Assembly (NCBI GenBank): GCA_020831585.1
Contig: JAFIGE010000043.1
Location: 1 to 34,803, forward strand
Direction: 5' to 3'
From: Opitutales bacterium
GTDB taxonomy: Bacteria; Verrucomicrobiota; Verrucomicrobiia; Opitutales; Oceanipulchritudinaceae
Length of the DNA: 34,803 nucleotides
Notes under the pieces: model-generated
Database searches by the model: none
Seen by the model: the letters and a program-made list of their open reading frames with translations, nothing else
What the model was told of the DNA's origin: nothing
Position numbers and translations under genes: made by a program
Shown: positions 1 to 34,803 of the stretch, one piece after another
Numbering within the stretch: the first letter of the stretch is position 1
Layout of the letters: the number at the start of each line of letters is the position of its first letter

Positions 1-90
1 AGAGGGTGCGCGATGGGGCGCGGTTGCCGTGCGGACAGCCGTCCGATGGGCTGCGCCTTTCGCGCGTGGATGGCAGCCCAATGGTATGCG

Positions 91-200
91 CCGTTGGCGC
101 GGAACCCAGGGCCAACGGCCCGCCGCCATACCAGCCCAGGGCAACGCCCTGGGTCTGTTGCCGCAAGTAGGGACGAGGGCTGAAAGCCCGATCCATGGCG
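91..200. repeat. Hairpin-rich intergenic repeat, copy A
   Basis: This 110-nt unit recurs almost unchanged at 296-405. It contains a near-perfect hairpin of the form CCCAGGGC-AAC-GCCCTGGG and the self-complementary motif AGGGCTGAAAGCCCGA at 176-191. The same two motifs occur in the longer repeats at 5144-5446 and 16631-16933, so this is a half-length relative of that family. The flanking 30-90 resembles 235-295, so the duplicated unit is really about 205 nt long. I see no gene in 1-441; short open frames here are translations of the repeat. Confidence 0.8.
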
Positions 201-295
201 TTTGGTGAAAGGATGTGACGTGGCATCTGCGCGGAGATGGGCTTCCCGATGGGCATGCGCCCTTGGCTCGCGCATAGGTTGCGCGCTGGGATCCG

Positions 296-405
296 CCGTT
301 GGCGCGGAACCCAGGGCCAACGGCCCGTTGCCATACCAGCCCAGGGCACCGCCCTGGGATTGTTGGCGTGTACAGGAACGAGGGCTGAAAGCCCGATCCA
401 TGGCG
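296..405. repeat. Hairpin-rich intergenic repeat, copy B
   Basis: Second tandem copy of the 110-nt unit at 91-200, offset by 205 nt. Its AGGGCTGAAAGCCCGA motif lies at 381-396. One base differs in the first hairpin (CACC for CAAC in the loop side), and the segment between the two hairpins has drifted. It lies 36 nt downstream of the stop of the phosphodiesterase gene, so it is at the 3' end of the 4983-442 operon. Confidence 0.8.
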
Positions 406-441
406 TCTGGCGGCCAGGTTCCGGAGAGTGTGGGACGGGCT

Positions 442-1638
442 TCATGGAGCGAAAAGCGAGGGGGGGACGGCCCGCCCGCGTGGCGGGGTGATGCCGGTGG
501 AGGCGCACATGAGGCCGAAAATCTGCTCGATGCGGCGGAGGTCGGGCGGGAGGGGGTGGTTGGCGCAGATCATGGCGCGCGAATCGGGCTCGTCAGGATG
601 AAAGCCGTGCATGCCGGGAATGGCCTTGCGGCCCATAAAACCCGGCGCGATCTGGATGCCGGGATTCATGAGGAAAATGAGATCGCCGTATTGGCCGTCG
701 GGAAAAAAAACGCCCAGCCGCCGGAGTTCCTCTTCCGGCAAAAGGCGGCCCTTGGGATGATGATCGAGGGCAGCGTGGAGGCTTTTGCGCGCGTCCTCCG
801 TGAGGGGCCAGAAGCGCCCCATGGTGGAGTCGTAGAAGGCCACGTAGTCGCGCCCGAAGCGGAGGCCGAGAGCGGCCATGTCTTCCTGGAGATCGTAGCC
901 CTCGTGGATGTCGTGCATACCGTGGTCGGTGAAGACGTGCAAGCGCACGTCTCCGTAGTGGGCACGGGCGCATGTCATGATTTCATGGATACGGACATCA
1001 TACCAGCGGAGAAGGTCGCCCACTTTGGGCGTTTGTGTGCCCTCGGCGTGCATGAGGGCATCGAGCTTGCCGAGGCTGATGTAGGCGAGGTCGATTTTCC
1101 CCGATTCAAGGGCGGTCTTGAGATCGGCCAGCTTGCCCTCGTCGTTCTTTCCGCTGTCGTGAACATACCACGACAATCCGGCCGCGTGCATCAGGTCAAA
1201 GATGGTTGTGCCCACCGGGAGCCCCTCGGGCTGGATTTCCCAGATGCGTTTCCACTCCGCGTAGTGAAAGAGCGGGAGGTGGCGGAAGGGCACGTTGTAG
1301 AGCTGAAAGTAGCCGGTGATGCGGCAGACCCGTTTGACCAGTTTGGAGAGGTAGTGGCGCACCCGCGCGCGCTCTGTCAAACGCTCGGGGAGGAGCCCGA
1401 GCGAACGCGTCCAGGCGAAGGGCGAGGGGCCTTCGCGCAGGTAGTAGTAGGACGACCAGAGTTTGTGTTCGGCCGGGGTGAGGCCGGAAATGATCGAGGG
1501 ATCACAGGCGGAGGAATAGCCGAGAATGGTTTCGAGCGGCTGCCGGTGCGGTGCCAGATCGGCCAGAAAATCGGGGTGCCGCCGCAGCACTTCCCAGCCA
1601 AGCGCATCAATGAAAACGAAGAGACCGAGCGTTTTCAT
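442..1638 (-). CDS. Alkaline-phosphatase-superfamily phosphodiesterase (NPP-like)
   Basis: The 398-residue product looks like a type I phosphodiesterase/nucleotide pyrophosphatase. Metal ligands expected for this superfamily are visible in order: Asp11 in FIDALGWE, Asp193 and His197 in LDALMHAEG, Asp238-His239 in TDHGM, and His344 in MHGFHP. The nucleophile is probably a Ser or Thr around the CDPSIISGLTP segment; I cannot say which. No signal peptide or membrane segment is evident, so it is probably cytosolic. The start is the ATG that overlaps the stop of the upstream GT2 gene as ATGA; a longer frame upstream encodes low-complexity Pro/Arg sequence typical of an antisense frame. As last gene of a polysaccharide operon it may act on a phosphodiester or sugar-nucleotide intermediate. 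Its substrate is unknown. Confidence 0.8.
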   Translation of the reverse strand: MKTLGLFVFIDALGWEVLRRHPDFLADLAPHRQPLETILGYSSACDPSIISGLTPAEHKLWSSYYYLREGPSPFAWTRSLGLLPERLTERARVRHYLSKLVKRVCRITGYFQLYNVPFRHLPLFHYAEWKRIWEIQPEGLPVGTTIFDLMHAAGLSWYVHDSGKNDEGKLADLKTALESGKIDLAYISLGKLDALMHAEGTQTPKVGDLLRWYDVRIHEIMTCARAHYGDVRLHVFTDHGMHDIHEGYDLQEDMAALGLRFGRDYVAFYDSTMGRFWPLTEDARKSLHAALDHHPKGRLLPEEELRRLGVFFPDGQYGDLIFLMNPGIQIAPGFMGRKAIPGMHGFHPDEPDSRAMICANHPLPPDLRRIEQIFGLMCASTGITPPRGRAVPPSLFAP

Positions 1639-2510
1639 TTGAGGACCCCCCGCTCGCGGCATTCGTCGCGCATGCCGAGGTAAAGGGCGCGGTGGATGGT
1701 ATAGCGGTGCGCGAGGTTGAAAGGGATGGTGCCGAAGCGGCCCCGGCGAACGGTGTAGAGGAGGTCGCGCACGATCTCGCGGGCACATTGCAGCGTCTGC
1801 CGGAGGGCGCGCGGGCGGGCCCCGAAAATATCCACAAAGGCGCGCCCGTGGCGGTAGCGTTTGCGGTGGAGGCCGGGAATGGTGAAGTTGTGCGAATGCT
1901 CGACGCGCGATTCTGTGATGAGCTTGAAGCGGGCCCTGTCGCGGCGGCAGGCGCGCGCCCAGGCCAGGTCTTCCGAATAGCCCTTGTCCTTGAAGCGGTG
2001 CTTTTCCCAGAGAGTGCGCGGGAAAGCGCAGGCCACGGCTGAGAAGAAGTCCTCGTTATCATCTTTGATGTTCTTTGGATCGTAGGCGCGGGCGTAATCG
2101 TAAGCGACGATGAAGTCGGCATCGGCGCGGGCCACCTGGACGCTCATGGTGGCTTCGGCCTCGCCGGCTTCAACAGGTTCGACAAGGCGCGCCAGCCAAT
2201 GATCGTCGAGGGGAATGGCGTCGGCGTTGAGGAAAACCGTCAGGGGCTCCGCCGTCATCCCGACCATGCGGTTGAGAACGGGGCCGGGCTCGTAGTCGGC
2301 GGGAGCGATTTGAATGAGAACGTCGGGCGGGAAAGCCTGGATTTGTTCGAGGGTGCCGTCGGTGGAGCCGGAATCGATGGCGTAGAGTTTCCAATCCTGC
2401 CGTGTTTGCGTGCGCAGGGCGGCGAGGGCGCGACGGGCGTGGGGCATTTCGTCCTTCGCGCGCATGATGATGGCGATGGTGGGCGGGGGTCGGTCGGTCG
2501 GGGCAGTCAT
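1635..2510 (-). CDS. Family 2 glycosyltransferase
   Basis: The 291-residue product has a GT-A fold of family GT2: an N-terminal IAIIMRAKDE nucleotide-binding strand, the AIDSGSTDGT segment, and a DxD-equivalent FLNADAIP with Asp97, followed by a YSEDLAWA acidic motif that fits the catalytic base region. The family uses nucleotide sugars to add one sugar to a lipid-linked or growing glycan in the cytosol; rhamnosyltransferases have a similar layout, but the donor cannot be read here. The start was placed at the ATG overlapping the upstream stop (ATGA at 2507-2510), and the first 100 codons of the longer open frame were discarded as antisense to the neighbouring GT4 gene. It ends with a four-base overlap into the phosphodiesterase gene, implying translational coupling. 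Confidence 0.88.
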   Translation of the reverse strand: MTAPTDRPPPTIAIIMRAKDEMPHARRALAALRTQTRQDWKLYAIDSGSTDGTLEQIQAFPPDVLIQIAPADYEPGPVLNRMVGMTAEPLTVFLNADAIPLDDHWLARLVEPVEAGEAEATMSVQVARADADFIVAYDYARAYDPKNIKDDNEDFFSAVACAFPRTLWEKHRFKDKGYSEDLAWARACRRDRARFKLITESRVEHSHNFTIPGLHRKRYRHGRAFVDIFGARPRALRQTLQCAREIVRDLLYTVRRGRFGTIPFNLAHRYTIHRALYLGMRDECRERGVLK

Positions 2511-3760
2511 GGAGCGCGGGGGTAGAGTTCGAGAAGGCGGCGGGCGACAGCTGGCCAATCGTAGCGTTCTTCGGCAAGGGCAGACCCATTCGCGGCCAGA
2601 TGCCGGGCGAGACCGGGCTCGTCCGTTAACCGACGGAGGGCGGAGGCGAGGGCCGGGGCATTGCCCGAGGGGAAGTGGAGAATATTTTCCCCGTCCCGCG
2701 TGAATCCGGGAATGCCGCCCACCCGGCTGGCGATGACGGGGAGACCGGCGGCCCAGGCTTCGAGAATAACAATGCCGAAGGGCTCGTGCACGCTGGGGAG
2801 GACAAAGCAACGGGCCGCGCGGAAAGCCCCCGGCAGAGCGGGATCGCCCGGAGGCAAGCCCGGGATCCAGGTGAAACGGTCGGCGAGCCCGGCGGCGGCG
2901 ACAGCGGCACGCAGTTTTTCGCCGTAGGCCGTCACAACTTCGGCCCCGATGAGCACAAGGTGGTGGTCCGGGAGGGCTTCTTTGATGCGGGCAAAGGCCT
3001 CGACGAGAAGGACCTGGTTTTTCTGCGAATCGACCCGGGAGACGCAGAGGACGAGGTGCTTGCCGCGCAGTTCGGGAAAGCGCGCAAAAAAGTCCTCCGC
3101 CTTGGCTTCGCGGAAGCGCGGCAGGTCGACGCCATTCGGCTGGTAGTGGACACTTTGGGAAGGGCGCTCCCGGCGCATGGCGGTGTACTCGTCCTCACCC
3201 ACGCAGAAGATGGCCCCGGCGTCGTCGAGGGTGCGTCGCGCGCCGAGGAGGAGACCGACCGCGCGGCCCCATTCCGGCTTGCCCCGCGTGGGCGCGAGCA
3301 TGCTCTCCGTTTGGGCCTGGGGCAGGGTGTGGTGGCCACCGTGAATGGAAACGGCATAGGGAATGCGGTGGCGGCGGGCGGCATGGCGCACACTCCCCCC
3401 GAGGCGATGCTGCACGTGGGCGTGAAACAGGTCGGCCCGCTTGTCCGCCCGGAGGGCTTTGAGGAGCGGCCAGGAAAAAGGGTTGCCGCCCTTGAGTTCG
3501 AGTGCGTGCCGCTGCTCCGCGCTCAGGCCCCACCACGGCAGGACGTAGGGGAAGCGATGCACTTCCACGCCGCGCACCGTCTCGACCCCGGCGCGGGCAA
3601 ACATAGCCGTGGCGTAGATGGGGCTCTCGATGCCGAGGCGGTTGAACTCGCGGGCGAGGTGAAAAACAACGCTTTCCGTGCCCCCCCATTTCTCCGGCAC
3701 GAAGCGCCGCATCACATGCACGATACGCCGGAAGGGCGGTTGCTCGGCGGGGGCCTTCAT
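2507..3760 (-). CDS. Family 4 glycosyltransferase
   Basis: The 417-residue product has the two Rossmann halves of a GT-B enzyme. The N-terminal half has VPEKWGGTE, a glycine-rich acceptor loop, and HAHVQHRLGG. The C-terminal half has LVLCVSRVDSQKNQ and the retaining-GT signature EPFGIVILE, with the E-x7-E pair at Glu326 and Glu334, followed by AGLPVIAS. This is a cytosolic retaining glycosyltransferase using a nucleotide sugar; donor and acceptor are unknown. Its ATG overlaps the stop of the pyruvyl transferase gene by four bases and its stop overlaps the GT2 start in the same way, so all three are probably co-translated. The long open frame on the opposite strand (2675-4117) is a shadow. Confidence 0.9.
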   Translation of the reverse strand: MKAPAEQPPFRRIVHVMRRFVPEKWGGTESVVFHLAREFNRLGIESPIYATAMFARAGVETVRGVEVHRFPYVLPWWGLSAEQRHALELKGGNPFSWPLLKALRADKRADLFHAHVQHRLGGSVRHAARRHRIPYAVSIHGGHHTLPQAQTESMLAPTRGKPEWGRAVGLLLGARRTLDDAGAIFCVGEDEYTAMRRERPSQSVHYQPNGVDLPRFREAKAEDFFARFPELRGKHLVLCVSRVDSQKNQVLLVEAFARIKEALPDHHLVLIGAEVVTAYGEKLRAAVAAAGLADRFTWIPGLPPGDPALPGAFRAARCFVLPSVHEPFGIVILEAWAAGLPVIASRVGGIPGFTRDGENILHFPSGNAPALASALRRLTDEPGLARHLAANGSALAEERYDWPAVARRLLELYPRAP

Positions 3761-4983
3761 GGGCGTGGGTGGAGGCTTTGGAGGGTGGAGGCAAGCTTTG
3801 TGCGGGCGGTCTCCAGGCGGGCAAGGAGATCGGCGCGCACCTGGCGGCTGGTCTCCCCGAAGGCCGCGCGGTTTTCGAGGAGGCGGCGGGTTTCGCGCAC
3901 GAGGGCGGCGAAGTCACAGGACTCAACCGAGCCGACAGCTTTGAGACCAAATGGCGCGAGGAAGTTGTCCACCTTGGATCCCCGGCTGATTCCGATCAGG
4001 GGAACATGGTGGATCGATCCGAGGATAAGAAGGTGCAAGCGGCTGCTGATGAGCACATCCATGCGTGCCGCAAGGGCCGTCATATCGGCGGTTTCCGTGA
4101 TGCCGCGGAGCGGGTAAAAGGCCTCCGGGCGTCGGATCTCGGGAAGCAGGCTTTCGAGGAGGGCGAGGTCGGTAAGGGGGTTCATGGGCAACCCGACAAT
4201 CTCCACAGCGGGATCTTCGAGCAGGGTGTTGAGCGCGCCGATGAGTTCGCTTCGCCGAGTGATCTCCCTTTGCGCACTGATGCAGAGGCCGATGCGCTTG
4301 CGCCCCGGCGCTTCGAGGCGCTCGCGGTCGCCGGGTGACAAAGCCGCCGGGGGCCAGGCGGTGGTCTCTTCAATCAGGGCCGAATCCGCTCCGACGATGA
4401 CGCGCTCCGTCGGCACGCCACAGGCCGCTACTTCGCGCGCACTCTCGGGATCGCGGGTGACGAGGAGGGCGCAGTCCAGGAGTTCGCGGCGGAGCCCCTC
4501 GCGGGCCTTTGCTTCCAAAGCGGCTTCCTGTTTCTTTTGCCAGCCGACGAGCCCCCCGCTAAGGCGGTCAACCGCGCGCGTGACGGCTAGGCGTCGCCCT
4601 TGCAGGCGATATTTGGCGGGGTTGAGTTCGTTGTTCATGCCCACGTTCCAGACAATGCGGGCGCACCCTGCCGAGCGGGCGGCGGCAAGGATTTCGCAGG
4701 CGCGGTCGGGATAATCCGAGAGCCCGGTCGCCCCCGACCACAGGTAAATATCGTGCGCCGCCAGGACGGCCCGCATCTCCGCCGCCCCGTAGGGCACCAC
4801 ATCAAAACCAAAGAGCGGGCAAACATCCACGCCGAGGCGCTCCGCCGTGGCCGGGTCGTCCGTGCTCACGGTGATCCGGGCTTTCGGGGCGGCGGCCCGC
4901 ACAATGCGCAGAACACAGGCCAGAATCGCCTCATCGCCGATATTGTTTCGCCCAAAAGGAACGCCACCGAGGAGAATGTTCAT
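3757..4983 (-). CDS. Polysaccharide pyruvyl transferase family protein (CsaB-like)
   Basis: The 408-residue product begins with a beta strand and the loop GRNNIGDEAIL, the usual N-terminal signature of the polysaccharide pyruvyl transferase family, and keeps a GT-B-like two-lobe layout. IYLWSGATGLSDYP in the first half and LISSRLHLLILG in the second match the family's donor-binding and His-containing segments. Enzymes of this family transfer pyruvate from phosphoenolpyruvate to form ketals on cell-wall or exopolysaccharide sugars, adding negative charge. It is the first gene of a four-gene minus-strand operon with ATGA overlaps. There is no Shine-Dalgarno sequence before the ATG; the leader is pyrimidine-rich (CTTTCCTCTTTCAG). 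Family assignment is secure, the sugar modified is not. Confidence 0.85.
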   Translation of the reverse strand: MNILLGGVPFGRNNIGDEAILACVLRIVRAAAPKARITVSTDDPATAERLGVDVCPLFGFDVVPYGAAEMRAVLAAHDIYLWSGATGLSDYPDRACEILAAARSAGCARIVWNVGMNNELNPAKYRLQGRRLAVTRAVDRLSGGLVGWQKKQEAALEAKAREGLRRELLDCALLVTRDPESAREVAACGVPTERVIVGADSALIEETTAWPPAALSPGDRERLEAPGRKRIGLCISAQREITRRSELIGALNTLLEDPAVEIVGLPMNPLTDLALLESLLPEIRRPEAFYPLRGITETADMTALAARMDVLISSRLHLLILGSIHHVPLIGISRGSKVDNFLAPFGLKAVGSVESCDFAALVRETRRLLENRAAFGETSRQVRADLLARLETARTKLASTLQSLHPRP

Positions 4984-5101
4984 AAGCTGAAAGAGGAAAG
5001 CCGTCGAGAGCGAGAGTGTTTGCCGAAACTAGGGAGAATCCCCTTAATGGCAAGCGTTTCCCTGTGGCGGTTTTTTGCAGATTGCCGAAAGCGTCCTGTC
5101 T

Positions 5102-5153
5102 CCCACCGCGGGCGGTGGGCTCCTTAAACGGTGAAGCGACTTTGACACCGTTT
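5102..5153. other. Two adjacent perfect hairpins upstream of the pyruvyl transferase operon
   Basis: Positions 5102-5119 form an 8-bp perfect stem with a 2-nt loop (CCCACCGC/GCGGTGGG). Just downstream, AAACGGTG at 5126-5133 pairs with CACCGTTT at 5146-5153 over a 12-nt loop. The second arm coincides with the left end of the 303-nt repeat, which starts at about 5144. They could be transcript structures for the 4983-442 operon leader or part of the repeat insertion. Neither has a T-tract typical of a strong terminator. Confidence 0.45.
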
Positions 5154-5446
5154 TGCCTTTGGCTGGTCTCGTTAATGGGCCATCGGCCCTGCCCCATACC
5201 AGGCCAGGGTAACGCCCTGGATGGGCTCGACCCCCAAAGAATGAGGGCTGAAAGCCCGACCCAAACGCTTCGCCTACGGGCATATATCGGGCTTTCAGCC
5301 CTCCGGACGGGGGATGCCTGAATGTCCCAGGGCGCTGCCCTGGGCTGATCTGGAGCCGCACCTTTGGTGCTCAACCCTTTCCCCTTCTTCCTGCGGAATT
5401 CCCCCAGTGATGTCAGTCTGCCTTCACTGGGGTAAGGAGTCCCTGA
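5144..5446. repeat. 303-nt dispersed multi-hairpin repeat, copy C
   Basis: Nearly the same sequence occurs at 16631-16933 with identical overall length. Ordered elements: a CCAGGG...CCCTGG hairpin; AGGGCTGAAAGCCCGA at 5244-5259 and its exact reverse complement at 5287-5302; CCCAGGGCGCTGCCCTGGG at 5326-5344; a GCACC-TTT-GGTGC stem at 5358-5370; and a tail ending in GGTAAGGAG...CTGA. The structure is non-coding and palindrome-rich, like REP/BIME elements mobilised by RAYT transposases, one of which is encoded next to the other copy. The rest of the gene-free stretch 4984-5649 holds only a partial repeat (5459-5546) and about 100 nt with nothing recognisable. Confidence 0.9.
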
Positions 5447-5458
5447 TCTGGTATAGTG

Positions 5459-5546
5459 CGCGCCTTCGGCGCTCAAACGATTCATCCGTTCCACCTGACT
5501 TTCGCCGACGGTGTCCCTGCGGTTTCACCGGGATAAGGAGTTCTGA
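5459..5546. repeat. Partial, diverged copy of the repeat's right end
   Basis: Immediately after copy C, this stretch again has a short stem followed about 50 nt later by TTCACCGGGATAAGGAGTTC and TGA, matching the right end of the repeat at 16845-16933. The stem is GCGCC-TTC-GGCGC at 5460-5472, against GCACC-TTT-GGTGC in the full copies, so both arms changed together. The sequence between stem and tail is poorly conserved. Confidence 0.65.
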
Positions 5547-5649
5547 TCCCCCGTGGCAGGATGACCATTTTGGCCCCCTGCTGCGTGCCGTCCGAAAGGC
5601 GTGGGTCGCGGAACGGGGCGAGCGGGCCGCGAGATGACGCAACGGCACC

Positions 5650-6309
5650 CTAAAGCTCGGGCAGCGTATGGATGCGCATGGCGGCGGCGAGGATCGGCTT
5701 GGCCCAATCGGGCGCGCCGGAGAGATCGGCCGGGGCAATGATCTTCCCGCTTTTCATTTCGAGGAGCAGAACGGGGCGCGGACCCTGGCCTTCCGTTGGG
5801 GGGGCTTCAAAGGAGTTGTCGTAGAGGCGCAGGTGGTGAATGAGCGGCAGAAGGCGGATGAGGTTTTTGCGGCTGCCATCCCACCGTTCGCGGATTTTCT
5901 CTTCGGGGATGGCGTGCCCGCCCCTTGCGACGCGTGCCCGCACCCGAGCGATATGCCGTTCCGGGCTATCGAGGCCGCAAAACCACACGTTCAAGAGATG
6001 TCCGCCCCGCACCGCTTCGCGTAGGAGCTGCGGGATGGTGTTCCCCCCGAGAGTGGTCTCAAAGCGGTAGTCCTTACCGTCGGCCATCGCCTGCTCCAGG
6101 AGCGCCTTGCCGATTTGCCAGGCATGCGCATTGGCGAGGGATGCGGAGATGTCCGGATGGATCGAGCGGATGCGTGCGGCAATGGTGTCGGGGTTGAAAA
6201 CGACCGAACCTTCGGCGTTAAAGATGCCTTCTCCAATGCTGGACTTTCCGGCCCCGTTCACGCCGGCGAGAACGTAGAGGACAGGGTTCCTTCTTTTCGC
6301 AGCGGTCAT
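5650..6309 (-). CDS. Zeta-toxin family kinase
   Basis: The 219-residue product has a Walker A motif GVNGAGKS at residues 16-23, followed by the zeta-family segments FNPDTIA, RFETTLGG and the GGHAIPEEKIRERW block with its downstream Arg/Lys, which define the zeta/UNAG-kinase-like family. Characterised zeta toxins phosphorylate UDP-N-acetylglucosamine and poison cell-wall synthesis; that substrate is assumed, not shown. The gene starts at the ATG overlapping the stop of the upstream Phd-like gene (ATGA at 6306-6309), the standard antitoxin-first arrangement. Its length fits the short single-domain chromosomal members. An alternative is a housekeeping P-loop kinase, but the paired antitoxin-like gene argues for a toxin-antitoxin module. 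Confidence 0.85.
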   Translation of the reverse strand: MTAAKRRNPVLYVLAGVNGAGKSSIGEGIFNAEGSVVFNPDTIAARIRSIHPDISASLANAHAWQIGKALLEQAMADGKDYRFETTLGGNTIPQLLREAVRGGHLLNVWFCGLDSPERHIARVRARVARGGHAIPEEKIRERWDGSRKNLIRLLPLIHHLRLYDNSFEAPPTEGQGPRPVLLLEMKSGKIIAPADLSGAPDWAKPILAAAMRIHTLPEL

Positions 6310-6674
6310 TTCACCTCTCTCGCTTTGCGCATGGCGGCGGCGACGGCGGCCTTCCCCAGCTCCTCGGGAGTGGCGTTGAAAGCGCGGATGGCCGCCTCTT
6401 TCTGCTCCGGCGCCTGCATTTTTTCAAGCATCCCGCGATACTCCTCGTGCAAATCGGCCAGCCAGTCGTCGCCATGACCGGTCAGTTGCTCGAACCGCTC
6501 GATCGAGAGCAGCACCGCCTTGGGTTTATCGTGTCGGGTGATGGCCACCGCTCCCTGGGTTGCCAATTGATCAAGCACATCGGCTGTGGTGTTCTTCAGC
6601 GCCGTGGCCGTGACGGGCGGAAGCTCTTCGACCTTGAGAATGGGGAAATCGCGATTTTTGTATGTTTTAGCCAT
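6306..6674 (-). CDS. Phd/YefM-like antitoxin
   Basis: The 122-residue product carries a Phd/YefM-type N-terminal fold: LPPVTATALKNTTADVLDQL, then GAVAITRHDKPKAVLLSIERFEQL, which matches the strand-turn-helix core of the family. The C-terminal 50 residues are charged and helical, with LHEEYRGMLEKMQ, and would be expected to bind and neutralise the toxin. The gene overlaps the zeta-family gene by four bases. A near-consensus promoter lies directly upstream, and an imperfect palindrome overlaps its -10 region, consistent with the autoregulation typical of type II antitoxins. Pairing a Phd-type antitoxin with a zeta-type toxin departs from the classical epsilon/zeta arrangement. Confidence 0.8.
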   Translation of the reverse strand: MAKTYKNRDFPILKVEELPPVTATALKNTTADVLDQLATQGAVAITRHDKPKAVLLSIERFEQLTGHGDDWLADLHEEYRGMLEKMQAPEQKEAAIRAFNATPEELGKAAVAAAMRKAREVK

Positions 6675-6694
6675 AATCGCAAATTTGTTCGATT
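6675..6694. promoter_or_regulatory. Candidate antitoxin operator (imperfect palindrome)
   Basis: The 20 nt AATCGCAAATTTGTTCGATT have complementary 5-nt ends (AATCG/CGATT) and seven of ten symmetric pairs. The element touches the antitoxin start codon and covers the presumed -10 region, the usual place for a type II antitoxin operator. It is AT-rich against a GC-rich background. No binding evidence exists. Confidence 0.4.
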
Positions 6695-6709
6695 TGGTGG
6701 TTTTGTCAA
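6681..6709 (-). promoter_or_regulatory. Candidate sigma-70-type promoter of the toxin-antitoxin pair
   Basis: Read on the minus strand there is a perfect TTGACA (6709-6704), a 17-nt spacer, then AAATTT (6686-6681) as a weak -10. Transcription would begin at or within a few bases of the ATG at 6674, which predicts a leaderless or almost leaderless mRNA. No Shine-Dalgarno sequence precedes that ATG, in agreement. Confidence 0.5.
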
Positions 6710-6774
6710 GAGGTATGATTCGACGGTTGCGATGGATCGTTGGGCACGGTCGAGCGACGGTTCGGGTTGACTCT

Positions 6775-6800
6775 AAGAAAAAATTGAGGAATTTTTTCTT
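6775..6800. promoter_or_regulatory. Perfect AT-rich inverted repeat between divergent genes
   Basis: Two 11-nt arms, AAGAAAAAATT and AATTTTTTCTT, are exact reverse complements separated by GAGG. The element lies between the antitoxin gene and the lectin-like gene, which diverge, so it cannot serve as a terminator for either. A TTGACT at 6767-6772 immediately precedes it and could be a -35 for the lectin-like gene, which would put the inverted repeat over the -10 and start site. An operator or a 5'-leader hairpin are the plausible roles. Confidence 0.5.
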
Positions 6801-6852
6801 CGTGGATAAGGTTATTAACCCATCGTTATTGAAGCCTCATCAAGGGAGTCTA

Positions 6853-7830
6853 ATGTCTTTCCCGTCTGATTGCTCTCTTTCAGCCTGCCTTCGCGGCGTA
6901 TTTTGCGCGGTTGGGCTTTTTCTCTTTACGGCAACCCTTCCTGGTCAGGTCACGGTGGACCCCGTCCCGCTCCTGTCGGAATCCTTCACGGGCACGACCG
7001 CCGCCGACTGGACCTTCGTTACGGGCCAGGGCACAGGGTCTGTTTTGACGGCCGCGCAAGGAATTGATGCCGACGGGAGCGGTTGGCTGCGCCTGACGGG
7101 GGACATCCAAAACCAATCCTCTTTCGTCTATCACAATCAGGCCCTGCCGACCCAGCATGGGCTTATCATCCGTTTCGACTTTGTTATCTGGGGGGCGGCG
7201 AACTCGCTTGGTGACGGCTTCACGCTGGCCCTCTTTGATGCCTCGGTGACACCGGAAGCGGGCGGATACGGGGGCTCCCTGGGCTATGCGCAGCGGTTCG
7301 GACAGGGAGGTCTGGCGGGCGGGATTGTGGGGTTTGGTTTTGATGTGCATGGCAACTTCTCGGCTGAATCGGAAGGGCGGGTCGGTGGTCCCGGGCGCAC
7401 GCAGAATGCCATTGCAATCCGCGGGTCTATGGGGGAAACCCGTGCCCAGGGTTATGATTACATTACGGGCACAGGCAGCTTGGACGCCTTTTCCAAAGCG
7501 GCGGCAACCGAGCGCGGGCAGGCGACGATCCACACGGTCCGGCTGACGCTTTCGCCTTCGCAGGAGATCACGGTGGAATGGCAGCGGGCGGGCGACCTGG
7601 ATTGGATCGTCCTGATCGATCAGTTTCAGTGCGACCTTGTGTGCCCGGAGAGTGTGCGCCTTGGATTTACCGCTGGCACGGGGCAGGTGAGTGCGCATCA
7701 GGAGATTCGGAATCTGGAGGTGGCGGCCATTCCCGAACCCCGCAAGGCGGCATTTGCGATGGCGGTCTTGGCGGCGCTATGGGTGTGCCGAAGGAAAATG
7801 AAAAGTGGGTCTGTTTCCGAAACTTGTTGA
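6853..7830 (+). CDS. Secreted lectin-like protein with PEP-CTERM sorting tail
   Basis: The 325-residue product starts with a signal peptide (hydrophobic LRGVFCAVGLFLFTATLPGQ). Its body resembles the legume-lectin-like jelly-roll fold: SFTGTTAADW near the start, SLGDGFTLALFD with the GDG turn, then GGIVGFGFDVHGNF. The C-terminus has the motif PEP inside AAIPEP, a hydrophobic helix and the basic stop RRKMK, the tripartite PEP-CTERM sorting signal processed by exosortases. It is therefore probably exported and handed to an envelope or extracellular polysaccharide-associated location. The ATG at 6853 was chosen for the GGGAG Shine-Dalgarno six nt upstream and the signal peptide it begins; the longer open frame runs through the intergenic inverted repeat. 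It lies 47 nt before the STAS gene with no terminator between. Confidence 0.85.
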   Translation: MSFPSDCSLSACLRGVFCAVGLFLFTATLPGQVTVDPVPLLSESFTGTTAADWTFVTGQGTGSVLTAAQGIDADGSGWLRLTGDIQNQSSFVYHNQALPTQHGLIIRFDFVIWGAANSLGDGFTLALFDASVTPEAGGYGGSLGYAQRFGQGGLAGGIVGFGFDVHGNFSAESEGRVGGPGRTQNAIAIRGSMGETRAQGYDYITGTGSLDAFSKAAATERGQATIHTVRLTLSPSQEITVEWQRAGDLDWIVLIDQFQCDLVCPESVRLGFTAGTGQVSAHQEIRNLEVAAIPEPRKAAFAMAVLAALWVCRRKMKSGSVSETC

Positions 7831-7877
7831 CCGATAGGGATTGCCCTTAGCGGTCCATCCTGATTAGACCTCAGCCA

Positions 7878-8180
7878 ATGATAAGTTATTCTGAAGAGAA
7901 TGGGGCCTTGGAAGTGGTTGTGAATGTGGCCAGTTTTGACGCCTCCAATGCAGCTTCCATCAAGGAGCGCTTCCGCGAGCTGAGCGAAATCAAGCCAGCC
8001 AAGCCGGTGCGTGTGGACCTGTCGGCGGTCGATTTTATCGATAGCAGTGGCATTGGGGCGCTTCTTAGCCTGTTTAAGGCGACGAATCAAAATCTCACCC
8101 TTGTGAAACCCAAGCCGGCGGTCGTGAGCGTGCTTGAACTGCTCCGTCTGCACCGCGTTTTCCCGATCGAGGCCGAGTAA
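7878..8180 (+). CDS. STAS-domain anti-sigma-factor-antagonist-like protein
   Basis: The 100-residue product is a single STAS domain. VRVDLSAVDFIDSSGIGALL contains the conserved DSSG motif with Ser56 and Ser57, the phospho-acceptor position in SpoIIAA and RsbV proteins. These are phosphorylated by RsbW-type kinases and dephosphorylated by SpoIIE/RsbU-type phosphatases, and bind partners only when unphosphorylated. Both enzyme types occur in one protein encoded at 24715-22997. No sigma factor or separate anti-sigma factor gene lies nearby; the next gene downstream, after 16 nt, is a glycosyltransferase with its own STAS domain. A role in controlling polysaccharide synthesis is inferred from that context. 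Confidence 0.88.
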   Translation: MISYSEENGALEVVVNVASFDASNAASIKERFRELSEIKPAKPVRVDLSAVDFIDSSGIGALLSLFKATNQNLTLVKPKPAVVSVLELLRLHRVFPIEAE

Positions 8181-8196
8181 CGAGGGTCTAAACGCC

Positions 8197-9360
8197 ATGT
8201 CCGCGAACTCGTCCGGATCGTCGGTGAGACCTGAGCCGGAGGTAGCTTTTCTTCTGGGGCTCCCGTTTCACCGCATGACCATGGGGGAGACGGTGGCGGA
8301 GTGTGTGGCTGTCGTGGAGGCGGGCGAACCGCGCTATTTTGTTACGGCGAATGCCGATTTTGTCGCCCAAGCCTACGAGAACGAGCGCCTCCGGGAAATC
8401 CTCATCCATGCTCACCGCGCGGTCGGCGATGGCATGCCCCTGGTGTGGCTCTCGCGCCTGTTTCCGCCGCGCCTTCCCGAGCGGGTGGCGGGCTCGGATC
8501 TGGTCTTTGAACTTTTCCGCGAAGGCAATGAACGGGGCTGGCGCTTTTTCTTCCTCGGGAGCGATGAGGCGACCCTCACAACTGTCGGGGACATTCTCGC
8601 AAAACGCTATCCGGGCATGACCGTGGCGGGCAGCTTTTCTCCCCCGTTTGCCGCCGTCGACGATTGGCCCAACGAAGAGATCGCCCAGCGGATCCGCGCG
8701 GCCCGTCCGCATGTCCTCCTCGTCGCGGTGGGTTGTCCGAAGCAGGAGTATTGGATCGCCCGCTACGCCCGTGATTTGCGGGTGCCGCTCGCCATCGGCA
8801 TCGGGGCTTCGCTTGATTTCATCTCCGGGCGGCAGGTGCGCGCCCCGCGCTGGATGCAGAAGACGGGCCTGGAATGGATCTGGCGCATGGGCACGGACCC
8901 AAGTCGCCTTGTCGCGCGCTACTGGAAGGATTTTCGCTACCTTTTCCGCCTCGGTTTTTTGCAGTGGCGTTTGACCCGTCGCGGGCAGGCGCGGGTGCTC
9001 GATCTGGGGGTGGGCGCGGCGAATTTCACCTCGCCGGTATCCGGTGTTGAGCCGCTCTGTTGGGTCGGCACGGTGGAGGCGGCCAACCTTGATCTGCATG
9101 CGCTCCCGGCCGAGGGGGCAGGCCCGGTGCTCCTCGATCTCTCCGATGTGACCTTTATGGACAGCGCGGGTATCGGGCGGCTCCTCCAGGTCGTGCGGCA
9201 GTGCCGCGAGGCAAAGCAACCTTTGGCCCTCCTGCGGCCCTCTCCGCAAGTGCGCAAAATCATTGCCGCTCTGCGCCTCGAAAGCCAGTTGCCGATGATT
9301 GAAAAGGCGGAGGATTTCCCTCCGCGCGCACCCGCCGAAGATGGCTTAAACGCCCCATGA
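8197..9360 (+). CDS. WecG/TagA/CpsF-family glycosyltransferase fused to a STAS domain
   Basis: The 387-residue product has two parts. Residues about 20-270 are a GT26 enzyme: YFVTANADFVAQAY with Thr50, AVGDGMPLVW with Asp78 (both matching conserved active-site positions of TagA-type enzymes), FFFLGSDE, VAVGCPKQEYW, and GASLDFISG. These transfer an N-acetyl-mannosamine-type sugar onto a lipid-linked first sugar at the membrane. Residues about 285-375 are a STAS domain with LLDLSDVTFMDSAGIGRLL; Ser323 follows the conserved Asp, while the second Ser of the free STAS protein is Ala. The start at 8197 was chosen because GAGGG lies ten nt upstream and the longer frame overlaps the STAS gene. The gene overlaps the next GT4 gene by four bases. 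Fusion of the two domains is unusual and suggests direct regulation of the transferase. Confidence 0.88.
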   Translation: MSANSSGSSVRPEPEVAFLLGLPFHRMTMGETVAECVAVVEAGEPRYFVTANADFVAQAYENERLREILIHAHRAVGDGMPLVWLSRLFPPRLPERVAGSDLVFELFREGNERGWRFFFLGSDEATLTTVGDILAKRYPGMTVAGSFSPPFAAVDDWPNEEIAQRIRAARPHVLLVAVGCPKQEYWIARYARDLRVPLAIGIGASLDFISGRQVRAPRWMQKTGLEWIWRMGTDPSRLVARYWKDFRYLFRLGFLQWRLTRRGQARVLDLGVGAANFTSPVSGVEPLCWVGTVEAANLDLHALPAEGAGPVLLDLSDVTFMDSAGIGRLLQVVRQCREAKQPLALLRPSPQVRKIIAALRLESQLPMIEKAEDFPPRAPAEDGLNAP

Positions 9361-10514
9361 AACCCTCTCCGCCAAAAGTTCTTCTCTCGGCCGGAATGAT
9401 CCAGGGCGGGCTCTCCGGGGTGGGGCGCTACGTTGTCGAAATCGCCCGCCGCCTCGGACCGGAGCCGACCCTTTCGCTCCATGTGGCGGGGCTCGATGCG
9501 GATCGCACGCTTTTTCCGACCGTGCCCGATGAGCGCTGGATTTCCCTTCCGCCGCGCTTTGGCAAGGGAGCGGCCAATCTTCTCTGGCATTTCGGCCCGC
9601 TGCGCGGGATTCTCCGCCGGGGCGGCTTCGATCTTTATCATTCGCCCAGTTATCGCCGTATCATGCCCGCTTGTCCGGTCCCGCAGATCGCGACCATTCA
9701 TGATTGCGCGCCCTTTCATCTGCGCGACAAATACGGGGCCGCGCGGGGCTTTTTCGGGCGTATTCTTGTGCCCGTACTGGCCCGCCGCTGTCGCCATGTT
9801 CTCACCGTGAGTCATTTTACGGCGGGCGACATTGAGCGGTTTTTCAAGATTCCGGCAAGCCGCCTGACCGTCATTCACAACGGCCTCGACCATAGCCGCT
9901 ACCGCCCCTTGTCGGAGGAGGACCTGGGCGCCTTTCGCGAGCGCGTGGGGGTATCCGCGCCCTACCTCCTTTACCTCTCCCGTCTCGAACACCCGGGCAA
10001 AAACCACGTGCGCCTGATTGAGGCTTACGACCGCGCGCGCGCGGCCGGCACCCTCGACTCTCCGCTGGTCCTCGGCGGCGCACCCTGGCACGGAGCGGAG
10101 GCGATTTACAAGCGGTCGGCGGCCTCGCCCTACAGCGCCGACATTGCCCTGCCCGGATTTATCGACGAGGCCGACTTGCCCTATTGGTATGGAGCAGCCC
10201 GCGCTCTCGTCTTCCCCAGCCTCATTGAGGGCTTCGGTCTGCCCGTGGCCGAAGCCATGGCCTGCGGCACACCTGTTCTCAGTTCCGATCGCGGAAGCTT
10301 GCCCGAGGTCGGGGGTGACGCTGCGCTCTATTTCGACCCTACCTCGGTCGAGGAAATGGCCGCCGCCCTCCTCACCTTCGCCGGGCGCACACCTGCGGAA
10401 GCGCAAGCTTTTCGCGAAAAGGGCTTCACCCAGGCAGGCCGTTTCCACTGGGACCTCGCTGCTCAGGCTACCGGTGCGGCCTACCTGCGCAGCGTTTCGC
10501 CTTCAACGGTATGA
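9357..10514 (+). CDS. Family 4 glycosyltransferase
   Basis: The 385-residue product is a GT-B retaining glycosyltransferase. Seen in order: GGLSGVGRYVVEIARRL acceptor loop, LYHSPSYRRI, ATIHDCAPFHLRDKY, VLTVSHFTAGDI, the inter-domain HNGLD, YLLYLSRLEHPGKNH opening the donor domain, and EGFGLPVAEAMACGTPVL with the E-x7-E pair at Glu291 and Glu299. Mannosyl- and related transferases share this layout; the donor is not readable. The ATG overlaps the stop of the GT26-STAS gene, and its own stop overlaps the pyrophosphatase start, so three genes are tightly coupled. It acts in the cytosol on the lipid-linked intermediate, by inference from its neighbours. Confidence 0.9.
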   Translation: MKPSPPKVLLSAGMIQGGLSGVGRYVVEIARRLGPEPTLSLHVAGLDADRTLFPTVPDERWISLPPRFGKGAANLLWHFGPLRGILRRGGFDLYHSPSYRRIMPACPVPQIATIHDCAPFHLRDKYGAARGFFGRILVPVLARRCRHVLTVSHFTAGDIERFFKIPASRLTVIHNGLDHSRYRPLSEEDLGAFRERVGVSAPYLLYLSRLEHPGKNHVRLIEAYDRARAAGTLDSPLVLGGAPWHGAEAIYKRSAASPYSADIALPGFIDEADLPYWYGAARALVFPSLIEGFGLPVAEAMACGTPVLSSDRGSLPEVGGDAALYFDPTSVEEMAAALLTFAGRTPAEAQAFREKGFTQAGRFHWDLAAQATGAAYLRSVSPSTV

Positions 10515-12181
10515 ACGGTTCGGCGGAAAACGGGCGTGCACGCGCCCACTTTGTCGTCGGGCACCGCAATCCGGACACGGACGCGATTGTCTCGGCCCAC
10601 GTCCTCGCGTGGATGCACCGTCAGCAAGCACCCGCCTCCCGCGCGCTCCCCGTTCGCCTCGGGGAAGCCAACCGGCAGACGGCCTGGCTCTTTGAAACCG
10701 CCGGCATCCCCCTCCCGGCCTTGCGGGGATCTTGCCTCGCACAAGCCGCCGAAATTGCGCGCTCCGCCCCCGTGGTCGATCCCGACACCCCCTTGCGCGA
10801 AGCCCTCGAAGCGATCCAGCGCACCGGCGCACCCTGCGCTGTCGTCTGCGATGAAAACGGCGCGCCCCTGGGCATCGTCAGCGACCGGCACCCGCGCACC
10901 AACTACCTCCTGCAATGCAATGTGGAGGATTTTTTTGGAACGCTTCTGGAGTTTGGCCACATCATCCGGGGGCTCCCACTGGAGGCCCTCAATGGCGGCC
11001 CGCCCCCTGCTCCGCAGCACCTCGAGGTGGTCATCCACAAACACACCTTCGCGGGCCGGTGGGATCCTGCTTCGGCGCTTGTCCTGGGTGACCGAGATCT
11101 CCTGCTCGAAGTTCTCCACCGCAACCCGCCCGCAGCCGTCATCCTGGCCGGGGTGGAGCGGGCGCGCGCGCGCGAAATGGCCGCGCAGCTCCCTTGCCCG
11201 GCCTTTCTCTTCAGCGGCTCCGTGATCAACCTGTGCGCCCGCCTGCCGGGTTGCCTGCCTTGTTCGGCGGCTCTCGAAAACGACTTTGTGACCGTGGCAG
11301 CGGAGACCGATCTCGCCGTCCTTGAACGAAAAGTCCGCGCCCAGCCGCTTGGGATCCTTGTCACCAACGCGTCCGGTCGTCTCGTCGGGGCTATCTCCGC
11401 CGATACCCTTTTGCATGCGCCGCAACCCCTCCTCAGCCTCGTCGACCATAGCGAACGACGCCAGAGCATCGGTGGCCTCGAGCGGGCCGAAATCCTTGAG
11501 ATCGTCGATCATCACCGCCTTGGCGATATTGAAACCGATGCCCCTATCGCCATCGATGTGCGCCCCGTGGGTTCCACCGCGACAATTCTCCGCGCCCGCG
11601 CCGCCGCCGCCGGGCTTGCCCTGCCGCCGGAGATCGCCCAAATTCTCCTCGGCGCGCTCATCAGCGATACGCTCCTCCTCACCTCTCCCACCACCACCAC
11701 CCGGGATACCGCCGCCGCCGCCGAACTGGCAGCCCTCGCCGACCTCGACCTGCGCACCTTCGGGCTCGCTGTTCTTCGCCAGAACGATGAACTCAAGACG
11801 ACTTCCCCGGACAACCTCGTTGCCCGCGACTGCAAGGAGTTTGCCCACGGCGACATTACCTTTCTCCTCGCCCAGATCGAGACAACCGATCTCTCCGTGC
11901 TCGACCGCAACCAGGCGGTCGATCTGCGCCGGAGCCTCCTTGCGCGCGTGCGCACCCACCACGCGACTTTTGGGATTTTGCTGGTGACCGATGTCCTCGC
12001 GGGAAGGAGCGAACTGATCCCCGCCGCCGATGATACCTGCTGGGAAGACGTCCTGCGCCCCGAGAGAGGAAACGGCCATGGCCGGGATGAAACGCCTTGG
12101 GTCATCGAGGGCATGGTTTCGCGCAAAAAACAACTGCTGCCCCTTCTCCTTGGTGCCTTGCGGGCTCGCGAGTCTGCTTGA
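10511..12181 (+). CDS. Family II (DHH) Mn-dependent pyrophosphatase with CBS and DRTGG insert
   Basis: The 556-residue product has the DHH-type pyrophosphatase core split by a regulatory insert. GHRNPDTDA at residues 17-25 supplies His18, Asp22 and Asp24; after the insert come Asp312-His313 and the DHH triad at 333-335; the C-terminal DHHA2 part holds SRKKQ at 537-541, a substrate-binding signature. The insert has a CBS repeat (about 78-130), a DRTGG-like domain (about 175-255) and a second CBS repeat (about 255-305). CBS-containing enzymes of this class are controlled by adenine nucleotides. It hydrolyses pyrophosphate, which would pull nucleotide-sugar synthesis forward. It overlaps the preceding GT4 gene by four bases, so its expression is tied to polysaccharide synthesis. 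Confidence 0.9.
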   Translation: MNGSAENGRARAHFVVGHRNPDTDAIVSAHVLAWMHRQQAPASRALPVRLGEANRQTAWLFETAGIPLPALRGSCLAQAAEIARSAPVVDPDTPLREALEAIQRTGAPCAVVCDENGAPLGIVSDRHPRTNYLLQCNVEDFFGTLLEFGHIIRGLPLEALNGGPPPAPQHLEVVIHKHTFAGRWDPASALVLGDRDLLLEVLHRNPPAAVILAGVERARAREMAAQLPCPAFLFSGSVINLCARLPGCLPCSAALENDFVTVAAETDLAVLERKVRAQPLGILVTNASGRLVGAISADTLLHAPQPLLSLVDHSERRQSIGGLERAEILEIVDHHRLGDIETDAPIAIDVRPVGSTATILRARAAAAGLALPPEIAQILLGALISDTLLLTSPTTTTRDTAAAAELAALADLDLRTFGLAVLRQNDELKTTSPDNLVARDCKEFAHGDITFLLAQIETTDLSVLDRNQAVDLRRSLLARVRTHHATFGILLVTDVLAGRSELIPAADDTCWEDVLRPERGNGHGRDETPWVIEGMVSRKKQLLPLLLGALRARESA

Positions 12182-12198
12182 GTTTGCCCCCTTTTTCC

Positions 12199-13416
12199 AT
12201 GTCCACCTCATCACCCACGCCCCTGAAAGTCTGCTGGCTCCACGAAAAACGCGGCGCCCAGGGTGGGGCGGAGGCCAACGTTCTCGAAACCGCCCTCGCC
12301 CTGCGTGCCCGCGGTTTTGAAAACACCCTGGCCCACCGCGAAACCACGGGGGTGGATGAAGCGCGCTGGGATGAGGCCTTTGCCGGGAGTGTCCACATTC
12401 CGCCGGGGACCCCCGCCGCGCCCCTCCTCGCCCACACCGGGGCCGATCTCTTGTGGATTCACAACTGGAACCACAGCGAGGATTTCGAGAATCTGCGCGC
12501 ACTCGGGCGGCCGCGCGCGCGCATGATCCACGATCACGCCATGTATTGTATGCGGCACTACAAATACCATCCGCTGACCCGCCGCAATTGCACCCGCCCC
12601 GCCTCCCTTGCCTGCATTTTTCCGTGCCTTGCGCCCGTGCAGCGGGGAAGCGGCCGCTGGCCCCTGCGCCTCGCCAGCTTTTCCGCCAAGCTTCGCGAAA
12701 TCGCGCACAACCGCAGCCTCGACCGCCTCGTTGTCAACTCCACCTTCATGGAGGGTGAGCTGCGCAAAAACGGCTTTTCTCCGGAGAAAATCGACGTCCT
12801 TCCGCCCCTCCCGCCCGAGCGCGCGCTCCCCGCCGGCCTCGCCGCAACCCCCGCTGAGCCGGGGCATCTCCTCTTTGCCGGTCAGGTCATCCGGGGAAAG
12901 GGCCTCGATCATCTCCTCCAAGCCCTCCACGGTCTTTCCGGTGACTGGAGCCTGACTGTGGCCGGGCGCGGTTCCGCTCTCGACAAATGCCGCGCCCTTG
13001 CCAGCCGCCTCGGGCTCGACGAGCGCATTGAGTGGCTCGGGCACCTCAGTCCGGAAGAACTGGCCCGCCAATACCGCCGCGCCGCTCTCGTCGCCGTGCC
13101 CTCTGTCTGGCAGGAACCCTTTGGTATGATCGGCATCGAGGCCATGCGGCACGGGCGACCCGTCGTTGCCTATGCCTCCGGGGGTATTCCGGAGTGGATG
13201 CGCGACGGCGAACACGGCCGCCTTGTCCCCACGGGCGATATCCCCGCCCTCCGCGCGGCCCTCGTCGAACTCCTCGCCGACCCGGCCCGCCTCGCGGTCT
13301 GCGGTGAGCGCGCGCGTGAATGGGTGCGTGCCCACTTTTCCTTTGAGGGCTACATAGACCGCCTCGCCGACCGCCTGCGCGCTTATTCCTTGTCATTCAG
13401 GAAGGAGCGTGGGTAG
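12199..13416 (+). CDS. Family 4 glycosyltransferase
   Basis: The 405-residue product is a third GT-B enzyme. It has WLHEKRGAQGGAEANVLE at the N-terminus, IHDHAMYCMRHYKYHP followed by a Cys-rich stretch (NCTRPASLACIFPC), VVNSTFMEGEL, then the donor domain with LLFAGQVIRGKGLDHL and QEPFGMIGIEAM with Glu306 and Glu314. The Cys-containing loop after the HDH motif recurs in a subset of GT4 enzymes of polysaccharide loci. The ATG at 12199 was preferred to earlier in-frame starts because those codons overlap the pyrophosphatase gene and read as antisense-like sequence; it is preceded by the pyrimidine-rich GCCCCCTTTTTCC, not by a Shine-Dalgarno sequence. Donor and acceptor are unknown. Confidence 0.88.
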   Translation: MSTSSPTPLKVCWLHEKRGAQGGAEANVLETALALRARGFENTLAHRETTGVDEARWDEAFAGSVHIPPGTPAAPLLAHTGADLLWIHNWNHSEDFENLRALGRPRARMIHDHAMYCMRHYKYHPLTRRNCTRPASLACIFPCLAPVQRGSGRWPLRLASFSAKLREIAHNRSLDRLVVNSTFMEGELRKNGFSPEKIDVLPPLPPERALPAGLAATPAEPGHLLFAGQVIRGKGLDHLLQALHGLSGDWSLTVAGRGSALDKCRALASRLGLDERIEWLGHLSPEELARQYRRAALVAVPSVWQEPFGMIGIEAMRHGRPVVAYASGGIPEWMRDGEHGRLVPTGDIPALRAALVELLADPARLAVCGERAREWVRAHFSFEGYIDRLADRLRAYSLSFRKERG

Positions 13417-13427
13417 TTTCCCTGTCC

Positions 13428-14291
13428 ATGAACGACCGGCCCCTGGAGCATTTTGGTCTAAAGGCGCGCCCCTTCGAAATCGTTACTGATCCGCGTTTTT
13501 TCTACGCCAGCCGCGCACACGAGGAGGCGCTCGCGCGTCTGCTGTATTTGGTCGATCAGGAATCCATGTATTTTGGCATGCTCACCGGGGAGATCGGGGC
13601 CGGTAAATCGATCACCCGCCGCGTCTTTGGCGAACGCATCAACCGGCGGCGGCACTATGTTGTCGAATTTGAAAACTCCGCCTTTTCTTTCGGCGAGCTC
13701 ATCCGGAGGCTCCTCGCCAAGGCCGGTTATGAACCCGCCGTGATCCCCCCGGCAGATGAGATGGCCGCCCTTTTTCAGGCCGTTGCTGATCTCGCCTCGG
13801 CCCTCGGGCGTGAACAGGGGCGGCAACTTGTTCTCCTCTTCGATGAGGCCCAGGATCTCGGCCGGACCGAGCTGGAACACCTCAAGCGCCTCTCCAATCT
13901 GAACGGCGAAATCGAGGGTCGCCTCACTTGCGTGCTCATCGGGCAACCGGAGTTGCGCGCCCAGGTGGCGGCCCTGCCGGCCCTTGACCAGCGCGTGAGC
14001 CTGCGCTTTCATCTGGGCCAGCTCGGGGAAGACGAGGTCGCCCCTTACCTCGGCAACCGCCTGCGCGTGGCCGGTCATGTCGATGGCAAGCTTTTCGACG
14101 AAGCCGCCGTGGCCGCCCTCTATGCCGCCAGCGGAGGGGTCCCGCGCGAAATCAACCGCCTTGCCAAACTCGCCCTCGATGCGGCCGCCTCCAGCGCCAA
14201 GGCACCGATCGGGAAAGACGAAGTGGCCCGGGTCATCAACGATTTGCGCGAACACCAATCCCTCCCGTCCCTCCAACCCTTTGCCCGATGA
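13428..14291 (+). CDS. ExeA/XrtA-associated-type AAA ATPase
   Basis: The 287-residue product opens with HFGLKARPFEIVTDPRFFY, the usual N-terminus of ExeA-like ATPases, then Walker A GEIGAGKS at 54-61 with Lys60, Walker B LVLLFDEAQDL with Asp139-Glu140, and a sensor-like CVLIGQPEL. The C-terminal helical part has SGGVPREINRLAKLAL. Closely similar ATPases accompany exopolysaccharide loci of the PEP-CTERM/exosortase type, where they sit beside the Wzz-like protein. That is so here: its stop overlaps the Wzz-like start by four bases. I infer that it powers or regulates chain-length control or export at the inner membrane. A general-secretion ExeA role is less likely because no secretion genes are nearby. 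Confidence 0.85.
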   Translation: MNDRPLEHFGLKARPFEIVTDPRFFYASRAHEEALARLLYLVDQESMYFGMLTGEIGAGKSITRRVFGERINRRRHYVVEFENSAFSFGELIRRLLAKAGYEPAVIPPADEMAALFQAVADLASALGREQGRQLVLLFDEAQDLGRTELEHLKRLSNLNGEIEGRLTCVLIGQPELRAQVAALPALDQRVSLRFHLGQLGEDEVAPYLGNRLRVAGHVDGKLFDEAAVAALYAASGGVPREINRLAKLALDAAASSAKAPIGKDEVARVINDLREHQSLPSLQPFAR

Positions 14292-16357
14292 GCGAACAAC
14301 CTCCTTTGCGTGTGAGCGACTGGAAGCGCGGCGAGTCTTCTTCGTCGGGGAAAGATCCCGGACCCCCGCCGCCGCCCCGCCCGACTTCTGGCCAACCTCC
14401 GCCCGCAGGCTCACCGCCCCCCCCCCCGCCATCCGGCAAGCCCCCGCCCGCTGATCCGGCGACCAAGCCGCCCCCCGCCTCCGGTTTTCCGCTCCCCAGG
14501 ACGGTCTTTTTCGGCTTTGACCTTCTCCGTCTGCCCATGGGCCTTCTCCGGCGTTGGTGGCTCCCGGTTCCACTCGCGATCCTCGGCCTGCTCCTGGGCA
14601 TCCTTGCCGGGCGGGCTCTCTTTGAGGTTCAGGCCACCACCTCCGCCCGCCTCATGGCCCGTGACCCCGAGGCCTTTGCCGCCAGCCGCACGGCTTACAC
14701 GCCCTCGCGCATTCAGGGAGCCACGCTCCTTCAGGCTCTCGCTGGGCCCCAGGTGGCGGATGCCGTGGCCGCGCGCCTCGGGTGGGAGCTTTCCGCACGG
14801 GAAATCGCCGATATGGTCAGCGTGCAGGAAGTGCGGCGGACCGACTTCGTCGAAATCATTGTCCATGGCCCCCTCACCGCCGGGCAAGCCGCCACCCTCG
14901 CGCAAGTCTGGGCGGAGGAAGCGATCGCCTTCACCAGTTCCCTGCAGGCGCGGGAGAGTGCCGACCTGCGCCTGCACCTGGAGGAGCAGCGCGAAGCCAA
15001 AGACCGCGAACTGGCCGCCACCAATGCCCGCATCGCCGCTCTCCGCGAAGACACCGGGGTGATTGATGCACAACGCGAAATCGAGGCCTACCTGCGTTCT
15101 CTTTCCGGGCACAACGAGGAGTTTGAGTCCAACCGCGTCGACCTCGATGCGCTCGATTTTCAACTGGCCGCGCTCCGCCGGGAAATCCGCAAGCACAGCC
15201 CCGGCTTTGAGGAACTAAAGGCAGAGGAAGCGCGGCTGGAGGAACTGGCCGAGTACTACACCGAGCAAAATCCGCTCTTCCGCGACGCGCAGGACCGCGT
15301 GGAGGCTCTGCGGCGACGGGTTTTGCGGGGCCTCGAGGCCGAGGAGATCGAATTTTCCGAGTTTACCGGGACCTATGTGGGCAACGCCCTCTACCTGCAA
15401 ATCCTGGAATTGGAATCGCGCCGGAAAGCCCTCCTCCTGCGCCAGGAGAAGCTTGAAGCCCTCCGCGCCTCCGCACGCGAGCGTCTTCGCGGCCTGCCCG
15501 ATGTCGCCCTTGAGGCCGGTCGCCTCATGGAGAGCGCCCAATCCCTCCGCGCGTCCCGCGATGCCCTCGCCAACCGCCTGCAGGAGGTCGCCAGTTTTGA
15601 GGAGCGCGCCCCCGGTTATTATCGCATTTTCCGCGTTCCCTCGGCACGCGATGTCTATGTCGGCTCAAACACGAAAAAGCTTCTCTTCCTCGGCGTCTTC
15701 GGAGGGGCGGTTTTTTTCGGCCTCGGTTTGCTCGGGGCCGGGGTCTTGGAATTCTTCGATGGCACCCTCCGCACGCCCGCGGAAGCAGCGGAAATCTTCG
15801 CCACCTCCGCGATTGGGCGCGTTTCCCCTCAACCGGCCTCCACTCCCGCCGCTGAAGCCCTCACCGCGCAAGATCTCTGGGCGCGCGTTCTCGGCCCCCT
15901 TGAGTCCGGACGCACCCGTGTCTTCTGGTGCCCCCAGATCCACCCGGCAGAGGACCGCTTCTGGGAACGCATGGCCGCCGCCGCGACGGCTCTGGGGATA
16001 CGCCCGCTTGTCTTCCACACGCCCGAATCCGCCGTCGCCTCGTTGGAGGTCTATGCGCCTCTTGAGGATGGGCCACCGGAGGACGCCTCCGTCGACACCA
16101 CTCCCCGCCGCCGCCTCTGCACACCCGCTGATCTGAGTTTCCCGCTTCCGCGCGAAGGGGCTTTGCGGGCGGACTTTCCCGAGATCTGGGTGGTTCTCCA
16201 TGGCCCGGTCCGTGAGCCCATGGGCAAACTGCTCCGCCAAGCCCCCGACCTCTTTATTCTCTGCGCCCTCGACCACACGGAAAAGAGCTTTTGGCACCTG
16301 CAGGCTTCTCTGCTCCGCGAGCCCGGCAACCTCCGCGGCCTCGTCGGGCTCGGTTGA
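14288..16357 (+). CDS. Wzz/GumC-type chain-length determinant with a P-loop-less kinase-like tail
   Basis: The 689-residue product has a proline-rich cytosolic N-terminus (about 22-66), a first membrane helix at about 91-112, and a long periplasmic region with coiled coils (LRLHLEEQREAKDRELAA, ILELESRRKALLLRQEKLEA). A second membrane helix lies at about 465-489, followed by a cytosolic domain from about 530. This is the topology of inner-membrane polysaccharide co-polymerases that set chain length. The C-terminal domain follows the order of a bacterial tyrosine-kinase domain (strand VFWCPQIHPAEDRFWERMA where Walker A would be, later FPEIWVVLHGP and DLFILCALDHTEKSF), but has no GxxxxGKS/T. It has no Tyr cluster at its end. 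I read it as a catalytically inactive remnant. The gene overlaps the ATPase gene by four bases and closes the operon. Confidence 0.85.
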   Translation: MSEQPPLRVSDWKRGESSSSGKDPGPPPPPRPTSGQPPPAGSPPPPPPSGKPPPADPATKPPPASGFPLPRTVFFGFDLLRLPMGLLRRWWLPVPLAILGLLLGILAGRALFEVQATTSARLMARDPEAFAASRTAYTPSRIQGATLLQALAGPQVADAVAARLGWELSAREIADMVSVQEVRRTDFVEIIVHGPLTAGQAATLAQVWAEEAIAFTSSLQARESADLRLHLEEQREAKDRELAATNARIAALREDTGVIDAQREIEAYLRSLSGHNEEFESNRVDLDALDFQLAALRREIRKHSPGFEELKAEEARLEELAEYYTEQNPLFRDAQDRVEALRRRVLRGLEAEEIEFSEFTGTYVGNALYLQILELESRRKALLLRQEKLEALRASARERLRGLPDVALEAGRLMESAQSLRASRDALANRLQEVASFEERAPGYYRIFRVPSARDVYVGSNTKKLLFLGVFGGAVFFGLGLLGAGVLEFFDGTLRTPAEAAEIFATSAIGRVSPQPASTPAAEALTAQDLWARVLGPLESGRTRVFWCPQIHPAEDRFWERMAAAATALGIRPLVFHTPESAVASLEVYAPLEDGPPEDASVDTTPRRRLCTPADLSFPLPREGALRADFPEIWVVLHGPVREPMGKLLRQAPDLFILCALDHTEKSFWHLQASLLREPGNLRGLVGLG

Positions 16358-16630
16358 AGCGGCAAGCAGGGTAGGAGGGTAGTGGGTCCGCTTGCGGACG
16401 CCGTCTCGATTTGTCCATGTCTGGCCGCACCCGGCTCAGAAATCCGGACACGTGTGCAGTGCCGGAAATCAGCACGCTCCTTCAGCCGACGACGCTATCG
16501 CGAACTCAGCCTCAGGACTCTTGATCCATTGTCTCTCGAAAATGGCGGGCCTTAGCGGAAAACGCTGATGGCGATAAAGTTGTGATCGCAAAAGATCGCG
16601 CGCGTGTCTACACAGTGTGAAAATGAGGCT
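16358..16630. other. Intergenic stretch with a short hairpin only
   Basis: After the Wzz-like stop there is a perfect 6-bp hairpin, GTCCGC-TT-GCGGAC at 16386-16399, with no T-tract, so it is at best a weak terminator of the long plus-strand operon. From 16400 to 16630 I find no convincing gene, RNA or known element. It is less GC-rich than the surrounding genes. Confidence 0.5.
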
Positions 16631-16933
16631 GACACCGTTTGTCCTTTGGGAGATCCCGGTTGCGGGCCAACGGCCCCAGACTATACCAGCCCAGGGCAAC
16701 GCCCTGGGTGGGCTCAACCCCGCCGGAATGAGGGCTGAAAGCCCGACCCAAACGCCTCGCCTACGGGCATATATCGGGCTTTCAGCCCTCCGGATGGGGG
16801 ATGCCTGAATGTCCCAGGGCGCTGCCCTGGGCTGATATGCAGCCGCACCTTTGGTGCTCCACTCTTTCCCCTCCTTCCCGCCGCAATCCGCCAGTGATGT
16901 CAGTCTGCCTTCACCGGGGGTAAGGAGTTCTGA
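16631..16933. repeat. 303-nt dispersed multi-hairpin repeat, copy D
   Basis: Second full copy of the repeat at 5144-5446. Its elements are CCCAGGGCAACGCCCTGGG at 16690-16708, AGGGCTGAAAGCCCGA at 16731-16746 with its exact reverse complement at 16774-16789, CCCAGGGCGCTGCCCTGGG at 16813-16831, and GCACC-TTT-GGTGC at 16845-16857. The right end lies 9 nt from the stop codon of the RAYT-type transposase gene, so the gene and a full repeat form one unit. This is the arrangement expected for a REP-type element and its transposase. Confidence 0.92.
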
Positions 16934-16942
16934 GCCTCTTTT

Positions 16943-17938
16943 TCAGTGCCGTTTCACAGCTGACACGATTGCCTCGGAATCCGCCCCGCCCGCCTCAACA
17001 ACCGCTTTGGCTTTCCTTCCCCTCCGATAGCCCAGCCAACCATTCGCCGCACAGAAGCTCTCCACCCACGCAAACGAACCGACCACCCAGCTCTCGCTGA
17101 AAGCGCGGATCTTCGAGAGAAGCCGCGATCCCTCGGTCACACCGACTCCCTGCCTATCCTTACCCTCCGCCTCCCCGGAAGGTCTCTGGTCGGCTAGCCG
17201 GCGAGGACGCTCTCCCGGGCCCATGCGGCTGCACAAACGCGCCCGGTAGCGCTCATGCCATTGGGTCGTCCAGGACGGCTTGCCCTCGACCCGCGCGATC
17301 CCCCGTCGTGCGGCCGACTCACCCGCGCAGGCCTCCCCAAAACCACTGAAAGTATAGTCGGCGGCCTCCTCGACCAATCCTGCCCGCACCGGGTTCAAGT
17401 CGATATACGCCGCCACCATTCTTTGCGCCTCTGTATCCGCCTCCACCACAACGCTGCGGAACCGCTCCGCCCAGAAAGTCCCCACCGTGCCGTGTTTCCG
17501 GTTATACCACAGGGTAAAGCGCGTCTTCACCTCCCGCATGAAGACCGAGACCTCGCTCATCCGCGCCTTCAGGCGTCGCCGGATCCCCTCCGCGGAGTTT
17601 CTGTTCTTCGCCAGAATCACCTCCAGCTCCTCGGCCTTCAAGCCTACCGAAGCGCAGCGCGTTGCACCATAGAGCGCCCGAAAGCGCCGGACCAGACTGG
17701 CGTCATCCAGATTCTCTGTTTCCTTCGGATCGAGCCGCACGAAGATGTGAAAGTGATTGGCCAAAAAGCAATACGTCAGCACCTCCATTCCCGCAAACGC
17801 CGCCTGCGAGCGCATTATCTGGCGCATGGCCTCCATCGCCTCCTCATCCATCAGCATCCTCTTCTGCACCACCCTCGAAATCAGGTGATGGCACGCCAAA
17901 CGCGGATACCTCAATCTCCGACAGTATTTCCTGCTCAT
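16943..17938 (-). CDS. REP-associated tyrosine transposase (RAYT, Y1/IS200-like)
   Basis: The 331-residue product is an HUH-type Y1 transposase. The metal-binding HUH pair is His62 and His64 in ANHFHIFVRL, and the catalytic tyrosine is Tyr178 in AAYIDLNPVRAGL, a block typical of RAYTs. TVGTFWAERFRSVVVE precedes it. The C-terminal 120 residues beyond the core are basic and unassigned, longer than minimal IS200 transposases. The ATG at 17938 was preferred because MSRKYCRRLRYP starts the conserved domain; an in-frame ATG at 17992 would add 18 residues from an AT-rich leader. Neither has a Shine-Dalgarno sequence. RAYTs nick and mobilise palindromic repeats in trans rather than moving as an ordinary insertion sequence. 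A full repeat of this type abuts its 3' end. Confidence 0.9.
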   Translation of the reverse strand: MSRKYCRRLRYPRLACHHLISRVVQKRMLMDEEAMEAMRQIMRSQAAFAGMEVLTYCFLANHFHIFVRLDPKETENLDDASLVRRFRALYGATRCASVGLKAEELEVILAKNRNSAEGIRRRLKARMSEVSVFMREVKTRFTLWYNRKHGTVGTFWAERFRSVVVEADTEAQRMVAAYIDLNPVRAGLVEEAADYTFSGFGEACAGESAARRGIARVEGKPSWTTQWHERYRARLCSRMGPGERPRRLADQRPSGEAEGKDRQGVGVTEGSRLLSKIRAFSESWVVGSFAWVESFCAANGWLGYRRGRKAKAVVEAGGADSEAIVSAVKRH

Positions 17939-18039
17939 TTCGCAATCCAGCCCACAATTAAAAGCCAAAGTCAAGATAAATGTTCTGAACATTTAATTTT
18001 TTGGACTGACCAAATCGAGCTGGAAGCGGGATGAGTGCG

Positions 18040-19581
18040 CTATTGCCTGCCCGCGATGAGATCGAGGAAGCGGTTCAACTTGGCAAAATTGAGCGCACGG
18101 AACTCGGCGAGATCCTCGGGCCGCAGAAGCCGCGCGAATCGAAGCAAGGCAAGGAAGATGACCCCGTAGAGCCCGGCCGCCGCGAGGAGCGCCCAGACGG
18201 TTTCATGCGGAAAGAGCCAGTAGACCCCGCCCGCGGTGACCCCGGAGGCAAGCAGGAAGCGCACGAGGAAGGCTACCGGGAAATGAAACCCGCCAAGGAT
18301 GGAACGGATCAGACGGAGCCGCAGGGGAAAGGTGAGGAGGAAGGTGAGGACGACGGCCGCGAGCGCTCCGGGGATGCCGTAAAAGGGGATGAGGAGCAAA
18401 TCGAGGGCAATGTTCACGGCCACCCGGAAGTAGAGGAGAGGAAGGAACTCCTTCACTTTCTCTTTCGCCCCGATGGCCATGGAGAGGGGGATGGCGATGA
18501 GGGGCAAGAGGTGAATGGCGCAGAAGGAAGAAGCGATCCAACCGGCTTCGCGCATCTCCTCACCGTAGAAAATGACGACTGCCGTGGGTGAAAAGAAGAC
18601 CCCGAAGGCTGCCACCGGAACAGCCAGGAGGATGAGGACCTTGTAGAGATTCGTCACCAGGCCCGGTAGGCTGTTGGGGTCGCGCACATAGGCTTCCGAG
18701 ACCCCGCTCGCAAAAATGGTCTGCAAGGCCATGGGGATAAAGGTGATGACGAGCATCGTCGAAGAATACCCGAGATCATAAACCGCGACGGCCGCCGGAC
18801 CGAAAAACAGACCGAGGAAAAAAGTCTCGGTGTACTTCATCATAAAGGCCCGCCCGATGCTTCCGCCCCAGACCGCCAGGCCCATGTTGAGCACACGCCG
18901 TCGCCCGATGCCCTCCGGGGGCGAGCGCCAGTTCATTTTTTTCACTGTTCGCTGCAAAATGATTGCAGCCATCAGCCCCGACAACCCGATGGAGGCTATC
19001 TCCACAATGAGCACGGAAAAGACACTCGCCCCGCCCCGCCAGACGAGCCAGCCGAGAAGCAGCGCCCAGCTCACTCCCTGGACAAAGGAGAGGAGGGCCA
19101 CCCATTTACCCAGGAAGAGGGCCGTGAGGACGTCGTTATACCAGGACTTGAAGAGGACAAACCCGACCGAAAGGCACATCAACCAGATGAGCGGGCCAAA
19201 GGAGACCCCGAACATGCGGTCGAAGAGGGGCGTGAGGGGGGTAAGAAGGGCGGTCGCGCAAACGACAAAAACCATCTGCACGGCGAGCGTCTTCCAGAGC
19301 AGGCGAATGAGCCCCGCACGGTTTTTATGCACCACCAGCTCCGGAATGAAGCGCAAAAGGACCGCGTTCATGCCCAGCCCGCAGGCAATCATGAGGAGAT
19401 CAGCGAGGTTTTTGAGAATAGCAAAAATGCCATACTCCACTTTCCCCAGACCTCGCACGATCAGGACGGAGATGAGAAAGTAAGCAAAAAAGAGAACGAA
19501 CTTGGAGCCCAAAATCCATGGCACCGCCCCCACGGATTCGCGGGACAGAAAGGTGGACGGTTCCGGGCGCGGAGCGGACAT
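18040..19581 (-). CDS. Wzx-like polysaccharide flippase
   Basis: The 513-residue product is a polytopic membrane protein with about 12-14 hydrophobic helices, starting with ILGSKFVLFFAYFLISVLIV then RGLGKVEYGIFAIL, the N-terminal pattern of the polysaccharide-transporter/MATE-like flippases. IPFYGIPGALAAVV late in the protein is another family hallmark. It would move the lipid-linked repeat unit from the cytosolic to the periplasmic face. The start is ambiguous between ATG at 19581 and one at 19599, which would add six residues; 19581 gives the more usual N-terminus. The gene stands alone on the minus strand, divergent from the NTase-like gene with 206 nt between, in which I see no clear promoter. 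Confidence 0.88.
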   Translation of the reverse strand: MSAPRPEPSTFLSRESVGAVPWILGSKFVLFFAYFLISVLIVRGLGKVEYGIFAILKNLADLLMIACGLGMNAVLLRFIPELVVHKNRAGLIRLLWKTLAVQMVFVVCATALLTPLTPLFDRMFGVSFGPLIWLMCLSVGFVLFKSWYNDVLTALFLGKWVALLSFVQGVSWALLLGWLVWRGGASVFSVLIVEIASIGLSGLMAAIILQRTVKKMNWRSPPEGIGRRRVLNMGLAVWGGSIGRAFMMKYTETFFLGLFFGPAAVAVYDLGYSSTMLVITFIPMALQTIFASGVSEAYVRDPNSLPGLVTNLYKVLILLAVPVAAFGVFFSPTAVVIFYGEEMREAGWIASSFCAIHLLPLIAIPLSMAIGAKEKVKEFLPLLYFRVAVNIALDLLLIPFYGIPGALAAVVLTFLLTFPLRLRLIRSILGGFHFPVAFLVRFLLASGVTAGGVYWLFPHETVWALLAAAGLYGVIFLALLRFARLLRPEDLAEFRALNFAKLNRFLDLIAGRQ

Positions 19582-19787
19582 AAGAAGACTCGTGAGCAAG
19601 CATCACGGCCTGTTTTCGGCCGCAAGAACTCCAAGGTCTACGCATCCCACCGGATAAGCCAACCGAAATTGTGCACGGACGCCTGCGGAGGATAAGGGGG
19701 AGGTGCCGAAGATAGATCGGTGGAGTTTTGGAGTGACCGTTGGTTCTGAATTGCGCGTTGGGTTTTGTTGCGTCATGAACTCTTGGA

Positions 19788-20918
19788 ATGGGTGAATGTC
19801 TTTATTTTCCGGATCGCCCGGCGGAGGTGGATTCGCGGGCGGGCGAGGGGGCGTCCTTGGCGGCGTTGCGCGGGCGGATTGATGGTTACCTCTCTTGGCT
19901 GAGGAAAGAAGCCGCGGGCCTCACGGGGCTGAGGGGGCTCCTTCTCGGGGGCGGCTATGGTCGCGGGGAAGGTGGCGTGTGGTGGCCCGCCGGGGAGGCG
20001 GCACCGGAGCTTTACAATGATATGGAATTCTACCTCTTCGCCGCTGGCGTGGCTCCGGGTGTAGTGGATAAGTGGATACATGAAGGGGAGGCGCGGCTGG
20101 GCATCGAAATGGAGTTCAAGGTGATGGCCCCGGAGGCTTTCGCGGGCGCGCGACCGAGTATGTTTTATTACGATCTGCTCAAGGGGCATGTGCGCGTGGC
20201 GGGGAGCGCGGAGTGGGTCGCGGGTTTGCCCGGGCAGCTTTCGGAGGCGGCACAGATTCCCGTGGAGGAAGGATCCCGCTTGCTCGTGAACCGCGGTATG
20301 AGCCTTTTCCGGTGCCTGCGCTGGAGCGCGGGGGAAGGAGAGGGGGAGGGTGTTTTTTGCGACCGCATAGCAGCCAAGCTGCGCATGGCTTTAGGCGATG
20401 CCGTACTCTGCTTGAATGGGCGCTACACCGTCTCCTGCCGGGAGCGGAATGCGCGTTTGAGCGAAGTCCGGAGGACGCCGCCGGATTGGCCCGTGATCCG
20501 GGAGGGGCACGCGGAGGGGGTTGTCTTCAAGTTTCGTCCGTCGGCTTCGGGGCGTTCGGCGGCGGATTGGCAAGGGCCGCTGCGGGAGCTGCAGGCGATT
20601 TGGCTGCGCACCTTCCTCTGGCTGGAGGGGGAGCGGCTGGGGACGACCTTTGCTGATGCGCGCGCTTATACGGCTTATTCCGGGCGGCTCTTTCCGGAGG
20701 AGGCGGCCTGGAAGAATGTGCTTCGGCAGGTGCGCGATCTGCGCCGCCCGGTGCGGTTGCCCTTCAGCGGGGGCGAGCACCCGCGCGCGCGGGTCTGGCG
20801 GGCCATGGCTTTTCTCATGGCCGGTGACGCGGCGGGGGCGCAGGCCCAGTTGGGCGTCCGGCTGGAGGGGGCGGCCCTTGAGGAGGCCTGCCGCGCGGCT
20901 TGGAAACACTATCCTTAA
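19788..20918 (+). CDS. Nucleotidyltransferase-like protein of polysaccharide locus, function unknown
   Basis: The 376-residue product has LLLGGGYGRGEGGV (about residues 51-64) followed 13 residues later by YNDMEFYLF. This resembles the glycine-rich turn and acidic strand of the Pol-beta-type nucleotidyltransferase fold, with Asp78 and Glu80 where the metal-binding carboxylates would be. A third carboxylate may be Glu109 or Glu111 in IEMEFKVM. The C-terminal two thirds are helical with no motif I recognise. It starts a three-gene plus-strand group with a GT2 (22 nt downstream) and a GT8-like gene, so a part in glycan synthesis or modification is inferred. There is no strong Shine-Dalgarno sequence. 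I cannot name a substrate. Confidence 0.65.
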   Translation: MGECLYFPDRPAEVDSRAGEGASLAALRGRIDGYLSWLRKEAAGLTGLRGLLLGGGYGRGEGGVWWPAGEAAPELYNDMEFYLFAAGVAPGVVDKWIHEGEARLGIEMEFKVMAPEAFAGARPSMFYYDLLKGHVRVAGSAEWVAGLPGQLSEAAQIPVEEGSRLLVNRGMSLFRCLRWSAGEGEGEGVFCDRIAAKLRMALGDAVLCLNGRYTVSCRERNARLSEVRRTPPDWPVIREGHAEGVVFKFRPSASGRSAADWQGPLRELQAIWLRTFLWLEGERLGTTFADARAYTAYSGRLFPEEAAWKNVLRQVRDLRRPVRLPFSGGEHPRARVWRAMAFLMAGDAAGAQAQLGVRLEGAALEEACRAAWKHYP

Positions 20919-20940
20919 AGCAGACACACCTTCATCAACA

Positions 20941-22011
20941 ATGCACCTGGTAATTGGCATACTGGCTTGGAATGAAGAGAGTTCGATCGGTGGGACGATC
21001 CGTAGCCTCGCCGCGCAAACGCTCTTTCGTGCGATAGAAAAGATTGGCGCGACGGTCGAGGTGATCGTCGTTCCCAATGCCTGCACCGACCGGACAGCGG
21101 AGGTCGCGGAAGCGGCGCTGGAGAAACGGGTGCGTATTCATCCGGGCGCGACGGCCCGGGTGGAGAGCCTGACCGAGGGGGGGAAGTCGAATGCCTGGAA
21201 TGAACTGGTCCATCGCTTCGCGCCGGAAAAGACGGACTATTTTATCCTCATGGATGCCGACATTGAGTTGCTCGGGGAGGATACTCTCGAACGGATGTGG
21301 AGCACTCTGGAGAAGGACGCGCACGCCCACATTGCCACCGACCTGCCGGTCAAGCATGTGGCGCGGAAGGCGCGGCTTTCGCTCAAGGAGCGTTTCCTCC
21401 TCGGTGCCGGAGCGATGACCCAATCGGCTCCGGGGCAACTCACCGGGCAGCTCTATTGCGCAAGGGCCGGGACCCTTCGCAAAATCCGGATTCCGCGCGG
21501 GCTCATTGTCGACGACGGCTTTATCAAGCAGATGGTCTGCACGCTCGGGTTCAGTGAGCCGGCGGATGCGTCGCGGATTGTTCGGGCGGAGGGGGCGGCG
21601 CATGTCTTTGAGTGCTACACGCGTCTGCGCGATATCTGGAATCACCAGGTGCGGCAGGCCGTGGGGCATACGCTCTACACCTATTTCACGGCCTACATTC
21701 GGGCAAACATGCCGGACCGGCCGATCTTCGGGCAGCTCAAGGCCCTTTGTGAGACGGAGCCAGACTGGTTTGCCCGGTTTGCCCGCGAGGAGATCGGGCG
21801 ACGGGGATTCTGGGTCATGGACCGCTCTTCCTTCTGGGTGCGCTGGCGACGGGCAAAGGCTGCCCGGGGCGCGCGCAAACTCCGTTTTCTGGCTCTCGCG
21901 GCCGCTGCCACCCCTTTTGATGCGGCCGTTTTCTATGCCTCCAACGCCCGTCTGAAGAGCGGGCGCGTAAACAGTATCTGGAAAGACACCCGCACCACCA
22001 CCGTCTCATGA
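20941..22011 (+). CDS. Family 2 glycosyltransferase
   Basis: The 356-residue product is a GT-A family 2 enzyme: LVIGILAWNEESSIGGTI at the N-terminus, VVPNACTDRTAEVAE, the metal-binding FILMDADIEL with Asp105 and Asp107, and a DDGFIKQM acidic motif for the catalytic region. The C-terminal 130 residues contain basic and aromatic helices (FWVRWRRAKAARGARKLRFL) that may lie on the membrane; no clear transmembrane helix is present. The ATG at 20941 directly follows a leader ending CACCTTCATCAACA with no Shine-Dalgarno sequence; the longer open frame overlaps the previous gene antisense-like. It overlaps the GT8-like gene by four bases. Confidence 0.88.
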   Translation: MHLVIGILAWNEESSIGGTIRSLAAQTLFRAIEKIGATVEVIVVPNACTDRTAEVAEAALEKRVRIHPGATARVESLTEGGKSNAWNELVHRFAPEKTDYFILMDADIELLGEDTLERMWSTLEKDAHAHIATDLPVKHVARKARLSLKERFLLGAGAMTQSAPGQLTGQLYCARAGTLRKIRIPRGLIVDDGFIKQMVCTLGFSEPADASRIVRAEGAAHVFECYTRLRDIWNHQVRQAVGHTLYTYFTAYIRANMPDRPIFGQLKALCETEPDWFARFAREEIGRRGFWVMDRSSFWVRWRRAKAARGARKLRFLALAAAATPFDAAVFYASNARLKSGRVNSIWKDTRTTTVS

Positions 22012-22619
22012 AAACTCCTCCCAAGACCGCCTTTTGCACGATCGTTGTGGGCAAGCCTTACCAGGATGCCTTCGACCGCTATTGCCGTGGCCGCTTCGAG
22101 CGCTACGCCGCCCGCCATGGGTATGACCCGATCATCCTCACGGAGCCCGTGCGCGAGCTGCCGGGGCGCAAGTTTACGTGGCAAAAGCTCTGCCTCCCGG
22201 ATCTTCCCTGGTGGCGCGACTACGAGCAGGTGGCTTTTATCGATGCCGACATCCTGATCGCGCGGGACGCCCCGCCTTTACCCATTATCGCACCGGGCAA
22301 GATCGGCGGTGTGCCCGACAAGCTGCCCTATCAGATCAATAGTGGTGTGCTTGTCTACCATCCGGACGAGGCCATCAAGGCGCTCTTCGATGAGGCTTTG
22401 CTCGATGAGGATCCATTTTGGGACCAGCGCGCCCTCACGCGTGTGATGCTCTATCGCAACATGGAGAAGCTCATCGACGCGCGCTTCAACCGGCAGTTTT
22501 ACTTCAAGTGCTGGACGCTCTGGAGTTCCCTCTTCCGTCGGCAATGGTTCTACCATGCCTGCCACGGGAAGATCAAAATGCCCTTTATTCACGCGTGGCT
22601 ACGGCTGACTTTCCGTTGA
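22008..22619 (+). CDS. GT8-like (nucleotide-diphospho-sugar) transferase
   Basis: The 203-residue product has AFCTIVVGKPYQDAF at the start, the DxD motif in VAFIDADILI (Asp79 and Asp81), YQINSGVLVYHP, and a late HACHGKIKMP that fits the metal-binding HxxGxxKPW-like motif of GT8 and related enzymes, though with Met-Pro in place of Pro-Trp. At 203 residues it is shorter than typical GT8 proteins (about 250-300), but start, DxD and the C-terminal His motif are all present, so it appears complete. It is translationally coupled to the upstream GT2 through ATGA. Its 3' end overlaps the convergent receiver gene by 21 nt. Confidence 0.8.
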   Translation: MKTPPKTAFCTIVVGKPYQDAFDRYCRGRFERYAARHGYDPIILTEPVRELPGRKFTWQKLCLPDLPWWRDYEQVAFIDADILIARDAPPLPIIAPGKIGGVPDKLPYQINSGVLVYHPDEAIKALFDEALLDEDPFWDQRALTRVMLYRNMEKLIDARFNRQFYFKCWTLWSSLFRRQWFYHACHGKIKMPFIHAWLRLTFR

Positions 22620-23000
22620 GTTTGCGACCTTGTTATCTTCTGCAAAAAACTCCTCAACAAGGGTGATAACGCGGCGCGGGCTGAAGGGTTTGGCAAGAAG
22701 GCGGGCGTTTTCGATCTGCCCGATGCGCGCGAGGATCCCTTCCTCCATCTCACCGGTGACAAAAATGGTCGGCATTTGAGGCTTACCGAGAAGATCGCGC
22801 AGGGCATGGGAGAGGTCCGCTCCGTTCAGCCCCGGCATGTTGTAATCGAGAATCGCGAGATCGGGATCGATGCCCTTGGCACGACCGAGGGCCTCCTCGC
22901 TGTTTTGGAAATAATAGGCGCTGTAGCCGGACCGACGCAACTGCACTTCGTAGAGCCGGATCATCACAACATCATCATCAACAACCAGAATTCTTTTCAT
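22599..23000 (-). CDS. Stand-alone response-regulator receiver protein
   Basis: The 133-residue product is a single CheY-like domain: acidic DDD at residues 8-10, phospho-acceptor Asp52 in AILDYNMPGLNG, the conserved Thr in TIFVTGEM and Lys in LLAKPFSP. No output domain follows, only a short polar tail. It is the last gene of the minus-strand signalling operon, and its ATG overlaps the stop of the HATPase-SpoIIE gene. A receiver directly coupled to an RsbU-type phosphatase could gate that phosphatase or be the end point of the phosphorelay from the upstream kinases. That is inference. The leader is pyrimidine-rich without a Shine-Dalgarno sequence. Confidence 0.9.
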   Translation of the reverse strand: MKRILVVDDDVVMIRLYEVQLRRSGYSAYYFQNSEEALGRAKGIDPDLAILDYNMPGLNGADLSHALRDLLGKPQMPTIFVTGEMEEGILARIGQIENARLLAKPFSPRRVITLVEEFFAEDNKVANSTESQP

Positions 23001-24715
23001 AGGGAAGGGGTAAGGCGAGTGAGAACAACAAGGGTTTCGTCGTCGCGGTTGGCCGGGTTACCGGACGCGCGGGAAAGGCTGTGGAACTCCTTGATGAGCT
23101 CGGCGGGGGATTGTTTGGCGCGCGCCTTCAGCCAATCCACGAGAGCCTCCCATCCGAACATTTCGCCGTCTGGACGGGTCCATTCAAAGAGGCCATCGGT
23201 GACGAAGAGGCAGCGGTCACCGGGATCGAGAGCGAGGTTTTGCGCCTCAAATTGATGGCCGCGAAAGAGACCGATAGGCGGGTTGAGCGCGCCGATTTCC
23301 TCATGGCGTCCGTTGGCCCGGAGCACAATGACCGGGGGGTGACCGGCGGAGGCGAGGCGAATAGAACCGGATGCGGGATCGAGGCGGAAGACGATGGCGG
23401 TGATGAACATTGTCTGCCGGTTCAATTGGCGTTCCAGGCTTTCGTTTATGTGTTCAAGGAAAGCCCCGGGGTCGGTGTGGGTGCGGGCGAAGCCAAGGAA
23501 GTGACTGCGGAAAATCCCCGCGAGGATGGCCGCCGTGACCCCCTTGCCCATGACGTCGATAATGCAGCCAACGAGGGTGCCACGGGTGGCCGGACGGATT
23601 TCCGCAAAGTCGCCCGCGACCTCCTGCGCGGGATCACAGCGGACAAAGAGCTGCCAGCCGGGAACCTCCGGCGGAGCCGTATCGAGTGGCAGGAGTTGTT
23701 GCTGAAGTTGCGTGGCGATGCGCCATTCATGGCGCACGCGGTCGCGCTCCGCCCGCTCCCGGTCCATGATGGAACGCGAAAGGGCCAAACCGAGGATATT
23801 GGCGACGGCCTGTATTTGCCGCACCTGCCGGGATCCGAGGGACTCACCTCCTGAGGTTTGGCCAACGGCAAGGAGGGCGACGGTGGTTTCGTTGTGGCGG
23901 ATGGGCACGAAGCAACCCTCGGGATGCCACTCCCGCCCATTTTGGAAGCAGGACGGCTGGCCATCCCCGTCTTTCCAGAGGAGGTAGGGATTTTTGGCCA
24001 ATGCCTGCCATACCGATGACCGGGCTTGGCCATAGCGCTGAAAGGCGGTGTCGCGGGCGATCGCGGTCAACTCGGGGAGTTGGGAATCGGGGGCCGTCTC
24101 GACATGGATGTGTTTGGCGTGTCCGCATTCGAGAAAGAGGCGCACTGTCGAGCGGTAGCAGTCGAGAAAAGTGGCTCCCCCGGCAACGGCCTGGCCCAGT
24201 TGATCGTAGAGGGCGAGGTTTTCGTAGCTATCGGCCAACTCATCGAGGATGAGTTCCATGGAGGGATCTTCCGGAGAGACCTCGGGCAGATCCGGATAGG
24301 TCTTCCAGACACGGGCACGGTAGCCGGAGGGCCCCCGCCAGTGCTCCCAGCCGTCGACAAAGGAACGGATGAGAAAAAGCCCGCGTCCACCTTCCGAGAG
24401 CGGATCTTCCGGAAGGTCGGCTTCGGCGGCGCAGGCGGGATCGGGCCCCTCCCCGGGGTCGGCCGTTTCGACAAAGACCGAGGAACCCTCGCTCCACCAC
24501 ACGGCGAGGAGCACGGCCTCTTTGCGGCCCTGCGCACCGTGGTTAATGGCGTTGGCGAGCAGTTCGGTGAAGATGAGTTTCCAGCCTTCAATCTCCTGAT
24601 TCTGGAGACGCAGACTTTCCAGAAACCTGACAAAGCGCTCGCGAAGCGGCCCAATCTCCCGGAGATCGGGGCCGAAGCGGGCTTTGAGAGCCTGGGTTTT
24701 GCGGAAGCTGGGCAT
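22997..24715 (-). CDS. RsbW-like kinase - GAF - SpoIIE/RsbU-type phosphatase fusion
   Basis: The 572-residue product has three parts. Residues about 20-140 are a GHKL ATPase of the anti-sigma-factor kinase type: ELLANAINHG (Glu51, Asn55), ADPGEGPDP with Asp86, and SEGGRGLFLI at 108-117. Residues about 180-315 look like a GAF domain. Residues about 340-570 are a SpoIIE/PPM phosphatase: EVAGDFAEI, DVMGKGVTAA, SAGHPPVIVL, VTDGLFEW and DDETLVVL keep the metal-binding Asp residues. In RsbW/RsbU systems such domains phosphorylate and dephosphorylate a STAS protein; here both lie on one chain. Two STAS domains are encoded at 7878-9360. It is cytosolic, with no membrane helix. It sits 33 nt after the receiver-phosphotransfer gene. 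Confidence 0.92.
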   Translation of the reverse strand: MPSFRKTQALKARFGPDLREIGPLRERFVRFLESLRLQNQEIEGWKLIFTELLANAINHGAQGRKEAVLLAVWWSEGSSVFVETADPGEGPDPACAAEADLPEDPLSEGGRGLFLIRSFVDGWEHWRGPSGYRARVWKTYPDLPEVSPEDPSMELILDELADSYENLALYDQLGQAVAGGATFLDCYRSTVRLFLECGHAKHIHVETAPDSQLPELTAIARDTAFQRYGQARSSVWQALAKNPYLLWKDGDGQPSCFQNGREWHPEGCFVPIRHNETTVALLAVGQTSGGESLGSRQVRQIQAVANILGLALSRSIMDRERAERDRVRHEWRIATQLQQQLLPLDTAPPEVPGWQLFVRCDPAQEVAGDFAEIRPATRGTLVGCIIDVMGKGVTAAILAGIFRSHFLGFARTHTDPGAFLEHINESLERQLNRQTMFITAIVFRLDPASGSIRLASAGHPPVIVLRANGRHEEIGALNPPIGLFRGHQFEAQNLALDPGDRCLFVTDGLFEWTRPDGEMFGWEALVDWLKARAKQSPAELIKEFHSLSRASGNPANRDDETLVVLTRLTPSL

Positions 24716-24748
24716 GTGAAGAAGAGAAGCTGAGGGGGATTACAGGGA

Positions 24749-25939
24749 TCAGCGAGGGAAGGTAAAATGGAAGCGGGTGCCCGCCTTCGACGGTTCGGCA
24801 GTCGTTTCCAGACGAAGGGTTTGGGCGAGGATTTGAAGGCCACACGGGCTGATCCCGACGCTGCGCAGGCGCTGGCGCTTGCCCTCTTTGAAGGGCTCAA
24901 AGAAAATGGCGCATTCCTTTGCGTTGAGCGGTTCCCCCGGGACTTCAAGGGTGATCCCCTTGCCTTGTCCGGAGGGGAGCATTGCCCGCACTTCAACCGT
25001 CACCGAGGGGACGTCGTCGATCAAGCCAAGGAAGGCACGGAACAGAAGAAAGAAGAATTGCTCAAGAAGGAGGCGGTCACTTTCTACCGTCGGGGCGGTC
25101 TCCGCACCAGCCAGCGAAATAGCCGGGGAGGGGATGAACTCAGCGGTGCGTTCGGCGGCGGCCTGAAGAATCTCCGCAAGGGGGCAGGGGCTGCTTTCGG
25201 CGACATGCGAGTGGAGACCGCGGCCAAGGGCAAGGACTTGCAGGGCTTCTTCCATCGAAGCAAGCGACCGGCGCATCCAAGCGGAGAAATCCCGCATGGT
25301 GGGGAGGTCCGGTGCATCTTCCTGTAGCTCAATCTCAAGATTTTCGAGGAAGCCGAGGGCCCCTCCGAGCGAGCCGCGCAGATCGTGCAGCGCGGTCGGG
25401 AGGAGGGCGTCAGCCGACATCGCGTTTGTTTCGACTTCCTTTTTTTCGGGAAGTTCCGGTGCGGCGGTTGTGCTCTCTTTCGCGGGCATCGACCGGGCGG
25501 CTGGGGGCTGAGGCAGGGAGTCCTTCGCTGCGGTCCTGGAAAGGTGTTTGGCCACGCAGGCGAGGGTGGGTTGCCGGGAGAGCGGTTTTGTCAGAAAGTC
25601 GTTTGCACCCAGTTGGAAGGCGCGGGTGCGCGATTCGTTGTCGGCCAGCGCCGTGGCAAAAATAATCGGGATGGCCGCCGTGGCGGGGTCTCTTTTGAGG
25701 GCCGCGCAGGCCTCAAACCCGTCCATTTCCGGCATCATCACATCGAGGATAATGAGATCCGGATTTCCTTTGCGGGCGCGTTCCATGGCCGCTTTTCCGT
25801 TCTCCGCGACAAGCACACGGTAGCCCGCATGCGAGAGCATCTCAAAGAGCAGCCCGACATTTGTGGGATGATCATCGGCAACAAGAATAGTTGGCTGGGC
25901 GCTATTTTCCTTCACCGGAATGTTTTGTCGGAGTGGCAT
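24749..25939 (-). CDS. Receiver domain fused to a degenerate histidine kinase / phosphotransferase
   Basis: The 396-residue product begins with a receiver domain (residues about 16-135; Asp66 in LIILDVMMPEMDG, Lys118 in FLTKP). A Pro/Ala-rich linker follows, then a dimerisation-type helix with LHDLRGSLGGALGFLENLE and His185. The C-terminal 180 residues have the layout of a kinase ATPase domain but lack the N-box Asn, where LEQFFFLLFRAFL stands, and lack a DxGxG motif. ATP binding is therefore unlikely. The HD-helix plus dead ATPase fold resembles ChpT/Spo0B-type histidine phosphotransferases. The two hybrid kinases of this operon carry no HPt domain, so this protein could pass phosphate from them to the lone receiver. 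The ATG at 25939 overlaps the upstream kinase gene by 38 nt; no later ATG keeps the receiver intact, and a GTG at 25915 is possible. Confidence 0.82.
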   Translation of the reverse strand: MPLRQNIPVKENSAQPTILVADDHPTNVGLLFEMLSHAGYRVLVAENGKAAMERARKGNPDLIILDVMMPEMDGFEACAALKRDPATAAIPIIFATALADNESRTRAFQLGANDFLTKPLSRQPTLACVAKHLSRTAAKDSLPQPPAARSMPAKESTTAAPELPEKKEVETNAMSADALLPTALHDLRGSLGGALGFLENLEIELQEDAPDLPTMRDFSAWMRRSLASMEEALQVLALGRGLHSHVAESSPCPLAEILQAAAERTAEFIPSPAISLAGAETAPTVESDRLLLEQFFFLLFRAFLGLIDDVPSVTVEVRAMLPSGQGKGITLEVPGEPLNAKECAIFFEPFKEGKRQRLRSVGISPCGLQILAQTLRLETTAEPSKAGTRFHFTFPR

Positions 25940-28900
25940 CGAGGTCGCTCAGAATGCGGTCGATCCGAAAGAGGTCAAGGGAGCCGAGCAGGGGCTTCGC
26001 CCATGCCGGGTAGGCCGCGCGGTGGCGTTCGAGAATGGCCCGCAGCGCAGCCACATCGCCCAGCTCCGCAAAGTCGCGGACGGAAGCGAGGACGCTTGCG
26101 GGCGGTTGGTTCCCCAGGGTGGACGGGGAGGGAGCGGGGGATTCTGTTTCGAGCCATGCGAAATCCAGTGCGGTGCGGATCTTTTCGAGGAGGGCGGCCC
26201 GGTCGATCGGTTTCTCAATGTAGTGGTCGAACAAACGCCGTTCCGTTTGCGGATCCATGGACAGTTCCTGCACGCTTGCAGTCACGGCAAAATAGCGCGT
26301 TTGCGCGGTTTTTTCTTCCCGGCGGGCGGTGCGCACGAGTTCGATTCCGTCCATGAAGGGCATGACCAGGTCGGTCAGAACCAGATCATAGGGGGTGTCC
26401 TTCCGCAGGCACTGGAGACCCCGGAGGCCATTGTTGGCCTCTTCGAGATCGAAACCGAGGGGTTCGAGGATATCCCGGAGGACGGCGCGGTTGTCGTGGA
26501 CGTCATCGACGATGAGAATGCGCCGCTTGCGGCCCGAGTAGCCCCGGATTTTCGAGAGGTCCGTGGCCGTTGCATTGGCGGGCACGGCTGCCGGAGGCGT
26601 GCTTTCTCTCCGGGTCAGGGGAAGCTGAAGGGTGAAGTGGAAGACGGAGCCCACGCCGACCGCGCTTTCGCAGTCAAGGCTACCCCCGAGGAGTTCGACA
26701 AGTTTACGGGAAATGGAGAGACCGAGACCGGTGCCCTCTTCATTGCCCCGCTGCGCGGGCACCTGGTGGAAGGGATTGAAGAGATCCTCGCGCGCTTCCG
26801 GAGGAATGCCAATGCCTGTGTCTTCGACGCGAAAGGTGACCGGTACCGTGCCGTTTGATGCCGCTTCCGCTGTTCCCACCTCGACGACCAACCGGACCGA
26901 TCCTTCCGCAGTGAATTTAACCGCATTGCCGACGAGGTTGAGGAGGATCTGGCGGAGTGCGCGGCCATCGCTTTGCACGATGAGGCTTTCGCCCTCGGTG
27001 CCGCTCCCGTCACGCAAGTCGAAGGCGAGCGACAAACCTTTGCGCGACGCCACCGACTCAAGGATTTCAAGGATTTCGCCGGCGAGGTTGCCGAGGTCGA
27101 TGGGATCGCGGGAAATCTTCACCTGATTGGCCTCGATTTTGGAGAGATCGAGGATGTCGTTGATGAGCGTGAGCAGGTGATGGCCGCTGCGGTGGATGGT
27201 CTCCACCTGGCGCACGAGCGCCCGGGGCAGGGCCTGGTTTTGCAAAAGCAACTGGGTGTAGCCGAGGATGCCGTTGAGGGGGGTGCGGATCTCGTGGCTC
27301 ATGGTGGCGAGGAAGCGGCTTTTCGCGCGGTCGGCGGCCTCTGCCGCGATGCGGGCTTCGCGCAGTTCGCCCTCATCCTTTTCCTGGGCCACACGCAAGC
27401 CCATGGTGGCGGCGGCGGTGCGCAAAAGGTCAACTTCCACCTTGAGCCAGTCGCGTGAGGTGCGGCAGTGATCGTAGCCGATAAAGCCCCAGGTTTGCCC
27501 GCGCACGAAGATCGGGACAATGAGGAGGGACTGAATGCCCTGCTGCTGCAACAAGGGTTGCTCCTGCGGAGGAAAATCGGCCACGTGCCCCACAAGCGGG
27601 CGTCCGGCCGAAAGTTCGCTCTCCCAGCGGGAGGAGTAGTCCGACCAAAGGATGTTTTGGAGTTCGGGCAGATCTATCTGCGGGGCAATGCCCGGAGCGA
27701 CCCACTCCGCCACCTGCGAGCAGGCCGATGCGCCCGTTTCCGGGTGCGCGTGCGAGCGGAAAACGTAGGCGCGGTCGCTGTGCACAGCTTCCCCGAGGAT
27801 GCGCAGGGGTTCTCCCCATCCGCCCTCCAGGAGCCGGTTTGCGAGCACGGCCTGGCCCGCTTCCGCAACCGCCCGAAAGATGCGCAGACTGCGCACGCTT
27901 TCGGTGACATCGCGATAGTGCCACATCAGGCCGGCGGTCCCGCTGGCGTGGTTCACGGGGAGAAAATCCCGCTCCATCCAGCGCCCATTGGCCATCCGCA
28001 AGCGCTCGCCCACCGATGGGTGCTGTCGCTCAACAAGGGCTTCCGTCTGCCTCCGAAAGGCCTCCGGATCGGCAAATGCAGCCGAGGCCTCCTCCGCCAG
28101 ATCGGAACCGTCGCGCCCGATCAGCTTCTCCGCGGCACTCGCGAAAACCGCCTCCAGACTGCGGTTGGCGAGAAGAATCCGGCGTTTGGCATCTTCCACG
28201 ATGACACCCCCGGAAAGGCTTTCGAGGAGAGCGGCAAAGCGCGTCTTTTCCAACTCCAGGGCACCTCTCGTTTCGTTGAGCAGTTCTTCCCGGCCAATCG
28301 CTTCGGCCACGATGGAGAGCAAGGCGCGGATGTCCTCATTCTCGGCCACGTCCCGCCCGAAAACCACACAGATCGAGCCAAGCGCCCGCCCATCGCAATA
28401 GACGCGGTGGCCCACGTAGGTTTGCAATTGATAGCGGGCGACGTTTGGATCGCTTGTGCGGTAGAGCGTGTTCTGCAAATCCCGCTGGTGAAGGAAGCCC
28501 TCGGCGGAGCGAATAACATCAAAGCAGAGATGCCCTTCCGGCTTGTCTCGCGGGTCATAGCCGGGGGGTGTTTGCCATTGCCCCCGCGATACGAGGAGAT
28601 CGCCTTCGAGGCGGTTATAGAGGGCACAATCGGCGCGGAAAAGCTCACCCGCAAGAGCCGTCAGGCTATTCAGGTTGGCATCAAAGTCGGCTCCCAACCC
28701 CAGAATGGTTTCGTTGATCTGGCGAAGCTGGCGGCGGTGTTGTTGGGCGTGCTCTTTGGCGAGGCGGCGCCCCGAAATGTCGTATTGGATGGCAACAAAT
28801 CCCTGGAAGACACCATCGGCATCAAAAAGGGGATCCGCGTGGACTTCCACCCAGTAGGCCTGTCCGGATTTGTGGTGGTTGAGCAACTCCTCGCGAAAGG

Positions 28901-29168
28901 ACCGGCGGGTCGTGATGGCCGCGCGGATTCGCTGACGCGCCTCGTCGTTACGGTCTTCCTCCCGCTGGAGGAGCCTCCCCGGTTTTTCCCCGATCGCCTC
29001 GGATGGGGTGTAACCGGAAAGGGTGGTGAAGGCCTCGTTAACCCAGCGGATGTGTTCCTCCGCATCGGTGATGATGACACCGTTGCGCGTGTGCCGGGCC
29101 ACTTTTGCGAGGGTGGCATCGTCAACTTCCAGGCGGGGTGCCGCGTCTCTGGAAGGGTGTTTATCCAT
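25902..29168 (-). CDS. Cytosolic hybrid sensor histidine kinase (PAS-GAF-PAS-GAF-HK-REC)
   Basis: The 1088-residue product has no membrane helix. In order: PAS (about 17-135, with GVIITDAEEHIRWVNEAF), a GAF-like domain (about 150-300), a second PAS (about 310-425, GGVIVEDAKRRILLANRS), a second GAF (about 430-600), then the kinase core with SHEIRTPLNGI (His625), [24 protein letters not shown] and GTGLGLSISRKLVE. A receiver with Asp933 in LVLTDLVMPFMDG follows, and a helical tail that is not an HPt domain. It would autophosphorylate on His625, pass phosphate to Asp933, and then need an external phosphotransferase. Its ATG overlaps the stop of the hexapeptide gene by eight bases. The ligands of the GAF domains are unknown. 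A 573-codon open frame on the opposite strand is a shadow. Confidence 0.92.
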   Translation of the reverse strand: MDKHPSRDAAPRLEVDDATLAKVARHTRNGVIITDAEEHIRWVNEAFTTLSGYTPSEAIGEKPGRLLQREEDRNDEARQRIRAAITTRRSFREELLNHHKSGQAYWVEVHADPLFDADGVFQGFVAIQYDISGRRLAKEHAQQHRRQLRQINETILGLGADFDANLNSLTALAGELFRADCALYNRLEGDLLVSRGQWQTPPGYDPRDKPEGHLCFDVIRSAEGFLHQRDLQNTLYRTSDPNVARYQLQTYVGHRVYCDGRALGSICVVFGRDVAENEDIRALLSIVAEAIGREELLNETRGALELEKTRFAALLESLSGGVIVEDAKRRILLANRSLEAVFASAAEKLIGRDGSDLAEEASAAFADPEAFRRQTEALVERQHPSVGERLRMANGRWMERDFLPVNHASGTAGLMWHYRDVTESVRSLRIFRAVAEAGQAVLANRLLEGGWGEPLRILGEAVHSDRAYVFRSHAHPETGASACSQVAEWVAPGIAPQIDLPELQNILWSDYSSRWESELSAGRPLVGHVADFPPQEQPLLQQQGIQSLLIVPIFVRGQTWGFIGYDHCRTSRDWLKVEVDLLRTAAATMGLRVAQEKDEGELREARIAAEAADRAKSRFLATMSHEIRTPLNGILGYTQLLLQNQALPRALVRQVETIHRSGHHLLTLINDILDLSKIEANQVKISRDPIDLGNLAGEILEILESVASRKGLSLAFDLRDGSGTEGESLIVQSDGRALRQILLNLVGNAVKFTAEGSVRLVVEVGTAEAASNGTVPVTFRVEDTGIGIPPEAREDLFNPFHQVPAQRGNEEGTGLGLSISRKLVELLGGSLDCESAVGVGSVFHFTLQLPLTRRESTPPAAVPANATATDLSKIRGYSGRKRRILIVDDVHDNRAVLRDILEPLGFDLEEANNGLRGLQCLRKDTPYDLVLTDLVMPFMDGIELVRTARREEKTAQTRYFAVTASVQELSMDPQTERRLFDHYIEKPIDRAALLEKIRTALDFAWLETESPAPSPSTLGNQPPASVLASVRDFAELGDVAALRAILERHRAAYPAWAKPLLGSLDLFRIDRILSDLDATPTKHSGEGK

Positions 29169-30363
29169 GGGTCCCTCCGAGTTCGATGAAGCCGCTTTTC
29201 AAGGGATGCCTGCGCAGGAGGTTTCGCGCCCAGCTCAGGCAAAGCTCGTTCGTCCGGCCAGAGCGGTCGGTGAGCATATAAACGGTGTGCAGCGCCTCCT
29301 CAAATGTGCCCGGTGAGGCCCCCATGACATCGGCATAGCTGAGGGCACCGGGCGTGGCCGCAAGGATGAGGGTGGCCCAGTCTTCGGGCAGGCCTTGCAG
29401 GGCAACGGGTGGGCGGGGGAGGGGACCAAAAAGGGGCAGGCGGCCTTGCCAAACGGCCTTCAGGAGGGGCCGGCGGTGGGCCGGGAGCAAGCCTTTTGGG
29501 AGCGTCCATTGGTTGCCATCGACTCCCGTGAAGGTGTCGCAGGCAACTTGTTTTCCGGTAGCGGCTTTCCGCCACTGCCACCATAGACGGAAGGCCAGCC
29601 AGCGTTCGCCCGGCGAAGCCTGTGGCGGGCGGGTGGGGCCGTTCGCCTGTCCGGCGACAAATTCCTCCAATCGGTCGATGCGGGCGCGGTGCTTCAGATT
29701 CAGCAGCGTGGCGCCTTCCAGAACGGAATCGATGAGATCGGTCTCAGGGCCGAGGTAGGTGCCGTCGCCGAGGTGCGCGCGTTCAATCCGCGCGCCTTCG
29801 CCGACGAGCGCCCCTTCGCCGACCACCGCGTTCGGGCCAATGAGGCAACGCGGACCGATGGAAACGTGGTCGCCGATCCAATAGGGTGGCTGAAGACGGG
29901 CGCTGGGATGAATCTGACAGCCCCGGCCCACTCCCAAATCAATCGGGTATTCGGCAACCTCCTCAGCAAAGCGGGCGAGCCACGTGTGCTCGATCATCTG
30001 CCAGTGATGGATGAGGCCCCATCCTGCCTCCGGCGGGGGGGTGGCCGGCGTGCCGGGGAGGCGGTCGATGGTGTCATCCACCTCCACACCCGCCGGATCG
30101 GCTACGGGGCGAACCTCCCACGCAAGCGGCCAGAGGGTGGCACTCTCCATGGCGAGGCGCACCTCCGCCGGGCGGTCAGCGACATACAGCACGACACGCT
30201 CAACACCCTTGTCCACGGCGTCGTCGAGCCAGTGATAGAGGAGAGATTGCTCCCCCACCTTCCAGAGAGGGAACGGGAGAGAGCGCCTCCACACGGTGTC
30301 CAGCGCGCTCCAGTCCGGGAGGGCGTATTGGCGGGTCGTTGCGGGAGTGGAAACGGTGCTCAT
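29161..30363 (-). CDS. Hexapeptide-repeat protein with N-terminal nucleotidyltransferase-like and C-terminal pseudo-PGT-like regions
   Basis: The 400-residue product has three parts. Residues about 25-115 resemble the GT-A half of sugar nucleotidyltransferases (FPLWKVGEQSLLYHWLDDAV, then GVERVVLYV) but lack the GGxGTRL loop. Residues about 145-225 are left-handed beta-helix hexapeptides (IGDHVSIGPRCLIGPNAVVG and similar). Residues about 270-390 align without gaps to the active-site region of the neighbouring sugar phosphotransferase: LPAHRRPLLKAVWQG against LSIDEFPQFFNVLRG, then LFGPLPRPP against LVGPRPP. His296-Arg297 replace the catalytic Asp-Glu. A PG turn and EEALHTVYML follow, again in phosphotransferase order. 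I read it as a scaffold or regulatory relative of the phosphotransferase. It overlaps that gene by one base, TGATG. Function unknown. Confidence 0.7.
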   Translation of the reverse strand: MSTVSTPATTRQYALPDWSALDTVWRRSLPFPLWKVGEQSLLYHWLDDAVDKGVERVVLYVADRPAEVRLAMESATLWPLAWEVRPVADPAGVEVDDTIDRLPGTPATPPPEAGWGLIHHWQMIEHTWLARFAEEVAEYPIDLGVGRGCQIHPSARLQPPYWIGDHVSIGPRCLIGPNAVVGEGALVGEGARIERAHLGDGTYLGPETDLIDSVLEGATLLNLKHRARIDRLEEFVAGQANGPTRPPQASPGERWLAFRLWWQWRKAATGKQVACDTFTGVDGNQWTLPKGLLPAHRRPLLKAVWQGRLPLFGPLPRPPVALQGLPEDWATLILAATPGALSYADVMGASPGTFEEALHTVYMLTDRSGRTNELCLSWARNLLRRHPLKSGFIELGGTHG

Positions 30364-31109
30364 CAGTAGGCCCCCTTTCCGAGGAGCACGGCCGGCACGG
30401 TTTTGAGGAGAATCCAGAGATCCGACCAGAAGCCCTGCGACTGGATGTATTGGAGGTCGAGGCGCACCTGACCCTCAAAATCGATTTCCGCCCGCCCGCC
30501 GATCTGCCAGAGACAGGTGATGCCCGGTTTGGCGCGGAGGCGGCGGAGGTGCCGGGCCTTGTAGAGAGCCACTTCCTTGGGCACCGGCGGGCGCGGCCCG
30601 ACAAGCGACATCTCCCCCCGGAGGACGTTGAAGAACTGCGGAAACTCATCAATCGAGAGTTTGCGTATCCATTTTCCAATACGGGTGATGCGCGGGTCGT
30701 CCTTCATTTTGAAGGTCACCCCCTCGGCCCCGTGTTGATTGGCTTCGGTGAGATCGGCTTTGATGGCATCAGCATTCACGACCATGGATCGGAATTTCCA
30801 CATCGGAAAGAGCCGTCCCTGTTCGCCCACGCGCATCTGTTTGAAGAGGATGGGGCCGCCGTCCTCCCGCTTGATGGCCCATGCGGTGAAAAGGAAAACG
30901 GGGCTCAGGAGAAGGATCGCGCAGAGACTGCCAACCACATCGACAACGCGCTTGAGTCCATTGGAAAGGGCAATGACCCGCCGCCAGCGGGCGCGCTTCC
31001 GGCGAGCCCGGCGGTTCCAGGTCTCGGCTTCTTTGGAGAGCAGGGCGGAGGCCCAGTAGGGGACCTCCCCGCTTTTGGGGGAGGGTGTATGCGGGGTTTC
31101 AGCGGGCAT
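30363..31109 (-). CDS. Initiating undecaprenyl-phosphate sugar phosphotransferase (monotopic PGT)
   Basis: The 248-residue product is a monotopic phosphoglycosyltransferase. It has a membrane segment at about 55-78 (VVGSLCAILLLSPVFLFTAW), GGPILFKQMRVGEQG, FPMWKFRSM, the catalytic dyad Asp154-Glu155 in LSIDEFPQFFNVLRG, SLVGPRPPVP, AKPGITCLWQIGGR and the C-terminal DLQYIQSQGFWSDLWILLKT. The enzyme transfers a sugar-1-phosphate from a UDP-sugar to undecaprenyl phosphate at the inner membrane, the first step of repeat-unit assembly. It lacks the extra N-terminal membrane domain of WbaP-type proteins. It lies 18 nt after a hybrid kinase gene and overlaps the hexapeptide gene, so it is transcribed with signalling genes rather than with the glycosyltransferases. 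Confidence 0.93.
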   Translation of the reverse strand: MPAETPHTPSPKSGEVPYWASALLSKEAETWNRRARRKRARWRRVIALSNGLKRVVDVVGSLCAILLLSPVFLFTAWAIKREDGGPILFKQMRVGEQGRLFPMWKFRSMVVNADAIKADLTEANQHGAEGVTFKMKDDPRITRIGKWIRKLSIDEFPQFFNVLRGEMSLVGPRPPVPKEVALYKARHLRRLRAKPGITCLWQIGGRAEIDFEGQVRLDLQYIQSQGFWSDLWILLKTVPAVLLGKGAY

Positions 31110-31127
31110 GGTTGGGGGCCGGCACGG

Positions 31128-34100
31128 TCATCGGGCAGGCGTGTGGAGGTGGCGCGCGAGCGCTTCGCGCAGCTCGGTGAGTTTCACGGGTTTTCTGATA
31201 AAGTCGTCCATGCCCGCTTCGAGGCAGGTGGTGCGGTCCTCCTCCATGGCGTGGGCCGTCATGCCGATGATGGTGCAGCGTGTGCTGCCGGTGGTGCCGG
31301 TATCCTTCTCATCCGCTCGGATGGAGCGGGTCGCTTCGAGGCCATCCATCACGGGCATTTGCACATCCATGAGGATAATGTCAAAAGGTGCCGCGCGGTG
31401 GGCTTGGAGCACCGCCTGGCCGTTTTCCGCCAGCTCTGCGCTGAGGTCGAGCTTGGCCAACAGAGCCTTGGCGACAATCTGGTTGGTGGGGTTGTCTTCC
31501 GCGAGGAGGATGCGCCGGGCGGGCATCTCCGCTGCCGCCTCTGTCTTTTCAGGCGTGGTCCGTTTGTCAGGAGCTTCGGTGAGGGGATCCCTGAGCACGC
31601 GCAAGGGCAGGGTTAAGGAAAAGGTCGAGCCCTCGCCCAATCGGCTCTCCGCGCCGATCTCGCCCCCCATCAGCCCGACCAGTTGCTTCGATATGGCCAG
31701 CCCCAGGCCGGTGCCACCATACCTCCGCGTGTTCGATCCATCGACTTGGCTGAAGCGGTGGAAAAGCAACTTGGCGGCTTCCTCGCTGATACCGATGCCG
31801 GTGTCTTCCACCTCGACGCGCACCTTCGCTGTGTCCTCGGGGGATGCATCCGCCCGCGCGAGGAGCGATGCGCGGAGCCAGACTGTCCCCGTCTCCGTGA
31901 ACTTGATGGCATTCCCCACGAGATTGGTGAGGATTTGCCGCAACCGGTCATCGTCGCCCGCGACCCATTGGGGGAGGGCGGGATCGATTACGAGGTGGAA
32001 GGCGAGTCCTTTCTCCCGCGCTTGCAGCGCCCAGGCATGGGCGAAATCCTTGAGAAGACTTGGGAGGTGCACTGGTTCCTCTTCCAGATCGACCTTGCCT
32101 GCTTCGATTTTAGAGAAATCGAGTATGCCATCGATCAGGCTGATCAGGCTGTTGCCGCTGCTTTGGACGATTTGAGCATAGTGGCGCTGGGTCGGGTCGA
32201 GTTCGGTCTCCATGAGCAGATCCGTCATCCCGATGACGCCGTTCATGGGTGTGCGGATCTCGTGGCTCATATTGGCGAGAAACTCGCTCTTGGCCCGATT
32301 GGCCGTTTCAGCGGCCTGCATGGCCGCGCGCAGAGCATCTTCCATGCGCTTGCGGTCGGTCAAATCAACGTCGATGCAGTAAAACTCGGGCTCTTTGCCC
32401 GGCACCTGCACAAGGGCATGGGATGAATAAACGGTGACGGGCGAGCCATCCTTCCGGCGCAAGGTGAGCTCCGCCGCCGGGATGGGCTTGCCTGTGGCCC
32501 GCATGGCGGCGATCTCCGCTTTCACGGCCTCGCGCATTTCCGTGGGGATGATCAAATCGAGGAGATTTCGGCCCATGGCCTCTTCCGCCGTGTATCCATA
32601 AAAGCGCTCGGAGGCCTCGTTCCAATACCGCACCGTGCCATTCATGGCATAGCCCTGCACGGAGACGGTTTCCACGCACCGGAGGATTTCCCTGAAACGC
32701 TTCTCGCTCTCCCGCAGAGCCGCCTCAGCCGCCATTTTCTCCGAAACATCCCGCGCCACGGCCAACAGGGCGAAGGGCTCGCCATTAGGACGCCGAAGGA
32801 AGGTGCTCGTCATTTGCGTCGGGAAGACCGTGCCGTCCTTGCGCACGTGATCGACCACGCGGGCATCGCCTCCTTCCCTCTGCAATTTTTCCAGAGACGG
32901 CAGGACTTCTTCCTGCATCTTTTTTTCATTATGAAAGATCCGCAGGTGCTGGCCGATCAGTTCGTCCACGCTGCGACCGTGCATTTGCGCCCAGGCATTG
33001 TTGACGAAGCGGATGTTTCCTTCCATGTCCGTCATGGCAATGCCGTCGATGGCCTGCTCGACACCGGTCTTGAACTCGAGCAATTGCTCTTCAAGGCGTT
33101 TTCGCTCGGTCACATCGGCCTCCACGCCAAAGTGGCCCACGATGCGGCCCCTTCCATCGTAGAGGCAGATGTAGTCGCCTTCAATGGTTATGGGGGAACC
33201 GTCCAGTTTCCGCTCATAGGTTTCCGTGTGCCATTGTCCACGGTCGAAGAGTTCACGTGTTATGGATCTGGCTTGGGCTAAATCATGCTGAAACAGTTCC
33301 CTTAAGGTGATGCCGAGCAAATCCCCCTCCTTGGCACCATACTGATAGAGGACCGCTTGGTTGGTCCTCGTCATGCGTTGATGGTCGAGAGCGTATTCGA
33401 TCATCTCGTCTTTGTTGGCTCCCTTGGCATTCCAGTCTATCGGCTTGTCGAGCAGGAAGATATAACAACCATTCAGTGATTGCGAAAAGAATGACTCCAA
33501 AATGCGTTCATTGAAAGCCAGCTTGCGGTTAAGCAGATAACTTCTGGCAAATCCCGCCAGGAGGAACACGGCCAACACGCTGAGGCCGATCAGCCATGGC
33601 CAAAATTGACGGATAAACTGTCCGAAGGTGACGCGGCCATCATCTTCGAAAGGTGGCAGGCGTAAATCACGCAGCAGTTCGCGGATCGGTGTGTAGTCTT
33701 CCGGGGTGTTCCAGCCGACGCTGCTCATCGCCTGCGCCGCCTCATCCTCCGGTTCCATTTGCATGAGGGCCAAGGCAACCTGTTTGGCCAAATGGGGGTC
33801 CGTGCCCGCGAGGGCGGCCAGGGGCCATTCGGGATAGAGCCGGGTGGAGAGCGCGTAGGGGTAGGTGGGATAGTCCGCAGCGCGACTGCCGAGGACCTTC
33901 AACTGCGCCCGATCCAGGAGACCCTCGCTGACCATCCGCTCGATTTGCGTGCTGCGCACCGTGCCCGCGTCGACCTGCCCGGACAGAATTGCTTCGACCA
34001 CCGCATCATGGCTGCCTTTGAAAAGAACTTGCTGCAAACCGCCCCCCGGATGAATGCCCGCTTTGACCAACTCGCGCCAAGCGGCGTGCCATCCCCCAAG

Positions 34101-34745
34101 GGAGTCCGGGCTAACCGCCGCGAAGCGTTTGCCCTGAAGATCCGTCAAGGCATGAAGATCTTCCCGCTCCGCCAAGGTGAGGATCACACCGCCAAAGTGG
34201 GATTTGGGCCCGAAGGGGGTGGGCATCTGGATCGTGAGAATTCTTCGCGCCAGTCCGTGATACTCCAAATAGGCGTAAAGCGACGGATTGGCGGAGACAA
34301 AATCCATTTCCCCCGCGCGCACGGCGGGAATCAGGTCATCAAAACCCAGGGGTACGATTTCGAAAACCCATTCATCAAGCCGATCACTTAAATAAGCGGC
34401 GGTCGGCCCCCATTCCCGCAGGCAGATCTCAAAACCCCGGTTGGCCAAAACCCCGATGCGGACCACCGCCGGGGGTGGCCCGGTGTTGCCTCCGCTTACG
34501 GGCGCAATCGAAGAGGCGCCACCCTCGCTCAAGACAGCAGGCGCGGAGTCGGCCCGGAGATACGCAATCGGCACGATCGATACTGCTGTCAGAAGCGGAA
34601 CAAGCGAGGAAGCCGAAGGGCGGAGCGCCATCCATGCGCGCTTCAGCGCGGCGATTGCCAGCCCCAGGGGAGCGGAGACCCCAAGGGCTTTGTTTCCCCC
34701 CGCGTTTGGCCCTTCCGGAGAGCCCGGCTTTTCCTTTGTTTTCAT
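31128..34745 (-). CDS. Hybrid sensor histidine kinase with PhnD/TtrS-like periplasmic sensor domain
   Basis: The 1205-residue product has a membrane helix at about 48-63, then a periplasmic binding-protein-like domain (about 90-350; [70 protein letters not shown]) of the PhnD/TtrS kind, and a second membrane helix at about 380-402. Three PAS domains follow (about 410-550, 560-685, 690-805), then the kinase core with [11 protein letters not shown] (His828), [23 protein letters not shown] and [14 protein letters not shown] receiver with Asp1127 in [13 protein letters not shown] ends it; no HPt is present. The ATG at 34745 was chosen for AAGGAG four nt upstream; an in-frame ATG at 34772 adds nine residues. 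It heads the signalling operon. The ligand is unknown: relatives sense tetrathionate or oxyanions, but specificity cannot be read here. Confidence 0.9.
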
Positions 34746-34749
34746 GCGA

Positions 34750-34755
34750 CTCCTT
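34750..34755 (-). promoter_or_regulatory. Shine-Dalgarno site of the TtrS-like kinase gene
   Basis: Minus-strand AAGGAG lies four nt before the ATG at 34745. It is the clearest Shine-Dalgarno sequence in the window, where most genes have none, and decides against the upstream in-frame ATG at 34772. Confidence 0.7.
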
Positions 34756-34803
34756 TGAATTTGCCCGCTCACCGTTGCCGCCCTGCTCCCTTTGCCAGCC
34801 AGC

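Follow-up and report, generated by a model that had tools for sequence, protein, structure and literature searches.

A candidate kinase–phosphatase partner switch beside a STAS-bearing glycosyltransferase in polysaccharide loci of Verrucomicrobiota

Partner switches of the RsbU/RsbV/RsbW and SpoIIE/SpoIIAA/SpoIIAB type are normally used to control gene expression, but related systems act without a sigma factor. In the symbiosis polysaccharide locus of Vibrio fischeri, SypE combines a serine kinase and a PP2C phosphatase in one protein with receiver-domain input, and its substrate SypA is a single-domain STAS protein that is phosphorylated at Ser56 (PMC3610818, PMC10120452, PMC8256260). The target of the SypA-type STAS proteins that govern biofilm polysaccharide is described as unknown. 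In the SiaABCD, HsbA/HsbD and BgrV/BgrR systems the output is an enzyme (SiaD, HsbD, BgrR), biofilm or polysaccharide is controlled, and phosphorylation of the STAS or STAS-like protein decides (PMC8457831). Furthermore, Anabaena all4160 is reported to be a glycosyltransferase with a STAS domain that is required for heterocyst envelope polysaccharide (Wang 2007, as cited in PMC8256260 and PMC4390870), and Rv1364c of Mycobacterium tuberculosis carries RsbU-, RsbW- and RsbV-like domains in one protein. Here we compare these systems with a locus of an Opitutales bacterium (Verrucomicrobiota), analyzed as a window of 34,803 nucleotides (contig JAFIGE010000043.1 of assembly GCA_020831585.1).

A preliminary description of this window had pointed to a free STAS protein, a STAS-tagged glycosyltransferase and a protein with both RsbW-like kinase and RsbU-like phosphatase domains, in a polysaccharide locus without a sigma factor. 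This observation was confirmed, as all three reading frames are open. The first (7878-8180, forward strand) encodes a free STAS protein of 100 aa (Pfam STAS, E 2.9e-16) with the predicted phosphoacceptor Ser56 (codon 8043-8045) in the motif IDSSGIG; the serine is conserved in 29/29 free STAS homologues, and the protein resembles SpoIIAA/TM1442. The second (8197-9360, forward strand) encodes a protein of 387 aa with a GT26 (WecG/TagA/CpsF) glycosyltransferase domain (Glyco_tran_WecG, PF03808, E 7.3e-56) fused at its C terminus to a STAS domain (STAS_2, E 5.6e-12). The GT26 part matches the TagA fold (7mpk, Foldseek E 2e-17) and its catalytic core and Arg-rich tail are intact: T50, D78, Q183, R230 and R237 are invariant and R215 is invariant or nearly so. 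The fused STAS domain (9043-9303, about aa 283-369) carries D322-S323 at 9160-9165 and matches RsbV and SpoIIAA from the kinase complexes 6m36 and 1th8. We found this fusion in dozens of genomes, many of which carry tandem STAS domains on it in addition to the free one.

The third frame (22997-24715, reverse strand), subsequently named KP, bears an N-terminal RsbW-type HATPase (24323-24670; HATPase_c_2, PF13581, E 4e-17, with no HisKA hit), a middle domain with GAF-like predicted secondary structure and a C-terminal SpoIIE/RsbU-type PP2C phosphatase (23015-23578; SpoIIE, E 7.1e-44). The kinase residues of the N, G1 and G2 boxes, E51, N55, D86, G88, G90 and G110-R-G112, and the metal-binding PP2C aspartates D369, D387, D507, D558 and D559 are invariant among homologues. 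KP is the only strong HATPase_c_2 hit in this genome. PDB entry 3ke6 (Rv1364c) matched the phosphatase domain. However, the structure model of KP has low confidence (pLDDT 75, pTM 0.49) and was used for no more than a hint about the middle domain.

No sigma-factor domain was found among the 30 window ORFs scanned with Pfam, and the nine Sigma70_r2 hits of the genome all lie on other contigs. The scan did reveal regulatory genes that the preliminary description had not mentioned. A single-domain receiver gene (22599-23000, reverse strand; Response_reg, E 1.2e-19), with the phosphoacceptor Asp, Thr and Lys present, overlaps the KP stop codon; in the following, G and L numbers denote genomes of our survey, and a homologue lies next to KP in G048, G098, G213, G284, G425, G043, G024, L067, L069, L085 and the L064 contig. 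Two hybrid histidine kinases are found in the same block. The first (25902-29168, reverse strand; PAS-GAF-HisKA-HATPase-REC), a candidate input to the receiver, is conserved in G098, G213, G425, L064 and L065. The second (31128-34772, reverse strand), a candidate second input, has a phosphonate-binding-type periplasmic domain (Phosphonate-bd, E 1.6e-38) and histidine-kinase domains, with homologues in L064 between Bac_transf and STAS. A receiver plus degenerate histidine-kinase-like protein (24749-25939, reverse strand; Response_reg) lies upstream of KP and is conserved beside it in G048, G098, G213, G425, L065 and L264.

A hexapeptide transferase and a priming sugar-phosphate transferase (Bac_transf), together at 29161-31109 on the reverse strand, head the KP operon, and this pair neighbours KP in most polysaccharide-type loci. 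Downstream of the fusion, the operon (9357-13416, forward strand) continues with a GT4 glycosyltransferase (9357-10514), a DHH-CBS-DHHA2 protein (10511-12181) and a second GT4 (12097-13416); a GT4b homologue lies next to the fusion in most loci examined. A Wzc/chain-length-type protein of the polysaccharide machinery (14288-16357, forward strand) gave only a match below cut-off to the NCBIfam XrtA chain-length determinant (E 2e-11), with a homologue near the fusion in G048, G098, G213, G024 and L085. A phosphodiesterase-like protein, a GT2 and a GT4 (together at 442-3760, reverse strand) belong to the KP operon in relatives, where they are located just downstream of KP (and receiver) in G048, G284, G425, L067, L069 and others.

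In order to test whether this grouping could be due to chance, we surveyed other genomes. Ten have both the fusion and a window-type KP, and nine of these have them within 35 kb, at 2.3-34 kb apart, an arrangement far beyond chance (P about 1e-15 under random placement); as related genomes are not independent, this P is indicative only. KP, or its phosphatase part at a locus edge, is also in the fusion contig of L064, L065, L066, L067, L069, L072, L079, L085, L086, L088 and L096 and in genome G265. At least 20 loci show the two together. These counts leave out G353, where a HATPase hit lies near the fusion without a confirmed phosphatase domain, and L080, where a KP lies on a contig bearing the same number as that of the fusion but without confirmed identity to it. 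An operon with the priming transferase, hexapeptide transferase and KP, often with receiver and phosphodiesterase genes, is divergent from STAS ... GT26-STAS-GT4 in G284, G425, G098, G213, G048, L065-L067 and the L064 relative; L065 is Cerasicoccus frondis, a cultured isolate with the locus. A two-by-two table of fusion and KP across the phylum gave 8/17 versus 27/371 (P 3e-5); however, it rests on a search that scored three candidates per genome, counts only window-type KP and undercounts others. In contrast, the presence of any RsbW-type kinase was uninformative as a marker, since 20/22 fusion genomes and 17/22 fusion-less genomes have one; such kinases are common in the phylum and mere co-occurrence in a genome is weak evidence.

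The co-occurrence has exceptions. Full-length KP is found somewhere in about 30 of 36 fusion-bearing genomes, whereas 5-6 show none, a condition that had been named beforehand as a refutation of the proposed switch and that thus holds for a minority. One of these genomes (L081) has also lost the phosphoacceptor serine, but others (L073, L089, L091) keep it, and G354 has KP 6 kb away but an Ala at the aligned serine position. Full KP-STAS-receiver units also occur away from polysaccharide genes and without a fusion beside them (a second copy in G425, G018, G377, G043 C7 and G024 C106), so the module has other outputs. Four loci (G264, G330, G380 and G029) have KP with the priming transferase but no fusion nearby.

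Next, we examined the putative phosphosite. Across 31 aligned fusions, D322 and S323 are the only invariant residues of the STAS domain. In the wider set, Ser is present in 45/47 first and 32/33 second STAS domains of the fusions, but in 0/16 SulP-type STAS domains from the same genomes. We also asked whether the parts form a closed set. In the five genomes examined (G000, G048, G098, G213 and G284), KP is the only HATPase_c_2 hit better than 1e-10. Each has only two region-3 sigma factors, and the smaller one matches RpoD/RpoS models best and falls below the SigBFG cut-off in the two genomes tested (G000 and G213); no SigB/F/G-type sigma factor was found in the five. The distances of kinase, free STAS and fused STAS stay correlated after controlling for the GT26 domain (partial r 0.25-0.36), but this support is weak, as shared inheritance could produce such signals.

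We consider it more likely than not, though by no means settled, that the locus encodes a SypE/SypA-like partner switch whose direct client is a lipid-linked-sugar glycosyltransferase. In this view, the two hybrid histidine kinases feed the receiver protein, which sets the balance of KP between kinase and phosphatase activity. KP would phosphorylate and dephosphorylate the free STAS protein at Ser56 and, by the same recognition, the fused STAS domain at Ser323. The phosphorylation and binding state of that domain would turn the enzyme, probably the second step after the priming sugar transferase, on or off at the membrane, so that polysaccharide synthesis is gated after translation; the free STAS protein would either compete for KP or relay to another target. 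Our analysis establishes the anatomy of the locus, its intact active sites, the conserved co-location, the invariant phosphoacceptor serine and, for the five genomes examined, the lack of another strong RsbW-type kinase or of a SigB/F/G-type sigma factor. In contrast, binding of KP to either STAS domain, phosphorylation of Ser323, its effect on the enzyme, polarity, receiver input and competition are inferred from sequence and gene context. The interpretation put forward in the preliminary description is therefore only partly supported: the three parts form a conserved unit without a sigma factor and the glycosyltransferase is the best candidate for the output, but its proposal that the free STAS protein competes with the enzyme for the kinase domain is not shown. 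The boldest version, a switch widespread in Verrucomicrobiota that gates exopolysaccharide synthesis by serine phosphorylation of the fused domain with free STAS as competitor, appears about as likely as not.

The alternative that survives best, although it remains only a possibility, is a variant of this model and does not exclude it: KP could have two separate clients without competition, with free STAS controlling another step (for example transcription or c-di-GMP) and the fused STAS controlling the glycosyltransferase in parallel. The data fit equally well with two such substrates, and the tandem STAS domains on many fusions as well as the free STAS in loci without a fusion are in line with it. 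However, no second target is encoded consistently next to the free STAS gene; the genes between STAS and the fusion are polysaccharide-type or unknown genes. Less likely, free STAS is the only regulated client and acts on an unknown target as SypA does, while the fused STAS is a passive docking or dimerisation module that places the enzyme in a membrane complex. The KP-STAS-receiver units without a fusion beside them, the fused STAS of G354 and the finding that a free STAS protein suffices in V. fischeri (PMC10120452) speak for this reading. On the other hand, a passive module would not need an invariant phosphoacceptor, yet Ser323 is invariant in 31 fusions while the rest of the domain diverges, and SulP-type STAS domains in the same genomes do not keep Ser. 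A classic switch, in which KP is an anti-sigma factor, free STAS its antagonist and the polysaccharide genes the regulon of a sigma factor encoded elsewhere, is improbable: the domain types of KP, the resemblance of free STAS to SpoIIAA/TM1442 and the sigma factors elsewhere in the genome speak for it, but it does not explain the fusion, the sigma-factor survey of five genomes described above argues against it, and ECF sigma factors are not known RsbW targets. Finally, it is equally improbable that the fused STAS binds a nucleotide, lipid or another locus protein and that co-location only reflects the tendency of polysaccharide loci to collect regulators since, although STAS domains of other families (SulP, MlaB) serve non-kinase roles and some fusion genomes lack KP, the invariant D-S motif and the close co-location with an active-looking kinase/phosphatase speak against it.

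The suggestion of the preliminary description that this may be an undescribed regulatory system is too strong in view of the systems introduced above, although literature searches for a GT26/TagA-STAS combination found no description. SypE/SypA is the same kind of switch, with free STAS and kinase/phosphatase in a polysaccharide locus without a sigma factor. However, in SypE the receiver is the central domain, whereas KP shows no receiver domain and the receiver is a separate, overlapping gene; moreover, for SypA the target is unknown, while here a candidate target is written into the genome as a fusion, near its kinase/phosphatase, in many genomes. This makes the question whether a partner switch can gate an enzyme of polysaccharide assembly testable with four soluble or peripheral proteins and a specific residue, Ser323. 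In SiaABCD, HsbA/HsbD and BgrV/BgrR the enzyme is a diguanylate cyclase regulated by a separate STAS-type protein; here the STAS domain is covalently part of a glycosyltransferase. In all4160 the STAS domain is N-terminal, and no kinase/phosphatase partner is described in the accounts cited here. The RsbU/RsbV/RsbW and SpoIIE/SpoIIAA/SpoIIAB systems share domain types and catalytic motifs with the locus, but here kinase and phosphatase are in one chain and no SigB/F/G-type sigma factor was found in the genomes examined. Rv1364c has a different domain order and no glycosyltransferase, and TagA/TarA and WecG share the catalytic fold and residues of the GT26 enzyme but lack its C-terminal STAS domain.

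The three genes named in the preliminary description are intact and located where it had placed them, so that its observation held: the free STAS protein is encoded at 7878-8180, the GT26-STAS fusion at 8197-9360, and a protein with an N-terminal RsbW-type HATPase domain and a C-terminal SpoIIE-type PP2C phosphatase domain (KP) at 24715-22997. In addition, a single-domain receiver gene (22599-23000) overlaps the KP stop codon, and two hybrid histidine kinases and a receiver/kinase-like protein lie in the same block. One hybrid histidine kinase (31128-34772) has an N-terminal part that matches a phosphonate-type periplasmic binding domain; homologues lie in the same locus in L064, the closest relative of the window found (a Puniceicoccaceae MAG with a 70% identical fusion; L numbers denote GT26 loci from named genomes, G numbers surveyed genomes of the phylum). 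The surrounding genes are glycosyltransferases, a priming sugar transferase, a hexapeptide transferase, a pyruvyl transferase and a chain-length-type protein. No sigma-factor domain was found among the 30 window ORFs scanned. Just upstream of the STAS gene lies a gene for a lectin-like protein with a C-terminal PEP-CTERM-like tail (6586-7830); the homologous locus of genome G048 encodes an EpsH-type exosortase. Furthermore, we found a zeta-toxin-like gene with a Phd/YefM-like antitoxin gene overlapping upstream (5650-6674).

In order to assess whether the encoded proteins could be active, we compared their catalytic residues with those of homologues. In KP the N, G1 and G2 boxes of the kinase and the aspartates of the phosphatase are invariant among homologues. 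The GT26 part has the TagA fold and keeps the catalytic residues and tail. The structure model of the fusion is confident (pLDDT 89, pTM 0.88), and its STAS domain matches RsbV and SpoIIAA chains taken from complexes with their kinases.

Next, we asked whether the grouping of these genes could be due to chance, which is not the case. A search of 388 genomes of the phylum for the fusion and for KP, in which the survey of fusion-less genomes for KP used a narrower profile and a candidate limit, and inspection of the gene neighbourhoods gave ten genomes with both the fusion and a KP of the window type, counting G024 and G043 from an earlier survey. In nine of them the genes lie 2.3-34 kb apart, whereas in the tenth (G043) they are on different contigs. 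Independently, 80 GT26 loci from named genomes included 36 fusions. KP, or its phosphatase part at the edge of the stretch, lies in the same contig as the fusion in L065, L066, L067, L069, L072, L079, L085, L086, L088 and L096, and also in L064 when its contig was followed further; G265 adds one more. The preliminary description had named fusion-bearing genomes without the kinase/phosphatase as evidence against its interpretation: genome-wide, about 30 of the 36 fusion genomes have a full-length KP, but some fusion genomes lack it. One of these is the gammaproteobacterium Luteimonas panaciterrae (L073, 9938-12166), which carries a GT26-STAS-STAS fusion with an extra C-terminal domain and whose genome shows no KP, possibly reflecting horizontal spread. 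PP2C phosphatase genes lie near fusions more often than near plain GT26 genes (10/36 versus 2/44, P 0.005), and so do free STAS genes (11/36 versus 2/44, P 0.002), although the genomes are related and P values therefore overstate independence.

The arrangement of the genes is conserved as well. In G284, G425, G098, G213, G048, L065, L066 and L067 one operon reads priming transferase, hexapeptide transferase, (hybrid kinase, receiver/kinase), KP and, in most of them, receiver, phosphodiesterase, (DHH-CBS protein), GT4 and GT2. This operon is divergent from STAS, unknown protein, GT4, GT26-STAS and GT4; in G048, G098 and G213 other genes lie between the two blocks. The window has the same genes but rearranged, and an IS200-like transposase gene (16943-17992) lies in the middle of the locus, in the part that is rearranged relative to L064. 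A DHH-DHHA2 protein with inserted CBS domain(s), resembling CBS-regulated pyrophosphatases, is encoded at 10511-12181 and is conserved in several of these polysaccharide loci (44-61% identity in relatives). However, a unit of KP, receiver and divergent free STAS also exists alone, away from polysaccharide genes, in G425 (second copy), G018, G377, G043 and G024. The fusion therefore looks like an add-on client of a general switch. Other combinations of the parts were also observed: in G024 (contig C99, 5770-8415; L035) one protein of 881 aa joins a GT4-like part, GT26 and two STAS domains, and in a Chlorobiaceae MAG (L142, 2689-14027) a GT26 gene without STAS sits among two PP2C, two STAS and two RsbW-type kinase genes plus a priming transferase, i.e. 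a polysaccharide locus with unfused partner-switch parts.

We then examined the predicted phosphoacceptor. In 31 fusions the only invariant residues of the STAS domain are D322 and S323. Ser is present in 45 of 47 first and 32 of 33 second STAS domains of fusions and in 29 of 29 free STAS proteins. As a control we analyzed 16 STAS domains of long SulP-type proteins from the same genomes, which keep the Asp, but none of which has Ser. The serine is thus not needed for the fold, and its conservation points to phosphorylation. Of the exceptions, L081 lacks both the serine and a full-length KP, while G354 has Ala at the aligned position although KP is 6 kb away.

In order to find out which other proteins could act in such a switch, we searched for further kinases and sigma factors. 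In G000, G048, G098, G213 and G284 KP is the only HATPase_c_2 match better than 1e-10. These genomes have two sigma factors with region 3; the second, tested for G000 and G213, matches RpoD/RpoS models and falls below the SigB/F/G cut-off. The usual target of such a kinase was thus not found. Soluble STAS proteins are few. A STAS protein of roughly 190 aa (motif MDSTFLG) next to a SpoIIE-type phosphatase of 480-500 aa recurs across the phylum, for example in G213 (contig C1, 1364185-1366120) and G000 (contig C193, 31281-33239).

The best reading of these data is a SypE/SypA-like switch with a direct enzyme client, in which histidine kinases would act on the receiver, the receiver on KP, KP on the STAS domains and the fused STAS domain on glycosyltransferase activity at the lipid-linked step. 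Our analysis establishes the anatomy of the locus, whereas every step after the anatomy, including phosphorylation, is inferred. The interpretation in the preliminary description, namely that the output is the polysaccharide enzyme itself and that the free STAS protein competes with it for the kinase domain, is partly supported: competition is possible on present evidence, but parallel substrates are as likely.

The combination seen here, a covalent STAS tag on a GT26 enzyme with its kinase/phosphatase in the same locus across Verrucomicrobiota, was not found in the literature searched, although related systems have been described. The nearest is SypE/SypA (PMC3610818, PMC10120452), for which the target of SypA is unknown. 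SiaC/SiaD, HsbA/HsbD and BgrV/BgrR (PMC8457831) show that partner switches can have enzyme outputs, and Anabaena all4160 (cited in PMC8256260) shows that glycosyltransferase-STAS proteins exist and matter for polysaccharide.

Follow-up and report, generated by a model that had tools for sequence, protein, structure and literature searches.

We found that a protein of 400 amino acids (here, the companion), encoded directly behind a short phosphoglycosyltransferase (PGT), carries at its C terminus a degenerate copy of the monotopic PGT domain. The two genes lie in a 34,803-nucleotide stretch from an Opitutales bacterium (contig JAFIGE010000043.1), the whole of which we refer to as the window. 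With moderate confidence, we propose that the companion is a conserved, catalytically dead subunit of the upstream PGT that acts as a scaffold or regulator, probably under partner-switching control. The features of the window on which the analysis draws are as follows.

31128..34772, minus strand: hybrid histidine kinase with a phosphonate-binding-like sensor, ending 18 bases before the PGT gene.
30363..31109, minus strand: active-type short PGT of 248 amino acids (PF02397, 6.9e-67; WbaP, 1.3e-53).
30645-30650, minus strand: catalytic Asp154-Glu155 of the PGT.
29161..30363, minus strand: companion protein of 400 amino acids (pseudo-nucleotidyltransferase, beta-helix, pseudo-PGT), with its ATG at 30363.
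29944..30342, minus strand: companion residues 8-140, shortened nucleotidyltransferase-like domain lacking the GxGxR...PK signature (fold match, VIA).
29653..29931, minus strand: companion residues 145-237, left-handed parallel beta-helix of hexapeptide repeats with no conserved His (PF00132, 3.9e-12).
29209..29622, minus strand: companion residues 248-385, degenerate PGT (PF02397-like) domain (family-level profile and predicted fold).
29473..29478, minus strand: companion His296-Arg297, aligned with the catalytic Asp-Glu pair (register from homologues in other classes).
25902..29168, minus strand: hybrid histidine kinase (PAS, GAF, HisKA, HATPase_c, receiver), overlapping the companion gene by 8 bases.
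24749..25939, minus strand: receiver-domain protein (PF00072, 2.9e-29).
22997..24715, minus strand: protein with HATPase_c_2 (RsbW-type) and SpoIIE phosphatase domains (PF13581, 4e-17; PF07228, 7.1e-44).
7851-8177, plus strand: STAS gene (PF01740), a candidate partner-switching target.
8134-9360, plus strand: WecG/TagA-STAS fusion with the STAS domain C-terminal (PF03808 and PF01740), a candidate partner-switching target.

The PGT is the upstream gene of the pair, and its stop codon shares one base with the companion start codon (TGATG). Both belong to a run of genes in the same direction from 34772 to ~22599, in the order kinase, PGT, companion, kinase, receiver, RsbW-type/SpoIIE protein, and receiver. 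A Pfam scan of the 248-amino-acid PGT found no PF13727 accessory domain. Elsewhere in the window are glycosyltransferases, a pyruvyl transferase, the STAS gene, and the WecG/TagA-STAS fusion, and from this content we read the window as an exopolysaccharide locus. The fusion directly follows the separate STAS gene, suggesting that a glycosyltransferase acting later may come under partner switching as well. The same locus contains a Zeta-toxin-like P-loop kinase (5650-6309, minus strand), a DHH-CBS-DHHA2 protein (10511-12181, plus strand), and an IS200-like Y1 transposase (16943-17992, minus strand). Two further plus-strand open reading frames had no Pfam match: one of 689 amino acids (14288-16357) and one of 376 amino acids (19788-20918), the latter of which has relatives close to the PGT locus at five of the other sampled loci.

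The original prediction had recognized a dead PGT-like region from an ungapped alignment of 22 residues with the neighboring enzyme. That alignment is present as described: companion residues 293-314 (LPAHRRPLLKAVWQGRLPLFGP) match PGT residues 151-172 (LSIDEFPQFFNVLRGEMSLVGP) with 7 of 22 identities, His296-Arg297 falls at Asp154-Glu155 of the 248-amino-acid enzyme, and GPLPRPP, PG, and a Tyr-containing helix follow the motif in the same order as in the true enzyme. The identity, however, is not above chance. Of 400 shuffled versions of the companion, 399 reached 7/22 identities at some position of the enzyme, and 25 did so at that very motif. BLASTP of the companion against the neighboring PGT gave no significant match. 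The companion sequence alone had no PF02397 hit in Pfam, and the matches from Pfam and NCBIfam were of the hexapeptide type only. With both BLASTP and the 22-residue identity test at chance level, we set pairwise similarity aside as evidence for a PGT domain.

At the family level, the relationship becomes significant. Genome searches across the phylum Verrucomicrobiota yielded 25 full-length homologues from the same order; the class supplied more, and other classes of the phylum contributed 50 loci. Two family members exceed the Pfam cutoff for Bac_transf, and eight members from other genomes, scanned singly, all match this model below its cutoff. When all sequences in the PDB were queried with a profile built from 46 C-terminal domains, PglC (6.3e-5) and WbaP (~2e-4) were recovered, with the next match at 0.81. 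The original prediction had called for a profile-profile comparison with the bacterial sugar transferase family. Using hhalign against 16 PGTs, we obtained P 90 and E 1.5e-6 for the 25 C-terminal domains from the order, whereas the highest value among 60 column shuffles was P 7.4. For 35 fuller homologues from outside the class, the comparison gave P 98.4 and E 6.5e-15 over 163 columns, and the highest value among 60 shuffles was P 2.8.

Structural comparison gave the same answer. A search with the full-length model was filled by matches to the N-terminal fold, and hence the C-terminal domain was predicted alone. The model of residues 237-395 had a pLDDT of 85 and a pTM of 0.78. Foldseek matched it only to WbaP and PglC (probability, 0.99-1.00; E, 2e-3), with the next matches at 0.04-0.05, and VIA gave Z values of 10.0 for WbaP, 8.9 for PglC, and 8.2 for a further match, with unrelated entries at 3.1 or less; the Foldseek E values and the Z values are only of moderate strength, and the model was built on an alignment of relatives. 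A fold unrelated to monotopic PGTs, the outcome that would have counted against the original prediction, did not occur. We conclude that the C-terminal domain is a degenerate monotopic PGT domain, a point on which sequence and structure agree. The term "paralogue," used in the original prediction, is supported only in the broad sense that the two domains have a common ancestry, not in the narrow sense of a duplicate of this very neighbor.

Sharing a sequence profile and a predicted fold with the monotopic PGTs (PF02397; PglC and WbaP), the companion domains differ from them at the active site. When only class members were aligned, the catalytic pair appeared to fall in a gap. This was overturned by the homologues from other classes, which read KLSLDRF or KLSLDKF, versus KLSIDEF in active enzymes, and so fix the register as a substitution. 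None of 81 pseudo-PGT domains has the catalytic Asp-Glu pair. At the Glu position, 59 domains have Arg and 13 have Lys (together 72/81); at the Asp position, 29 have Arg and 25 have Asp, with the remainder varied. In contrast, all 106 neighboring PGTs have Asp-Glu, 100 of them by pattern and the other 6 reading SIDET or SIDEA. A second motif, KFR(S/T)M, was found in 102 of the 106 partner PGTs and in no pseudo-PGT domain, and the aligned block is empty in 46/46 class domains. To judge from these residues, the pseudo-PGT domain is probably catalytically dead. Every family-level test (HMM, PDB profile, profile-profile comparison, fold, and loss of the catalytic pair) agrees on a dead PGT-like domain at residues ~248-385. 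The original prediction was thus right, although its 22-residue evidence alone would not have sufficed.

The N-terminal parts of the companion are also degenerate. VIA matched residues 7-243 to 8x7s with a Z value of 18.0 and to GMPPA/GMPPB and eIF2B with values of about 15-16, in agreement with the prediction that the PGT-like region is fused behind a beta-helix and an NTP-transferase-like domain. Relative to the pyrophosphorylase type, the nucleotidyltransferase part is shortened, with the fold and then the beta-helix present. PF00483 scored above its cutoff in one homologue (L115), and PF00132 was matched by 25/25 members. The GxGxR...PK catalytic signature was found in 0/117 family members.

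These parts bear on an alternative that we consider unlikely, namely, that the companion is an active sugar-modifying enzyme comparable to one half of a split bifunctional PGT-acetyltransferase. The beta-helix would then be an acyl- or acetyltransferase, the pseudo-PGT would dock it to the membrane or to the PGT, and the sugar would be modified during loading, an arrangement corresponding to the substrate channel raised in the original prediction. The beta-helix does match acyltransferase-type NCBIfam models, if weakly, the companion adjoins a PGT, and some PGTs are bifunctional through fusion to a functional domain (PMC10942596). However, the beta-helices of 25 members contain no His that is invariant or 90% conserved, and the closest folds are those of pyrophosphorylases and eIF2B, in which the helix is structural.

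We examined how the companion gene is coupled to the PGT gene across the phylum. In the class, the companion gene immediately follows that of a short PGT, in the same orientation, at 61/66 loci. The corresponding figure for other classes is 26/50, with about 19 more having one short gene between the two; this gene encodes a STAS protein in seven of eight examples examined, one representative being confirmed by Pfam. Five class loci lack an adjacent PGT. Exceptions to the usual order are L067, L070, L071, L100, and genome G028. In the first three, all from one genus, the upstream open reading frame is unrelated to PGTs and, on inspection by eye, looks like a P-loop protein of the uridine-kinase type. 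G028 (L020 / L095), a genome of 1.3 Mb that is ~91% complete, keeps a divergent family member and has no PF02397 match, so the protein there may have a PGT-independent role or may be a relic. Three genomes share a conserved gene immediately after the family gene; it encodes a protein of ~185 amino acids that looks heme-NO-binding-like by eye (L083, 10167-10736; L084, 10076-10630; L086, 8586-9128).

The same loci point to partner switching. In two genomes, G834 and G940, an RsbW/SpoIIAB-like HATPase_c_2 domain is fused to the C terminus of the companion (1.1e-15 and 6.5e-16, respectively), and a STAS gene adjoins the fused gene in both; the fused domain of G940 also matches the spIIAB and RsbW models. 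The window itself encodes all three of an RsbW-like kinase domain, a STAS antagonist, and a SpoIIE phosphatase domain. Its 22997..24715 protein is the best PF13581 match in the genome and is, by its domains, a candidate partner-switching component. Among eight genomes tested, 7 encode a HATPase_c_2 domain no more than 5 kb from the locus and 6 have STAS genes within 7 kb. This proximity is indicative only, since loci of this kind often contain two-component and partner-switching genes, the eight genomes are relatives of one another, and the chance rates rest on hand-read counts. Together, the gene order and the RsbW-like fusions favor a regulator or heteromer partner among the roles raised in the original prediction.

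A plain membrane anchor or scaffold would bring the enzymes of exopolysaccharide synthesis together without controlling the activity of the PGT. Such a role would suit the beta-helix, which lends itself to oligomers, and the hydrophobic stretch of the pseudo-PGT, which in a distant clade retains a Pro and resembles a re-entrant helix. In the clade of the window, however, that stretch is short and rich in Trp and Arg, and an anchor would leave the RsbW-like fusions and the STAS neighbors unexplained. We regard this explanation, too, as improbable.

The history of the pseudo-PGT module indicates which part of the companion is the more constant. The module is missing in 15/66 class members, most of which keep the PGT neighbor, and is thus dispensable in some lineages. 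The N-terminal part, by the same token, is the more constant requirement. In a sixteenth case, L078 (G523), the gene is split into overlapping open reading frames at 4395 and 5005 (plus strand), one for the beta-helix part and one for the pseudo-PGT part. Mapped onto a tree built from the N-terminal part, the presence of the module requires about 7 changes, of which supported branches force at least 4, a pattern that fits an old module lost several times. Nevertheless, the family is conserved across the phylum, in several classes, with open frames in about 100 loci; among three named loci from a contig search, the relatives are Puniceicoccaceae and Coraliomargarita. For groups with computable dS, dN/dS of the C-terminal part was 0.07-0.46 and mostly below 0.3, values that are rough because dS was often high. 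Where measurable, dN/dS was well below 1 in the N-terminal and C-terminal parts, indicating purifying selection on both.

Another possibility is that the pseudo-PGT has gained a different activity or ligand at a rebuilt site, comprising the D-[R/K] motif and the conserved Asp345 and His359. The Asp is kept beside Arg or Lys in 25/81 domains, position 345 is Asp or Glu in 71/81, and position 359 is His in 45/81. Position 359 is Asp in 21/81, however, the class has lost the KFR(S/T)M block, and the module has been lost while the remainder of the protein was kept; we think new catalysis correspondingly doubtful. That the companion is a decaying relic without function is very improbable: the repeated loss of the module in the class and the one split copy could be read in this way, but the open frames across classes, the dN/dS values in both parts, and the conserved gene order disfavor it.

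We therefore return to the companion as a dead subunit of the PGT. The parts of the companion descend from enzymes that act on sugar nucleotides and on lipid-linked sugars, namely, a pyrophosphorylase-type nucleotidyltransferase with its beta-helix and a PGT. The homologies, residue losses, gene coupling, and conservation described above were observed directly, and from them we infer the interactions and regulation that follow. The pseudo-PGT domain would bind the active PGT, the beta-helix would assemble oligomers, and the nucleotidyltransferase-like fold may serve as a ligand sensor or docking surface. Large PGTs have a helix bundle and a non-catalytic domain, the latter of which in WbaP helps dimerization and responds to UMP (PMC10942596). 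The PGT here lacks both. Most simply, the companion would provide in trans the non-catalytic part for oligomerization and ligand sensing that large PGTs carry in cis. With less confidence, we suggest that an RsbU/V/W-type partner-switching module and the neighboring kinases feed this complex, and that the outcome would be posttranslational switching of the first committed step of exopolysaccharide synthesis. The general form of the model, which we advance only tentatively, is that subunits composed of several pseudoenzymes couple partner switching to the initiating PGT throughout the phylum, with the pseudo-PGT forming a heteromer whose state would be set by an RsbW-like kinase and a STAS protein.

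Several known systems resemble parts of this arrangement. GMPPA is a dead paralogue that regulates GMPPB (PMC11228364). Like GMPPA, the companion has a pyrophosphorylase-type nucleotidyltransferase and a beta-helix without the catalytic signature and stands beside an active enzyme (PMC11228364); unlike GMPPA, it has a shortened nucleotidyltransferase and an added pseudo-PGT, and its active neighbor is a PGT rather than a pyrophosphorylase. The PF13727 accessory domain (DUF) of WbaP is likewise a non-catalytic part alongside a PGT, proposed to function in oligomerization and nucleotide sensing (PMC10942596), whereas the companion is a separate protein of different ancestry, for which such a function is conjectural. 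In Myxococcus, the phosphorylated receiver protein EpsW was reported in 2025 to activate the large PGT EpsZ by contact (PMC12802240). Our model similarly has a signaling input acting on an initiating PGT through protein contact, but EpsW is a single receiver domain (PMC12802240) and the companion is a multidomain pseudoenzyme encoded beside kinases and partner-switching genes. In Vibrio fischeri, SypA/SypE control a polysaccharide locus through a STAS protein at a stage later than transcription, the target of SypA being unknown (PMC4517449). STAS genes at a polysaccharide locus are common to both systems; no pseudo-PGT has been described in V. fischeri, which belongs to another phylum.

Pseudoenzyme regulators and regulators of PGTs are thus already known. 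A literature search, covering few subscription journals, found no paper on a dead PGT, a PGT pseudoenzyme, or a pseudo-PGT subunit and none linking a PGT to partner switching. If our reading is correct, the names nucleotidyltransferase and acetyltransferase, given to some family members on the basis of the N-terminal part, are probably wrong. Encoded beside the initiating PGT and fused to an RsbW-like domain, a pseudo-PGT subunit would give the question of SypA-type control (PMC4517449) a concrete, testable target.
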